Shown here piece after piece: positions 1 through 54,493 of a stretch of DNA of 54,493 nucleotides. Under the pieces are notes generated by a model that saw nothing but the letters and a program-made list of their open reading frames with translations, had not been told where the DNA came from and did no database searches. The stretch is taken from the NCBI GenBank assembly GCA_030645535.1, contig JAUSNM010000013.1, forward strand, positions 1-54,493. The letters are read 5' to 3'. Position 1 is the stretch's first letter. Every line of letters starts with the position of its first letter. Position numbers and translations under genes: made by a program. The DNA comes from Gallionella sp. GTDB lineage: Bacteria > Pseudomonadota > Gammaproteobacteria > Burkholderiales > Gallionellaceae.

Positions 1-9
1 TTACCAGTT

Positions 10-126
10 TGTCTGACGACCATAGCGAGTTGGTCCCACTCCTTCCCATCCCGAACAGGACAGTGAAACGACTCCGCGCCAATGATAGTGTGGATTACCC
101 ATGTGAAAGTAGGTCATCGTCAGACT
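10..126 (+). rRNA. rrf: 5S ribosomal RNA
   Basis: The sequence has the bacterial 5S pattern. The 5' strand GTCTGACG (11-18) pairs with CGTCAGAC (118-125) to form helix I. The internal CCCATCCCGAACAGG and the GAAAGTAGGTCATCG segment are the usual conserved 5S blocks. Its length of about 117 nt is normal. It lies at the window edge, so the 16S and 23S genes are presumably upstream, outside the window. A strong terminator follows directly, marking the end of the rRNA operon. Confidence 0.95.
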
Positions 127-137
127 CCTTACAAACA

Positions 138-170
138 AAAACCCCCAGGTGAAAGCCTGGGGGTTTTTTG
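138..170 (+). terminator. rRNA operon rho-independent terminator
   Basis: The stem CCCCCAGG (142-149) pairs with CCTGGGGG (156-163) around a 6-nt loop, and A residues on the left pair with the T run on the right. The T run follows the stem at once. It lies a dozen bases past the 5S end, as expected for the end of an rRNA operon. Confidence 0.92.
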
Positions 171-210
171 TTTGTATAGAATTTAATGTTGACCTACTTG
201 AGCGAAGTGC

Positions 211-321
211 CAAGGGCTGTACAACTGTTGTTATGCAGCCCTTGTGGCAACACAAAAGTTCCAAATATGGGTGGAGTCACAACAAGCCGCTGTGGTACAG
301 AGCGGCTTGTTTCGGCGACAC
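211..321. repeat. two related hairpins ending in GGCRACAC
   Basis: Hairpin 1 is CAAGGGCTG (211-219) against CAGCCCTTG (236-244), followed by TGGCAACAC. Hairpin 2 is AACAAGCCGCT (281-291) against AGCGGCTTGTT (301-311), followed by TTCGGCGACAC. Both stems are perfect, and both are followed by a similar tail, as is the third hairpin at 473-506. They look like a small palindromic repeat family. Function is not known. Confidence 0.6.
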
Positions 322-348
322 AAATAAAACTAATCAAAAGGTTGGAGC

Positions 349-515
349 CAAAGTAGGTCATTCCCGGATCAGGTCCAGGACAGGCTCTCGACTCCTTGCC
401 AAGCCCAACCGGAAACGGTGGGGGGTTTTGCTTTGCTCAAAATGTAGCTCGATGACCTGCTTGAACTCAGTGCAAGGGCTGCACAACTGATGTTATGCAG
501 CCCTTGTGGCGACAC
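349..515 (+). repeat. degenerate duplicate of the 5S 3' tail and flank
   Basis: This stretch repeats, in the same order but diverged, blocks found at 105-253. AAGTAGGTCA occurs at 107 and 351; GACTCCTT at 123 and 390; a GGGGGTTTT terminator-like run in both; GACCTACTTG at 191 against GACCTGCTTG at 454; and a CAAGGGCTG hairpin at 211 and 473. The spacing between copies is 244 to 267 bp. The 5S body itself is missing upstream of the second copy, so this looks like the remains of a duplicated rRNA operon end. No gene is visible in 171-633. Confidence 0.75.
473..515. repeat. third hairpin of the rRNA-flank family
   Basis: CAAGGGCTG (473-481) pairs perfectly with CAGCCCTTG (498-506), and GGCGACAC follows. 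It is nearly identical to the hairpin at 211-244, with 262 bp between them, and forms part of the duplicated 5S flank. Confidence 0.6.
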
Positions 516-633
516 TTATAGCCTTTAGCCAGCTGTCGCCAGACCATTCCTGCTCTAGCGCATTAGAGAATTATGTCAATACCATGGATTATTGAATTTC
601 GGTTGCATAAAATTAAAGCTGCCATCAACATCT

Positions 634-948
634 TCAATGTTTTTTCATATACTTAGCATATGGAAGTTGCTCTGTTGCTTCAAATTGCTTTTCATAATTA
701 CGCATATTGCTTTCCAGCATTTGTTTAAATTCAGCAGTAAAGAAGTCGATGCCTTGTAGTTGTTTTTTCTGAAAATCATCTAAACTAAGTGCCTTGGATG
801 CCGCGACAAACGCGCAAAAGCGAGCTGCAGCATACATAAAAGCCGTATTGACAATATTATTGTCTTGCGTTTCAGTATGATCATTTGCAACATTAATAAA
901 TGTGTCTGCTAGCTGGCGAAGTAGTTGATCCTGATCTGGCGTTGACAT
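634..948 (-). CDS. DUF3144 family protein
   Basis: This small soluble protein of 104 aa has no signal peptide or membrane segment. The pattern of an N-terminal helix (FINVANDH), a central AFMYAAARFCAFVAA segment and a C-terminal FTAEFKQMLESNMRNYE segment matches the DUF3144 family, as I recall it, found in gamma- and betaproteobacteria with no assigned function. It is predicted to be mostly helical. It stands alone between the rRNA operon end and moeB, all on the minus strand relative to the rRNA. The assignment rests on family resemblance only. I see no motif that suggests a reaction. Confidence 0.85.
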   Translation of the reverse strand: MSTPDQDQLLRQLADTFINVANDHTETQDNNIVNTAFMYAAARFCAFVAASKALSLDDFQKKQLQGIDFFTAEFKQMLESNMRNYEKQFEATEQLPYAKYMKKH

Positions 949-1146
949 GTCGTATCCCTGTAAATGTAAAAAATTATGGCTATGTCATCGTTAATTGTTG
1001 AACGCGTATTTCATACGCATAACTCAGTCATTCACGCGCAAGCGGCAATGACGCGATTACAGATTTATGTGTACCCTTCATTGGCGGTGAAAGAGCAAAG
1101 ATGCTTTAAAACAAAGCCTATCGAGTGCGCCATTCGATGCCGATCC

Positions 1147-1896
1147 TTATTTGATTGAGCAGACTGCGCAGTTCGGATCTCTTTGAAAGGCACTTTGTTT
1201 GATATTCATGTCGAGCGCATTGACTGTCAACAGTTTGCTACTCAATCCGGCGTTGATCCCGGCCAGTAACTTGAGCGTTTCAGCGGCCTGTATCGCGCCG
1301 ATGATGCCAGTCAGCGGGGCGAAGATGCCAGTGGTCGCACAGCGCAGTTCCTCTGACTCAGAATCCTCCGGGAACAGGCAATTGTAGCAAGCTGTATCAG
1401 AATGCCTGAAATCAAAAACTGCAGCCTGTCCTGAAAAAAGGATTGCAGCACCGGAAACCAAGGGTTTTCTGCGCGCCAGACAGGCGCGGTTGATGGCGTA
1501 ACGAGTAGTGAAATTGTCGCTGCAGTCCAGCACCACATCAGCAGCCTGGACAAGTTCATCGAGCTGGAGTGTGTCAACGCGCAGGGGTACTTCCAGGCAG
1601 ATTGTTTCGGGGTTGATGTCCAGAATGGCAGCTTTGGCAGAACTTACCTTGGTGTGACCAATGGTCGAGGTGCGATGTGCAATCTGGCGCTGTAAATTAC
1701 TCAAATCTACGCAGTCGTTGTCGCACAGGGTTAATTGCCCGACGCCGCTGGCCGCCAGATAGAGTGCTGACGGCGAGCCCAAACCACCCAGGCCCACAAT
1801 TAATACTTTAGCGTTCAGTAAACGTTGTTGTCCTTCAATGCCGATCTCGTTGAGCAGGATGTGCCGACCATAGCGCTGCAGTTGCTGATCGTTCAT
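1147..1896 (-). CDS. moeB: molybdopterin-synthase adenylyltransferase MoeB
   Basis: This E1-like enzyme (249 aa) adenylates the C-terminal glycine of MoaD so that it can be sulfurated for molybdopterin synthesis; relatives act on ThiS. The nucleotide-binding loop GLGGLGS is at 35-41, Asp59 follows strand 2, and DCSDNFTTR is at 124-132. Cys170, Cys173, Cys243 and Cys246 form two CxxC zinc pairs. Cys186 in RCATTG is at the place of the family's active-site cysteine. Length and all key residues agree with MoeB of Escherichia coli. The gene lies 8 bp downstream of the 134-aa gene, on the same strand. ThiF is the alternative name, but no thi genes are near. Confidence 0.93.
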   Translation of the reverse strand: MNDQQLQRYGRHILLNEIGIEGQQRLLNAKVLIVGLGGLGSPSALYLAASGVGQLTLCDNDCVDLSNLQRQIAHRTSTIGHTKVSSAKAAILDINPETICLEVPLRVDTLQLDELVQAADVVLDCSDNFTTRYAINRACLARRKPLVSGAAILFSGQAAVFDFRHSDTACYNCLFPEDSESEELRCATTGIFAPLTGIIGAIQAAETLKLLAGINAGLSSKLLTVNALDMNIKQSAFQRDPNCAVCSIK

Positions 1897-1904
1897 GCAA
1901 ATAA

Positions 1905-2309
1905 CTATTCGTACTCGCGCAGTTCAGGCGGTTTGCTGGCGTGTTCCTTGTGCAGATGGTGCCCGCACACCTCAACAAAAACATCCTTTTCATTCTTCTT
2001 GGTCACGTGGCCACGGATTTCCATATTGTGTCGCGAAGTATCTTCACAGTAATAGATAATATTGCGGCTAACGTGATGTAAAAAACTTTGATCAAGATGA
2101 AAGCCTTCCTGTTCGAGTGCATTTTCCAATCCTGCCAAAGTATAGTCGCGCAGGTTGTAGTGGATTTCCAATACATGAGCCTTAGGCGTGGCAAAAGCCT
2201 TCAAGTTGGGGAGTCCGCTCAATATGATTAGTGCGCGCGCAACTTGATTGGCGGGTTCTGCTGCAAACCACAGTTCGCGTTTCTTTTCCAAGTCAAATGG
2301 ATAGACCAT
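1905..2309 (-). CDS. conserved protein of unknown function between ctpA and moeB
   Basis: A 134-aa soluble protein with no signal peptide. It starts MVYPFDLEKKRELWFAAEP. The first two thirds (VARALIILSGLPNL, VLEIHYNLRDYTLAGLENAL) resemble the alternating strand-helix layout of an HMA-like ferredoxin fold, but no CxxC metal site is present. The C-terminal part is rich in His (CGHHLHKEH). I recall similar proteins next to ctpA in betaproteobacteria, without a known role. It is 25 bp downstream of ctpA and 8 bp upstream of moeB, which suggests one transcript. No function is proposed. Confidence 0.8.
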   Translation of the reverse strand: MVYPFDLEKKRELWFAAEPANQVARALIILSGLPNLKAFATPKAHVLEIHYNLRDYTLAGLENALEQEGFHLDQSFLHHVSRNIIYYCEDTSRHNMEIRGHVTKKNEKDVFVEVCGHHLHKEHASKPPELREYE

Positions 2310-2334
2310 GTCATTCTCCTAATTTGGCCGAATT

Positions 2335-3720
2335 TTACTTGCCCTGCAATATTTGCATACCTTTGAGCAGGTTGAGTGCTTGATTGAGTTGATAGTCGTT
2401 CTTTGAGCCGAATTCTACTGGCGGCAACGTTTCGGTCTTGTTCTTGGGCGCAGCTTCAGATTTGGACGTAAAGTCGGCCTTGTCATCCGCTTGTTTGTCG
2501 TTAATCAGATGCTTTTCCAGATCGGACTCGCGCAGTCGGAATACGTTTTCCATGCCAACTGTGGATGGATCTTCAACCATGATGTCCGGTACGATGCCCT
2601 TGGCCTGAATAGAGCGACCGCCAGGGGTGTAATAGCGCGCCGTGGTCAGTTTGATGGCCGTGTTGTTGCCCAGCGGCAGTACGGTTTGTACCGATCCCTT
2701 GCCGAATGTTTGCGTCCCCATGATGACGCCGCGTTTGTGGTCTTGCAGAGCACCTGCGACGATTTCAGACGCTGATGCCGAACCACCATTGACCAGCACC
2801 ACGAGTGGAACGCTCTTGATCGAGGCGGGGATATTTTTAATATAATCATTTTTTGTATTGCCGCGCAGGTAATATTCCGGCGCTGCAATCAGACGCATCT
2901 TCGCCTCTTCCGTCCGTCCTTCTGTATATACGACGAGTGCATCTTTAGCCAGAAAGGCTGCAGAAACGGCGACCGCTCCGTCCAGCAAGCCGCCCGGGTC
3001 ATTGCGCAAATCGAGAACCAGACCTTTCAGCGCGCCCTTATTTTCTTTGATCAGTTTATCCAGAGCAGTTGCCAGGTTTTCGCCGGTATGCTCCTGGAAT
3101 TGTGTGATGCGGACGAACGCGTAGCCAGACTCCAGTAACTTGGCTTTCACGCTTTGTACTTTGATGACGGCACGCACCACGGTAATTGTCAGCGGTTTGA
3201 GTTCGTTTTTGCGCAGAATAGTCAGAACGATTTTGCTGCCTGGCTTGCCGCGCATCCGTTTGACCGCATCGTTCAACGACATGCCTTTGACCAGGGAGTC
3301 GTCTAATTTAAGAATCAGATCGCCGCTTTTAACGCCTGCCTGATAGGCGGGGGTGTCTTCAATCGGCGAGATGACCTTAATCAGGCCATCTTCCATGCCG
3401 ACTTCGATGCCCAATCCGCCAAATTCACCTTGAGTGCCGACTTGCAGGTCCTTGAACGCATCCGCATCGAGGTAAGCGGAGTGTGGATCCAATCCATTCA
3501 ACATGCCGTTGATGGCCTCGGTAAAGAGTTTCTTGTCGCTGACCGGTTCTACGTAACTGCTCTTGATGTGACCAAATACTTCGGTGAATGCGCGCAGCTC
3601 TTCAACTGGCAATGGCGTAACTACGGTTTGCTTGTCGGCCATCGCCGCGAAATGCAGGCTGAGTGAAATGCCGGCAACCAAGCCCAAACCTACCAAACCT
3701 GCTTTTTCCAGACGACGCAT
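2335..3720 (-). CDS. ctpA: carboxy-terminal processing protease (S41), CtpA
   Basis: This periplasmic serine protease (461 aa) cleaves near the C-terminus of its substrates; in other Gram-negatives it degrades peptidoglycan hydrolases. An N-terminal signal or anchor (about 8-27) is followed by a PDZ domain (about 95-185, with GGLGIEVG) and the S41 core. NGGSASASEI (311-320) and FGKGSVQT (339-346) hold the Ser316/Lys341 catalytic dyad, 25 residues apart as in Prc. The tail after about 400 is polar and low in complexity. The gene lies 12 bp downstream of the EnvC-like gene, so an amidase activator and a protease acting on the cell wall share a transcript. Confidence 0.94.
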   Translation of the reverse strand: MRRLEKAGLVGLGLVAGISLSLHFAAMADKQTVVTPLPVEELRAFTEVFGHIKSSYVEPVSDKKLFTEAINGMLNGLDPHSAYLDADAFKDLQVGTQGEFGGLGIEVGMEDGLIKVISPIEDTPAYQAGVKSGDLILKLDDSLVKGMSLNDAVKRMRGKPGSKIVLTILRKNELKPLTITVVRAVIKVQSVKAKLLESGYAFVRITQFQEHTGENLATALDKLIKENKGALKGLVLDLRNDPGGLLDGAVAVSAAFLAKDALVVYTEGRTEEAKMRLIAAPEYYLRGNTKNDYIKNIPASIKSVPLVVLVNGGSASASEIVAGALQDHKRGVIMGTQTFGKGSVQTVLPLGNNTAIKLTTARYYTPGGRSIQAKGIVPDIMVEDPSTVGMENVFRLRESDLEKHLINDKQADDKADFTSKSEAAPKNKTETLPPVEFGSKNDYQLNQALNLLKGMQILQGK

Positions 3721-3732
3721 AGTTACCTCTAG

Positions 3733-4890
3733 TTATTTTTTTGCCAGCCACTTCAGTGGGTCGAGCGGACGGCTTTCGTGGCGCAGTTCAAAGTATAAAC
3801 CGGAATCGGCATTTCCGCCGCTGTTGCCCACCGTCGCGATGGTGTCACCGCCGCGAAGTTCATCGCCCACTTGCTTGTAAAGCGTTTCATTGTTGCCGTA
3901 CAAACTCATGTAAGCATTGCCATGATCAACGATCAACAGGTTGCCAAAACCTCGCAACCAGTCTGCAAATACCACCCGTCCTGCGGCAACTGTTTTGACC
4001 GTCTGCCCGCTGGCGGACCTGATAAATATTCCCTTCCAGACTACTGTGCTGTCAGGTCGGGTTGCGCCAAATTTGTTGGATATTTCACCTTTGACAGGTA
4101 GTGCCAGCCTGCCTTGAAGCTGTTCAAATGGATTGCCGTCAAAGCGAGTGTCCGGAATGTTGTTATTGCGGAACAAGGATTTTGTTTTCGGTTTTGCGAG
4201 CATTTCAGCAATTTTTACGACCAGACTCGCGAGTCTGTTTTCGTCGTGTTGCAGACGCGTAATCTCCCGGCGTTGCTGCGTTAGTTGCTTGGATATCTGA
4301 CCTAAAACCTCTAAGCGCTCACGCTGATCTTGTTTTAGTTTTTCCTTTTGTGCCGCTTGCTCAGTGCTTAACTTTTCCAGTGTCTCGCTTTGTGTATGTA
4401 CTTCATGGCTTACGCTGTTCAGTGCGTTGAGATCGCGACGTAAATTCTCAAGCCAGGCTGCACGATTGCGGGCAATATATTGAAAATATTGCAAGTCGCG
4501 CGCAACCTTGTTCGGATCCTGATTGTCCAGCATCAGCTTAAGATATTCATGCTTGCCGCCCAGATATTGCTGGTACAACAGCTTTTCGAGCAAAACCTTC
4601 TGCCTGGATAACGATGCGCCTAATTGCTGCTGCTGTGTTTGTAGCGTGTTCAGCCTGATATTCGCCTTTTGTTGCTGTTCTGCCAGCTCGGTGAGTTTGC
4701 GATTGCTGTCACTAATTGCGCGTTCGGAGACACGCAGCGCATCTGCTGCCTCGGTCTTTGATTCGCTGGTTTTGGCAATTTCGCTTTGCATGTCGGCAAT
4801 CCGCCGACGCAGGTTCTCCAGTTCTTCCTGCTGACTGGCAGACGCTTGGCCCGCCAGCAGGCACAGCGACAATATCAGCGCGAATTTCAC
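3733..4890 (-). CDS. envC: EnvC-type murein hydrolase activator (coiled coil plus LytM)
   Basis: This periplasmic activator of the cell-division amidases AmiA/AmiB has 385 aa. It shows a signal peptide (1-18, ending ASA), a long coiled coil rich in Gln, Glu and Lys (about 20-240), and a C-terminal LytM/M23 domain (about 265-385). The domain ends with LYFELRHESRPLDP, where active M23 enzymes have an HxH pair. The zinc-site histidines are therefore incomplete, as in EnvC, which activates rather than cuts. The stop region overlaps the start of this gene with gpmI by 4 bp. The gpmI-envC-ctpA order is conserved in many proteobacteria. Confidence 0.9.
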   Translation of the reverse strand: MKFALILSLCLLAGQASASQQEELENLRRRIADMQSEIAKTSESKTEAADALRVSERAISDSNRKLTELAEQQQKANIRLNTLQTQQQQLGASLSRQKVLLEKLLYQQYLGGKHEYLKLMLDNQDPNKVARDLQYFQYIARNRAAWLENLRRDLNALNSVSHEVHTQSETLEKLSTEQAAQKEKLKQDQRERLEVLGQISKQLTQQRREITRLQHDENRLASLVVKIAEMLAKPKTKSLFRNNNIPDTRFDGNPFEQLQGRLALPVKGEISNKFGATRPDSTVVWKGIFIRSASGQTVKTVAAGRVVFADWLRGFGNLLIVDHGNAYMSLYGNNETLYKQVGDELRGGDTIATVGNSGGNADSGLYFELRHESRPLDPLKWLAKK

Positions 4891-6425
4891 GTTAATTGGA
4901 TCAAACTGTGGCCTGTCATTTCTTCGGGTTGTGGCAGGCCCATCATATACAACAGGCTGGGCGCTATGTCGCGCAGTGATCCCGCATCCAGCAGCCTGGC
5001 TGGCCGTCCGATATAGAGAAACGGCACCGGATTGAGTGTGTGCGCGGTATGTGCCTGATGCGTGGTGTTGTCCATCATCTGTTCGGCATTGCCGTGATCG
5101 GCGGTCAGGATGACTTCACCACCGATGGACTGCATGGCTTTTACTACGCGGCCGATGCACACATCCAGTGTTTCGATGGCTTTGATCGCCGCATTCATGT
5201 CGCCGCTGTGGCCGACCATATCGCCGTTGGCGTAATTGCAAATGATGATCGGGTACTGGCGGCTTAAAATAGCCTCTTCCAGTTTTTCGGTCACGGTGTA
5301 CGCGCTCATTTCCGGTTGTAGGTCATAAGTCGCAACTTTCGGCGATGGCACGAGAATGCGGTCTTCGCCCGGATAGGGTTGCTCCTTGCCGCCGCTGAAG
5401 AAGTAGGTGACGTGGGCATATTTTTCGGTTTCAGCAATGCGCAGCTGTTTCAATCCGAGGCCTGCGATGTACTCGCCGAGGTCGTTGTGTATCGCATCCG
5501 CAGAAAAGGCGCACGGCAGCGTGAATTCGGAACCGTAATTGCTCAGCGTGACGAAACTGCCGAATTTCGGGCGATAAGCGCGGACAAAACCGTCAAACGC
5601 ATCGTCTGTCAACGCGCGGGTGATTTCGCGGGCGCGATCAGCGCGGAAATTCATGAAAATAACGACATCGCCATCCTGCATGGATATGGGCGGTTCACCA
5701 GCGGAGTTGATGCGGGTCGGTTTGACGAATTCATCCGATTCGCCGCGCGCATAGGCAGCTTCCAGCGCACTTAACGCATCGTTCGCGGCATATTCGGCCT
5801 GGCCCTGTGTCAGCAACTCATAGGCCGGTTGCACCCGTTCCCAGCGATTGTCCCGGTCCATCACATAAAAGCGGCCGGTCACAGTGGCAATTTTTCCGAC
5901 CCCCAGCGCCGTGCATTTATCTTGCAAGGTGGTTATCGATTGCGCAGCACTCCTGGGCGGCGTGTCGCGGCCATCGAGGAATGCATGCAGATATACTTTC
6001 TTCAGACCATTCTTTGCCGCCATTTCAAGCATCGCATAGATGTGATTTTCATGGCTGTGCACGCCGCCTGTCGAGAGCAGTCCCATGATGTGCAGGGCGC
6101 TGTCATGCTGTTTGGCAATGGCAATGGCTTCAGTCAAGGCCGGATTGCTGAAAAAGCTGCCATCCTCGATTGCGACATCAACCCGGCTCAAATCCTGATA
6201 CACCACGCGACCGGCGCCGATATTCAGATGACCCACTTCGGAATTGCCCATCTGCAGGGATGGCAGTCCGACGTGTTTTTCCGAGGCATTGATCAGCGTA
6301 TGCGGATGGCCTGCCCACAACGCATCCCAATTGGGCTTGTGAGCAGCCGAAATGGCATTGGAGTCGGTTTCTTCGCGGTAGCCGAAGCCGTCGAGAATAA
6401 GCAGCAAGACAGGAGTCGTGTTCAT
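4887..6425 (-). CDS. gpmI: 2,3-bisphosphoglycerate-independent phosphoglycerate mutase
   Basis: This cytosolic, manganese-dependent enzyme (512 aa) interconverts 3- and 2-phosphoglycerate in glycolysis and gluconeogenesis. The first metal site, LILDGFGYRE, is near residue 12. The phosphoserine site QMGNSEVGHLNIGAGR is near residue 62. The second metal cluster includes YANGDMVGHSGD and LTADHGNAEQM in the C-terminal half. Length is normal for the family (about 510). It is the first gene of the minus-strand cluster gpmI-envC-ctpA, and its 3' end overlaps envC. The start is the ATG at 6425, which faces the divergent repressor gene 82 bp away. Confidence 0.96.
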   Translation of the reverse strand: MNTTPVLLLILDGFGYREETDSNAISAAHKPNWDALWAGHPHTLINASEKHVGLPSLQMGNSEVGHLNIGAGRVVYQDLSRVDVAIEDGSFFSNPALTEAIAIAKQHDSALHIMGLLSTGGVHSHENHIYAMLEMAAKNGLKKVYLHAFLDGRDTPPRSAAQSITTLQDKCTALGVGKIATVTGRFYVMDRDNRWERVQPAYELLTQGQAEYAANDALSALEAAYARGESDEFVKPTRINSAGEPPISMQDGDVVIFMNFRADRAREITRALTDDAFDGFVRAYRPKFGSFVTLSNYGSEFTLPCAFSADAIHNDLGEYIAGLGLKQLRIAETEKYAHVTYFFSGGKEQPYPGEDRILVPSPKVATYDLQPEMSAYTVTEKLEEAILSRQYPIIICNYANGDMVGHSGDMNAAIKAIETLDVCIGRVVKAMQSIGGEVILTADHGNAEQMMDNTTHQAHTAHTLNPVPFLYIGRPARLLDAGSLRDIAPSLLYMMGLPQPEEMTGHSLIQLT

Positions 6426-6507
6426 TGGGGTAAAATATAAGCAGTTGTTAATTTTGAATGACGCATTTTAACCGAATTGGCTTGGCTGAGTGTTATAAGG
6501 AAAAAGC

Positions 6508-6810
6508 ATGACGAACAGATTATTAGACAGGGAAGAAGATATTCAGCAAGCATCGCAGGCGATCAAGGCGATTGCACATCCGTTACGCCTGAAGATTTTG
6601 TGCGTGCTAGGCGACCAGGAAATCAGTGTTCAGGACATCGTCGAGCATGTCGGTACATCGCAGAGCAATATTTCGCAGCACCTGGCAATCTTGCGCGACA
6701 AAGGCGTTTTGTCTACGCGCAAGGAGGCCAACAGGGTCTACTACCGGATCGGTGATTTGCGCACACTCAAGCTGGTGAGCATGATGCGTGAAGTTTTCTG
6801 CACAATTTAG
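6508..6810 (+). CDS. ArsR-family repressor, SqrR/BigR-like persulfide sensor
   Basis: A 100-aa winged-helix regulator with the recognition helix in TSQSNISQHLAILRDKGVL (about 56-74) and the wing RKEANRVYYRIGD. It lacks the CVC metal box of ArsR. It has just two cysteines, Cys32 in helix 2 (KILCVLGD) and Cys98 near the end (VFCTI), 66 residues apart. As I recall, the redox pair of SqrR and BigR (Cys41/Cys107; Cys42/Cys108) has the same separation; those proteins sense persulfide. The sqr gene follows downstream, which supports this role. The start has AAGGA 7 bp before the ATG. Sensing of persulfide is inferred. Confidence 0.88.
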   Translation: MTNRLLDREEDIQQASQAIKAIAHPLRLKILCVLGDQEISVQDIVEHVGTSQSNISQHLAILRDKGVLSTRKEANRVYYRIGDLRTLKLVSMMREVFCTI

Positions 6811-6820
6811 GGTAAGTTTC

Positions 6821-6850
6821 TTGTGTAATATATTAGTATGTTCTAATATA
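6821..6850 (+). promoter_or_regulatory. operator and promoter of the sqr-RND operon
   Basis: A perfect inverted repeat, TATATTAG (6829-6836) and CTAATATA (6843-6850), with a 6-bp spacer, lies between the repressor gene and the adaptor gene. A promoter reads through it: TTGTGT (6821-6826), 17 bp, TAATAT (6844-6849). The right half-site covers the -10 box, so a bound repressor would block transcription. AT-rich palindromes of this kind are typical of ArsR-family operators. No second copy is visible upstream of the repressor gene. Confidence 0.7.
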
Positions 6851-6879
6851 GCGGGCTTTGATAAAAATAGGGGTACGCC

Positions 6880-7899
6880 ATGAAGAAGCTGTGTATGGTT
6901 GGTTTGCTGGTAATGGCCGCAAGTGTGCAGGCTGCCGAGCAGTTGGTGCTGGCGCCTGTCGAATTTCGGGAAGTGGCGCAGACCTACAGCGTCGAGGGGC
7001 TGGTTGAAGCGACACGGCAATCTACCGTTTCTGCGCAAATCGCCGGGCGCGTTGTAGAAGTCAACTTTGATGTGGGTGATCAGGTTGTGAAAGGTCAGGT
7101 GATTTTGCGCATCGATGAGCGCGAGGCGATGCAGGCGCTGGCGGGAAGTCAGGCGCAGGTATTGCAGGCGCAGGCCAATGTGCAGAACGCCAAATCGACT
7201 TATGAGCGTTCGAAACAATTGTTCGCGCAAAAGTTCATCAGTCAGGCGGCCCTGGACAAGGCACAAGTGGATTACAAAGTTGCATTGGCGCAGGCCGCTG
7301 CAAGCGAAGCGGGTGCGGGTCAGGCGAGTCTCGCGCACGGTTATACGGCTGTGGTTGCACCTTACGCTGGCGTCGTTTCGACACGCATGGTGGAATTGGG
7401 CGAGATGGTCATGCCGGGCAAGCCCCTGATGACCGGCTTTGATCCATCTGAAATGCGAGTCGTGGTCAGTGTGCCTCAGTATAAAATGCGCGATATCGGT
7501 GTTAAGCCGGATGTAATGGTTGAGATTCCCTCACTGAATCGCTGGATCAAGGCGGCTTCAACCCGCGTACAGCCCATTGCGGATGCGCGTACGCACAGCA
7601 CACAGGTTCGGGTGTATCTGCCTGCCAACGAAGCGGGCCTTTATCCTGGCATGTTTGTGCGCGCACATTTTGTGGTCGGCAAGGTTAAAAAGTTGATGGT
7701 GCCCGCCAGTGCAATATTGCGACGCAGCGAAGTGGTGGCGGCATATGTAGTGGATGTTCAGGGTGCAGTCAAGTTGCGCCAGATACGGGTTGGTGAATCG
7801 GCGGCAGAAGGTCTTGTGGAAGTCTTGTCCGGCTTGAAAGAGGGCGAGAAGGTAGCGAGGGATCCGGTGAAAGCCGGAATGTTGACAGGAAAAAACTAA
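6880..7899 (+). CDS. RND efflux periplasmic adaptor (HlyD/MFP family)
   Basis: This membrane fusion protein (339 aa) would link the inner-membrane RND pump to an outer-membrane channel. A signal peptide ends near residue 19 (VQAAEQ). The lipoyl-like half motifs VSAQIAGRVVEVNFDVGDQV and VVAPYAGVVSTRMVELGEMV flank an Ala/Gln-rich helical hairpin (about 90-140). Beta-barrel and membrane-proximal segments follow. It is the first gene after the operator and is 20 bp from sqr. No TolC-type channel gene is present nearby. The substrate cannot be read from the sequence; the neighbouring sulfide oxidoreductase suggests a sulfur compound. Confidence 0.9.
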   Translation: MKKLCMVGLLVMAASVQAAEQLVLAPVEFREVAQTYSVEGLVEATRQSTVSAQIAGRVVEVNFDVGDQVVKGQVILRIDEREAMQALAGSQAQVLQAQANVQNAKSTYERSKQLFAQKFISQAALDKAQVDYKVALAQAAASEAGAGQASLAHGYTAVVAPYAGVVSTRMVELGEMVMPGKPLMTGFDPSEMRVVVSVPQYKMRDIGVKPDVMVEIPSLNRWIKAASTRVQPIADARTHSTQVRVYLPANEAGLYPGMFVRAHFVVGKVKKLMVPASAILRRSEVVAAYVVDVQGAVKLRQIRVGESAAEGLVEVLSGLKEGEKVARDPVKAGMLTGKN

Positions 7900-7919
7900 T
7901 TATAGTCAGGGAGAAAAGC

Positions 7920-9191
7920 ATGGCACATGTCGTAATCATGGGGGCTGGCATCGGCGGTATGCCGATGGCTTATGAGATGAAGGAAAAGATCCGCAAAGCG
8001 GACAAGCTGACAGTTATTTCAAATACCGAGAACTTCCACTTCGTTCCGTCCAATCCATGGGTGGGTGTGAAGTGGCGCGATCGTGAAGACATTGAGTTTG
8101 GCATCCGTCCATATCTGGAGCGCAAAGGCATCAACTTTATTTCAACCGGAGTCAAGCGTGTCCATCCCGCTGAGAACCGGCTGGAACTGAATGACGGCAG
8201 TTCGGTTGAATATGATTTTCTGATTATCGCCACCGGACCGAAACTGGCCTTTGATGAAGTGGAAGGTCTGGGGCCGCATGGCGGGCACACTCATTCGGTC
8301 TGCCATGTAGACCATGCCATGAAGTCTTATGATGAATGGGATCAATTCACCCGTGAGCCAGGCCCTGTGATCATCGGTGCTGTGCAGGGCGCCTCCTGTT
8401 TCGGGCCTGCCTATGAGTATGCCTTCACGGTGGAAACCGATTTGCGTCGCCGCAAGATACGCGACAAGGTGCCGATGACATTCGTGACGTCAGAGCCGTA
8501 CATCGGGCATCTGGGGCTGGGCGGGGTAGGGGATTCGAAAACTTTGCTCGAATCGGCGATGCGCGAGAAGCATATCAAATGGATATGCAATGCGAAGGTC
8601 ACCAAAATCGAAGCAGGCAAGATGTTCGTCACCGAATACGACGATATGGCTAAAGAGAAAGCCACGCACGAATTGCCGTTTACCTACAGCATGATGTTGC
8701 CGGCATTCAAAGGCGTGGACGCGGTGTTCGGCATCGAAGGGCTGACCAATCCGCGCGGCTTTATTCTCGTGGATGATCATCAGCGCAATCCGACCTTCAA
8801 GAATATCTACGCGGTGGGCGTATGCATCGCTATTCCTCCTGTGGAAAAAACGCCGGTTCCGGTCGGTACGCCCAAAACCGGCTATATGATCGAGTCTATG
8901 GTGACGGCAACAGCGCACAACATACACTCGGAACTGATGGGCAATCCGCCGACCAGTCACGCGACATGGAATACCGTGTGTCTGGCGGACTTCGGCGATA
9001 CCGGCGTGGCATTCATTGCGCTGCCGCAAATTCCGCCCCGAAATATGAACAAGGCGATGTCGGGCAAGTGGGTGCACGTCGCTAAAGTGGCATTTGAGAA
9101 ATATTTCATGCGCAAAATGAAGCGGGGAACATCCGAGCCGATGTATGAAAAGCTCATCATGACGGCGATGGGTATTACTAAGTTGAAGTAA
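7920..9191 (+). CDS. sqr: sulfide:quinone oxidoreductase
   Basis: This FAD enzyme (423 aa) oxidises sulfide to sulfane sulfur or polysulfide and passes electrons to quinone at the inner membrane. The dinucleotide-binding motif GAGIGGMP is at 8-15 and ATGPK at 104-108. Cys128, Cys160 (QGASCFGP) and Cys354 (NTVCLADFG) match in place the catalytic cysteines I recall from the Acidithiobacillus ferrooxidans enzyme (128, 160, 356). The C-terminal segment with YFMRKMKRG is amphipathic, as needed for membrane association. It lies between the adaptor and pump genes of an RND system, an unusual setting. RBS AGGGAGAA precedes the ATG. Confidence 0.92.
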   Translation: MAHVVIMGAGIGGMPMAYEMKEKIRKADKLTVISNTENFHFVPSNPWVGVKWRDREDIEFGIRPYLERKGINFISTGVKRVHPAENRLELNDGSSVEYDFLIIATGPKLAFDEVEGLGPHGGHTHSVCHVDHAMKSYDEWDQFTREPGPVIIGAVQGASCFGPAYEYAFTVETDLRRRKIRDKVPMTFVTSEPYIGHLGLGGVGDSKTLLESAMREKHIKWICNAKVTKIEAGKMFVTEYDDMAKEKATHELPFTYSMMLPAFKGVDAVFGIEGLTNPRGFILVDDHQRNPTFKNIYAVGVCIAIPPVEKTPVPVGTPKTGYMIESMVTATAHNIHSELMGNPPTSHATWNTVCLADFGDTGVAFIALPQIPPRNMNKAMSGKWVHVAKVAFEKYFMRKMKRGTSEPMYEKLIMTAMGITKLK

Positions 9192-9248
9192 ACGCAGATG
9201 TTGCCGCCGGCAGGTCCGGTGGCAACATATGCAAAACAGGATAAACAG

Positions 9249-12200
9249 ATGATGGGTATTTCAGGACGTATTGCCAGGTATTTTTTGCACTCGCAGATGA
9301 CGCTGTTGCTGGCGCTGGTTGCTGTGCTGCTGGGGATGTTTGCGATCGCCGTGACCCCTCGCGAGGAAGAACCGCAGATCAACGTCACCATGGCGAACGT
9401 GATGATCGCCTATCCCGGCGCGTCGGCACAAGATGTGGTTCAGACTGTCGCCGGGCCTGCCGAGCAGGTGTTGTCGCAAATAGCAGGCGTGGATCATGTG
9501 TATTCGGTGGCGCAGCCAGGTATGGCGGTGATCACCGTGCAGTTTAAGGTGGGAGAGCAACATGTACCCTCCTTGGTCAAGTTGTATGACGTGATCAACT
9601 CACATTCCGATTGGCTGCCACCGACGTTGGGTGTTGCCCAGCCTATCATCAAGGCAAAAGGCATCGACGATGTGCCGATCGTTGCGTTCACCTTGTGGCG
9701 TGACCAGGCAGTAGGTGGCGGGCTTGAGCTCACTCAGGTAGCGCACGCCATCGAGGCGGAATTGAAGCGTGTGCCGGGCGCCCGTGAGGTGTCCACGCTG
9801 GGCGGTACGCAGCGCATGGTGCGCGTGTTGTTGAGTCCGGAAAATTTGAATGCGTTTGGCTTGTCCATGCAGGATGTGCGCGCTGCATTGCAATCGGCCA
9901 ATGTCTCGCAGAATGCAGGTAATCTGGTGCAAGGCAATCGTGAAGTACTGGTACAAACAGGAAGTTTTCTGAGCAATGCCAGTGAGGTCAGCCAGCTGGT
10001 GGTCGGTGTATCGAATAATAAGCCTGTTTTCCTGCGCGATGTCGCAGACGTGCAGGACGGCGCTGATCAGCCGGCAAGTTACGTGTGGCTAGGCACAGGC
10101 CCCGCAGCGGCAGACAAACAGATCAAGGCGCGTGGCGAATTTACCGCCGTCACAGTCGCTATTTCGAAAAAGCCCGGTGCGAATGCGGTGGAGGTTGCCG
10201 ACAAGTTGCTATCCCGTGTGGCTGAACTCAAAGGTTCGGTGATCCCTGCCGATGTAGAGGTCAGCATCACGCGCAATTACGGCGAGACGGCTAACGACAA
10301 GGCCATGAAACTGATCAAGAAGTTGCTGTTTGCCACAGCCGCTGTGGTCGCCCTGGTTTGGCTGGCGATGGGGCGGCGCGAGGCGATGGTGGTTGGTGTC
10401 GCCGTATTGCTGACCCTGGCGGCGACGCTGTTTGCCTCATGGGCATGGGGTTTTACGCTGAATCGTGTGTCCTTGTTTGCATTGATTTTTTCCATCGGTA
10501 TTCTGGTGGATGATGCGATCGTGGTGGTTGAAAATATTCATCGCCATCGTATGCTATACCCCGATCAGCCCCTGTCGCAGATTATTCCCGGTGCGGTGGA
10601 TGAAGTCGGCAGTCCGACGATTCTGGCGACCTTCACGGTGATCGCAGCGCTGTTGCCGATGGCGTTCGTCAGCGGCCTGATGGGGCCTTACATGAGCCCG
10701 ATCCCGATCAATGCCAGCATGGGGATGCTGATTTCGCTGGCGGTTGCATTTGTGATCACGCCCTGGCTGGTGTTACGTTTTTCAGATTCACACCACAACG
10801 CGGTCAAAGATGACGGCAGTACGGCAATTGTGGATTTCTTTAGCCGCGTGCTCAGTCCTTTCCTGAATGGCGAGCACGGCAAGCCGGCGCGCCGCAAGTT
10901 ATGGCTGGCAATCCTGGCAGGCCTGGTGCTGGCCGTATCGCTGGGCGTGGTCAAGCTGGTGATTCTGAAAATGCTGCCGTTCGACAATAAATCCGAATTC
11001 CAGGTTGTAGTGGATATGCCCACCGGTACGGCACTGGAGCAGACGAATGCGGTGCTGCACGACATTGGTGGCTATCTGGCGACGGTGCCGGAAGTAACCG
11101 ATTACGAGGCTTACGCGGGGGCGGCTTCGCCGATCAACTTCAACGGGCTGGTGCGCCAATATTATCTGCGCAGCGGTGCGGAGCAGGGCGATATTCAGGT
11201 CAATTTGCGCGACAAGCATCATCGCAGCCGCAGCAGCCATGAAATAGCCACTGCGATGTTGGTGCCGATCCAGAAAATCGCAGCGACTTGGGGCGCGAAA
11301 GTCAAGATCGTGGAAGTGCCACCCGGCCCCCCCGTGATGTCGCCTATCGTGGCTGAAATCTACGGGCCGGATTACGAGGGTTCGCGTCGCGTGGCGAGCA
11401 ACGTGCGCGAGCAGTTTGCTAAAGTCGAGGGTATTGTCGGCATAGACGATACGCTGACCGAAGCCGCACCCAAGCTGCAATTGCGCGTGCTGCAAAGCAA
11501 GGCTGCGTTGCTGGGCGTGGCACCCGCCGACATCGTCGACGTAATCGGTGTGGCGCTGTCCGGGCAGGATGTCGCTTCACTGCACGATGTGAGTGCGAAA
11601 TATGCGCCGCCACTGCGCATCGCGTTGCCCGCCGACCGGCGCAGCAATATCGACGAAGTGCTCAAACTCAAGGTGCGTGCCAGGGATGGTGTGCTGGTGC
11701 CGATCTCGGAAGTGGTGCAGGTGATGCCGGTTGCACGCGATTATCCGATCTACCACAAGGACTTGCTGCCGGTGGTTTACGTGTTCGGCGACATGGCGGG
11801 CAAACTCGACAGTCCGCTGTATGGCATGTTCGGCATCAATGCTCGCGTGGGCGGTGTTGCCCTTGAGCAGGGCGGCAGTTTGCAGAGTTATTTCTTCAAG
11901 ACGCCGAGCAACCCTTATTCGAGTTACGCGCTGAAGTGGGACGGCGAATGGCAGGTGACGTTCGAGACGTTTCGCGATATGGGCATCGCCTATGGCGTCG
12001 GCCTGCTGCTGATCTATTTGCTGGTGGTCGCGCAGTTCAAGTCGTATCTGGTGCCGCTGATCATCATGGCGCCGATTCCGCTGACCATCATCGGGGTGAT
12101 GCCCGGACACGCGTTGCTGGGTTCGCAGTACACGGCGACTTCGATGATAGGCATGATTGCGCTGGCTGGCATCATCGTGCGCAACTCGATTCTGCTGGTG

Positions 12201-12452
12201 GATTTCGTCAATCTGCAGCTGGCGGGCGGAGCGGATTTGCAGAGTGCGGTAATTGCAGCAGCGGGTGCGCGCGCCAAACCTATTATTTTGACCGGTCTGG
12301 CCGCGATGCTGGGCGCGTTTTTTATTCTGGACGACCCGATATTCAACGGTCTGGCGATCTCCTTGATTTTCGGCATTCTCGTCTCCACCTTGCTGACGCT
12401 GGTGGTGATTCCGGTACTTTATTACGCCACGCTGTACAAGAAATTCCAGTAA
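9249..12452 (+). CDS. RND efflux permease (AcrB-like, HAE family)
   Basis: A proton-driven inner-membrane pump of 1,067 aa from the chosen start. It has the RND layout: one membrane helix, a large periplasmic loop, six helices, a second large loop and five helices. SIGILVDDAIVVVENIHRH carries the adjacent Asp pair of the proton relay in helix 4. Helix 11 holds GIIVRNSILLVDF. I chose ATG 9249 because AGGA sits 7 bp before it and MMGISGRIARYFLHS is a normal start; an upstream ATG at 9198 would add 17 poorly conserved residues. It is expressed with the adaptor and sqr. Substrate is unknown; export of sulfur species is inference. Confidence 0.93.
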   Translation: MMGISGRIARYFLHSQMTLLLALVAVLLGMFAIAVTPREEEPQINVTMANVMIAYPGASAQDVVQTVAGPAEQVLSQIAGVDHVYSVAQPGMAVITVQFKVGEQHVPSLVKLYDVINSHSDWLPPTLGVAQPIIKAKGIDDVPIVAFTLWRDQAVGGGLELTQVAHAIEAELKRVPGAREVSTLGGTQRMVRVLLSPENLNAFGLSMQDVRAALQSANVSQNAGNLVQGNREVLVQTGSFLSNASEVSQLVVGVSNNKPVFLRDVADVQDGADQPASYVWLGTGPAAADKQIKARGEFTAVTVAISKKPGANAVEVADKLLSRVAELKGSVIPADVEVSITRNYGETANDKAMKLIKKLLFATAAVVALVWLAMGRREAMVVGVAVLLTLAATLFASWAWGFTLNRVSLFALIFSIGILVDDAIVVVENIHRHRMLYPDQPLSQIIPGAVDEVGSPTILATFTVIAALLPMAFVSGLMGPYMSPIPINASMGMLISLAVAFVITPWLVLRFSDSHHNAVKDDGSTAIVDFFSRVLSPFLNGEHGKPARRKLWLAILAGLVLAVSLGVVKLVILKMLPFDNKSEFQVVVDMPTGTALEQTNAVLHDIGGYLATVPEVTDYEAYAGAASPINFNGLVRQYYLRSGAEQGDIQVNLRDKHHRSRSSHEIATAMLVPIQKIAATWGAKVKIVEVPPGPPVMSPIVAEIYGPDYEGSRRVASNVREQFAKVEGIVGIDDTLTEAAPKLQLRVLQSKAALLGVAPADIVDVIGVALSGQDVASLHDVSAKYAPPLRIALPADRRSNIDEVLKLKVRARDGVLVPISEVVQVMPVARDYPIYHKDLLPVVYVFGDMAGKLDSPLYGMFGINARVGGVALEQGGSLQSYFFKTPSNPYSSYALKWDGEWQVTFETFRDMGIAYGVGLLLIYLLVVAQFKSYLVPLIIMAPIPLTIIGVMPGHALLGSQYTATSMIGMIALAGIIVRNSILLVDFVNLQLAGGADLQSAVIAAAGARAKPIILTGLAAMLGAFFILDDPIFNGLAISLIFGILVSTLLTLVVIPVLYYATLYKKFQ

Positions 12453-12473
12453 AATTCGCTACAATATTTTGTC

Positions 12474-12507
12474 CTCTCCCCAACCCTCTCCCGCTTGCGG
12501 GCGATGG
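12474..12507. repeat. dispersed CTCTCCC-type palindromic repeat
   Basis: The 97-bp gap between the pump gene and the small membrane-protein gene holds CCTCTCCCCAACCCTCTCCC followed by GCTTGCGGGCGATGGGG. This is an imperfect palindrome of a type common between genes in many proteobacteria. A related piece occurs at 39168-39192. It does not break the operon. Confidence 0.55.
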
Positions 12508-12549
12508 GGTAAGCGAGAAAGGCACTAAACCCTTGAAGGAGCATAAACT

Positions 12550-12762
12550 ATGACTTTAGAACGCATTATTCGCATCATCGCAGGTACTTTTGTCCTGCTG
12601 TCCTTGTCGCTGGGCGCTGAAGCCAGCCCGTTGTTTGTGAGCAAGTATTTTCTGTTTTTCACCGCTTTTGTCGGCCTGAATCTGTTTCAGAGCGGCTTCA
12701 CCACATTCTGTCCGATGAATAACATACTCGCGAAATTCGGGGTGAAGAGCGGCTCTTGCTAA
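12550..12762 (+). CDS. DUF2892 (YgaP-like) small membrane protein
   Basis: A 70-aa protein with two membrane helices (about 7-24 and 32-50) and a short cytosolic tail. The layout MTLERIIRIIAG, then FVGLNLFQSGFTTFCPMNNIL and a final Cys, is that of the DUF2892/YgaP transmembrane family. In Escherichia coli the YgaP version is fused to a rhodanese and regulated by YgaV, a relative of SqrR; here it stands alone at the end of the sqr operon. GAAGGAG precedes the ATG by 6 bp. A role in handling sulfane sulfur is inferred from family and context. Confidence 0.85.
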   Translation: MTLERIIRIIAGTFVLLSLSLGAEASPLFVSKYFLFFTAFVGLNLFQSGFTTFCPMNNILAKFGVKSGSC

Positions 12763-14534
12763 GCGTAAAACTTCGGGGTATCAACTTAACCCACATCAGC
12801 CTGACCTTGGTCGGGTTGATGTGGGTTTTGCCGTTTCTGCATTATCGGCATCAATATCCGCTGACCACGTTTAATCAGGAGTGGTGGAGTGCACTGCTGG
12901 GCGTGCTGGCGCTCACGCTGCTGCTCGCCCGCGACTATTGGCGGCAGCCTGAAATTCCACGCATCGTGCAGTTGCCCGCAGCGCTGATCGCCCTGGTGTT
13001 ACTGCAATTGGCGTTGGGTATGATGGCCTATTTCGACCAGGCCTTGCTGTATCTCTTATACTTGCTGCTTGCGCTGTTGCTGATGATGCTAGGATCCCGG
13101 CTGCGAGACTGTTTCGGCATCGAAAAACTTGCTGTGATTCTTGCGATTTTTTTGTTGGCAGGCGCGGAGCTGAGTGCGCTGATCGGCGTGCTGCAACACT
13201 ATCGCTGGCACTCGCCGTTGGATGCTGTAGTGGTGGTGAAGGTGTCTTCCGGTGTCTACGGCAATTTGGCGCAACCTAATCATTTTGCTAATTACATCGC
13301 GCTGGGCCTGATTTCGTTAGGTCTGCTGCTTCAGCAGCGCAAATTGCCTGCGGGCTTTGTGGTTCTGCTGGTCATTCCCCTGTTATTTGTCCTGACGTTG
13401 AGCGGTTCGCGCAGCAGTTGGCTGTATCTGGTGATGATGAGCGTGCTGGCATGGTGGGGAGGACGTCGCCTGCCTGAACTGCGCACCCTGCTGCGTTACT
13501 GCGTGTTGTTGCTGGCGGGTTTCGCGGTGATGCATGGCATCGTGCAGCTGTCATTTATGACTGGAGTTTCCGATAGTACCAACACCCTGCAGCGCATGAA
13601 AGGTGCAGATGCTTTGGGTGGCATTCGCTTGTATTTGTGGCATGAGGCGTGGCTGATTTTGAAACAGTCGCCGTGGCTGGGTGCGGGCTTTGGTCAGTTC
13701 GCATGGCAGCATTTTCAGCTGGGACCGGTGTTGCGACAGGCCAATATTTCCGGTCTGTACAACAATGCGCATAACCTGATTTTTCAGTTGGCGGCGGAAG
13801 CCGGCATTGCTGGAATAGCTGTGTTGTTTGCAGCAGCGGGTGTCTGGTTGCATGGTCTTCGTCGTACAGCGATGAGTGCCGCGCATTGGTGGTGCTATGC
13901 AATACTGGGCGTGTTGACCATCCATAGTCTGCTCGAATATCCATTGTGGTATAGCTACTTTATGGTGATCGCGGCGATTTTGCTGGGCGCGCTGGATGAA
14001 ACGCGCTTTTCGCTGGAATTGCGCAGTGTCGGGCGCATGTCGGTGGCCGCGATGTTGTTGTTGGGTTTGCTGTCGCTGTTCCAGTTGAAGAGCGGATATG
14101 AACTGCTCAAAACTACGCTGGCGATACGCCAGGTTTCGGGGAATGTCGCAGAGGCTTTTGAGCGTACCCGCGATGGTCTGATTGCGGTTCATGGCGGATC
14201 GTTGCTGTCGCCCTATGCAGACCTGTTCATGAGTTCGTACATGGAAGTGAATGATGATCGCCTGCAGGCCAAACTTACGCTCAATTCCAAAGTAATACGG
14301 TTTATCCCGATTGCACCTGTAGTCTATCGTCAGGCATTTTTGCTGGCGCAGGACGGTCAGTCTGAGCAGGCCCGTCTGATGTTTGAACAGGCGATCTGGT
14401 CATATCCCGGGAATGCTGAAGAACATCAACAGTTGGTCAGACTAGCCGAGAAAGACCCCGCGCATTTTGGCGCTCTGCTAGAATTCGCCCTCAAGACAGA
14501 ACAGGAGTATGTACGTGCAATTCATAACAAGTAA
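12756..14534 (+). CDS. PglL/Wzy-type O-oligosaccharyltransferase or O-antigen ligase
   Basis: A 592-aa inner-membrane protein with about 11-12 helices, a Wzy_C-type segment with LTLSGSRSSWLYLVMMS near residue 210-226, the periplasmic loop HEAWLILKQSPWLGAGFGQF, and a C-terminal soluble part with TPR-like helices. This order (PglL_A, Wzy_C, Wzy_C_2) is typical of enzymes that move lipid-linked glycans to pilin or other proteins. A pilus locus begins 3 kb downstream, so pilin glycosylation is plausible; lipopolysaccharide ligation is the alternative. The start is uncertain: a TTG at 12756 overlaps the previous gene by 7 bp. Confidence 0.83.
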   Translation: MLSVKLRGINLTHISLTLVGLMWVLPFLHYRHQYPLTTFNQEWWSALLGVLALTLLLARDYWRQPEIPRIVQLPAALIALVLLQLALGMMAYFDQALLYLLYLLLALLLMMLGSRLRDCFGIEKLAVILAIFLLAGAELSALIGVLQHYRWHSPLDAVVVVKVSSGVYGNLAQPNHFANYIALGLISLGLLLQQRKLPAGFVVLLVIPLLFVLTLSGSRSSWLYLVMMSVLAWWGGRRLPELRTLLRYCVLLLAGFAVMHGIVQLSFMTGVSDSTNTLQRMKGADALGGIRLYLWHEAWLILKQSPWLGAGFGQFAWQHFQLGPVLRQANISGLYNNAHNLIFQLAAEAGIAGIAVLFAAAGVWLHGLRRTAMSAAHWWCYAILGVLTIHSLLEYPLWYSYFMVIAAILLGALDETRFSLELRSVGRMSVAAMLLLGLLSLFQLKSGYELLKTTLAIRQVSGNVAEAFERTRDGLIAVHGGSLLSPYADLFMSSYMEVNDDRLQAKLTLNSKVIRFIPIAPVVYRQAFLLAQDGQSEQARLMFEQAIWSYPGNAEEHQQLVRLAEKDPAHFGALLEFALKTEQEYVRAIHNK

Positions 14535-14925
14535 TTTTTTCCCGATTTCGCTGGCTATCATGAGCGGTGCGATGATTTTATGGTCGATGTTGGGCAGTCG
14601 TGTGCGGGGTATCAAGGACGTGGATACTAATGCAGCACTGCAACTGATTAATCATAAAAATGCCATCGTACTGGATGTACGTGAGCCGGACGAGTACAAG
14701 TCAGGGCATCTGCTGAATGCTCAGCTGATCCCGCTCGGCAAGTTGAACGAACGCATCGGTGAGTTGGCAAAATACAAGGATAAGCCTGTCGTGGTGGTTT
14801 GCCGGAGTGGCAACCGTTCCGGAACGGCTTGTGTGACGCTTGGTAAACAGGGTTTTACGCAAGCTTATAATTTGACAGGTGGCATGATGGCATGGCAAAA
14901 AGCCAATCTGCCGACGCAAAAATAA
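14515..14925 (+). CDS. membrane-anchored rhodanese (YibN-like)
   Basis: A 136-aa protein with one N-terminal membrane helix (about 7-25) and a rhodanese domain. DVREPDEYKSGHL and VVCRSGNRSGTA give the active-site loop with its catalytic Cys. It could transfer sulfane sulfur at the membrane surface. I prefer the GTG at 14515, because AGGAG lies 7 bp before it; the ATG at 14509 is only 1 bp from that site. It overlaps the end of the glycosyltransferase gene, and TAATG links it to grxC. Rhodanese-grxC-secB-gpsA is a conserved proteobacterial order, so its place near the sqr operon may be chance. Confidence 0.9.
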   Translation: MQFITSNFFPISLAIMSGAMILWSMLGSRVRGIKDVDTNAALQLINHKNAIVLDVREPDEYKSGHLLNAQLIPLGKLNERIGELAKYKDKPVVVVCRSGNRSGTACVTLGKQGFTQAYNLTGGMMAWQKANLPTQK

Positions 14926-15182
14926 TGGCTAAAATAATAATGTACAGTACGGCAGTGTGCCCTTATTGCATACGTGCCGAGCAGTTGTTGCAACGCCGGG
15001 GTGTCACCGAGATCGAAAAAATCCGCGTGGATTTGCAGCCCGAGGCACGCATCAAGATGGTCGAATTGACCAACCGGCGCACCGTGCCGCAAATTTTTAT
15101 CAACGATCAGCACATCGGCGGCTATGACGATCTCGCGGCATTGGATCAGGCAGGTGAATTAAACGCATTACTGGCTAGTTAA
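14925..15182 (+). CDS. grxC: glutaredoxin 3
   Basis: A cytosolic thiol-disulfide oxidoreductase of 85 aa. The start MAKIIMYSTAVCPYC carries the CPYC active site at 12-15. TVPQIFINDQHIGGYDDL has the cis-proline and glutathione-binding residues of class I glutaredoxins. The ATG at 14925 shares its A with the stop of the rhodanese gene (TAATG), so translation is probably coupled. A longer frame begins at 14892 but lies inside the rhodanese gene, and the shorter one fits the family length of 83-87. secB follows after 16 bp. Confidence 0.94.
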   Translation: MAKIIMYSTAVCPYCIRAEQLLQRRGVTEIEKIRVDLQPEARIKMVELTNRRTVPQIFINDQHIGGYDDLAALDQAGELNALLAS

Positions 15183-15198
15183 ACCTTAAGGACGAAAC

Positions 15199-15660
15199 AT
15201 GACTGAAGCAGCGCAGACACAACCCGTATTCAACATGGACAAAATCTATGTGAAAGATCTTTCACTGGAAATCCCTCACGCGCCGCAGATTTTTCTGGAA
15301 CGCGAAAATCCGCAGATCGAAGTGCAATTGCACACCTCTGCCGGCAATGTCGACGAGGGCGTATTCGAAGTAAATGTAACAGCAACCGTCACAGCCAAGG
15401 TGGGCGAAAAAGTGATGTTTCTGATTGAGGCTAAGCAGGCAGGGATATTCACCTTGCGCAATTTGCCGGAAGAAGAAATGGAGCCTGTGCTGGCAGTGAT
15501 GTGCCCTAATATCCTGTTCCCCTACTTGCGTGAAGTCGTCTCCGATGTGGCGGTGCGTGCCGGTTTCGCACCTGTTATGTTGAACCCGATCAACTTTGAC
15601 GTGCTGTACCAGCAACAAAAACAACAGCAGGCTGAAGCCGCAACCGCGACGACTCACTAA
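15199..15660 (+). CDS. secB: protein-export chaperone SecB
   Basis: This tetrameric cytosolic chaperone (153 aa) keeps precursor proteins unfolded and passes them to SecA. The sequence has the family blocks KDLSLEIPHAPQIF, the acidic EEMEPVLAVMCPNILFPYLRE segment and APVMLNPINFDVLYQQ. Length and acidity are typical. AAGGACG lies 8 bp before the ATG. It forms a transcription unit with grxC, and its stop codon TAA shares its last A with the ATG of the SH3 gene (TAATG). Confidence 0.96.
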   Translation: MTEAAQTQPVFNMDKIYVKDLSLEIPHAPQIFLERENPQIEVQLHTSAGNVDEGVFEVNVTATVTAKVGEKVMFLIEAKQAGIFTLRNLPEEEMEPVLAVMCPNILFPYLREVVSDVAVRAGFAPVMLNPINFDVLYQQQKQQQAEAATATTH

Positions 15661-16100
15661 TGAGATTTTTTGCCGCCCTGTGCCTGGTGTGCTGGTGTGC
15701 CGTGAGTACGGCGCAGGCGGTGGATTATGTATCGGTCGGGGAAGGCAGCGCAATTTTGTATGATGCGCCTTCCCTGAAGGCAAAAAAGCTGTTCGTCGTG
15801 AGTCGCTATATGCCGTTTGAACAGGTCGTCACGCTGGATAACTGGGTCAAGGTGCGCGACCGGTCGGGTGGCTTGTACTGGCTGGAAAAACGCGTATTGG
15901 CTAATAAGAAATATGTGTTTGCAGTGAATCCTGTGGTCGATGTTCGTGCCGATCCGGATGCAGGTTCGCAGCGCGTGTTTCAGGTGCGTGCGCAGGTAGC
16001 ACTTGAACTGCTGGAAGTCACGGGTACGGGCTGGGTGAAAGTGCGCCACAAGGACGGCGAAACAGGTTACGTGCGCAGCCTTGAGGTGTGGGGGGAATGA
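15660..16100 (+). CDS. periplasmic SH3b-domain protein
   Basis: A 146-aa exported protein with a signal peptide ending near residue 20 (STAQA). Two bacterial SH3 segments follow: DYVSVGEGSAILYDAP to GLYWLEKRVL, then VFAVNPVVDVRADPD to VKVRHKDGETGYVRSLEVWG. Such domains bind cell-wall peptides or proteins. Its exact target is unknown. The gene starts inside the secB stop codon and is the last of this short operon; gpsA begins 91 bp later behind a repeat. Families of this type are often annotated as SH3 domain proteins in betaproteobacteria between secB and gpsA. Confidence 0.88.
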   Translation: MRFFAALCLVCWCAVSTAQAVDYVSVGEGSAILYDAPSLKAKKLFVVSRYMPFEQVVTLDNWVKVRDRSGGLYWLEKRVLANKKYVFAVNPVVDVRADPDAGSQRVFQVRAQVALELLEVTGTGWVKVRHKDGETGYVRSLEVWGE

Positions 16101-16151
16101 ATTAACAATGGAGTATTGATAAATCATTGCTCCATTTTCCTACCCTGTTGA

Positions 16152-16186
16152 ATTATCCATTCTCAATTATTCATTCTCAATTATCT
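16152..16186. repeat. heptamer repeat element upstream of gpsA (ATTNTNN units)
   Basis: Five consecutive 7-bp units: ATTATCC, ATTCTCA, ATTATTC, ATTCTCA and ATTATCT. It ends 5 bp before the gpsA start codon and therefore overlaps the place where a ribosome binding site should be. The left side of the gap (16104-16138) may hold a decayed opposite arm. Confidence 0.7.
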
Positions 16187-16191
16187 CTTCA

Positions 16192-17187
16192 ATGAACATA
16201 ACCGTTATTGGTGCAGGTGCATGGGGAACGGCGCTTGCCATCAGTCTGGCGGCGCAGCATCGCGTCACCCTTTGGGCGCGTGATGCCGAGCAGGTGGCTC
16301 TAATGCGTGCCACCCGGTGCAATCAGCGTTATCTCCCGGATGCGACACTGCCGGATAATCTGCTCTTGAGTTCAGACTTTTCTGCCGCCTTGGTTGACGC
16401 CCGGCTAATCATTCTCTCGGTTCCAACCGCGGCGTTGCGTGCGACGCTGAAGCGGCTGGCAGCGTCTGGAATTGATCTGCCCGGAGTGGTGTGGTTATGT
16501 AAGGGTTTTGAGGCAGATACCTCATTGCTGCCCCATCAGGTCGCCGAGCAGGTATTGCCGGAAGGCATAGCTAGCGGTGTGTTGTCCGGCCCCAGCTTTG
16601 CATTGGAAGTCGCTCGCGGCCTGCCCACCGCTTTGGTGCTGGCGTCCAGTGATGAGGCGTTTGCGCAGCGTACGGCGCAGGCTTTGCACCATGCCCGCTT
16701 GCGAGTTTATGCCAGCAATGATGTGATCGGAGTAGAAGTCGGCGGTGCAGTCAAGAACGTGATGGCGATTGCAGCCGGTGTCTGCGATGGCATGAAGTTG
16801 GGCAATAACGCGCGCGCTGCGCTGATGACCAGAGGGCTTGCCGAAATAACGCGGCTGGGTTTGAAACTGGGAGGTCGCCCCGAAACGCTGGGCGGCTTGT
16901 CGGGAGCGGGCGATTTGATTCTGACCTGCACCGGCGATTTGTCGCGCAACCGGCGAGTCGGTTTGTTGCTGGCGCAAAAGCAGAGCGTGGACGAAATTCT
17001 GCACAAACTCGGGCATGTCGCCGAGGGCGTGTATGCCGTGCGCGAAGTGCATAGTCTTGCGCGGCGTCTTGGGGTCGATATGCCGATCAGTGAGGCTGTT
17101 TATCAGGTTTTATACGAGCATGTTCCGGCCGCCGAGATGGTTGCCACGCTGTTGAATCGCACGACGAGTCTTGAGTTCAGCCAGTAA
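16192..17187 (+). CDS. gpsA: NAD(P)-dependent glycerol-3-phosphate dehydrogenase
   Basis: This cytosolic enzyme (331 aa) makes sn-glycerol-3-phosphate from dihydroxyacetone phosphate for phospholipid synthesis. GAGAWGTALA is the nucleotide-binding motif at 7-16; LSGPSFALEVARGLPTA and EVGGAVKNVMAIAAG follow, the latter with the catalytic Lys. GLSGAGDLILTCTGDLSRNRRVG completes the signature. Its place after secB is conserved. A heptamer repeat fills the region just before the ATG and no clear Shine-Dalgarno is left, so translation may start weakly. Confidence 0.95.
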   Translation: MNITVIGAGAWGTALAISLAAQHRVTLWARDAEQVALMRATRCNQRYLPDATLPDNLLLSSDFSAALVDARLIILSVPTAALRATLKRLAASGIDLPGVVWLCKGFEADTSLLPHQVAEQVLPEGIASGVLSGPSFALEVARGLPTALVLASSDEAFAQRTAQALHHARLRVYASNDVIGVEVGGAVKNVMAIAAGVCDGMKLGNNARAALMTRGLAEITRLGLKLGGRPETLGGLSGAGDLILTCTGDLSRNRRVGLLLAQKQSVDEILHKLGHVAEGVYAVREVHSLARRLGVDMPISEAVYQVLYEHVPAAEMVATLLNRTTSLEFSQ

Positions 17188-17192
17188 AACGG

Positions 17193-17252
17193 GTAGCCAG
17201 TAGCTCGTAGCCGGTAGCAAAACCGGTTTGACTGCCCGCCGCTAGCTACAAG
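17193..17252. repeat. heptamer repeat element between gpsA and trmL (GTAGCNN units)
   Basis: Left arm: GTAGCCA, GTAGCTC, GTAGCCG, GTAGCAA (17193-17220). Right arm: CTAGCTA followed by CTACAAG up to 17252, which is the reverse-complement type. The right arm contains the stop codon of trmL and its last codons. The element belongs to the same family as the CTACGAG array at 35918. Confidence 0.75.
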
Positions 17253-17710
17253 CTTCCCTTGAATCCTTCTTGTCTCCAAGCTTCAAATACAGCCACTGCC
17301 ACGGTGTTGGACAGATTCAGGCTGCGGTTGTCGGGCAACATCGGCAGGCGTACACGTTGTTCAGTCCTGAACTGGCTGAGCACATCTGCGGGCAGGCCAC
17401 GGCTCTCCGGGCCAAACAAGAACGCGTCCCCGGCCCGATAGCTGTTTTTATGGAAGGGCTGAGAGCCCTTGGTGGTGAGCGCGAATACGCGCGCAGGATC
17501 GAATGCCGACAAACAATTCTCCAGTTCGTCATAGACGCGCAATTTGGCGAACTCGTGATAATCGAGGCCAGCACGGATTAATTGTTTATCTTCCAGCGTG
17601 AAACCAAGTGGTTTGATCAGGTGCAACTGGCAGCCGGTGTTGGCGCACAGGCGGATAATATTGCCGGTATTGGGCGGTATTTCGGGTTGGTAAAGAATCA
17701 CGTGGAACAT
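17246..17710 (-). CDS. trmL: tRNA (cytidine(34)-2'-O)-methyltransferase
   Basis: A small SPOUT-class enzyme of 154 aa that methylates the wobble ribose of tRNA-Leu. The start [21 protein letters not shown] and the SPOUT knot residues FGPESRGLP and [27 protein letters not shown] are diagnostic. In Escherichia coli the homologue (yibK) also lies near gpsA; here it faces gpsA in the opposite direction. Its 3' end runs into a heptamer repeat, so the last few residues may differ from relatives. Confidence 0.94.
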
Positions 17711-17721
17711 AAATTTAAGCC

Positions 17722-17750
17722 TTGTCAGTAAATGGAAAAAAGGCTAACTT
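17722..17750 (+). promoter_or_regulatory. candidate promoter for the msh locus
   Basis: TTGTCA (17722-17727) and TAACTT (17745-17750) are 17 bp apart, 43 bp before the start of mshE. The -35 is good, the -10 only fair. It lies in the only gap upstream of the pilus genes. No operator is evident. Confidence 0.4.
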
Positions 17751-17792
17751 CCGTCAGCGAAAAGTTTAGTCGCATTCAATCAGGGAAGAATT

Positions 17793-19496
17793 ATGGCGCG
17801 TCCGGAGAAAGTTCGCTTAGGCGATTTGCTGGTACAACAACAACTCATTTCGCAGGATCAGCTCAAGTTCGCGCTTGAAGAACAAAAAAGTACCGGGCGC
17901 AAGCTGGGACGCGTGCTGGTTGACAATGGCTTTGTCACGGAAGAGAAGATATCCGAGGCGCTCGCCAAGCAGCTCAATATTCCTTATATCAATCTTAAAT
18001 ACTACAACATCAACGTCGAGCAAGTACGAAAATTGCCCGAAAATCAGGCGCGGCGTTTTCGCTCCATCGTGCTGGAGGACCGTAATGGCGTGCTGCTGGT
18101 CGGCATGGCCGATCCGACCGATCTGTTCGCCTTCGATGAAATATCGCGCATCGTCAAGTGTGACATCGATGTGGCTGTCGTCACGGAAAGTCAGTTGCTG
18201 GAAAGTATTGATCGCTGCTACCGGCGCACCGAAGAAATCACCGGTCTGGCACGCGAGCTCAGTGAAGAGCTGGGCGATAGCTATGTTGACTTCGGCGCAT
18301 TGTCCATCAATGCCGGCAGCGAGGAAGCGCCGGTAGTCAAGCTGCTGCAGACCATGTTCGACGATGCCACGCAGATTCGCGCGTCAGACATTCATATCGA
18401 GCCGCAAGAAGGCAAGCTGGTGATCCGCTTTCGCATCGATGGCGCATTGCACTTGCAAACCGAAGCGGACAACAAAATAGCGCCCTCACTGGTGTTGCGG
18501 CTGAAGTTGATGTCCGGGCTGGATATTTCCGAGAAGCGTCTGCCACAGGATGGGCGTTTCCATGTGCGGGTGCGCGAGCAGGGGGTGGATGTGCGTATCG
18601 CGACTTGCCCGACCCAATACGGTGAGGCGGTGGTGATGCGACTGTTGCGTCAGGATGGCGGCATGGTGGGCCTGGATAGATTGGGTATGCCGCCGGACAT
18701 GTTGACACGCTTTCGCCAGATACTGCGTCGCAGCAATGGCATGATCCTGGTTACAGGACCTACCGGTAGCGGCAAGACCACGACACTCTATTCCGCGCTG
18801 GCGGAGATCAATACCATTGACCAGAAGATCATCACCGTGGAAGACCCGGTGGAATATCGCTTGCCTGGTATCAATCAGGTGCAGGTGAACGAAAAAATTG
18901 CACTGACGTTTGCGACTGTGTTGCGTTCTGCGTTGCGCCAGGACCCGGATGTGATCCTGGTCGGCGAAATGCGTGATGCCGAGACTGCGCAGATCGGTTT
19001 GCGTGCGGCGATGACGGGGCACCTGGTGTTATCCACGCTGCATACTCGCGATGCGGCGAGTACCCTGTTCCGACTGGTCGATATGGGTACTGCGCGCTTC
19101 ATGGTGGCGTCCTCCGTACAGGCGGTGATCGCGCAGCGCTTATTGCGCCAGGTTTGTGAGAGTTGCAAGGAGCCGTACACGCCCTCGCCACAGGAGTTCG
19201 AATGGTTGACAACTGAGGGCGTGAGCGGCGAACAACGGGGCGGGCTGATGCATGGGCGAGGTTGCTCGCATTGCAATGCTACCGGTTATCTTGGACGGAT
19301 GGGTGTGTATGAAATGCTGGAAATGGGCCGCGAAATGGTCGAGGCGGCGGCACATGACAGCACCAATCACTTTATGCGGGCGGCGGCTGATCATATGCGC
19401 GGCAAGACGATAATTGACCATGCGCTGCTGAAAATGCGGCAGGGACTTACTACTGTGGCGGAAGTCATGCGTATCAGCAATCAGGTGGAAGACTAG
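17793..19496 (+). CDS. mshE: MSHA pilus assembly ATPase MshE
   Basis: The hexameric cytosolic ATPase (567 aa) that drives pilus extension. An N-terminal MshEN-type domain (1-150) starts VRLGDLLVQQQLISQDQL; in Vibrio this domain binds cyclic di-GMP. Walker A GPTGSGKTT is at 322-330; the Asp box TVEDPVEYRLPG and the Walker B RQDPDVILVGEMRD follow. A CESC...CSHC zinc pair is near 452-490. It is the first gene of the pilus locus and is 2 bp from mshG. An HD-GYP protein lies at the far end of the window, but a link is not shown. Confidence 0.93.
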   Translation: MARPEKVRLGDLLVQQQLISQDQLKFALEEQKSTGRKLGRVLVDNGFVTEEKISEALAKQLNIPYINLKYYNINVEQVRKLPENQARRFRSIVLEDRNGVLLVGMADPTDLFAFDEISRIVKCDIDVAVVTESQLLESIDRCYRRTEEITGLARELSEELGDSYVDFGALSINAGSEEAPVVKLLQTMFDDATQIRASDIHIEPQEGKLVIRFRIDGALHLQTEADNKIAPSLVLRLKLMSGLDISEKRLPQDGRFHVRVREQGVDVRIATCPTQYGEAVVMRLLRQDGGMVGLDRLGMPPDMLTRFRQILRRSNGMILVTGPTGSGKTTTLYSALAEINTIDQKIITVEDPVEYRLPGINQVQVNEKIALTFATVLRSALRQDPDVILVGEMRDAETAQIGLRAAMTGHLVLSTLHTRDAASTLFRLVDMGTARFMVASSVQAVIAQRLLRQVCESCKEPYTPSPQEFEWLTTEGVSGEQRGGLMHGRGCSHCNATGYLGRMGVYEMLEMGREMVEAAAHDSTNHFMRAAADHMRGKTIIDHALLKMRQGLTTVAEVMRISNQVED

Positions 19497-19498
19497 CC

Positions 19499-20737
19499 GT
19501 GGGGGTGTTCACGTACAAAGGCCGCAACGCGCACGGTGAGCTGGCGGAAGGCACGCTGGATGGTGATGACAGCGGCGCGGTCGCCGATCAATTGCTCAGT
19601 ATGGGTATTACGCCTATCGACATCAAGCCGAGCCGCGGCAACAGCGGCAACACCTCTAAGCAGGCGGATTGGCTCAAACGCGCGTTCACCGAAAAACCCA
19701 TCACGCCGATGGATTTGATGTTGTTCAGTCGCCAGATGTACACCTTGCTCAAGGCGGGCGTACCAATTCTGCGCTCCCTGGCGGGTTTGCAGGAATCCAC
19801 GCAAAACCCCACTTTTGCCGCGATGGTGCAAGATCTGCGGGAAAGCCTGGATAGCGGGCGCGAGCTCAGCGCGGCTTTGCGTCGTCATCCCAAGGTGTTC
19901 TCAACGTTCTATGTGAGCATGGTGCAAGTCGGCGAAATGACCGGTATGCTCGATCAGACCTTCATTCGTCTGTACGAATATCTGGATTTCGAGCGGGACA
20001 TGAAAGAGCGCATTACTACCGCGATGCGCTATCCGATGTTCGTGGTGATCGCCATGGCCATCGCGATCGTTATCATTAATATATTTGTGATTCCCACCTT
20101 CGCCAAGGTGTATGCGGGTTTTCATGCCGAATTGCCCACCGTCACCAAGATGCTGCTGGGATTTTCCGCGTTCATGGTGAACTACTGGCTGCTGATGCTG
20201 GCGATACTATTCGGCGTTGCCATGTCCTTCCGTTACTACACCAATACCACGGACGGGCGTTACAACTGGGACAGATACAAGTTGAGACTGCCTGTCGTAG
20301 GCCCTATCATCCTCAAGGCCACGCTGTCGCGTTTTGCGCGCAGCCTGGCACTGTCGTTCAAAAGCGGCATGCCGATCCTGCAAGGCATGAGCGTGGTCGC
20401 CATGGTGGTGGATAACGAATTCATGCGCAGCCGCATCGAACAGATGCGCGATGGTATCGAGCGAGGCGAAAGCATCTTGCGCACCGCCGTGGCGGCAGGG
20501 GTGTTCAATCCGGTGGTGTTGCAGATGATCGCCGTCGGCGAAGAAACAGGCGATCTGGACGGGCTGATGTTCGAGGTGGCGCAGATGTACGAACAGGAAG
20601 TGAAATACGAAGTGGCTACGTTAAGTTCCAAGATTGAGCCGATTCTGATCGTGTCTCTGGGTGTCCTGGTGCTGATTCTCGCGCTGGGCGTATTCCTGCC
20701 GATGTGGGATCTGGGCAAAGCGGTGATGCATCCATGA
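19499..20737 (+). CDS. mshG: MSHA inner-membrane platform protein MshG
   Basis: The GspF/PilC-type platform protein (412 aa) with which the ATPase engages. It shows two repeats of the T2SSF domain, beginning near FSRQMYTLLKAGVPILRSL and LSRFARSLALSFKSGMPILQGM. Membrane helices lie at about 172-195, 220-240 and 380-405. The start is GTG 19499. GVFTYKGRNAHGELAEG matches the usual N-terminus of this family. The last codons overlap the next gene as ATGA. Confidence 0.93.
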   Translation: MGVFTYKGRNAHGELAEGTLDGDDSGAVADQLLSMGITPIDIKPSRGNSGNTSKQADWLKRAFTEKPITPMDLMLFSRQMYTLLKAGVPILRSLAGLQESTQNPTFAAMVQDLRESLDSGRELSAALRRHPKVFSTFYVSMVQVGEMTGMLDQTFIRLYEYLDFERDMKERITTAMRYPMFVVIAMAIAIVIINIFVIPTFAKVYAGFHAELPTVTKMLLGFSAFMVNYWLLMLAILFGVAMSFRYYTNTTDGRYNWDRYKLRLPVVGPIILKATLSRFARSLALSFKSGMPILQGMSVVAMVVDNEFMRSRIEQMRDGIERGESILRTAVAAGVFNPVVLQMIAVGEETGDLDGLMFEVAQMYEQEVKYEVATLSSKIEPILIVSLGVLVLILALGVFLPMWDLGKAVMHP

Positions 20738-21378
20738 CAAGCAGGATCGAGGATCCAGACCGCAAGGGTCTTCCCCGCACGGGGGCTATGCTGTTGTTGC
20801 GTGAAGGATTAAGGATTGAGCTGGGACGTGTTGCGGTCTTTTCTAGCTACCCGCTACCCGCTACCCGCTCCTCGAAGGGTTTTACGCTGATTGAACTCGT
20901 CGTTGTTATCATCATCATCGTGGTGTTGATGGGGGTTGCTCTGGATCGTTTCAGGTTCTACCAGGAGCTGGCTGAAAAAGTAGCAATGGAAGGCGTGGTG
21001 AGCGCACTGGACAGCGCGCTGATCCTGCAATACGGGCAGATCATGACGCGCGGCAAGGCGGGCGACGTGGTGGTGCTGGCGCGAGACAACCCGATGAACT
21101 GGCTGCAAAAAAGGCAGCGTAATTATGCCGGAGAGTTTTACAATCCTTCACCGCAGGCGGTGGAGTCCGGTAACTGGCTGTTCGATCTGAAGTCGCGTGA
21201 GCTTATCTATGTTATACATAACCGCGATCATTTCAAACCCGGCAGCGACGGCAAGCCATGGATACGCTTCCATGTTGCAACCCGTTACGATCGATCCCGA
21301 TTGCCCTCGTTACAAGACGCCCCGCCGGAACTGACGGGCGTGCTGTTGGAACCTGTCGAGCCATATGTCTGGTTTTGA
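20734..21378 (+). CDS. MshB/MshF-like minor prepilin with a repeat-filled leader
   Basis: A type IV prepilin-like protein of 214 aa from the ATG that overlaps the mshG stop (ATGA). The prepilin peptidase site is [17 protein letters not shown] with Glu at +5, after a leader of 49 residues; typical leaders have 5-25. The leader is coded by a heptamer repeat element (20743-20874), so it probably grew by repeat insertion. After the N-terminal helix the globular part is not like MshA. Its place after mshG fits mshF or mshB. An alternative start is the ATG at 20788. Confidence 0.82.
   Translation: MTSRIEDPDRKGLPRTGAMLLLREGLRIELGRVAVFSSYPLPATRSSKGFTLIELVVVIIIIVVLMGVALDRFRFYQELAEKVAMEGVVSALDSALILQYGQIMTRGKAGDVVVLARDNPMNWLQKRQRNYAGEFYNPSPQAVESGNWLFDLKSRELIYVIHNRDHFKPGSDGKPWIRFHVATRYDRSRLPSLQDAPPELTGVLLEPVEPYVWF
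20743..20874. repeat. heptamer repeat element inside the prepilin leader (AGGATNN / CTACCCG)
   Basis: Left units: AGGATCG and AGGATCC (20743-20756), then AAGGATT twice (20804-20817). Right units: CTACCCG three times and CTCCTCG (20847-20874). The right arm ends directly before the codons for the prepilin cleavage site. Confidence 0.8.
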
Positions 21379-21400
21379 GAGAGTATGTGTTGTAAGTTGT

Positions 21401-21432
21401 ATTTATTGATTTATTGATTTATTGATTTATTG
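21401..21432. repeat. four perfect tandem copies of ATTTATTG
   Basis: The octamer ATTTATTG is repeated four times without error, 36 bp before the ATG of the next gene. An octamer array in a promoter region can change promoter spacing by slippage. Whether it varies here is unknown. Confidence 0.9.
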
Positions 21433-21468
21433 GTATATTTTTGCACGAGTTATTAAATGAGGTAGCGT

Positions 21469-22080
21469 ATGCATACTGACTTATCCGTGATTTTATTATG
21501 GCGCGTCTTGGCGATCTTCTTGCTCGTCGGCGCGTTGCTGGGCGTGGCACTGGGGCTGTTGTTGATTTTTAAGCCGCGCCTTCTGGAGCGCATCAATCGC
21601 GTGGCGAATCGTTGGGTTTCCACGCGACATATCAATCAGTGGCTGGATCGCAGCATCAGTATCGAGCGCTGGTTTTATCGATACCATCGACCTATGGGGA
21701 TAGCCATCATCCTGGGGTCCGGCTACAACCTCGTGTACTTTGGCTTGCTGTTCGACAAGGCGTCCGCGTTGCAACAACTGCCCCGCTATTTGCCAGCCAG
21801 TCTGATGGACGGACTGCTGGACGCTTTGGCGCTCGTTATGATGCTCGGTGCCGCTCTGGCGTTGCTGGCCGGTTTTTTTATCTGGTTGCGCCCCAGCCTG
21901 CTGCGCGGCATGGAAAAAGGTGCTAACCAATGGGTTTCTTCGCGCAGTGCCACCAAAGTGCTGGATGTGCCGCATGGTCAGGTGGATCTTTTTATAGCGG
22001 ACCATGCGCAAAGCGCAGGCTGGCTGCTGCTGCTGGGGAGCATCTACTTGTTTTTTGTCATGTTTCGTTTTCTGGTGTAA
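21469..22080 (+). CDS. four-helix membrane protein with internal duplication, unknown function
   Basis: A 203-aa inner-membrane protein I do not recognise. Four hydrophobic segments are at about 8-34, 74-94, 115-142 and 181-201. The two halves are alike: LLLIFKPRLLERINRVANRW and FFIWLRPSLLRGMEKGANQW, each followed by WVSTR or WVSSR and then a helix GIAIILGSGYNLVYF or GWLLLLGSIYLFF. So the protein arose by duplication of a two-helix unit. It lies between two pilin genes of the msh locus, a place where Vibrio has none, and behind an octamer repeat. A role in pilus function is possible from position only. Confidence 0.8.
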   Translation: MHTDLSVILLWRVLAIFLLVGALLGVALGLLLIFKPRLLERINRVANRWVSTRHINQWLDRSISIERWFYRYHRPMGIAIILGSGYNLVYFGLLFDKASALQQLPRYLPASLMDGLLDALALVMMLGAALALLAGFFIWLRPSLLRGMEKGANQWVSSRSATKVLDVPHGQVDLFIADHAQSAGWLLLLGSIYLFFVMFRFLV

Positions 22081-22083
22081 ACC

Positions 22084-22112
22084 GTTTTCCGTTCATCGGT
22101 TTTCCTGAACGG
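22084..22112. repeat. heptamer repeat fragment (GTTNNCN units) and hairpin
   Basis: Units GTTTTCC, GTTCATC and GTTTTCC (one extra G between the last two) follow the stop codon at 22080. CCGTTCA (22089-22095) can pair with TGAACGG (22106-22112). The same units occur in the bioB-bioF gap. It could also work as a weak terminator. Confidence 0.6.
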
Positions 22113-22218
22113 TAGTTGCGCAAATATCAGACTTCGCTTATAGTGTCAACTATCTTGTTATCTGCTTGCTGCGGCAAGGAGCTGACAAGTCAAAGTGAAG
22201 TTCTAAAATCGGGGCTGC

Positions 22219-22246
22219 GGCCCTTCGACGAGGCTCAGGACGGGCC
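22219..22246. repeat. dispersed CCCTTCGAC..GGCTCAGGACGGG repeat
   Basis: GGCCCTTCGACGAGGCTCAG and GACGGGCC form a palindromic repeat of a type found between genes in many bacterial genomes. It ends 20 bp before the mshA start codon and will form a hairpin in the 5' untranslated region of the major pilin mRNA. Confidence 0.65.
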
Positions 22247-22266
22247 TCATAATTTGGAGAATGAAA

Positions 22267-22641
22267 ATGAAGAAACAAGCGGGTTTTACACTGATCGAAT
22301 TGGTGATGGTTATCGTGATTCTGGGTATTTTGGCAGCGGTCGCATTGCCGAAGTTCGTGGATCTGTCAACTGATGCGAAAGTCGCGGCGGCACATGGCGT
22401 TGCAGCATCGTTAGCTTCTGGTGGCGCGATTAACTATGCGGCCAGATCACTGGGCACAGCGAGCACAGGCTATGCTTCTAGCATCGCAACTTCGGGCGTG
22501 GCTTGTAACACTGTTGCCGCCTCTTTGCTTGATGGAGGTATTCCTTCTGGTTATACGATTACTGGAACTGTTCCATCCTGCACAGTAACCAACGACTCGT
22601 TGGCTGCTGCATCGGCGGTTGCAAGAGTTCCGGCAATCTAA
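22267..22641 (+). CDS. mshA: MSHA major pilin MshA
   Basis: The type IV major pilin, 124 aa as precursor. The short leader MKKQAG is cut before [24 protein letters not shown], with Phe+1 and Glu+5. The globular part holds one Cys pair (GVACNT and VPSCTV), the disulfide loop. I chose ATG 22267 because GGAG (22256-22259) is 7 bp from it and only 1 bp from the ATG at 22261. It is short for MshA (often 150-180 aa). A strong terminator follows, consistent with far more major pilin than minor pilins. It is the only simple, repeat-free leader besides mshC among the pilin genes here. Confidence 0.92.
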
Positions 22642-22688
22642 TACATGAGCAATCAATGGGGGCAGCCCCGTTTGATGTGGTGTAATTA

Positions 22689-22720
22689 AAAACAGGGAGG
22701 CTTCGGCCTCCCTGTTTTTT
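22689..22720 (+). terminator. rho-independent terminator after mshA
   Basis: AAACAGGGAGGC (22690-22701), a TTCG loop and GCCTCCCTG (22706-22714) are followed by a T run. The position between the major pilin and the minor pilin genes suggests that most mshA transcripts end here and only a part read through to mshC onward. Confidence 0.92.
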
Positions 22721-22840
22721 CATCTGCCGTCCCCGCTTTTTGTTACACTGCGTAATCAGTCTGGGTTGCGGAGAAAGTCATGGAAAAAACATTGTTTGTG
22801 TGTGCGCACGTTGGACTAAATCGAGCCTGACCTGATTCAC

Positions 22841-23293
22841 ATGAATAGATTGATAAATAATCGCGGTTTCACACTGATCGAGTTGATCATGACGATGGTC
22901 ATCGTCGGCATCCTTGCGGTATTTGTCGCCCCTCGCCTTTTTGACGCTAATACATTCAAATCGCGCGGTTTTGCCGATCAGGTACAAGCCTCGTTGCGTT
23001 ATGCGCAGAAGGCCGCTATCGCGCAGAATCGCATCGTATGCGCAGCATTTACCAATAACAGCGTGACACTGAGCATAGGGGCTACGGTTGCTTGCGGTAC
23101 GCCTTTGCAATCGCCCACAGGGGACGCGAGCTACGTAATTAACGCGCCATCGGGGATCGTTTTTTCTGCCGTGCCGGCAGCTTTCAGTTTTGATACGCTG
23201 GGCAAACCGAGCTTTGCCGCAACACAAACTCTCACGGTGAGCGGCTATGCCACTCCCATTACGGTGGAGGCGGAAACCGGCTATGTGCATTAA
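22841..23293 (+). CDS. mshC: MSHA minor pilin MshC (GspH-like)
   Basis: A 150-aa minor prepilin. The leader MNRLINNRG is cut before FTLIELIMTMVIVGILAVFVAPRLFD (Glu+5). The body matches GspH/FimT-type minor pilins: ADQVQASLRYAQKAAIAQNR and GIVFSAVPAAFSFDTLGKPS. Two cysteines (VCAAF, VACGT) may pair. It would form part of the pilus tip complex that starts assembly. It is the first of the minor pilin cluster C-D-O-P, with mshD starting near its stop. Confidence 0.9.
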   Translation: MNRLINNRGFTLIELIMTMVIVGILAVFVAPRLFDANTFKSRGFADQVQASLRYAQKAAIAQNRIVCAAFTNNSVTLSIGATVACGTPLQSPTGDASYVINAPSGIVFSAVPAAFSFDTLGKPSFAATQTLTVSGYATPITVEAETGYVH

Positions 23294-23297
23294 AAAC

Positions 23298-23418
23298 AGG
23301 ATGCAGGATGCAGGATGCAGGATGCAGGTGGAATGGCGGGATATGCCCATTGCAATGCATGTTAAACGTAGAATAAATCCAGGTTTTGCTGAATCCCGAA
23401 TCCTGAATCCTGAATCCT
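23298..23418. repeat. inverted heptamer element in the mshD leader (AGGATGC / GAATCCT)
   Basis: Left arm: four perfect AGGATGC units (23298-23325). Core of about 65 bp. Right arm: GAATCCC and three GAATCCT units (23391-23418). GAATCCT is the reverse complement of AGGATTC, so the arms can pair. The right half (from about 23359) is close to the element in mshO. Confidence 0.92.
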
Positions 23419-23918
23419 CGCCCCTTTTTTTTCAGGCAGGTGCCAGTCTGATCGAGCTGATCATGTTCATTGTGATTGTCAGCGCAGCCTTGGCGGGAAT
23501 CCTGCTGGTGATGAATGTCACCACCAAAGGCAGTGCCGATCCGCTGATCCGCAAGCAGGCGATGGCGGCCGCGTATTCGCTGCTGGAGGAGGTCGAGTTG
23601 CAGGATTTTTCCAATCCTCCCGGGGGATTTACCCCCGCGACCCCCGGTACTCCTGCACAGGCGGAGCGCACCAGCTTCGATGATGTCGGCGATTACAATG
23701 GCTTTAAGACGACAGGGATATTCTCGTTGACGGGAGCCGCTGCAATAGTTGGGCTGGAGAATTACAATGCCAGCGTTGCCGTGGTGCCGGCAGAATTGGT
23801 TAGTGTTCCGGCGGCATACAGCATCGCGGCGGGCAGTGCGGTGCAGATCAACGTGACGGTGGCTACGTCAGATAATCAAGAGTCGGTCACTGCAACCGGA
23901 TACAGGACGGCATACTGA
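23343..23918 (+). CDS. mshD: MSHA minor pilin MshD with repeat-derived leader
   Basis: A minor prepilin with processing site FFQAG|ASLIELIMFIVIVSAALAG: Ala at +1, Glu at +5. The body includes KQAMAAAYSLLEEVELQDF and a Gly/Pro-rich GGFTPATPGTPAQAER loop, as in MshD. The start is uncertain: ATG 23343 gives a 33-residue leader, ATG 23283 (overlapping the end of mshC) gives 53. All options translate part of a heptamer repeat element, and the peptide KRRINPGFAESRILNPES in the leader is nearly that of mshO. The stop overlaps mshO as ATGA. Confidence 0.85.
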   Translation: MPIAMHVKRRINPGFAESRILNPESSPLFFQAGASLIELIMFIVIVSAALAGILLVMNVTTKGSADPLIRKQAMAAAYSLLEEVELQDFSNPPGGFTPATPGTPAQAERTSFDDVGDYNGFKTTGIFSLTGAAAIVGLENYNASVAVVPAELVSVPAAYSIAAGSAVQINVTVATSDNQESVTATGYRTAY

Positions 23919-24931
23919 TGAGTCAAGACAGGATGCAGGATGCAGGATGCAGGAAGCAGGAGAGCATGTCAGGATACAAAATGCAGGAGGGTGTGTCGCT
24001 CGTCACTACGCCTGTAAAACGCAGAGTCAATTCGGGTTTTGCTGAATCCCGAATCCCGAATCCTGAATCCATGTCTGGATTTACTTTGATCGAGATGATC
24101 ATGGTGATCGTGATCACCGGCATCATCGGCGGCATGGTGGCGGTGTTCCTCAAGGCGCCGATTCAGCAATACATGGATGTGTCGCGTCGCGCGGAGCTGA
24201 CTGATATTGCTGATACGGCGTTGTATCATCTGGCGGGCGAAATCAGCACCGCCGTGCCGAACAGCCTCCGTGTTGCGGGCTGTGGCGGAATTCCGTGTGT
24301 CGAGTTCCTGCCGACCAGGGATGGCGGACGTTATCGGGCAGCAACCGCCTCCGGGAGCGGGGATATATTGGACTTTACGATTGGCGATAGCAGTTTCGAT
24401 ATTGTCGGTTCGCCGATTGTTTTTGTTGCAGGTGACTATATCGTCGTCGGCAGCACCCAGTCGGATGGCAATCCGCCCTATGACACCACGGCGGCATCGG
24501 GTGTGTTGCGTGCCACTAGCACAACGGGTTCGCTATCCAAGGCAACTTATACCGCAACGCAATTACCTGAGTTTGCCCGATTATCTTCGCAGCGCTTCGA
24601 TGTGGTGGATGGCGCACAGCAGGCGGTGACTTACGCATGCGAAAGTGTGGGCACGAATGCCAGCGGCAATGGCACCGGCCAACTCAGGCGGTATTGGAAG
24701 TACGGTTTTTATACGACGCAAGCAGCTCCGCCTATAACCTTTCAGGCAACCGTGCCGCTGAATGCCACGCCGGTACAAAGCGCCATTCTCGCTGACAAGG
24801 TAAGCGGTTGTGTCATTGATTACGCTGTTGCCAACCAGCGGATGGGTTTGCTGGGGGTGCGGCTGACGCTGACCAGCGGCGGCGAGAGCGTCAGCCTGTA
24901 CCAGGAGATCCATGTGAGCAACGTACCATGA
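23918..24931 (+). CDS. mshO: MSHA minor pilin MshO with repeat-derived leader
   Basis: A large minor prepilin (337 aa; GspJ/PilW-like). Processing site ESMSG|FTLIEMIMVIVITGIIGGMVAVF with Glu+5. From ATG 23918, which overlaps the mshD stop, the leader has 54 residues and is made of a heptamer repeat element. The ATG at 24071, just behind that element, would give the leader MSG; no Shine-Dalgarno lies before it. The body has ADTALYHLAGEISTAVPNSLR and CGGIPCVEFLPTRDG. Overlap ATGA links it to mshP. Confidence 0.86.
   Translation: MSQDRMQDAGCRKQESMSGYKMQEGVSLVTTPVKRRVNSGFAESRIPNPESMSGFTLIEMIMVIVITGIIGGMVAVFLKAPIQQYMDVSRRAELTDIADTALYHLAGEISTAVPNSLRVAGCGGIPCVEFLPTRDGGRYRAATASGSGDILDFTIGDSSFDIVGSPIVFVAGDYIVVGSTQSDGNPPYDTTAASGVLRATSTTGSLSKATYTATQLPEFARLSSQRFDVVDGAQQAVTYACESVGTNASGNGTGQLRRYWKYGFYTTQAAPPITFQATVPLNATPVQSAILADKVSGCVIDYAVANQRMGLLGVRLTLTSGGESVSLYQEIHVSNVP
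23930..24070. repeat. inverted heptamer element in the mshO leader (AGGATGC / GAATCCN)
   Basis: Left arm: AGGATGC three times and AGGAAGC (23930-23957). Right arm: GAATCCC twice, GAATCCT, GAATCCA (24044 to 24071, the last base being the A of an ATG). The segment from about 24012 to 24056 matches 23359-23403 of the mshD element with few changes. Confidence 0.9.
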
Positions 24932-25455
24932 TTAAAACAGGATTTTGGATCGAGGATCGAGGATCCAGAATGCAGGATCGAGGATCGAGGATCGAGGTAA
25001 AACCGGCCGGCTACAGGCTGCATGCTACTAGCTACCAGTTCCAAAGAGGCTTTTCCCTGATTACGGCGATTTTCCTGCTGGTGGTGATTGCGGCGCTGGG
25101 CACTTTTGCGGTGACGCTGTCCACCACGCAACACCAAAGCCAGACGATGGATGTGATGGGCGCGCGTGCCTATCAGGCTGCATTGGCGGGAGTCGAGTGG
25201 GCGGCATTCAATGTGAGCCTGCAGGCGGCAAGCTCCGTCACTGCCTGGCCTGGCTGTATTGCGGGTGCAACCGTTGCCGTCGGCGGTAACCTCGCGCCAT
25301 TTTCGCCGGTGACGGTGAATTGCAGTGTGACTTCCGCAGTGGAGGAAGCCAGCACCATCTGGGTATACGCTGTCTCGTCGGTCGCCCATACGGCGGGTGC
25401 GGTCGGTGATGCGAATTATGTGGAGCAGGTTGCAACGGCGAAAATGGCCAGATAG
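24928..25455 (+). CDS. mshP: MSHA minor pilin MshP with repeat-derived leader
   Basis: A GspK/PilX-like minor prepilin of 175 aa. Processing site FQRG|FSLITAIFLLVVIAALGTFAVTL; position +5 is Thr, not Glu, as is usual for the GspK type at the pilus tip. The leader is 41 residues long, coded by a heptamer element (24939-25038), and the ATG overlaps the mshO stop. The body QTMDVMGARAYQAALAGVEWAAF is typical of MshP. Two cysteines (WPGCIAG, VNCSV). mshQ follows after 65 bp. Confidence 0.87.
   Translation: MIKTGFWIEDRGSRMQDRGSRIEVKPAGYRLHATSYQFQRGFSLITAIFLLVVIAALGTFAVTLSTTQHQSQTMDVMGARAYQAALAGVEWAAFNVSLQAASSVTAWPGCIAGATVAVGGNLAPFSPVTVNCSVTSAVEEASTIWVYAVSSVAHTAGAVGDANYVEQVATAKMAR
24939..25038. repeat. 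heptamer element in the mshP leader (AGGATNN / CTACNNG)
   Basis: Left arm of eight units: AGGATTT, TGGATCG, AGGATCG, AGGATCC, AGAATGC and AGGATCG three times (24939-24994). Right arm of four: CTACAGG, CTGCATG, CTACTAG, CTACCAG (25011-25038). The two arms belong to different unit types, as in the element of the prepilin gene at 20734. Confidence 0.9.
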
Positions 25456-25520
25456 CGGTTATGACAATGGGCTTTCAGGAAAAAATGGCAGTACAGGCAT
25501 AACGTGGCAAGAGAGTTGAA

Positions 25521-28500
25521 ATGAAAATAATAATCGGTATGGTTTTGTGGGGGTTGGCAGGCTTGCTGCTGTCGGCGAGTGCCGGTGCGGTGACGACCTC
25601 ATTTACGGTATCCGGAACCTGGACTGCGCCAGCGGGCGTCACCTCGGTTACTGTAGAAGCGTGGGGCGCAGGTGGCGGTGGTGGCGCGGCCACCGGCAAC
25701 CCGGCTAAAGGGGGCGGCGGCGCGGGCGGACAGTATGCGAAGAAGGTGGTCGCAGTGGTGCCTGGGACTGTTTACGCCATCGCCGTTGGAGCCGGTGGAA
25801 CGGTGGGAACAGCCGTTGCAGGCGGGATTGGCGGCAACTCTACTTTTGCAGCGACCACTGTGGTGGCAAAAGGCGGTGCGGGCGGCGCACTCGCTGCGGC
25901 GAACAATAGTTGTGCCGCTGCTGGTGCAGGTTCCGCAACGGGTGGAGTGGGCGATCTTGTCTTCGCAGGGGGGAATGGTTCCGCATGCACAGTGATAACG
26001 ACACCGGCTGGTGGCGCTGGCGGCGGCGGTGCGGGCAGCGCCGGGGCGGGTGGCAATGCAGTTGGAAACACGGCGGGTGCGGGTACGGCGACAGGCGGCG
26101 GCGCGGGCGGCGCAGGATTAACGGCGCGTGGTGCTGGTAATGTCGGTGTCGTGGCGGGCGGCGGCGGAGGCGGAGGTTATGCCACGAGTACAACCGACCG
26201 GAGCGGCGGGTTGGGTGCGGCAGGAGCGGTGAATATCAGCTATGTCAGCTCGGGTCCTGTCGCCGTTACTTATTATCACGATACAACAACTGGCGTGGCG
26301 ATAGGCTTTGACGGGCCGACGAATGTTACGAGCGGCACAAATCAAGTTATTCCGCCGATCATCACCGCGTCATTGACAACTGCGAATACCTGCACGGGCA
26401 ATGCGAGGTCGAATAATCATCCTGCAGGTCTGTTTACTCATTCGAGATGGTATCTCACCACTAACTACGCAGTTGCCACGAATATCAGTGCAAACCCAAG
26501 TGGTGTCGCAATTATTCGTGGGGTGGCAACTACTGACTCGACTATTGTGAGTCTGTATGACTATGACCCGGTGACGGGAGTCAAGACGCTGATCGGCTCA
26601 AGCCCAGTAATTGTTTTGACGAATGGCGCGTCAACCTCTGCATACCCTTACACAATCAGCAGCCCACTTTATACCGTGCCTGCCGGTCATCGGCTGATGC
26701 TGGAATACAGTTTCAACCAACTTGCCGCTACCAATAACGCTAGAGTTTATTGTTTCGTGAACCCGGCCAATTATTCGTATATTGCAGTGACAGAAACCGC
26801 TGCCGCCGCGCCGATGGTTTGCGTTACGGATACGTTTACGGGTGCTGATAATGCCGCTCCCGGCGCTAACTGGTCAGCGTCAAGCAACAGCGGCACATTT
26901 GGCGCACCGAAGATTTTTAACACTGCGGGCAACGGGCGCTTGCGTTTGACTGATGCAACGGCGAATGTCGCCACCCTTGCGGTATTGCAACGACAATTTC
27001 CCGGCGCGGGCAACAAGATCGTTGTAGATTTTGATCATTTTGCGTATGGCGGCAACGGGGCGGACGGCATCGCCGTGGTGTTATCCGATGCCGCTGTGCT
27101 GCCTGCTCCCGGTAGTTACGGGGGGTCGCTCGGTTATGCAAACCGAAGCACCCCGGCAGTCGTTGATGGTTTCGCAGGCGGCTGGCTGGGCGTGGGAATC
27201 GATGAGTATGGTAATTTTTCCAATCCTATAGAAGGGCGTAGTGGCGGGCCAGGCTTGATGCTGGATTCCGTTTCGGTGCGCGGTTCAGGCTCGGCGCAGA
27301 CCGGTTACGCTTTTCATACGGGAACTGCCACGTTGAATCCGCAAGTGGATAACAACGGCGCGGCAGCTCCGTCACATCGCTACCGTATTACGATTGATCA
27401 CACCAACGGAGTGAATGCCTGGGTGACGGTGGAGCGCAATACCGGCGCCGGATATGTGCTGCTTATTCCGGCTTATGACGCGAAAATAAAGGCAGGACAG
27501 GCTGCGGTACCCGCAAACTGGCTTTTGTCATTTTCCGGTTCAACGGGCGCCTCAACCAACATTCATGAGATTGATAATCTGAGTGTGTGCACGACCCAGC
27601 CGATCGATCCCTACATACCGCCTCCTGCTGCACCGGGAGATTTCAATACCTTCGATAGCACGACGGCGTCCGGTGCATTGGATGGAGTCATTCAAACAAA
27701 AATAGCCGGCATGCCATTTACGCTGGATATTGCGGCGTTGAATACCGCAAAAACCGCGTATCTGACCACGCTTGCCGGTGCAGTCAAGGTTGAATTGCTT
27801 AACTCGTCGGATAACGCGGGGGTGTTGGATGCAAACAGCTGCAGGTCAACCTGGTCGCTGTTGCAGGCTTTGCCTAATGCAACCTTCCCGGCAGCGCCCA
27901 ACACGGGGCGATTGACGCTCGCGGCGATTACGGTGCCAGATGCATGGACTGACGTTCGCGTGCGGGTGAGCTATCCGGCAACAGGGACGCCGACAAAGGT
28001 TGGCTGCTCGACAGATAATTTCGCGATTCGCCCGAACAGCTTTACGAACCCTGTGCTGAGCGATATGGATTGGACAACAGCCGGGACAACTCGTACATTG
28101 AACAACATTGGTGCCAGTGGCGGGGTGACGCACAAGGCGGGGCAGCCATTCACAGTGGGAGCGTCAGCGGTAAATGCGGCAGCCACACCGGCCACTACCA
28201 CCAACTACGCGGGCATGCCAACGCCGCTTTTGACGGCGTGTGCTGGAAGCGCTTGCACTGCAATATTCGGCACGTTCTCAATTGGGACGGGTACAGCGGT
28301 GGCCGGATTGATTAACTCGTCCACCGCGACATATAACGATGTCGGCTCATTCGCCTTGCAATTGCAAGACCAAACCTTTGCAAACGTCGATGCTGCCGAT
28401 GGCTCAACAACAGCACAGCGCTACATCTCATCTGCTGTGATCAATGTGGGGCGTTTCGTGCCGGATCATTTTTACGTCACACCAGGCGCCTTCGATAATC

Positions 28501-29342
28501 GTGCGGATTGGTGTGATCAGGGGCTTTTGGTCGCGCCTCCGAACACGGTCTGCGTATCCCCCGCCTTTACCTATATGGGCGAGCCTATGAAAGCTAATTT
28601 CACGCTGACAGCACAGAACGCAGGCAACATTAGCACGCCAAATTACACGGGTGTCTTGGCCAAGCTTAATCCGATCGCAACAAACAGCACGCTGGTATTT
28701 GGAGCCATGGATGGTTTGGCTCCGTCCAATTTGACAGCGCGGTTGGATACATCGTTGGTCACAACTGGTTCGGGTGGCTTCATTAATGGTTCTGCCAACA
28801 TCTCTGTGCCGATAGGTATCACTCGCGGCGTTGCTGCGGATGGTCCCTACGCCGCACTGGACGTCGGTATTGCGCCAGTCGATAGCGATGGCGTAACAAC
28901 GATATTTGATCTGGATATAAATAACGACACAGTCAACGACCATACGCAAGTAAATAGTACCGGCGGTGAAGTACGTTATGGGCGGTTAAAAATATCCAAC
29001 GCGTACGGTTCTGAATTGTTACCTTTGGCGTTGCCGGTCACGGTGGAATATTGGAACGGTACGGCGTACACCATGAATGTGAATGACGATATTTCAGTGG
29101 TCGTAGCCACGCTTGGAAATTATCAGTTCAATCTGAATCCCGGTGAAACGAGTCTTACTAACCCCACGATTTTCCATGGCCTCGGGAATGCAGGCTTGTC
29201 TGCGCCCGGAGCCGGCAATAATGGCAGTGTGGATGTCACAGTAAATTCATCAATCTATCTGCCAGGTAACACAGCACGCGCCACTTTCGGTGTGTACGTT
29301 GGCAATAGTGTATTTATCTATCGCGGACGACATGGTCGTTGA
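25521..29342 (+). CDS. mshQ: MSHA biogenesis protein MshQ, large secreted adhesin-like protein
   Basis: A 1,273-aa exported protein. Signal peptide 1-23 (ASAGA). A glycine-rich domain (about 45-235, many GGGG and GGAGG runs) resembles the glycine-rich domains near lectin-like folds. A laminin-G or lectin-like part follows (about 440-700, with FDHFAYGGNGADGIAVVLSD and INEIDNLSVC-like end). The C-terminal half (about 750-1,270) is the part conserved in MshQ (DUF6701). It is encoded after the minor pilins, so a role at the pilus tip or surface is likely. The Gly-rich part has strongly repetitive codon use (GGC, GCG). RBS GAGAG before the ATG. Confidence 0.87.
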   Translation: MKIIIGMVLWGLAGLLLSASAGAVTTSFTVSGTWTAPAGVTSVTVEAWGAGGGGGAATGNPAKGGGGAGGQYAKKVVAVVPGTVYAIAVGAGGTVGTAVAGGIGGNSTFAATTVVAKGGAGGALAAANNSCAAAGAGSATGGVGDLVFAGGNGSACTVITTPAGGAGGGGAGSAGAGGNAVGNTAGAGTATGGGAGGAGLTARGAGNVGVVAGGGGGGGYATSTTDRSGGLGAAGAVNISYVSSGPVAVTYYHDTTTGVAIGFDGPTNVTSGTNQVIPPIITASLTTANTCTGNARSNNHPAGLFTHSRWYLTTNYAVATNISANPSGVAIIRGVATTDSTIVSLYDYDPVTGVKTLIGSSPVIVLTNGASTSAYPYTISSPLYTVPAGHRLMLEYSFNQLAATNNARVYCFVNPANYSYIAVTETAAAAPMVCVTDTFTGADNAAPGANWSASSNSGTFGAPKIFNTAGNGRLRLTDATANVATLAVLQRQFPGAGNKIVVDFDHFAYGGNGADGIAVVLSDAAVLPAPGSYGGSLGYANRSTPAVVDGFAGGWLGVGIDEYGNFSNPIEGRSGGPGLMLDSVSVRGSGSAQTGYAFHTGTATLNPQVDNNGAAAPSHRYRITIDHTNGVNAWVTVERNTGAGYVLLIPAYDAKIKAGQAAVPANWLLSFSGSTGASTNIHEIDNLSVCTTQPIDPYIPPPAAPGDFNTFDSTTASGALDGVIQTKIAGMPFTLDIAALNTAKTAYLTTLAGAVKVELLNSSDNAGVLDANSCRSTWSLLQALPNATFPAAPNTGRLTLAAITVPDAWTDVRVRVSYPATGTPTKVGCSTDNFAIRPNSFTNPVLSDMDWTTAGTTRTLNNIGASGGVTHKAGQPFTVGASAVNAAATPATTTNYAGMPTPLLTACAGSACTAIFGTFSIGTGTAVAGLINSSTATYNDVGSFALQLQDQTFANVDAADGSTTAQRYISSAVINVGRFVPDHFYVTPGAFDNRADWCDQGLLVAPPNTVCVSPAFTYMGEPMKANFTLTAQNAGNISTPNYTGVLAKLNPIATNSTLVFGAMDGLAPSNLTARLDTSLVTTGSGGFINGSANISVPIGITRGVAADGPYAALDVGIAPVDSDGVTTIFDLDINNDTVNDHTQVNSTGGEVRYGRLKISNAYGSELLPLALPVTVEYWNGTAYTMNVNDDISVVVATLGNYQFNLNPGETSLTNPTIFHGLGNAGLSAPGAGNNGSVDVTVNSSIYLPGNTARATFGVYVGNSVFIYRGRHGR

Positions 29343-29415
29343 GCACGGGGCAGCGTTGTTGACTTATTTGTTAATAATCATTGACAGCTGTGACCGGCTA
29401 AACTAACTTCAAGCA

Positions 29416-30378
29416 ATGTTGAATATTCCATTCGTATCTTCGCTGTTCAAAGCTAAAACCCGCGATGCAGGTTTGCTGTCCATTGGCCTGGCAGAGCAGG
29501 GGCTATATCTGGTGCAAGTGGCGTTTAACGGAGCTAAGCCCCGTGTGGTGCGTTGCGAATATCACGAAACGGCTTCTGCGGTGTCTGCGGCAGATCTGGC
29601 GCAATTGAAGCGCGAAGCAAATCTGGACAACTCGGTTTGCACCACGCTGTTAGCTCCCGGTGAATATCAGATGTTATTGGTGGATGCGCCCAATGTGCCT
29701 GTCCAGGAGCTGAAGACGGCGATACGCTGGAAGATCAAAGACGGTTTGAGTTATCACATCGACGACGCTACCGTGGATGTGCTGCAGATTCCCTACAATA
29801 AACTCAGATCGGATCGCAGCCAGTCGTTGTATGCGATAGCGGCGCGGAACGAGACCATACAAAATCGCATCCATCTGTTCGAACAAGCCCGGCTGGCGTT
29901 GAGCGTGATCGATATTCCGGAGACCGCGCAACGCAACATCGCTGCATTGTTCGAGCAAGAGGGCCGTGCGCTGGCTTTTCTTGCGTTCGACGAGCAGGGC
30001 GGATTGCTGACATTTACCTCGGGCGGCGAGCTCTATCTGTCGCGCCGAATTGAAATTAGCATCGGGCAGCTGAGCGATGCCAACGAAGGCATGCGCGAAC
30101 AATATCGTGGCCGTGTCGAGCTTGAATTGCAGCGTTCGCTCGACTATTTCGACCGGCAATTCAATCATCTGGCCATCAGTCGCTTGTTGCTCTGTGTGCC
30201 GGACCATGCAAAGCTGCTGGATTTTCTTGTCGCCTCGGTGGATGTGACTGTGGAGAAGCTGGATCTGTCACAGGTTATGGACATCAGTGCCGTACCTGCG
30301 TTGGCTGATATGGAATTTGTAGCACAAGTGCTGCCCATCCTGGGTGCTGCTTTGCGTCAGGAAACGCGTGTTTTATGA
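29416..30378 (+). CDS. mshI: MSHA biogenesis protein MshI (PilM-like)
   Basis: A cytosolic actin-like protein of 320 aa that anchors the alignment complex. It has SIGLAEQGLYLVQVAFNG near 22-39, VPVQELKTAIRWKIKDGL (about 94-111) and FLAFDEQGGLLTFTSGGELYLSR (about 187-209), the segments of the PilM/MshI fold. It is the first gene of the I-I2-J-K-L group, whose members overlap by 4 bp each. It starts 73 bp after mshQ, and a promoter in that gap is possible but weak. Confidence 0.87.
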   Translation: MLNIPFVSSLFKAKTRDAGLLSIGLAEQGLYLVQVAFNGAKPRVVRCEYHETASAVSAADLAQLKREANLDNSVCTTLLAPGEYQMLLVDAPNVPVQELKTAIRWKIKDGLSYHIDDATVDVLQIPYNKLRSDRSQSLYAIAARNETIQNRIHLFEQARLALSVIDIPETAQRNIAALFEQEGRALAFLAFDEQGGLLTFTSGGELYLSRRIEISIGQLSDANEGMREQYRGRVELELQRSLDYFDRQFNHLAISRLLLCVPDHAKLLDFLVASVDVTVEKLDLSQVMDISAVPALADMEFVAQVLPILGAALRQETRVL

Positions 30379-31007
30379 GCCAGCAGATCAATTTATTCAA
30401 TCCCGTTTTTCTCAAGCAGCAGAAGCTTTTTTCGTTGCTGACGATGCTGCAGGGGTTGGGTTTGATTCTGACAGGATCAATGCTGTTTTACGCTTATGCA
30501 GCCTATCAGGTATCCGAGCTGGACAAGCAATCCGAGCAAAGCACGAGGCGCTTCAATGCCGAGCAAGCTCGCCTGATAGCTTATTCGGCAGAGTTCTCCC
30601 CGCAACAGGCGAATCAACGGTTGCAAGACGAGTTGCAACAACTGGAGAAAAAAGTCGCCGAGGCCGACACCCTGGTCGATACCCTGCGTTCCGGCGCGGT
30701 GGGAAATACCACCGGGTATTCGGAATATATGCGCGCATTTGCACGCCAGGTGGTGCCGGGCTTGTGGCTGACGGGTTTTACGGTGACCGGTGATGCTGCC
30801 CAGATCAGCCTGAACGGCGGCGTGCTCGATCCTGAGCTGGTTCCTGTCTATATACAAAGGCTGGGCCGCGAGGACGTCATGCAAGGCAAGAGCTTCGCAA
30901 CCTTGCAAATGCAGCAGCCTGAAGTCGATGTAAAGGCTAAGGTCGCGGCGGCGCGCTATCTGGAATTCACGCTGCTCTCTACTCCGGATATAAAGGCTAA
31001 GCCATGA
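30375..31007 (+). CDS. MSHA PilN-like protein (MshI2)
   Basis: A bitopic inner-membrane protein of 210 aa. The start SQQINLFNPVFLKQQKLFS is the PilN-type cytosolic motif that binds PilM/MshI. One membrane helix (about 22-42) is followed by a coiled coil (about 45-100) and a small alpha/beta domain that ends LEFTLLSTPD. The start ATG overlaps the mshI stop, and its own stop overlaps mshJ. In Vibrio this function is included in the mshI-J region; here it is a separate gene. Confidence 0.87.
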   Translation: MSQQINLFNPVFLKQQKLFSLLTMLQGLGLILTGSMLFYAYAAYQVSELDKQSEQSTRRFNAEQARLIAYSAEFSPQQANQRLQDELQQLEKKVAEADTLVDTLRSGAVGNTTGYSEYMRAFARQVVPGLWLTGFTVTGDAAQISLNGGVLDPELVPVYIQRLGREDVMQGKSFATLQMQQPEVDVKAKVAAARYLEFTLLSTPDIKAKP

Positions 31008-31675
31008 AGCGCTATTGGAAACTGGCCTGCACCAAAATCGACGATATGTCGTTGCGCGAGCGTGCGATGATGTTTGCGGCGGCGGCTTTCGTGCTGATCT
31101 CCGCGATCAATGCTACCTTGCTCGATCCGCTGCTGGACACGCAAAAAGCCAAGTCCGCGCAGGTGGTGCAGCAGCAGGAGAAGATGAAGGAATTGCAGGC
31201 AACCATGCAGAATTTGCAGCAATCCAAACGCGACGATGAACATTCACCGTTGCGTGCGCGCATCGCACTGCTCAAGGCGCAATTGCAGGAGCACGACAGT
31301 TATATGCAGAGTCGCCGCGACCGTCTGGTTGAACCCGGCAATATGGCGGCGTTGCTGGAACAGGTGCTGCACAATAATGACAAGTTGCAGTTGATCGAAC
31401 TGAAGACACTGCCGGTCGGTTTGCTGATTGACAAGCCGGTGACTGCGGCCGGGCAACAGGCAAACAAGTCTGTGCAGCAAATTTATAAGCACGGTGTGCA
31501 GATCACCGTGCGCGGCAGTTATCCGGAACTGTTGCGCTACCTCACAGCATTGGAAAAATTGCCGGCGCAGATGTTCTGGGGAGAGGTGAGCATGACCGTG
31601 GAAAAGCATCCCGATGCGCTCTTGACCCTGACGGTGTACACCTTGAGCATGGATGAGACATGGCTGACCGTATGA
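31004..31675 (+). CDS. mshJ: MSHA biogenesis protein MshJ (PilO-like)
   Basis: A bitopic inner-membrane protein of 223 aa. A membrane helix (about 19-38) follows a short cytosolic start KLACTKIDDMSLRERAMM. A periplasmic coiled coil (about 45-105) and a C-terminal domain with VQITVRGSYPELLRYLTALEKLPAQMFWGEV come after; this is typical of PilO/GspM-like proteins. It joins the PilN-like protein in the alignment ring between platform and secretin. It overlaps both neighbours by ATGA. Confidence 0.88.
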   Translation: MKRYWKLACTKIDDMSLRERAMMFAAAAFVLISAINATLLDPLLDTQKAKSAQVVQQQEKMKELQATMQNLQQSKRDDEHSPLRARIALLKAQLQEHDSYMQSRRDRLVEPGNMAALLEQVLHNNDKLQLIELKTLPVGLLIDKPVTAAGQQANKSVQQIYKHGVQITVRGSYPELLRYLTALEKLPAQMFWGEVSMTVEKHPDALLTLTVYTLSMDETWLTV

Positions 31676-32133
31676 GGATCACTGGGGAGTGGGGAGTGGT
31701 AAGTAGGAAGTTGTTTGGTGCGGCTACGCCGCTGCTTGCCGTTTGCTGTTTTCTGTTGCCGGTTTTCAGTTACGCTGAGGAGCTGCCCGACCCGACGCTG
31801 CCACCTGCCAGCGTTTCAGCTCCCGTTGCTGTTTCTGGCGTAGTCGCAGCTATTCCGCCGGCAGGTTTGCAATCCATTATTATCGGCCGGCACAGGCGTG
31901 CCGCTATTATCGACGGTCAGACCGTTGAGCTGGGCGGCCGGCATGGAGATGCAAAACTGGTCGAAGTGAATATGGCTAACGTGGTGTTGCGCACGGCAGG
32001 CGGGAGGCAGGTGTTGACGCTGTTTCCTGATGTGAAAATTACGTCGAAGAGTGACAAGGCGGATTCGCCATCGAACCGAGAAAAAGTGCATGCCGGTACA
32101 CATAAACCGGTTAGAGCCATGGAGAAAAAATGA
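31672..32133 (+). CDS. mshK: MSHA biogenesis protein MshK (PilP-like)
   Basis: A 153-aa periplasmic protein with a membrane or signal segment (about 18-36) and a short beta domain PAGLQSIIIGRHRRAAIIDGQTVELGGRHGDAKL..VLRTAGGRQVLTLFP. The core fits MshK, which connects the alignment complex with the secretin MshL. I chose ATG 31672, overlapping the mshJ stop, over ATG 31660. A heptamer element makes up the first 30 codons, including the signal sequence (31684-31768). The C-terminal tail is Lys-rich. The stop overlaps mshL. Confidence 0.82.
   Translation: MRITGEWGVVSRKLFGAATPLLAVCCFLLPVFSYAEELPDPTLPPASVSAPVAVSGVVAAIPPAGLQSIIIGRHRRAAIIDGQTVELGGRHGDAKLVEVNMANVVLRTAGGRQVLTLFPDVKITSKSDKADSPSNREKVHAGTHKPVRAMEKK
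31684..31768. repeat. heptamer element in mshK (NGNNAGT left, GTTNNCN right)
   Basis: Left arm: GGGGAGT twice, GGTAAGT, AGGAAGT (31684-31711), the unit type of the bioH insert. Right arm: GTTTGCT, GTTTTCT, GTTGCCG, GTTTTCA (31741-31768), the type of the bioB-bioF gap. The right arm encodes the hydrophobic part of the signal peptide. Confidence 0.87.
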
Positions 32134-33866
32134 GAAAGATCCTATTGTTGTGTGCGCTGCTGCTGTTGGCGGGGTGCGCCGCCAATACAAGCCGCAACCA
32201 AACAGTGGATGCGATACGGCAGGAGATGAACCAGGCAACGCAGTCCAGCGCACAACCGAGCAAGCCGGATGCGGTGAACGAGGCATTGCTGCCCCCGCTG
32301 AATTTCGCCATGCCCAAGGTTGATAACAAGCCGCTGGAGACCAAATTCGATCTGGCGGTGAACAACACGCCGGTCAATCAGGTATTCATGGCAATTGTCT
32401 CCGGCACGCGCTACAGCCTGCTGGTGCATCCCGATGTGGCCGGCAATATTTCCCTGAATCTGAAAGATGTCACGGTGTTCGAGGCGCTCGAAGCGGTGCG
32501 CGAGATGTATGGCTACGACTATAAGATAGACGGCACACGCATCTATGTTCAGCCGCTGACCTTGCAGACGCGCATCTTTCAGGTGAACTACCTGACGGGA
32601 AATCGCGCGGGCACTTCATCGGTCAGGGTAACTTCAAGTGCGTTGACCGATAGTTCGTCAGGAACAACGGGCGGTGGCGCAAGTACAACTGCCAACCAGG
32701 GCACCACCATCGTAGGCGGGGGCGGCGGCGAGAACAAGAACCTCAAGTTCGAGCGAGGCAGCGACAACAGCAGCAAAATCACCACGACCACCTCGACCGA
32801 TTTCTGGGACGAATTGAGTCGTGCACTGCACACCATTGTCGGCAGTGAGCAGGGACGCAATGTGGTGATCAGTCCGATGTCTGGGGTGATTGTGATTCGT
32901 GCGCTGCCGGATGAGTTGAAAAATGTGACTGCTTATCTTAAGGCATCGCAGATTTCCATTGAACGCCAGGTGATCCTTGAAGCCAAGATCATCGATGTGC
33001 AGCTCAACGACAGTTTTCAATCGGGCGTGAACTGGGCTGCATTCAAGAACGGGTTAAATAGTCATGTGTCCGGTGGAGTGGGTGGTGCAGGCAGTATATT
33101 GAACCCGTCTACAGCGGGCGTGGCAGGTGCGACTGCATTATCGAGTGCGGCGCTTGCGGCAACGCCCGGGGCCACGCTGCTCCCCGCAGCTGCCGGCGCG
33201 GGTTCTTTGTTCGGATTAGCGTTTCAGACCAGCAATTTTGCAGTGCTGCTGAACTTCCTGGAATCTCAGGGCGATGTTCACGTGCTGTCCAGTCCGCGTA
33301 TCGCCACCCTGAACAATCAGAAAGCGGTGTTGAAAGTTGGTACGGATGAGTTTTTTGTCACCGAAATATCCGGCGGTACCCAGGCAACAGTCACTGTGGC
33401 GGGCACCGCACCCACGGTGAAATTGCAGCCGTTCTTTTCCGGCATCGCGCTGGATGTAACCCCGCGTATCGATGAAAATAACGAGATCATCCTGCATGTG
33501 CATCCGTCGGTCAGCTCGGTGACCACGGTAAACAAGATATTGAATCTGGGGGTGACCACGGGAACTTATACTTTGCCGCTGGCATCCAGTTCCGTGTCTG
33601 AGACCGACAGCATTGTGCGTGCGCGAGACGGGCAGATCGTGGCGATCGGTGGTCTGATGCGTCAGGATTCGACCAACGGTGAATCGGGTCTGCCGGGTTT
33701 GTCCAAGTCGATTTTCGGCCAGACCAGCAAAGTTAATAACAAGCGCGAGCTGGTGATTCTGATCAAGCCGACCGTGGTGGATAGTGACAAGGACTGGAGC
33801 GATGACATCGCGCGCAGCCGTGACCGTGTAGAAAATCTGACAAAGCAAGCCAAAACAAATGATTAA
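32130..33866 (+). CDS. mshL: MSHA pilus secretin MshL
   Basis: The outer-membrane secretin, 578 aa. A lipoprotein signal with lipobox LLAGC (Cys at 16) starts it. A secretin/TonB N-terminal domain (about 80-140) has INLKDVTVFEALEAVREMYGYDY-like sequence, then a Gly/Ser/Thr-rich linker (about 165-205), an N1 domain with GVIVIRALPDELKNVTAYL, and the secretin core with FLESQGDVHVLSSPRIATLNNQ and the end VVAIGG-LMRQDS and KRELVILIKPTVV. It forms the pore through which the pilus leaves the cell. It is the last of the overlapping I-L genes. Confidence 0.93.
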   Translation: MRKILLLCALLLLAGCAANTSRNQTVDAIRQEMNQATQSSAQPSKPDAVNEALLPPLNFAMPKVDNKPLETKFDLAVNNTPVNQVFMAIVSGTRYSLLVHPDVAGNISLNLKDVTVFEALEAVREMYGYDYKIDGTRIYVQPLTLQTRIFQVNYLTGNRAGTSSVRVTSSALTDSSSGTTGGGASTTANQGTTIVGGGGGENKNLKFERGSDNSSKITTTTSTDFWDELSRALHTIVGSEQGRNVVISPMSGVIVIRALPDELKNVTAYLKASQISIERQVILEAKIIDVQLNDSFQSGVNWAAFKNGLNSHVSGGVGGAGSILNPSTAGVAGATALSSAALAATPGATLLPAAAGAGSLFGLAFQTSNFAVLLNFLESQGDVHVLSSPRIATLNNQKAVLKVGTDEFFVTEISGGTQATVTVAGTAPTVKLQPFFSGIALDVTPRIDENNEIILHVHPSVSSVTTVNKILNLGVTTGTYTLPLASSSVSETDSIVRARDGQIVAIGGLMRQDSTNGESGLPGLSKSIFGQTSKVNNKRELVILIKPTVVDSDKDWSDDIARSRDRVENLTKQAKTND

Positions 33867-33912
33867 AGACAGAGTAAATAGGGAGGTCGTTCGTGTGCCA
33901 CGGCGCGGCGCG

Positions 33913-33954
33913 CTATTGACTATCAACTCTCAACAATCAACTCTAAACTGTATT
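33913..33954. repeat. heptamer repeat element upstream of mshM (CNNTNAA units)
   Basis: Six units: CTATTGA, CTATCAA, CTCTCAA, CAATCAA, CTCTAAA and the partial CTGTATT. The array ends 6 bp before the mshM start codon and leaves no room for a normal ribosome binding site. Confidence 0.7.
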
Positions 33955-33959
33955 CGGTC

Positions 33960-34916
33960 ATGTATTTGAAACACTTTGGTCTGCGCGAGGTTCCGTTCGG
34001 TCTTACGCCCGATACCAGTTTTTTCTTTGCCTGCTCCAGCTACCAGGAGGCGCTCAATACCTTGCTGGTGGCTGCACGCAACGGAGAAGGTTTTATCAAG
34101 ATTACCGGTGAGGTGGGCAACGGCAAGACGCTGCTGTGCCGCAAATTCCTGGCCACGCTGAATCAGGGCATGCAATCGACCACGCCGATTGGCACTCAGG
34201 ATATGGCCGCCACCGCCGTGTCCGGGCAGCGCTTCACTACCGCTTACATTCCCAATCCATATCTTGAACCGCGCACGCTGTTGCTGGCGCTGGCCGAAGA
34301 GCTTCGTGTGCCGCTGGAAAAAGATGCCGACCAGCATCAGTTGTTGAAAGGCTTGACGATCGCATTGCTCGATTGTGCGCGTGAAGGACGGCGTGCGCTG
34401 GTGTGTCTGGATGAAGCTCAGGCATTGCCTTTGCCGACGCTCGAAGTGTTGCGTCTGCTGACCAATCTGGAAACCGAGAAGCGCAAGTTGCTGCAAGTGG
34501 TGCTGTTCGGCCAGCCTGAGTTGAACGCCCATCTGGCTCAGTATTCGATACGCCAGTTGCGTCAGCGCATCAGTTTTCAGTATGAGTTAAAGGGATTGTT
34601 GCCAGATGAACTGGAGCGTTATCTGCGCCATCGTTTGCGAGTGGCGGGCTTCGCCGGTGAAACATTGTTCGAAAAAGCTGCGGTAGCAAAATTGCACCGT
34701 GTTTCCAAAGGTACTCCGAGACTGGTTAACATCGTTGCACACAAAGCGTTGATGCTGGCGTTTGGTGAGGGCAGACAAAGCGTCACCGCCAAACACATAG
34801 GTATGGCTGCAGCCGATACACCCGAGGCTCGGCGTGACTGGTTGTCTTTGGCGCTGACACTGGGCGCGGGCGCGATGGTCTCGGCATTTGCAATTATCTG
34901 GATGGCGTTGCGGTGA
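33960..34916 (+). CDS. mshM: MSHA biogenesis ATPase MshM (ExeA-like)
   Basis: A 318-aa AAA-type ATPase. N-terminal YLKHFGLREVPFGLTPDTSFFF is the ExeA-type motif. Walker A is GEVGNGKT near residue 47-54; Walker B RRALVCLDEAQALP near 143. Arginine finger region FQYELKGLLPDELERYLRHRL. A membrane helix at the C-terminus (about 292-314). In ExeA, relatives bind peptidoglycan to help secretin assembly; here no peptidoglycan domain is visible. The stop overlaps the GTG of mshN. Confidence 0.9.
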   Translation: MYLKHFGLREVPFGLTPDTSFFFACSSYQEALNTLLVAARNGEGFIKITGEVGNGKTLLCRKFLATLNQGMQSTTPIGTQDMAATAVSGQRFTTAYIPNPYLEPRTLLLALAEELRVPLEKDADQHQLLKGLTIALLDCAREGRRALVCLDEAQALPLPTLEVLRLLTNLETEKRKLLQVVLFGQPELNAHLAQYSIRQLRQRISFQYELKGLLPDELERYLRHRLRVAGFAGETLFEKAAVAKLHRVSKGTPRLVNIVAHKALMLAFGEGRQSVTAKHIGMAAADTPEARRDWLSLALTLGAGAMVSAFAIIWMALR

Positions 34917-35902
34917 GCGTCATCAATCAGATGCTGAATGGGCTGGAGCAACGCGGCGTGCAGGTCGCCGCCGAGCAGGTGAGGCCGGTACGAGAGGCAC
35001 GTGCCTATCATAAGAGCAAGATAGCAGTGCTGGTTGTGCTGCTCGTTGTGTTGTTGGCCGCGCTTGCGGTATCGTTCAAGCGTGACGCATCTGCACCACC
35101 GGGTGTTGTTCCTGTGGTTGCAGAGGTAAAGCCTACGCTGGCCAAGGAGCAGCCGAAGCAGCTTTTACATCAAATTTCAGAGCCCGACAGAAAAAAAGTA
35201 ACTAATGAAACGCATCATGTAACCTCTGCGCGCGCGGTGGCTGAACTGCCTAAGGTTGCGCCGCACAGTCAGGTGGCAGTTCAGAATGTGCCGCTACCTG
35301 CCACGTCACTCTCCGAGCCGGTCAAGCAAGTCAGCCAGGCGCAACAGGCTGATGCCCAGTTTCGCAAGGCGGTCGCCTTCATGCAGCAGGGGCGTACATC
35401 AGAGGCGATGGCAGGCTTTGAGGCCGCTCTGGGCTTAGACGCCGGGCATGAAGCGGCGCGTCAGGCGCTGGTAACCATGTTGCTGGAGGGCAAAAAAAGG
35501 CTCGAGGCTGAGCAGGTGTTGCAGGACGGACTGAAGAACAAACCGGCACATAGCGGCTTCGCCATGCTGTTGGCGCGTTTGCAGGTTGAGCGCGGCGAGC
35601 CGGATCAGGCGATCGCCACGCTGGAGGTCACCTTGCCCTATGCAGGGCAACAGGCGGATTATCAAGCGTTTTACGCCGCTTTGTTGCAGCGCAAAAGCCG
35701 TCACAGGGAAGCCGCCGAGCATTATCAAATTGCACTGAAAGCGGTTCCCGACAAGGCTGTCTGGCTGATGGGTTACGGCATCTCATTGCAGGCGCTGGCA
35801 CGGCCTGTCGATGCGAAAGAGGCTTATCAGCGCGCACTGGATGCCAAAACCCTCAGCCCCGAATTGCAAGCCTTTATTCAGCAGAAAATCAAAGGATTGT
35901 GA
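34913..35902 (+). CDS. mshN: MSHA biogenesis protein MshN (TPR protein)
   Basis: A 329-aa protein that starts SVINQMLNGLEQRGVQ, the conserved N-terminus of MshN. One membrane helix is at about 36-54. A polar linker (about 55-140) precedes TPR-type repeats (about 140-325; ADAQFRKAVAFMQQGRTSEAMAGFEAAL, AEHYQIALKAVPDKAVW). GTG start overlapping mshM. It is the last gene of the pilus locus. It probably works as a periplasmic scaffold for secretin assembly. Confidence 0.9.
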   Translation: MSVINQMLNGLEQRGVQVAAEQVRPVREARAYHKSKIAVLVVLLVVLLAALAVSFKRDASAPPGVVPVVAEVKPTLAKEQPKQLLHQISEPDRKKVTNETHHVTSARAVAELPKVAPHSQVAVQNVPLPATSLSEPVKQVSQAQQADAQFRKAVAFMQQGRTSEAMAGFEAALGLDAGHEAARQALVTMLLEGKKRLEAEQVLQDGLKNKPAHSGFAMLLARLQVERGEPDQAIATLEVTLPYAGQQADYQAFYAALLQRKSRHREAAEHYQIALKAVPDKAVWLMGYGISLQALARPVDAKEAYQRALDAKTLSPELQAFIQQKIKGL

Positions 35903-35917
35903 CACGCTTTTTGCTCG

Positions 35918-35980
35918 CTACGAGCTACGAGCTACGAGCTACGAGCTACGAGCTACGAGCTACGAGCTACACGCTACAGG
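35918..35980. repeat. CTACGAG heptamer array, seven perfect copies plus two variants
   Basis: Seven CTACGAG units in a row (35918-35966), then CTACACG and CTACAGG. It fills the whole gap between the converging mshN and comF genes. Perfect copies suggest recent expansion. It is the most regular array of the heptamer family here. Confidence 0.95.
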
Positions 35981-35984
35981 CGCT

Positions 35985-36698
35985 TTAGTCTCTTACCGTT
36001 CTTGCCACCACCCACGCGCTGATTTCGCGAGCACCCTGTTTTTTTACCACATCGGCCAAGGCGTTCAGGCTGGCTCCGGTGGTGAGTACGTCATCGACCA
36101 GGGCGATGTGTTTACCCGATAGATCGACATCGCAGCCAAATGCGCCGCGCACATTTTTGCTGCGCTCTTTCCAGGGTAGCGAGGTTTGCGAGGGCGTGTC
36201 GCGTAGCCGATGGCAGGCATGCGTAAGAAGTGAAAGGTCAAGTGATTTGGCGAGAAGGGCTGCGATCAGCTGCGCCTGATTGAAGCCGCGACTCTTCAAT
36301 TTGGCCGGGTGTAAGGGCAGGGGGATCAGGTAATCTGGCAACTTGGTCTTGTCTATCCGCTGTAAAAGTTTTTCAGAAAATATCTGCGCCAGCGCGAGTT
36401 GCTCCCTGTATTTCATCGCCTGGATCAGTTGGTCGACAGGAAAGCTATAGGTGAATGCAGCGACGGTGCGGGTGAACAGAGGCGGTTTTTTCAGGCAATG
36501 TCCGCATAGTTCGCCCTGTGGTGTAGGCTGCGAGCAAATCGGACAATGTGGCATGTTCATGTAGGGCATCGCTGCATCGCAAGCACCGCACCATAAGCCA
36601 GCATGACTCATGCTGCCGCACAACACACAAGGTTGAGCGGGCAATAACTGCTTAAATATTGCGCTATTGTTTAGCTTTGGCTTGTTGAGAATTGACAA
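35985..36698 (-). CDS. comF: ComF family phosphoribosyltransferase-like protein
   Basis: A cytosolic protein of 237 aa related to ComF/GntX, used for DNA uptake and use. A zinc-binding part with CVLCG, CGAC, CPIC and CGHC (four CxxC pairs) is followed by PLPLHPAKLKSRGFNQAQLIA and the PRPP-loop like ALVDDVLTTGAS. The start is uncertain: I chose the TTG at 36698, with AAGG 8 bp upstream; the frame stays open to 36827, but that part lies in a repeat. comF and bioB are divergent. A link to natural transformation with type IV pili is plausible but not shown. Confidence 0.88.
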   Translation of the reverse strand: MSILNKPKLNNSAIFKQLLPAQPCVLCGSMSHAGLWCGACDAAMPYMNMPHCPICSQPTPQGELCGHCLKKPPLFTRTVAAFTYSFPVDQLIQAMKYREQLALAQIFSEKLLQRIDKTKLPDYLIPLPLHPAKLKSRGFNQAQLIAALLAKSLDLSLLTHACHRLRDTPSQTSLPWKERSKNVRGAFGCDVDLSGKHIALVDDVLTTGASLNALADVVKKQGAREISAWVVARTVRD

Positions 36699-36745
36699 GA
36701 CATAGGCCTTTCTAGGATGATGCAGCGTCGAATTAAAAGCAGTTG

Positions 36746-36877
36746 TCCGCAGATTACGCAGATTACTCAGGATTAAACTTCCGGGTAGAGGCGTGATTCC
36801 TGCGCCAGCTCTGATAACCCAAGGCAACTATTATCAACTCTGCCTGAAAATCTGTGTGAATCCGTTTAATCTGCGGA
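36746..36877. repeat. repeat element with TCCGCAGATTA inverted ends between comF and bioB
   Basis: TCCGCAGATTA (36746-36756) and TAATCTGCGGA (36867-36877) are a perfect inverted pair. Further parts repeat ACGCAGATTACTCAGGATTA on the left and AATCTGTGTGAATCCG on the right. Elements with CGCAGATTA motifs are common in gaps of many bacterial genomes. It covers much of the region where the comF and bioB promoters must lie. Confidence 0.75.
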
Positions 36878-36919
36878 TTTATTTTTTTCAGGTGAATTTT
36901 CGTATCATACCCGCTAACT

Positions 36920-37915
36920 ATGAACACCCAGACTATCGCATTTCACACCCCCGTCAAAAAATCCGTCATGCCAGAGCGCTGGAGCGTAGACGAGGTAGAA
37001 GCCTTGTTCAAGCTGCCGTTCGCCGATTTGCTCTACCGTGCGCAGCAGGTACACCGCGAACATTTCGACCCGAATCAGGTGCAGCTCTCCACCTTGTTGT
37101 CCATCAAAACCGGCGGTTGTTCTGAAGACTGTGGCTACTGTCCTCAGTCGGCGTTCCATTCTACGGGTGTGGAAGACCGGAAAATGCTGGAGCTGGATGC
37201 GGTGGTCGCAGCCGCGCGTGCGGCGCAACAGGCGGGTGCGGATCGTTTTTGCATGGGCGCTGCCTGGCGTGAGCCGTCTCAAGCGGACATGCTGAGCGTG
37301 GTCGATATGGTCAAAGCAGTCCGTGGACTGGGGATGGAGACCTGCGCCACGTTAGGCATGCTGAACGATGAACAGACCGAGCAGTTGAGAGAGGCCGGTC
37401 TGGATTATTACAATCATAATCTGGATACTTCGCCCGAGTTTTACGGCGATATTATCAGCACACGCGATTATCAGGACAGGCTGGACACACTGGAGCGGGT
37501 GCGTCGTGCAGGCATGCATGTGTGCAGCGGTGGTATCGTCGGCATGGGTGAGGATTTGACGCAGCGCGCGGGCCTGGTTGCGCAACTGGCGAACATGAAT
37601 CCCTATCCTGAAAGCGTACCGATCAATAACCTGGTCAAGGTGGAAGGCACGCCGCTGGCGGAACAAGCCGATCTTGATCCGCTGGATTTCGTGCGCACCA
37701 TCGCGGTGGCGCGCATCACCATGCCGACCGCGCGCGTGCGGTTGTCAGCCGGACGTCAACAGATGTCTGATGCGATCCAGGCATTGTGTTTTCTGGCGGG
37801 TGCCAATTCGATTTTTTATGGCGAACAACTGCTGACCACCGGCAACCCCGATGTGCAGCGTGATCGCGCCCTGCTCGACAAATTGGGCATGTATGCTTTT
37901 GCCGATAAATCGTAG
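36920..37915 (+). CDS. bioB: biotin synthase
   Basis: The radical SAM enzyme (331 aa) that inserts sulfur into dethiobiotin. The CxxxCxxC cluster motif is in [16 protein letters not shown], near 62-76. [15 protein letters not shown] and GIVGMGED are further family blocks, and the [2Fe-2S] ligands include Arg in [12 protein letters not shown]. Length fits. It begins the cluster bioB-F-H-C-D; the last base of its stop codon starts a heptamer element. A promoter is likely within the repeat-bearing gap upstream; I cannot place it. Confidence 0.96.
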
Positions 37916-37977
37916 TTGCCGGTTTTCTGTTCATCGTTTGCTGTATGCCTTTAAACCGGAAACCGGAAACCGGGAAC
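37915..37977. repeat. inverted heptamer element between bioB and bioF (GTTNNCN / NGNNAAC)
   Basis: Left arm: GTTGCCG, GTTTTCT, GTTCATC, GTTTGCT, GTATGCC (37915-37949). Right arm: TTTAAAC, CGGAAAC twice, CGGGAAC (37950-37977). The right units are reverse complements of the left type, so the two arms meet with no core and can form a hairpin. It fills nearly the whole gap and ends 9 bp before the bioF ATG. Confidence 0.9.
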
Positions 37978-37986
37978 TTTTTTTAA

Positions 37987-39147
37987 ATGCCTTTAACTGA
38001 GCTACAACTTCAACTCGATCAGCGCGCAGCGCAGGGTTTGCTGCGGTCACGGCGCACTGTTTCCAGTCCGCAAGCGCCGCAATTGATAGTGGATGGAAAG
38101 TCTTATTTATCCTTCTGCAGTAACGATTATCTGGGGCTTGCCAATCATCCTCAGTTGATTGCCGCACTGCAGCAGGGTGCGGCGCATTATGGCGTGGGTG
38201 CGGGGGCGGCTCACCTGGTAAGTGGTCACGTCGCACCGCACGAACAACTCGAACACGCGCTGGCAGCCTTCGTAGGCAAGCCTGCTGCACTGTTGTTTTC
38301 AACAGGCTATATGGCGAATCTAGGCATGGTGCAGGCGCTGGTCGGACGCGGCGATACGGTCTTTGCCGACAAACTCAATCACGCCTCATTGAATGACGCG
38401 ATGCTCTTGTCGCGTGCGAATGTGAAACGTTATCAACATTGCGACATGGCGCAACTGGCTGCGATGCTGTCCCGGACGACGGGTGGGCGCAAACTCATCT
38501 GCACCGACGCGGTGTTCAGCATGGACGGCGATATGGCGCCATTAGCTAAGCTGCTGACCTTGTGCGAGGCGCACGACGCCTGGTTGCTGGTGGATGATGC
38601 GCATGGTTTTGGCGTGTCGGGCTGCCAGGGGCGCGGATCGCTTTCACATTTCGGCATAGCCTCACCGCGCATAATTTATATGGCAACCCTGGGCAAGGCA
38701 GCCGGTGTGTTCGGCGCGTTCGTCGCAGCAGAGCAGGTCGTGATCGATACCCTCATCAACAACGCGCGCAGCTATGTTTACACCACGGCGACACCGCCGG
38801 CATTGTCTGTGGCGACGCTACAAAGTTTGCGCCTGATTGCCGACGGAGATGAGTTGCGCGCGCATTTGCAAGATCTGATTGCACAGTTGCGCGAAGGTTT
38901 AACAGGATTGCCCTGGCAGCTTATGCCGTCAAGCACAGCGATACAGCCGCTGGTTGTAGGAGACAATCAGGCGGCGCTGGATTTGAGCGCTGGCTTACGC
39001 GAACGCGGTATCTGGGTTGCGGCGATACGCCCGCCCACAGTGCCGGATGGTACAGCGCGCTTGCGCATCACCTTGTCAGCCGCGCACAGTACTGCCGATG
39101 TCACCCGTTTGCTGGAGGCCTTGCATGAGCTTGCACAGGAATTTTAA
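37987..39147 (+). CDS. bioF: 8-amino-7-oxononanoate synthase
   Basis: The PLP enzyme (386 aa) that joins pimeloyl-ACP and alanine in biotin synthesis. SKSYLSFCSNDYLGLANHP-like segment near 33-50, GAGAAHLVSGH, DDAHGFGVSG and TLGKAAGVFGAF (with the PLP lysine, about residue 238) are seen. Family length is normal. No Shine-Dalgarno of note, because a heptamer element lies directly upstream. bioH follows after 95 bp. Confidence 0.95.
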   Translation: MPLTELQLQLDQRAAQGLLRSRRTVSSPQAPQLIVDGKSYLSFCSNDYLGLANHPQLIAALQQGAAHYGVGAGAAHLVSGHVAPHEQLEHALAAFVGKPAALLFSTGYMANLGMVQALVGRGDTVFADKLNHASLNDAMLLSRANVKRYQHCDMAQLAAMLSRTTGGRKLICTDAVFSMDGDMAPLAKLLTLCEAHDAWLLVDDAHGFGVSGCQGRGSLSHFGIASPRIIYMATLGKAAGVFGAFVAAEQVVIDTLINNARSYVYTTATPPALSVATLQSLRLIADGDELRAHLQDLIAQLREGLTGLPWQLMPSSTAIQPLVVGDNQAALDLSAGLRERGIWVAAIRPPTVPDGTARLRITLSAAHSTADVTRLLEALHELAQEF

Positions 39148-39242
39148 ATTCGCGCAGCGATGCGTTTGCTTCCTCGCTCGCTTGCGGGAGAGGATTGAAG
39201 AGAGGGAGACGTGTATGGCGATCGAAATTATGGAAATGAAAA

Positions 39243-40067
39243 ATGGCCGCCTTGCACGTTGATAGCTATGGAGGCAAAGGCGCGCCGCTGTTGTTCATCC
39301 ACGGCTGGGGCATGCACGGCGGGATGTGGGGCGGCGTGCCGGCACAACTGGCACAACATTTTCAGGTTATGGCGGTGGATTTGCCAGGGCATGGTTTTAG
39401 TACGGGGAGTGGTCAGTTGGAAGTGGTCAGTGGGAAAAGCACCAAGCTGTACACTCCCGACTCCCCACTTACTACTCTCGATCTTATCGTTGACCAGTTG
39501 TCCGCCCAATTCACTGAACCGCTGACTATCTGCGGCTGGTCGCTGGGCGGGCAGGTGGCGTTGCGCTGGGCGCAGCGGTATCCAGAGCAAGTGGGCCGGC
39601 TGGTGCTGGTATCCTCAACACCTTGTTTTGTGCAACAAGCCGACTGGCCCTGTGCGATGGCAGCGGATACGCTGGCGGCTTTTTCTGCCGCCTTGCAACA
39701 GGATTATGCACAGACATTGCGCCGCTTTCTGGCGCTGCAAGTGCGCGGGGGCGAACAGGAGCGCGAACTGCTGGCAAGCTTGCGCAGATTATTGCCAAGT
39801 CGCGGTGAGCCTGATCTGGCGGCGTTGCAGTCCGGCCTGGAAATTTTGCGCGACGTCGATTTGCGCGACGTCCTGCCACAAATCAGCCAGCCGTCACTTG
39901 TGATCGCCGGCGTCCGTGATACGCTCACGCCTTTTCCCGCCTCGCAATACCTGGCGAGCAAATTGCCAGCCGCACGACTGGCAGCGATTGAGGGTGCAGC
40001 GCATGCATCGTTCCTGTCGCATCCCGATGAATTTGTAAAACACGTAGCGGGCTTCTTGCATGAATGA
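39243..40067 (+). CDS. bioH: pimeloyl-ACP methyl ester esterase BioH with a repeat-coded insertion
   Basis: An alpha/beta hydrolase of 274 aa that frees pimeloyl-ACP methyl ester. LLFIHGWGMHGGMW is the oxyanion region; ICGWSLGGQVAL carries the nucleophile Ser; GVRDTLTPFP the Asp; GAAHASFLSHP the His. Compared with Escherichia coli BioH from memory, about 19-20 residues are inserted after VDLPGHGFSTG (from GSGQLEVVSG to about TPDSP). They are coded by a heptamer element (39404-39480) that keeps the frame. The position is a loop before the nucleophile strand, so activity may be kept. Overlap with bioC is 8 bp. Confidence 0.9.
   Translation: MAALHVDSYGGKGAPLLFIHGWGMHGGMWGGVPAQLAQHFQVMAVDLPGHGFSTGSGQLEVVSGKSTKLYTPDSPLTTLDLIVDQLSAQFTEPLTICGWSLGGQVALRWAQRYPEQVGRLVLVSSTPCFVQQADWPCAMAADTLAAFSAALQQDYAQTLRRFLALQVRGGEQERELLASLRRLLPSRGEPDLAALQSGLEILRDVDLRDVLPQISQPSLVIAGVRDTLTPFPASQYLASKLPAARLAAIEGAAHASFLSHPDEFVKHVAGFLHE
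39404..39480. repeat. inverted heptamer element inside bioH (NGNNAGT / ACTNNCN)
   Basis: Left arm: GGGGAGT, GGTCAGT, TGGAAGT, GGTCAGT (39404-39431). Core of exactly 21 bp. Right arm: ACTCCCG, ACTCCCC, ACTTACT, ACTCTCG (39453-39480). Every left unit fits NGNNAGT; three of the four right units fit its reverse complement ACTNNCN, and ACTTACT has one mismatch. Confidence 0.92.
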
Positions 40068-40932
40068 ATTCGTAATAGATAAAAAGATGATGCGCCGTGC
40101 TTTTTCCCGCGCGGCAGAGGGTTATGACGCGAGTGCAGTGTTGCAGCGCGAAGTGTGCACGCGCATGCTGGAGCGACTCGAATATATCAGGCTTAAACCT
40201 GCACGCCTGCTGGATGCGGGTAGCGGTACGGGCTGGGGCGGACGGCAGCTGGCGGCAAAATACCCCGCTGCACAAGTGATCTCGCTGGACATCGCCATCG
40301 GCATGTTGCAGACCGCACAGAGTCGTGCTGGCTGGTGGCAAAAGCTGTTCGGCGGTGCCAGGCAGATGTCGGTGTGTGCCGATGTCGAAGCCTTGCCGCT
40401 GGCCTCGAACAGCGTCGAACTGGTTTGGTCGAATATGGCCGTGCAGTGGTGTAATGATTTACCAGCGACCTTCGTCGAGTTGCACCGCGTGCTCAAGACA
40501 GAAGGCCTGCTGATGTTCAGCACGTTTGGCCCGGACACCCTGAAGGAATTGAGACAGGCTTTCAATGGCGTGGACGATCACAGTCACCTGAACCGTTTTG
40601 CCGACATGCACGACATCGGCGATATGCTGATGCAGGCGGGTTTTGCGGAGCCTGTGATGGACATGGAATACATGACGCTGACCTACGATGATGTGCGCGG
40701 CGTGTTGCAGGATCTCAAGGCGATCGGCGCGCACAACACGACTGCGGGGCGCAGGCAGGGACTGATGGGGAAAAATGCCTGGGCCCGTTTGCTGGATAAC
40801 TATGAAAAACTCAGACGCGACGGTAAATTGCCCGCCACTTATGAGGTGGTCTATGGTCACGCCTGGAAGCCTGCACCCCGCGTAACCCGCGATGGTGCGG
40901 CGATTATCAAAACCTCGTTCAAGATCAAATGA
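40060..40932 (+). CDS. bioC: malonyl-ACP O-methyltransferase BioC
   Basis: A SAM-dependent methyltransferase of 290 aa that masks malonyl-ACP as its methyl ester so that fatty acid enzymes can make the pimeloyl chain. RRAFSRAAEGYDASAVLQ is the typical BioC start; LLDAGSGTGWGGRQLA the SAM site; VWSNMAVQWCNDLPATFVELHRVLKTEG and STFGPDTLKELRQAF follow. It starts 8 bp inside bioH and ends with an ATGA overlap to bioD, so translation is coupled. Confidence 0.95.
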   Translation: MNEFVIDKKMMRRAFSRAAEGYDASAVLQREVCTRMLERLEYIRLKPARLLDAGSGTGWGGRQLAAKYPAAQVISLDIAIGMLQTAQSRAGWWQKLFGGARQMSVCADVEALPLASNSVELVWSNMAVQWCNDLPATFVELHRVLKTEGLLMFSTFGPDTLKELRQAFNGVDDHSHLNRFADMHDIGDMLMQAGFAEPVMDMEYMTLTYDDVRGVLQDLKAIGAHNTTAGRRQGLMGKNAWARLLDNYEKLRRDGKLPATYEVVYGHAWKPAPRVTRDGAAIIKTSFKIK

Positions 40933-41591
40933 ATTATTTTGTTACCGGTACCGATACCAATGTCGGCAAGACGCTGATCAGTTGCGCGCTGCTGCATGGT
41001 TTTGCCGGACAAGAACTGCGGGTGGTAGGGATGAAGCCGGTCGCGTGCGATGAGGGGGCTGTGAGTGAGGACGTCAGGTCGTTGCGTGCCGCCAGCAATG
41101 TGCTGGCCAGTCGCGGTCAGGTGAATCCCTATTGTTTCGAACGGGCTGTCGCACCGCATTTGGCCGCACAGTTCGCAGGGGTCAGGATTAATCTGGAGCG
41201 GATCGTTCAATCTTACCGTGAGCTGGCAACGCAGGCGGATGTGGTCATCGTGGAAGGCGCGGGCGGATTTTGTGTGCCGTTGAATGAGAGCGAAGACGGC
41301 GCCGATCTGGCACGCCAGTTGAAACTGCCAGTCATTCTGGTGGTCGGGATGCGGCTGGGTTGCCTGAATCACGCGCTGCTCACGAAGCTGGCTATTGCCG
41401 CCTCTGGCTTGAAAATGGCAGGTTGGGTCGCGAACTGCGTGGACGAATCGATGAGTATGCTGAATGAAAATATCGCTGCCTTAGAGCTGCGCTTTGATGC
41501 GCCGCTGCTGGGCGTGGTGCCGCATTATCAGACACCGCCGGATGCGACGGATGTTGTGAGATTTTTGGATATGTCACTGTTAAAGCATTAA
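40929..41591 (+). CDS. bioD: dethiobiotin synthetase
   Basis: The ATP-dependent carboxylase-like enzyme (220 aa) that closes the ureido ring. MNYFVTGTDTNVGKTLISCALLHG holds the P-loop (GTDTNVGKT at 7-15). GMKPVACD, VIVEGAGGFCVPLNESEDGADLA and the MRLGCLNHALLT segment are family marks. It is the last gene of the cluster. bioA, which should make the substrate diaminopelargonate, is not present in the window. Confidence 0.96.
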   Translation: MNYFVTGTDTNVGKTLISCALLHGFAGQELRVVGMKPVACDEGAVSEDVRSLRAASNVLASRGQVNPYCFERAVAPHLAAQFAGVRINLERIVQSYRELATQADVVIVEGAGGFCVPLNESEDGADLARQLKLPVILVVGMRLGCLNHALLTKLAIAASGLKMAGWVANCVDESMSMLNENIAALELRFDAPLLGVVPHYQTPPDATDVVRFLDMSLLKH

Positions 41592-41600
41592 AATCCGATT

Positions 41601-41621
41601 TATCCACTATCCACTATCCAT
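41601..41621. repeat. short heptamer array TATCCAC
   Basis: Three units, TATCCAC, TATCCAC and TATCCAT, in the gap between bioD and the next gene, 15 bp before the next start codon. It is a short member of the heptamer family with no visible opposite arm. Confidence 0.65.
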
Positions 41622-41636
41622 CTTTAATTGCTCATT

Positions 41637-42347
41637 ATGTTTGAATTCAGTGTTGTAGCAGTATTCTTCGTAGGCCTTTTGGGCGGTGTGCACTGCCTGG
41701 GGATGTGCGGCAGTCTGGTCGGTATTCTCACCACCCAATTGCCTGCAGGCGGCGCGCGCTGGCCATTCCATCTGGCTTACAGCAGCGGACGTGTGGCGAG
41801 CTACACGTTAGCGGGTGCGCTGGCAGGCGCGGTGGGGCAGGCAGGTTTGCTGTTGCGCGATGTCGTGCCGGTTCAGCATTTGCTGTTTGCCTTATCCAGT
41901 CTGATGCTGATTGCACTGGGCCTGTATCTCGCCGGTATTTGGGGGGCGGTGCGGCGTATCGAGACTGTCGGACGCGTGCTTTGGCAACGCATTCAGCCGC
42001 TGACGCGCGGCTTGTTTCCGGTCACGACACCGCTGCGCGCCTTCGGGCTCGGTACTTTGTGGGGTTGGCTGCCTTGTGGTCTGGTGTATAGCGTGCTGAT
42101 CACGGCGATGGCCAGCGGCCATGCACAAAGCGGTGCGCTGGTGATGCTGGCATTCGGCCTGGGCACACTGCCGAACCTGCTGGCGATCGGCCTGTTCTGG
42201 GAAAGCTTGAAGCGTTGGGTGCAGTCGCCGCAGGTGCGTCGCGTCGCCGGTTTGCTGGTGGTGTGCTTTGGTGTGTACGGCTTGATCAAGGTAGGTTATA
42301 CGTTTTATATCAATGGCTGGGCGGGGAGTTGTCATGTTGCTGCGTAG
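41637..42347 (+). CDS. sulfite exporter TauE/SafE-type membrane protein (UreH-like, COG2836)
   Basis: A polytopic membrane protein of 236 aa with about six helices. GGVHCLGMCGSLVG near the start and GWLPCGLVYSVLI in the middle each carry Cys in a helix, the pattern of the SafE/CcoI-linked group often coded with cbb3 oxidase or copper genes. It overlaps the Sco gene by 14 bp, so both may work in metal delivery to cytochrome oxidase. I use ATG 41637; a TTG at 41628 is the alternative. The transported compound is unknown. Confidence 0.85.
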   Translation: MFEFSVVAVFFVGLLGGVHCLGMCGSLVGILTTQLPAGGARWPFHLAYSSGRVASYTLAGALAGAVGQAGLLLRDVVPVQHLLFALSSLMLIALGLYLAGIWGAVRRIETVGRVLWQRIQPLTRGLFPVTTPLRAFGLGTLWGWLPCGLVYSVLITAMASGHAQSGALVMLAFGLGTLPNLLAIGLFWESLKRWVQSPQVRRVAGLLVVCFGVYGLIKVGYTFYINGWAGSCHVAA

Positions 42348-42921
42348 TATTTTGATTGCATTGGTATTTTTTATTTCGGCATGCGAAGAGCCCAAGCTGC
42401 CTTCGCCGTTTCACGCCAGCGAGGTCGGAGCCAGGTTCGCCGGGGCTGATTTCAAGTTGACCGATCACAACGGCCGGCCGCGTACGCTGGCTGATTATCG
42501 CGGCAAGGTGGTGGTGCTGTTTTTTGGCTATATGCATTGTCCTGATGTCTGCCCGACCACGATGGCTGATCTGGCCCAGGTAATAGGCAAACTGGGTTCT
42601 GACGCAGACAGGGTGCAAGTGTTGTTTGTCACCGTTGATCCTGAGCGTGACCCCCCCGAATTGCTGGCGCAATATGTGCCGGCTTTTCATCCGTCCTTTA
42701 TGGGGTTGTACGGTGATGCTCAAAGCACAGCAGAAGTCGCTCGCGCCTTCAATGTGATGTACCAGAAGCAGCCGACCACTACCGGCTACAACGTGGATCA
42801 CAGTGCAGGCACATTCCTGATCGATCCCTCTGGCCGCGTGCGCCTGATCTCGCCTTATGGACAGCGCACCGACTGGCTGGAGCAGGATATTCGCCTGCTG
42901 TTGGCGTTGGCAAAAAGTTAG
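42334..42921 (+). CDS. SCO1/SenC-type copper chaperone lipoprotein
   Basis: A 195-aa thioredoxin-fold protein for copper insertion into cytochrome oxidase (CuA). The lipobox FISAC gives a lipid-bound Cys near residue 16. GYMHCPDVCPTTMADL has the CxxxC copper pair, and the distant His is in NVDHSAGTFLID. ATG 42334 is chosen because GGGGAG is 5 bp upstream; the ATG at 42313 would lie before the signal peptide and adds seven residues. It is coded in overlap with the SafE-like gene. Confidence 0.92.
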   Translation: MLLRSILIALVFFISACEEPKLPSPFHASEVGARFAGADFKLTDHNGRPRTLADYRGKVVVLFFGYMHCPDVCPTTMADLAQVIGKLGSDADRVQVLFVTVDPERDPPELLAQYVPAFHPSFMGLYGDAQSTAEVARAFNVMYQKQPTTTGYNVDHSAGTFLIDPSGRVRLISPYGQRTDWLEQDIRLLLALAKS

Positions 42922-42928
42922 ATGCCAA

Positions 42929-42965
42929 GTTTTCAGTTTTCAGTTTCCATTGTTTCTGGTTGCCG
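42929..42965. repeat. heptamer array GTTNNCN before the response regulator gene
   Basis: Units GTTTTCA, GTTTTCA, GTTTCCA, then after two T bases GTTTCTG and GTTGCCG. It is the same type as the left arm in the bioB-bioF gap and the right arm in mshK. It lies directly before a candidate -10 box. Confidence 0.75.
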
Positions 42966-42967
42966 GA

Positions 42968-42976
42968 TGTTATGAT
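42968..42976 (+). promoter_or_regulatory. candidate extended -10 promoter of the response regulator gene
   Basis: TGTTATGAT (TG, one base, TATGAT at 42971-42976) is an extended -10 element 41 bp before the ATG at 43018. No good -35 is present; the upstream part is a heptamer repeat. The gene has a strong RBS, GGGGGGAGAG. Confidence 0.35.
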
Positions 42977-43017
42977 TAGCCAAGGTCTGAAAAAGGCTAC
43001 TTGTCCGGGGGGAGAGT

Positions 43018-43671
43018 ATGAAAATTTTGTTGGCTGATGACCACGCGTTGTTTCGCGACGGGATGCGCTATGTATTGCAGCAGTTGTCCGAGTCGCTGGA
43101 AATACTTGAGGCGGACAATTTTCTGGATTGTTTAAAAATTGCCGGTCAGCATCCGGAACTGGATATGTTGCTGCTGGATTTGCATATGCCAGGTAGCGAC
43201 GGGCCAAAGTCGGTCAGCTATTTTCATCAGCGTTATCCGCATATTCCGGTGGTGGTAGTGTCGGGTGAAGAATGTTGCTCAAATATGGAAAAGGTAATGG
43301 ATTACGGAGCTTCAGGTTTTGTTTGCAAGAGTTCGAACGCGAATACGATGCTGTCCGCGTTGAATTTGGTTATGTCCGGTGGTGTGTATTTGCCACCGGA
43401 GATTTTGCGCCACTATGAGCTTGAAGCGGCGCATGTGGACAGACGCAGCCTGCATACCAATGCCTATGGGCTGACGCAGCGCCAGATGCAAGTTTTGCAG
43501 CATCTTTGTGCCGGGATGAGCAACAAGGAAATCGCATCACGCATTCATCTCGCCGAAGGAACCGTTAAAATCCATGTGGCTGCGGTGTATCACACGTTAA
43601 AAGTCGGTAGCCGCATCGAGGCTGTGCGCGCTGCCGAGCATTTGGGACTGCTCGGGGTGCCGAATGGCTGA
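43018..43671 (+). CDS. NarL/LuxR-family response regulator
   Basis: A 217-aa two-component regulator. The receiver domain (1-120) has Asp7, Asp8, the phospho-acceptor Asp54 (LLLDLHMPG), Ser82 and Lys104. The C-terminal LuxR-type helix-turn-helix (about 150-212) has [24 protein letters not shown] and [15 protein letters not shown]. No sensor kinase gene lies next to it, so its signal is unknown. It overlaps ftsK by 8 bp, an unusual link between a regulator and a division gene. Confidence 0.9.
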
Positions 43672-45931
43672 AGATAGCCGCGACTTGCCGGGAAATAAAC
43701 TGCTCAGTCTGTTGCGCGAATCGCGCTGGCTGTTGCTGGCAGCATTCGCGTTATATTTTACGGTGGCGCTGTATGGCTACCATCCTGCCGATTCAGCCTG
43801 GTCCCATAGTGCCGCAGCCACGCTGGTTCACAATCCCACGGGTGTGCTGGGGGCTTATTTATCCGACCTGTTGTTCTATCTGTTTGGCATGTCGGCCTGG
43901 TTGCTGGTGTTGTTCATGCTGCAACAAGTATGGGCCGGTTATCGCAGGTTGCGGGCAGACAGTATCTTTTGCAAAAGAACGCTGTGGGTTTCCGTCATCG
44001 GATTTAGCTTGCTGTTGCTCTCCAGCAGTTCGCTTGAAGCGATCCGTTTGCATACGCTTAAAATACCCCTGCCCCTTGCGCCCGGTGGCATGTTCGGCAT
44101 ACTGATCGGTGATGCGCTGACGCGCATGCTCGGTTTTACAGGTGCCACCTTGTTGCTGCTGGCGCTGATGGCGAGCAGTTTCAGTGTGTTCAGCGGCCTG
44201 TCGTGGTTGCGTTTCATGGACTGGTTGGGTGAGCAGCTGGAAGCAGCTTACTGCTGGATACGGCAGTTCTGGCAGACACGTCAGGACAAACGTATCGGTG
44301 TACAGGCGACCAGTTTGCGCAGCGCAGTTGTCGAGGTAGAGAAGAAACGCGTCGAAGTGCATCAGCCGATACACATCGAAAGGCCAGTCGTTGAAGTGGT
44401 CAAGTCGGCGCGTGCCAGTGAAGAAAAGCAGATTACGCTGTTTGCCGATATGCCCGACTCGCCCCTGCCACCGCTGCATTTGCTTGATCCTGCGACACAG
44501 CAGGTTGAGACGGTATCAGCCGATACGCTGGAGTTCACCTCCCGTCTGATCGAACGCAAGCTGCAAGATTTTGGTGTGACCGTTAAAGTTGTGGCCGCCT
44601 ATCCGGGGCCTGTGATCACGCGTTACGAGATCGAGCCTGCAGTCGGCGTGAAGGGTAGCCAGATTACCAATCTGGTGCGCGATCTGGCGCGTGCGTTGTC
44701 GGTGGTGAGCATCCGTCTGGTCGAGACCATTCCCGGCAAAACCTTTATGGCGCTGGAATTGCCCAATGCCAAACGGCAGATGGTGCAGCTCTCCGAAATC
44801 CTGAGTTCTCAGGTGTATGCAGATATGCATTCCATGTTGACCATCGCGATGGGCAAGGACATCGCCGGCAATCCGGTGGTCGCGGATCTGGCCAAGATGC
44901 CGCACGTGCTGGTGGCGGGTACCACAGGTTCAGGAAAGTCGGTGGGGATCAACGCCATGATCCTCAGCATTCTCTACAAGGCCACGCCGCAACAGGTGCG
45001 CATGTTGCTGATTGATCCGAAGATGCTGGAATTGTCTGTGTATGAAGGCATTCCGCATCTGCTCTGCCCGGTAGTGACTGATATGCGTCAGGCAGCCTCT
45101 GGTCTTAACTGGTGCGTGCAGGAAATGGATAAGCGTTACCGGTTGATGTCGCACTTTGGCGTGCGCAATATCGCAGGCTTCAACCAGAAGCATCGGGAGG
45201 CCATCAAGGCGGACAAGCCGCTGACCAATCCGTTCTCGCTGACCCCTGATGATCCGGAGGCGCTTGAAGAATTGCCGCTGATCGTGGTGTTCATCGACGA
45301 ACTGGCCGACTTGATGATGGTGGTCGGCAAGAAAATCGAAGAGCTGATTGCGCGTCTGGCGCAGAAGGCGCGTGCCTCCGGCATTCATCTGGTGTTGGCT
45401 ACACAACGTCCGTCAGTGGATGTGATCACCGGACTGATCAAGGCCAACGTGCCGACGCGCATTGCGTTTCAGGTGTCCAGCAAGATAGATTCCCGCACGA
45501 TACTCGATCAGATGGGTGCAGAAGCTTTGCTGGGTCAGGGCGATATGCTGTACTTGCCGCCCGGAACCGGTTATCCGCAACGCGTGCATGGCGCATTCGT
45601 CTCCGATCAGGAAGTGCATCGCATTGCCGAGTATTTGAAGGCGCAAGGTGCGCCGGAGTATATAGACGGAATGCTCAATTCGCTTGAAGACTCGGGCGAT
45701 GACGGCGGCTTGTCGCCAACGCTGGATGCAGAGGCGGATCCGTTGTACGACCAGGCGGTCGAAATCGTGGTCAAATCCCGCCGTGCCTCAATTTCGCTGG
45801 TGCAGCGCAATTTGCGCATCGGCTATAACCGGGCCGCGCGTCTGGTTGAGCAAATGGAAGCCGCAGGTATCGTGACTGCAATGCAGAGCAACGGCAATCG
45901 CGAAGTGATCGCACCCGCAAGGCAGGAATGA
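43664..45931 (+). CDS. ftsK: DNA translocase FtsK
   Basis: The septal DNA pump (755 aa) that aligns chromosome ends for XerCD. Four N-terminal membrane helices (about 22-185), a short linker (about 200-270), the alpha-beta motor with Walker A GTTGSGKS at 419-426 and [17 protein letters not shown] as Walker B, then [20 protein letters not shown] and a gamma winged-helix ([33 protein letters not shown]). The linker is short in comparison with that of Escherichia coli, as in most betaproteobacteria. lolA and rarA follow, a conserved order. Confidence 0.95.
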
Positions 45932-45934
45932 ATC

Positions 45935-46018
45935 AGGATTCAGGATGCAGGATTCAGTAAAAACCGTTGCGCCGCTTTTGATTTTCTCCTGAATCCCGAT
46001 TCCTGTATCCCGCATCCT
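45935..46018. repeat. inverted heptamer element between ftsK and lolA (AGGATNC / CNGNATC)
   Basis: Left arm: AGGATTC, AGGATGC, AGGATTC (45935-45955). Right arm: CTGAATC, CCGATTC, CTGTATC, CCGCATC then CT (45989-46018). The right arm is the reverse-complement type of the left, with a 33-bp core. Same class as in mshD and mshO. It ends 12 bp before the lolA ATG. Confidence 0.88.
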
Positions 46019-46030
46019 AAAGGTAAAACA

Positions 46031-46645
46031 ATGAAATATATCTTCGCAATACTCATGCTGTTCGTTTTTCCGCTCACGGCTCAGGCCGGAGCGATAGAGA
46101 AGCTGAAAACTTTTATTGCCGCGACCCATTCCGCGCAGGCGACTTTCACCCAGGTCGTGCTGGATCAGGATGGTCGTCGTATCCAGAATGCATCCGGCGT
46201 GATGCAGTTCCAGCGACCCGGTCGTTTCCGCTGGACTTACCAGAAGCCGTATGAGCAGATTATCGTCGGCGACGGTGCGAAATTCTGGCTGTATGACAAG
46301 GACCTGAATCAGGTGACCGTCAAAAAGCTCGATGCAGCGCTGGGCAGCAGTCCCGCCGCGTTGCTCGCAGGCAGTAATGAAATCGAGCGCGGCTTTGTGC
46401 TCAAGGATGCCGGCAATCGCGATGGACTCGAATGGCTGCAAGCCACCCCCAAGGCGCAAGACAGCAGCTTTGCCGCCGTGTTGATGGGGTTCGATGCACA
46501 GGCTGGATTAGTTGTGATGGAATTGAACGATACGTTTGGCCACAAGACGGTATTGCGCTTTTCCGCAATGCTGCGCAATCCAAGGTTGGCAGCAGGGCAA
46601 TTTCAATTCACGCCACCTGTCGGAGCCGATGTTATAAGCGACTGA
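46031..46645 (+). CDS. lolA: outer-membrane lipoprotein carrier protein LolA
   Basis: A periplasmic chaperone (204 aa) that ferries lipoproteins from LolCDE to LolB. Signal peptide ending at about residue 19 (TAQAGA). FTQVVLDQDGRRIQNASGVMQFQRPGRFRW, YDKDLNQVTVKKLD and the C-terminal FQFTPPVGADVI are the usual LolA blocks. AAGGTAAAAC precedes the ATG. The conserved neighbours ftsK and rarA support the call. Confidence 0.95.
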   Translation: MKYIFAILMLFVFPLTAQAGAIEKLKTFIAATHSAQATFTQVVLDQDGRRIQNASGVMQFQRPGRFRWTYQKPYEQIIVGDGAKFWLYDKDLNQVTVKKLDAALGSSPAALLAGSNEIERGFVLKDAGNRDGLEWLQATPKAQDSSFAAVLMGFDAQAGLVVMELNDTFGHKTVLRFSAMLRNPRLAAGQFQFTPPVGADVISD

Positions 46646-46654
46646 TTTATAAGT

Positions 46655-47995
46655 ATGTATAGCGATTCTCTTTTTGATAGTCCCGCTGCCGCCGCCCCGC
46701 TTGCGGAACGGCTGCGTCCCAAACATATCGACGAAGTCATCGGTCAATCGCATTTGCTGGGCGAGGGCAGACCGCTGCGCCTGGCATTTCAGTCCCGCAA
46801 GCTGCATTCGATGATCCTGTGGGGGCCGCCGGGTGTGGGCAAGACCACCTTGGCGCGCTTGATGGCCTCCGCCTTCGACGCCGAATTTATGCCGCTGTCC
46901 GCCGTGTTATCCGGTGTGAAAGACATACGCGAAGCGATTGCAGAAGCGCAGCGGGTGTTGGAGCAGCGCGGTCGTCATACCATCCTGTTCGTTGACGAAG
47001 TGCACCGTTTCAACAAGTCGCAGCAGGATGCCTTTTTGCCGTTCGTCGAGCAGGGTTTAGTCACCTTTATCGGCGCGACGACCGAAAACCCCTCCTTTGA
47101 AGTGAACAACGCGTTGCTGTCGCGCGCCCAGGTTTATGTGTTGCATGCCTTGTCCGAAGAAGAATTGGGGCAATTATTCGAGCGTGCACAGCAGGTGGCC
47201 CTGCCGGAATTGAGTTTTGCCGATGATGCTCGCGAGCGCATTATCGGATACGCTGATGGCGATGCCAGACGTTTGCTGAATGTGCTGGAACAGTTGCAAA
47301 CAGCCGCGCAAACTGCAGGTGTCAGCAACATTGACAGCGCGTTCCTCGACAACACACTGGCGCAAAATCTGCGCCGTTTCGACAAGGGCGGCGAAGCGTT
47401 CTATGACCAGATTTCCGCGCTGCACAAATCGGTGCGCGGCTCCAACCCCGATGCGGCGGTGTACTGGCTGGTGCGTATGCTCGATGGCGGTGCGGATGCA
47501 CGCTATATGGCACGGCGCATCGTGCGCATGGCCTGGGAAGATATCGGTCTGGCAGATCCTCGCGCGATCCAACTTGCCAATGATGCGGCACAAACCTACG
47601 AGCGCTTAGGCTCTCCGGAAGGTGAGCTGGCGCTGGCGCAGGCTGTGATATACCTGGCCTGTGCGCCCAAGTCGAATGCGGGCTATGTCGCGTATAATGC
47701 CGCCCGCGCCTTCGTGGCACAGGATGGTTCGCGCGAGGTGCCGCTGCATCTGCGCAACGCACCGACCAAATTGATGAAACAGCTCGATTACGGTCGCGAC
47801 TACCGTTATGCGCACGACGAAGCGGGTGGTTATGCGGCCGGCGAGAATTATTTTCCGGACGGCATGTCACCGGTTAATTTTTATCAGCCTACCGATCGCG
47901 GACTGGAAGGCAAAATTGCCGAAAAATTAACACGACTGCGCGAGCTGGATGCGGCAGCCATCCAGATGTCAAAGAAGGCTAAAGAACGCGAGTGA
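46655..47995 (+). CDS. rarA: replication-associated recombination protein RarA (MgsA)
   Basis: An AAA+ ATPase of 446 aa that acts at stalled replication forks. Walker A GPPGVGKT is at 57-64; Walker [21 protein letters not shown] at about 109; sensor [18 protein letters not shown]. The C-terminal tetramerisation part has [26 protein letters not shown]. It starts 9 bp after lolA. In most relatives serS comes next; here a carbamoyltransferase gene stands between. Confidence 0.95.
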
Positions 47996-48086
47996 CGGGT
48001 TTCGTTTGAGTAAATGTTGGTTGGCTCTCAAATTACTCTTGCTTCGAGAGGCTTGAGTTTAATTTATAGTTTTTATTGGATTGATT

Positions 48087-49766
48087 ATGATTGTTTTGGG
48101 CATATGTAGCGGACATAATTCGGGTGCATCGGTTCTGATCGATGGAAAACTGGTTTCCTCTGTTGAGGAGGAGCGGATTTCCAGAATAAAGAATGACGGC
48201 AGTTATCCTCACAGCGCGATTGCCGAGGCGCTCTCCATTGCTGGCATTACCGCTAATGATGTTGAAATGGTTGCGATAGCCGGGTTAACCGTTTGGGAAC
48301 AAAAAACGATGCGAGATCGTATTCTCAAGCATGACCTTCGCCTGGCTAAAGTCGAGCCGATAATTAAGAAGTGCTATTGGAAACACCGGGTCGAGTGGTA
48401 TAGGCGTCTTCTGAATCCGCATCCGAGGCCAACAGGCATCCTGGCTAAAAAGCCGTCACAAACTGTCGAGCATCATTTGTCACATGCGGCATCTGCTTAC
48501 TATGCATCGTCATTTGGGAACGAGAGGGTTGGCGTAATAACTCTGGATGGATCTGGCGACTATTCGTGGGGATCGGTATGGCTGGGTGAAAATGGAAAGC
48601 TGCAGGAAGTATTGCATTTGCCGTATCTATATAGCATTGGCCTTCTTTATGCCTCGGTAACCAATTATTTGGGTTTTGTTGCCGGGCGGCATGAGGGTAA
48701 GGTTTTGGGTTTAGCGGCATTTGGAAACCCGGAACCCCTTTTGTCTCGCCTTTTACAGCATACCAATATGAACGATTGGGATTCTCTGTTCGACGCCACG
48801 CTGGCGCGTGTTCCGCTACGTCCATTGACTAAAATTGGCGCGACAGTAATAAGTGACTTGTGTCAGGGTTTGCAAAGAGAAGATGTCGCCGCTGGCCTTC
48901 AGGCTTATACCGAAAAAGTGATTTGTGCCTGGATTCAGGAGCAGGTATGCAAACTGAAAGTCAGCAAGCTTGCCTTGGCTGGCGGAGTGTTTTCCAACGT
49001 GAAATTGAACCAGAGCATTCTTGCTTTGCCTGGCGTGGAGAATATTTACGTTCACCCCAATATGGGTGATGGTGGTTTGGCGAGTGGCGCAGCCTATGAA
49101 GTTTATGCACGACTAAACGGCGGTTTGCGCCCCGAATTGGGCGATGTATATATGGGCACTGAAATCAATCGTGAAAATTCCCTGCAAGCGTTGCAGAAAT
49201 TGGGCGTTTGCTACGAAGAGCCAAAAAATCTGGCACAAGTGGTTGGGCGTTTGTTGGCTGAGGGCAAAGTGGTTGCCCGTGCGGATGGCCGTATGGAATA
49301 TGGTCCTAGGGCATTGGGTAATCGCACTGTGATGGCTCCTTGCCATGACCCGAGCATCAACCAGTGGCTAAACAAGAAGTTCGCGCGTACCGAGTTCATG
49401 CCGTTTGCTCCTGTAGTGCTGGAAGAGCATGCACAAGAGTACTTTCCCGATTGGGACGAGAGCCATATTGCCGCGCGGTTTATGACGATTACATATGACG
49501 CGTCCGAGATTGCACAAAAAAATATTCCCGCCGCTGTCCACGTTGATAAAACCGCACGTCCTCAAGTCATTCGGCGCGAAGATAATCCTGGCTATTACGA
49601 TATTCTCAAAGAGTATTGCGCAATAACTGGAGTGCCTAGCGTGATTAATACTAGCTTCAATATGCACGAGGAGCCTATCGTGCGCACTGCGGAAGAAGCG
49701 ATCATTGCATTCCAGGCCGCAGGGCTGGACGCGCTCGTGCTGGGGCCGTTCCTGGTTCGCACATAA
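48087..49766 (+). CDS. carbamoyltransferase (NodU/CmcH/TobZ family)
   Basis: A 559-aa enzyme that moves a carbamoyl group from carbamoyl phosphate to a hydroxyl of a sugar or natural product. The N-terminal Kae1/TsaD-like half has GICSGHNSGASVLIDGKLV, EHHLSHAASAYYASSF (metal-binding His) and TLDGSGDYSWG. The C-terminal half has ARADGRMEYGPRALGNRT and INTSFNMHEEPIVRTAEEAI. I use ATG 48087; a TTG at 48081 also fits. It lies between rarA and serS and is visibly richer in A+T than both, with an AT-rich gap before it, signs of transfer. No glycosyltransferase or sugar genes are near, so the acceptor is unknown. Confidence 0.92.
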   Translation: MIVLGICSGHNSGASVLIDGKLVSSVEEERISRIKNDGSYPHSAIAEALSIAGITANDVEMVAIAGLTVWEQKTMRDRILKHDLRLAKVEPIIKKCYWKHRVEWYRRLLNPHPRPTGILAKKPSQTVEHHLSHAASAYYASSFGNERVGVITLDGSGDYSWGSVWLGENGKLQEVLHLPYLYSIGLLYASVTNYLGFVAGRHEGKVLGLAAFGNPEPLLSRLLQHTNMNDWDSLFDATLARVPLRPLTKIGATVISDLCQGLQREDVAAGLQAYTEKVICAWIQEQVCKLKVSKLALAGGVFSNVKLNQSILALPGVENIYVHPNMGDGGLASGAAYEVYARLNGGLRPELGDVYMGTEINRENSLQALQKLGVCYEEPKNLAQVVGRLLAEGKVVARADGRMEYGPRALGNRTVMAPCHDPSINQWLNKKFARTEFMPFAPVVLEEHAQEYFPDWDESHIAARFMTITYDASEIAQKNIPAAVHVDKTARPQVIRREDNPGYYDILKEYCAITGVPSVINTSFNMHEEPIVRTAEEAIIAFQAAGLDALVLGPFLVRT

Positions 49767-49793
49767 GTTGTTATCTTTAAAAATTGTTGGTAA

Positions 49794-51104
<1,311 letters not shown>

Positions 51105-51157
51105 TTGTTTTAGTCTGCGGCGGTGCGCTTACACTCGTTTGACATGCACTTCGTTAA

Positions 51158-51226
51158 TCAGCCTTGACAGAAACAACAAATTCTCCAGACGGAGAATTTG
51201 TTGTTTTGGCGAAGACAAAAGGCTGA
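51158..51226 (+). repeat. long near-perfect palindrome after serS
   Basis: AAACAACAAATTCTCC (51171-51186), loop AGAC, and GGAGAATTTGTTGTTT (51191-51206) form a perfect 16-bp stem. Outside it TCAGCCTT (51158-51165) pairs with AAGGCTGA (51219-51226). It may terminate serS transcription, though the stem base is rich in A+T. It lies between serS and the relic of an older serS end. Confidence 0.85.
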
Positions 51227-51242
51227 GTTAGTCCGTAGCTAA

Positions 51243-51329
51243 AATTATCAGCAAGCCGACGGGAGTATTGTCATTCCTGAAGTGCTGAGAACCTATATGG
51301 GCGGTATGGAAGTCTTGAGCGTAAGTTGA
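51243..51329 (+). pseudogene. relic of a second serS 3' end
   Basis: Translated in frame, 51243-51329 reads NYQQADGSIVIPEVLRTYMG then GMEVLSVS and a stop. The intact serS ends [28 protein letters not shown] and a stop. The relic covers only the last 28 codons and has no homology upstream of 51241, where the frame is closed by a stop. Bases differ at many third positions, so this is not a recent copy but another allele. It is best explained as the 3' end of the former serS. Confidence 0.85.
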
Positions 51330-51340
51330 TCCTGAAAAAC

Positions 51341-51513
51341 CTTCTCACGCGGAGGCGCGGAGGACGCGGAGAAAACCAGGAGTTAGATCTAAAACCAGGA
51401 ACTAAAACTTGAAACAAGTTCTTTAAATATGGAATACATTCTTTATTCCATATAGATGGGTTTAGTTTTTACAGTTGGTTTTATTTTGGTTTTCTCCGCG
51501 TTTCCGCGTGAAA
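51341..51513. repeat. MITE-like element with CTCCGCG/CGCGGAG inverted ends
   Basis: The left end TTCTCACGCGGAGGCGCGGA followed by GGACGCGGAGAAAACC (51342-51377) and the right end GGTTTTCTCCGCG, TTTC, CGCGTGAAA (51488-51513) are inverted copies. Inside is a palindrome TATGGAATA..TTATTCCATA (51428-51452). No coding frame is seen. Such CGCGGAG repeats are common in gaps of bacterial genomes. Together with the serS relic it fills the 441-bp gap between serS and mltF. Confidence 0.75.
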
Positions 51514-51545
51514 TATGTTTTGGTTTCGGCTTGCCCGGCCAAGGT

Positions 51546-53030
51546 TTATTCGGACAGGGAATAGCTTGACTCCGCCAGTTCGGTGTCAGGAACCGCTTTT
51601 GACTTGTGTGGCGTGTGCAAAGAAAAGGCGGGTTTGTCGCGCGTGCTGACAAGCTGGTAATCATGAGCCGGGGTGCTGCCCGTATCGCCGGTGAGTCTGG
51701 ACAGCATGTCGTAATAAGCGCGGATATTCTCGACAAAAATCACGGCCTCGCCGCCACGCGCATAACCATGTTTAAGTGTTTCAAAATAAGCAGGATTATT
51801 TAACGACGGCAGCCACTTTTTCACCTCTACCCAGGTGTCTGCATTGCCACCCTTGCGCTGAGTCAGGATGCGCGCATCTTCCATATGACCCTGGCCCTGA
51901 TTGTAGGCGGACAACGCCAGCCAGGTGCGCTCGGGTTCTTCGACGCGTGGTGGCAGCTGTTTTTTTATCAGTTCCAGATATTTCGCGCCTGCAATGATGC
52001 TCTCGCGGGCATCGAGCCGGTTGGTGACGTTCATCCGGTCGGCTGTCGCTTCAGTGAGCATCATCATGCCGCGCACGTTGGTAATCGAAGTTGCCAGCGG
52101 ATCCCAGTGTGATTCCTGATAGGCGATTGCGGCAATCAACCGCCAGTCCTCATTGACTGCACGACCCGCTTTTTCGAACAGCGCCTGAAATTTCGGCAGC
52201 GTCGTGGTGGTCTGCTCGATAAATTTGGCCGCATCCAGAGGCGCCAGCCTGTCATTGTGGCCATAGTAGCGATCCATCAGTTTGTGCAGCTCACCATTTT
52301 TCTGTATTTCAGCGAAGAACTGTTCTGCCTCGGCGATCAGTTCATTGTCCGCGTCGGCAGGAAATGCCCATGCCAGCTTGGAGGGTTTGCCGATGTCGAA
52401 TGCAACGGCTAAATTTTCATAATAATTAAGCATTTGCGAAATCTGCTCATGATTGGCAATGGTGAAGTCCAGACTGCCTTGCGCCACCTCTTTGAGCAAG
52501 TCTTCAACCGTTTGCGTGGTGCGCGACTCCCATGTCAGTTCAGGTATTGTTTCGCTGAGAGTGATCAGCGCCTTTTCATGAATTGATCCTGCTACCACGG
52601 CAATGTGTTTTCCCACGAGGTTGCTTAAGCGGCGGGGTGCATCCTGATCCTGATTGAATGCAACTTGTTCAATCGCCGTCAAATAGCCAGGACCCAACAG
52701 TAAGCCGCTGTTTTTTTGATCCAGCCTGAAGCCGGAAACCGATAGATGCGCCTTGTGTTTGCGCAGGGTGGTTTCAATCTGATCTGCCGGAACCAGAATG
52801 ATTTTCAGGGGAACATAGAGGTGATCGGCGAACTGTTGTGCCAGTTGTTTGGAAAATTCTTCGTCCGAGAGGGTGGTATCCTGCGCGATGACGACGATCA
52901 ATTCCTCGTCGCGCCAGGAAGCCAAGGGCTTGTTTAGATGGGTATAGCCGAACAGCATCAGCGACAGAAATACGCCGATTTGAAATAACCTGATTAAAAT
53001 AATATGTCTGTTCATGGCATCATTCTGCAC
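51546..53030 (-). CDS. mltF: membrane-bound lytic murein transglycosylase F
   Basis: A peptidoglycan lyase of 494 aa. A membrane anchor or signal (about 14-32) is followed by a periplasmic binding (SBP3-like) domain (about 42-270) and a lysozyme-like transglycosylase domain (about 285-450) with the catalytic Glu in AYQESHWDPLATS and GMMMLTEATADRM. The tail after about 455 is polar. The start is GTG 53030, with GGAG 5 bp before it; the ATG five codons on has no such site. MltF may be lipid-free here, as no lipobox is seen. Confidence 0.93.
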   Translation of the reverse strand: MQNDAMNRHIILIRLFQIGVFLSLMLFGYTHLNKPLASWRDEELIVVIAQDTTLSDEEFSKQLAQQFADHLYVPLKIILVPADQIETTLRKHKAHLSVSGFRLDQKNSGLLLGPGYLTAIEQVAFNQDQDAPRRLSNLVGKHIAVVAGSIHEKALITLSETIPELTWESRTTQTVEDLLKEVAQGSLDFTIANHEQISQMLNYYENLAVAFDIGKPSKLAWAFPADADNELIAEAEQFFAEIQKNGELHKLMDRYYGHNDRLAPLDAAKFIEQTTTTLPKFQALFEKAGRAVNEDWRLIAAIAYQESHWDPLATSITNVRGMMMLTEATADRMNVTNRLDARESIIAGAKYLELIKKQLPPRVEEPERTWLALSAYNQGQGHMEDARILTQRKGGNADTWVEVKKWLPSLNNPAYFETLKHGYARGGEAVIFVENIRAYYDMLSRLTGDTGSTPAHDYQLVSTRDKPAFSLHTPHKSKAVPDTELAESSYSLSE

Positions 53031-53063
53031 GAAATCTCCGGTATCTGGTAGAATTCGCGCCCC

Positions 53064-53193
<130 letters not shown>

Positions 53194-53365
53194 GGAGACG
53201 GGTGGGTGGACAAACCCACCTGGGTTCGACCAGCGAGCATCGCTCGCGCAGGACGCACGCAGGGTGATCCCGAGTAAATAGCGGAAGGTCGCCATGTCAT
53301 CACAAAATAATTTCCAACTCAAAAATCACACGTTCAACTTTTTCCTTGAGTTGCGTTTTAAGTTA

Positions 53366-54493
53366 CTACGAAAGAAGCTTTTCGTCAGAATTGGCTGCGG
53401 ATAACGTCTGTTTCATCTCCCAGAACCAAGCGTACTTTGATTTTTTGTTCTCATTTCCGGACTTCTCGAGGACTTCTGGCCATTGCCGCGCAATTTCAAA
53501 GGCAAGCGTTCTGAATTGCCAAAGAGTCTCCTCCAGCAACGGCGCGTATTCAGCCATGCACTCCGGATCATCCTTGAACATCCGGATCAAAGCATCGGGG
53601 TTGCGAGGATCAAGTCCTGCATCAAACAGGCTCTGCAGCAATTCGGACATGCGAGTCTGGGCAAAATCAAAAATCTGTGCACCGAGCGATGCACCTGCAT
53701 GGCTTTTGAAATTTTCAAATAGTTTGGCAATCAGGTTTACCTGTTCATTTAGTCGCTCAGGCTCATTAATGTGCGCAGGCACATCTTCCACATCATCGCG
53801 GAAAATATTGAGATGTCCGATCAGATCCTGCCCGAATTTTTTGGAATTCAGTTTGAGCATCACTTCCAGCTTGCTCCATGGAACGCTGGGCATGTCCGAA
53901 TCAAAAGCCTTTGCTACAACCTCGCTAACAGCCAGAATTTGCCCGTAACGGCTGATCTTTCCGACACGCAGGCTGCGCGGATAACCGCTCCCGTCCATTC
54001 TTTCATGATGTTCCAGCACTGCATCTGCGATCGACTTTGGCAACTCCGGGAATTCACTAAGCAACAAATAGGCGGTCATGGGATGTACGTAGAGATGCCG
54101 CCTTTCAACGGTACTCATCACATGCGATGCATCGAGCAGCATGGGATCAACGTGCAACAGTCCGATGTCATGGCACAATGCCGCCAAGGCTACGCACACT
54201 TCTGCATCACGGCTCAATTCATCGCAGCGAGCAAGATAAACACAGATGACAATCATCAACAGGCTGTGTTTATAGATAACAGGAAACTTTTCCTTGGCTA
54301 CCGTCAACCTGAACCAAAGTGGTGCGGGCAGTCGGATGTCGGCGATGAGCTGGCGATATGAATTGCCCTGATCAATGATGTGAGCGACTTTCCTCAGTTT
54401 GTCGTTTCCTTCAATCAATTCAAGCAGGTCTGCAAATATGCTTTCAGAATTCAGCATATTTTCCACCGACAAAACCTTGTCCGGATCAATCTT
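53366..54493 (-). CDS. HD-GYP-type domain protein, partial at the window edge
   Basis: The frame is open from the stop at 53366 to the window end, giving at least 375 residues. VIYKHSLLM, ALCHDIGLLHVD (HD pair) and HHERMDGSGYP (the GYP motif) show an HD-GYP-like phosphohydrolase core at about residues 60-210 of the visible part; such domains cleave cyclic di-GMP. Several residues of the family core, such as the rest of the distal metal site, cannot be checked by eye. The C-terminal 150 residues are helical and not recognised. A start may be the ATG at 54434 or TTG at 54472, but the reading KIDPDKVLSVEN continues to the edge. Confidence 0.85.
   Translation of the reverse strand, partial: KIDPDKVLSVENMLNSESIFADLLELIEGNDKLRKVAHIIDQGNSYRQLIADIRLPAPLWFRLTVAKEKFPVIYKHSLLMIVICVYLARCDELSRDAEVCVALAALCHDIGLLHVDPMLLDASHVMSTVERRHLYVHPMTAYLLLSEFPELPKSIADAVLEHHERMDGSGYPRSLRVGKISRYGQILAVSEVVAKAFDSDMPSVPWSKLEVMLKLNSKKFGQDLIGHLNIFRDDVEDVPAHINEPERLNEQVNLIAKLFENFKSHAGASLGAQIFDFAQTRMSELLQSLFDAGLDPRNPDALIRMFKDDPECMAEYAPLLEETLWQFRTLAFEIARQWPEVLEKSGNENKKSKYAWFWEMKQTLSAANSDEKLLS

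Follow-up and report, generated by a model that had tools for sequence, protein, structure and literature searches.

The heptameric STRRs of heterocystous cyanobacteria comprise several heptamer types per genome, as do the Gallionella arrays described here. Why heptamers are so common among long simple bacterial repeats has been a question since a survey of 2007 (cited in PMC4679880 and PMC4692102), and three tandem heptanucleotides are mentioned for Calothrix (PMC4692102). Rehm et al. 2015 described inverted pairs of GGGAATC arrays in two Xanthomonas genomes, 70 in one and 75 in the other, and gave GGGGA(C/T)T as the heptamer repeat of Nostoc (PMC4692102). Like the Gallionella arrays, these repeats are exact heptamers in many copies, mostly non-coding, and varying in length and sequence at gaps that close species share; the inverted pairs of Xanthomonas are likewise described as convergent (PMC4692102). 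The account given there is of one G-quadruplex-capable unit family per genome (PMC4692102); the Gallionella arrays have several unit types, mixed arms, in-register type change, an AAAACC motif and in-frame tracts in enzyme loops. Dispersed arrays with a 7-bp period and inverted, G-rich-first pairs are thus common to both systems; the single GGG-unit is not, AGGATNN, GTAGCNN, AGTCGTT and other units of Gallionella being free of GGG. The TAACTGA repeats of Beggiatoaceae (MacGregor 2015) resemble the present arrays as dispersed intergenic heptamers near start codons, but consist of a single heptamer in direct orientation with one inverted case, and related heptamers are reported as rarely or never repeated (PMC4679880). 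The GTAG/CGTC REPs (Di Nocera et al. 2013), palindromic repeats with which the palindromic elements of Rickettsia are grouped as in-gene repeats, also occupy gaps and ORFs, including those of tRNA synthetases, but have a fixed palindrome with a GTAG or CGTC tag (PMC3733652). The Gallionella arms are tandem heptamers with mostly site-specific cores; many arm types lack GTAG, and the conserved GTAG-footed palindrome of REPs is not their common feature. Similar heptamer repeats are known elsewhere, though not with as many unit types or as visible a rewriting. The inverted heptamer arms that an earlier note had regarded as new have a precedent in Xanthomonas (PMC4692102), and a search of the open-licence literature showed neither a description of inverted heptamer arrays of several types in this family nor one of intergenic tandem repeats in Gallionella.

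The earlier note had listed fifteen sites with period 7 between 16 and 46 kb of the window, by which we mean the whole stretch analysed (54,493 nucleotides of contig JAUSNM010000013.1, Gallionella sp., GCA_030645535.1). Fourteen of these reach lag-7 scores of 9-52, above the maximum of 8 in a background of 2,000 random 145-bp windows (starts 0.2-15.8 kb and 46.2-54.2 kb), and the arrays as an observation are confirmed; site 22084 scored 5, within the background range, and is unsupported. At lag 7, sites 16152 and 39404 reach no more than 9 each and are weak, but their signal at lag 14 is clear. At threshold 11 the whole window holds 16 segments at lag 7, compared with 1/0/1/1/0/0/1/1 at lags 4/5/6/8/10/11/12/13 and 4/5/2/1 at lags 9/14/15/16; shuffling of 60-bp blocks left a mean of 0.0 segments (20 shuffles). 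The periodicity recurs in a sample of 381,593 bases from this genome, which contains 44 arrays at lag 7, with lags 6 and 8 giving 14 and 0 (0-3 at lags 5, 8, 10, 11 and 13, 12-16 at lags 6, 9 and 12). The excess over periods 6 and 8, whose absence would have refuted the earlier note, is present. The pattern (AGGATNN)x3 has 82 genome matches, with overlapping matches within one array tallied separately, and its reversed control none. Chance or low sequence complexity may account for the background-level site 22084, but the controls with other lags and with shuffles refute it as a source of the arrays, and it retains practically no probability. The stated absence of arrays from 1-16 and 46-54 kb holds at threshold 10 (1-16 and 46.05-54.5 kb), but at threshold 8 one weak segment appears on each side. 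The confinement to 16-46 kb is local clustering, and arrays occur on many contigs of the genome. An Rfam scan of the window gave nothing beyond 5S rRNA and one tRNA.

The individual arrays, taken from the lag-7 scan unless a score or another source is given, are diverse in unit and position. A weak ATTCTCA/ATTATCC-type array (16152..16185; TRF period 14, score 63; lag-7 score 9) lies just 5' of a gpsA-like ORF (16192-17187, identity from Pfam), and a GTAGCNN left arm (17193..17218) is followed at once by AAAACC (17219). At 20743..20756 the sequence has a weak AGGATNN left arm of two units only; the GCTACCC right arm (20846..20874, also supported by the site score) is in frame within ORF 20704-21378, upstream of its N-methylation motif. 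Two AGGATGC left arms (23297..23328, score 25; 23929..23961, score 24) are followed by right arms in prepilin-like leaders: GAATCCT at 23391..23418, in frame (..FAESRILNPESSP..; read by eye, with no Pfam match), and GAATCCC at 24044..24070 (..FAESRIPNPESMS..; N_methyl 21.1 bits, just under the cut-off of 21.2). Mixed types are directly visible in the sequence at two of the sites for which they had been claimed. An AGGATCG left arm followed by TAAAACC (24940..24997, score 33) faces a GCTACNN right arm (25009..25038), and a GGGGAGT left arm (31683..31711) inside ORF 31660-32133 faces a GTTTNCN right arm (31731..31771) that codes for a hydrophobic stretch of this ORF's N-terminus, which by eye is signal peptide-like. 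Further arrays are CTNTCAA (33913..33952, score 15), GCTACGA with the window's top score of 52 (35917..35981), GTTTTCN left and AAACCGG right arms (37915..37977; right arm score 16, left by eye), TATCCAC (41601..41620, score 13) and AGTTTTC (42928..42969, score 15). The last pair has an AGGATTC left arm, followed by TAAAAACCG (45930..45957, score 15), and a GAATCCC right arm (45987..46017, score 10). By eye, many arrays of the window lie between co-directional ORFs.

The units fall into a limited set, as had been proposed, since identical heptamers recur between sites: 33 of 60 own-genome arrays share one with another site, versus 5.05 in letter shuffles. This nearest-neighbour test took the place of a sorting of units by eight named types with 5 of 7 identical bases as the limit; since 79% of random heptamers reach that limit, the sorting carried no information. 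The arms are indeed inverted. Under a G-over-C orientation rule, 38 of 42 adjacent pairs converge with the G-rich arm leading (10 of 13 under the purine rule used earlier). Paired arms also match better than permuted partners: at 5.28 of 7 positions in 25 relatives' loci (18 pairs), where 1,000 permutations reached at most 5.17, and at 5.5 in the own genome (12 pairs; permuted mean 4.62, 95% point 5.25). In the bioH/cysS loci the match is borderline, at 5.375 for a 95% point of 5.38 (8 pairs). Such arms could form hairpins with a function in RNA or DNA, as stabilisers of mRNA, terminators or protein-binding arrays, and be selected for structure and not for sequence. Folding at z -3 or lower relative to shuffles in 8 of 14 own pairs and the location of many window arrays between co-directional ORFs would fit this. 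However, the other 6 of the 14 fall short of z -3, including the mixed-arm sites 24940-25038 (-1.2) and 31683-31771 (-1.8) and the matched-arm site 23929-24070 (-1.3), tracts of the same kind lie inside coding loops, and orthologous gaps lack conserved unit sequence and are sometimes empty, which makes selection for such hairpins quite unlikely.

Within coding sequence, the window itself carries a 75-base heptamer-derived insert in bioH (39402..39476, + strand; AGTGGNN ... CCACTNN), in frame according to the bioH loop measurement. The loop is in frame in all 56 genus genomes measured; 25 are heptamer-flagged, 7 are bare (<=24 bases) and the remainder have other inserts. The sample began with the 30 best matches, and the 7 bare loops appeared among 24 further genus genomes, by which the idea of a loop filled throughout the genus was rejected. 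Bare bioH loops were found in 18 of 28 members of a sister genus. The loop of cysS is likewise in frame in 30 of 30 cases. The clade thus offers many natural experiments, with 25 heptamer-flagged bioH alleles of various types beside bare and palindrome-filled ones, and repeat turnover is a route by which new amino-acid sequence enters conserved proteins with the frame kept.

At orthologous gaps sister species have a different heptamer type, a different palindrome or nothing at all. Empty sites, whose absence from close relatives would also have refuted the earlier note, hence exist, the relatives being sister species rather than strains. The sister-species pair G092/G117 shows a change of type in place: G117, unlike G092, has seven AGTGGTG units next to an AGTCGTT array and in register with it, and AGTGGTG arrays are present on nine other contigs of G117. 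A second site of this pair has AGTGGTA x6 versus AGGATTG with an inverted arm, and here the allele difference is bounded by a diverged patch. A unit-type change was flagged in 18 of 49 arrays of at least 6 units, although in some of them two inverted arms were taken as one array (L116 5730, L141 16205).

We consider it probable (about 0.6) that the arrays are hairpin-prone dispersed heptamer repeats which turn over as variant units are amplified in register and as alleles are replaced, and which are tolerated in gaps and permissive loops. A gap or dispensable loop would initially gain a few G-rich heptamers, and their complement would be added in inverted orientation beyond a short turn, in which AAAACC/GGTTTT is frequent, presumably through snap-back or template switching. 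Variant units would then be amplified in register, most likely by slippage, and the unit type of the tract would change in place, while whole alleles may be swapped with relatives by homologous recombination. Shared unit types have probably spread from site to site by ectopic strand exchange, for which candidate donor arrays exist, or by template switching. This spread would be confined to the arms, because arms are common between sites and cores mostly are not. Short gaps between genes would be places where hosts tolerate such tracts, and tracts with a length divisible by three would be tolerated also in N-termini resembling leaders and in the variable loops of conserved enzymes (bioH and cysS); bare bioH loops are compatible with the same reading. 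The arrays themselves presumably have no sequence-specific function. Against this reading, slippage alone leaves the type agreement of inverted arms and the G-rich-first order (38/42) unexplained, and a recurring AAAACC is unexpected under purely local slippage; the borderline arm match of the bioH/cysS loci also speaks against it. The amplification and inversion steps are directly testable, given the variety of bioH alleles and the in-register difference of the sister pair.

A dedicated, undescribed enzyme that writes heptamers, for instance by templated addition outward from the core, would account for the exact period, the limited unit types, the fixed polarity and the presence of AAAACC in several species. 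We regard it as very unlikely, as the type difference between G092 and G117 resembles unit-level amplification and a search of the own genome (G000, a draft of 86.6% completeness) for RVT_1 gave 0 matches. RVT_1 is carried by 23 of 61 genus genomes and shows no association with heptamer-pattern matches (p 0.29); writing by a reverse transcriptase, as in diversity-generating or retron-like systems, was rejected on these grounds. A bolder idea, and also quite unlikely, is that Gallionella-type and scattered other proteobacteria have an undescribed activity which assembles inverted arrays of heptamers, always with the same polarity, on either side of an AAAACC/GGTTTT turn. The resulting dispersed tracts would continually rewrite conserved enzyme loops and N-termini of leader type without loss of frame. 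An explanation by loss of SbcCD, a nuclease of hairpins, was rejected as well: SbcD is above the cut-off in only 7 of 61 genus genomes (any match in 12 of 61), but the own genome and G077, with 237 pattern matches, keep it, and no association was seen (p 0.23).

The arrays could also be mobile elements of the REP/MITE kind whose arms are heptameric by coincidence and whose movement depends on a REP-associated tyrosine transposase (RAYT). In other species the same bioH loop is filled by GTAG-footed palindromes and the cysS loop by other palindromes, the own genome has one Y1_Tnp match (contig C32, outside the window's contig), and Y1_Tnp copies correlate weakly with pattern matches over 61 genomes (rho 0.35, p 0.0055, uncorrected for kinship and genome size). 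However, G056 and G035 have 5 and 3 copies and zero matches and G048 has 1 copy and 257 matches, exceptions clear enough for RAYT to be rejected as the driver. The many arm types without GTAG also speak against such elements; no fixed terminal repeat was seen, and target duplication is not established, the empty sites being too distant to resolve one. Searches by blastn-short found no core match of at least 14 nt among 14 own pairs and no common core of this length among 14 AGGAT-type regex matches (one site entered twice); the settings used for the 14 pairs were unable to report the one similar pair, 45960 and L112:9365 of the own genome, with 17 of 20 core bases in common. Cores of the form AAAACC..GCTTTT are near arrays in 3 of 6 occurrences, where four control patterns gave 0-1, and that same own-genome pair makes up two of the three. 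This pair would fit element copying and counts against our preferred reading; apart from it the cores differ between sites, and a shared core element was rejected. We therefore hold mobile elements to be unlikely. The discrete elements with fixed borders suggested earlier are not supported, as cores are mostly unshared and an array of the sister pair switches type in register; the interpretation of the earlier note as a whole is partly supported.

In-register amplification with allele replacement thus remains our preferred reading. Among 195 arrays, 16 have the AAAACC motif close to the inner end of the G-rich arm (1.56 expected; 3 on the outer side), and in 15 of the 16 cases it is at most 4 nt from the arm; the 195 are not independent, since the bioH, cysS and sister-species sets include related alleles. 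A palindromic turn GG[AT]3-6CC occurs 33 times on the inner and 13 times on the outer side of arms (10.7 expected), an enrichment inside the arms that is suggestive only.

Fixed-lag self-similarity, scored as +1 for a match and −1 for a mismatch over maximal segments (threshold 11), yields 16 segments at lag 7 in the window, against 0, 1, 1, 0, 0 and 1 at lags 5, 6, 8, 10, 11 and 13. Four segments are present at lag 9 and five at lag 14, twice the period, and none appeared in 20 shuffles of the window in 60-bp blocks. The earlier note had listed 15 sites of tandem degenerate 7-bp units between 16152 and 45935. Fourteen of these score 9–52 at their coordinates, and none of 2,000 background windows scores above 8; site 22084, with a score of 5, was dropped. 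At 16152 and 39404 the lag-7 signal is weak and the lag-14 signal is clear. A perfect 8-bp tandem, ATTTATTG in four copies at 21401–21432, is intergenic and has no relation to the heptamers.

The excess of period 7 over periods 6 and 8, whose absence the note had named as a refutation, is also seen at genome scale: a sample of 381,593 bases (20 stretches, one being 1,593 N) contains 44 lag-7 arrays, against 2, 0, 3, 2 and 1 at lags 5, 8, 10, 11 and 13 and 14, 16 and 12 at lags 6, 9 and 12, the latter taken as the three-base rhythm of coding sequence. The draft genome containing the window (2.68 Mb, 116 contigs, 86.6% complete) holds 82 matches to (AGGATNN)x3, overlapping ones counted, and none to the reversed control; the degenerate (AGKRKNN)x4 gives 121 matches, its control 19. 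This degenerate pattern is present in 61/76 genomes of the genus and 61/369 drawn from the class, the window's own genome being in both, and its occurrence is therefore patchy. In some genomes the reversed control equals or exceeds the pattern because other heptamer words match it. By MshE comparison the closest named relatives are mostly Gallionella MAGs (80–88% identity); at a stricter setting 8 of 80 named loci surrounding MshE carry lag-7 arrays.

Adjacent arrays converge with the G-rich arm first, orientation being assigned by G over C, in 12/14 pairs of the own genome, 18/20 pairs in 25 loci of relatives and 8/8 in 58 bioH and cysS loci. The four exceptions have GTAGC- or GTTTNC-type units, whose orientation is ambiguous under the rule; an older purine rule gave 10/13 pairs. 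Arms match each other at 5.28 in the relatives (maximum of 1,000 permutations, 5.17) and at 5.5 in the own genome (permuted mean 4.62, 95% point 5.25, maximum 5.75); bioH/cysS is borderline (5.375, 95% point 5.38). For 8 of the 14 own pairs the predicted RNA fold reaches z ≤ −3; the mixed-arm sites (−1.2 and −1.8) and some matched ones, such as 23929 (−1.3), fall short of this. Of 195 arrays surveyed in 1.37 Mb, 16 have AAAACC after the G-rich arm (expected 1.56; outer side 3), in 15 of the 16 at most 4 nt away, an excess that is no count of independent events since the 195 arrays include related alleles. A second dispersed palindrome, ACTAGCCATTCGACTAGGC..CCAAGTCGCTGGTTAT, occurs in L143, L144, L148, L153, L185 and L215 of the compared loci, often beside or inside heptamer arrays.

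An identical heptamer recurs at another site for 33 of 60 arrays (5.05 after letter shuffling). Apart from the AAAACC motif, the sequence between arms is site-specific by blastn-short, with one exception: sites 45960 and L112:9365 (own genome) agree at 17/20 core bases. A transposed element as source of the arrays is disfavoured by this absence of a general common core, by that of a fixed terminal repeat, and by the poor tracking of Y1_Tnp with pattern matches (rho 0.35, uncorrected p 0.0055, with strong exceptions).

Unit type at orthologous gaps varies among species. In the gap from a gene end at 45931 to a gene start at 46031, AGGATTC is paired with its inverse in the window and AAGGGAT with its own inverse in the relative L141; the arms of L142 are AGTGGTA (left) and CCTGAAT (right). 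The gap 41591–41628 holds TATCCAC in the window and in L141 (about three units each), CACTATC in L158 (seven) and CACTTAC in L142 (about six); the last two loci differ in their word despite aligning at ~89%. Some gaps are empty, as is the equivalent of 16100–16192 in L140 and L032, where the genes nearly abut. In L118:3394-5845 three related prepilin-like genes stand in tandem, and in both gaps ATCCTGC-type units come after a similar hairpin.

The sister species G092 and G117 share 93.5–99.0% identity over five blocks of 3.3–20 kb (other blocks 74–90%). Of ten listed length changes between them, three (at two sites) clearly involve arrays, and one more has a single marginal score of 9. At the first site AGTCGTT units are common to both, and G117 has seven extra perfect in-register AGTGGTG units that G092 lacks. 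AGTGGTG arrays on nine other G117 contigs could be donors; the reversed pattern is no valid control here, as it hits those very arrays in a shifted phase. At the second site G092 has six AGTGGTA units and G117 AGGATTG with an inverted arm, and the adjoining diverged patch extends into the downstream gene, the picture expected if homologous recombination had replaced the allele. The bioH gene shows the same pattern: heptamers in G117 versus a GTAG palindrome in G092, near-identical sequence upstream and ~70 diverged bases downstream. A change of unit type was flagged in 18 of 49 arrays with at least six units. At least two of the 18 are inverted arms run together; clean changes include L113 13544 (AGTGGGA to AGTCGTT) and L118 608.

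The simplest account combines slippage, allele replacement and arm-confined exchange: variant units would be amplified in register by a slippage-type process, alleles replaced through homologous recombination, and exchange between sites restricted to the arms, which would explain why heptamers recur among sites and cores, for the most part, do not. The inverted arms presumably arise by fold-back synthesis or template switching at the AT-rich turn. Against templated writing of the heptamers, RVT_1 was not found in the own draft genome, itself 86.6% complete. SbcD, a subunit of the SbcCD hairpin nuclease, exceeds its family cut-off in just 7 of 61 genus genomes, the own genome being among those with SbcD, and its rarity may leave the genus palindrome-tolerant; no tracking between SbcD and pattern matches was seen in these 61 genomes.

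Site 39404 lies inside bioH, in a loop after DLPGHGFS. We compared 56 genus genomes (the 30 best matches, L142, L158 and 24 lower-scoring ones; L141 duplicates L190), and every one of the 56 loops has a length divisible by three: seven loops are bare (18–24 bases), nine measure 33–42 and forty 51–141 bases. Lag-7 scores of at least 9 flag 25/56, with several unit types, and palindromes, often GTAG-footed, make up many of the unflagged loops. In the G150 loop (L280) the palindrome CCCTCTCCC..GGGAGAGGG lies within the core between AGAAGGG arms, in frame. In a sister genus (29 loci, one paralogue removed beforehand, 28 measurable) 18 loops have exactly 21 bases and ten carry in-frame inserts, three of them flagged as heptamer arrays. 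The cysteinyl-tRNA synthetase loop (cysS; L118:6839-8236, minus strand; L159–L188) holds many different short in-frame inserts; among the best 30 of 56 genomes with a match it is in frame in all 30 and has a lag-7 score of at least 9 in five, the others having different repeats or being short. In L185 a palindromic repeat CTAGCCATTCGGCTAGG.. is nested in another, CCTGAGC..TTGTCGAAGG.

Period, inversion and intragenic tolerance are each already known from three papers: Xanthomonas GGGAATC arrays vary at shared gaps and form 70 inverted pairs in one genome and 75 in another (Rehm et al. 2015, PMC4692102), TAACTGA arrays have been described (MacGregor 2015, PMC4679880), and palindromic REPs occur inside genes, tRNA synthetases included (Di Nocera 2013, PMC3733652). 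The literature searched gave no match for a single genome that combines many heptamer types, mixed arms, in-register type change, a recurrent turn motif and a conserved enzyme loop occupied, across most species of one genus, by arrays or by other palindromes.

In the window, arrays lie in frame at the predicted N-termini of four prepilin-like ORFs, one above the Pfam N_methyl cut-off, one just below and two recognised by eye. In ORF 31660–32133 in-frame GTTTNCN units encode a hydrophobic stretch at the predicted N-terminus. By eye, arrays also adjoin prepilin-like mature starts in L031, L032, L037, L038 and L042. An MSHA-type pilus cluster (T2SSE, T2SSF, prepilin-like ORFs, a PilM-like protein and a 1,273-aa DUF6701 protein) spans 17793–33866, and Rfam places a 5S rRNA at 12–125, the window's left end, and a tRNA near the right end (53064–53150).
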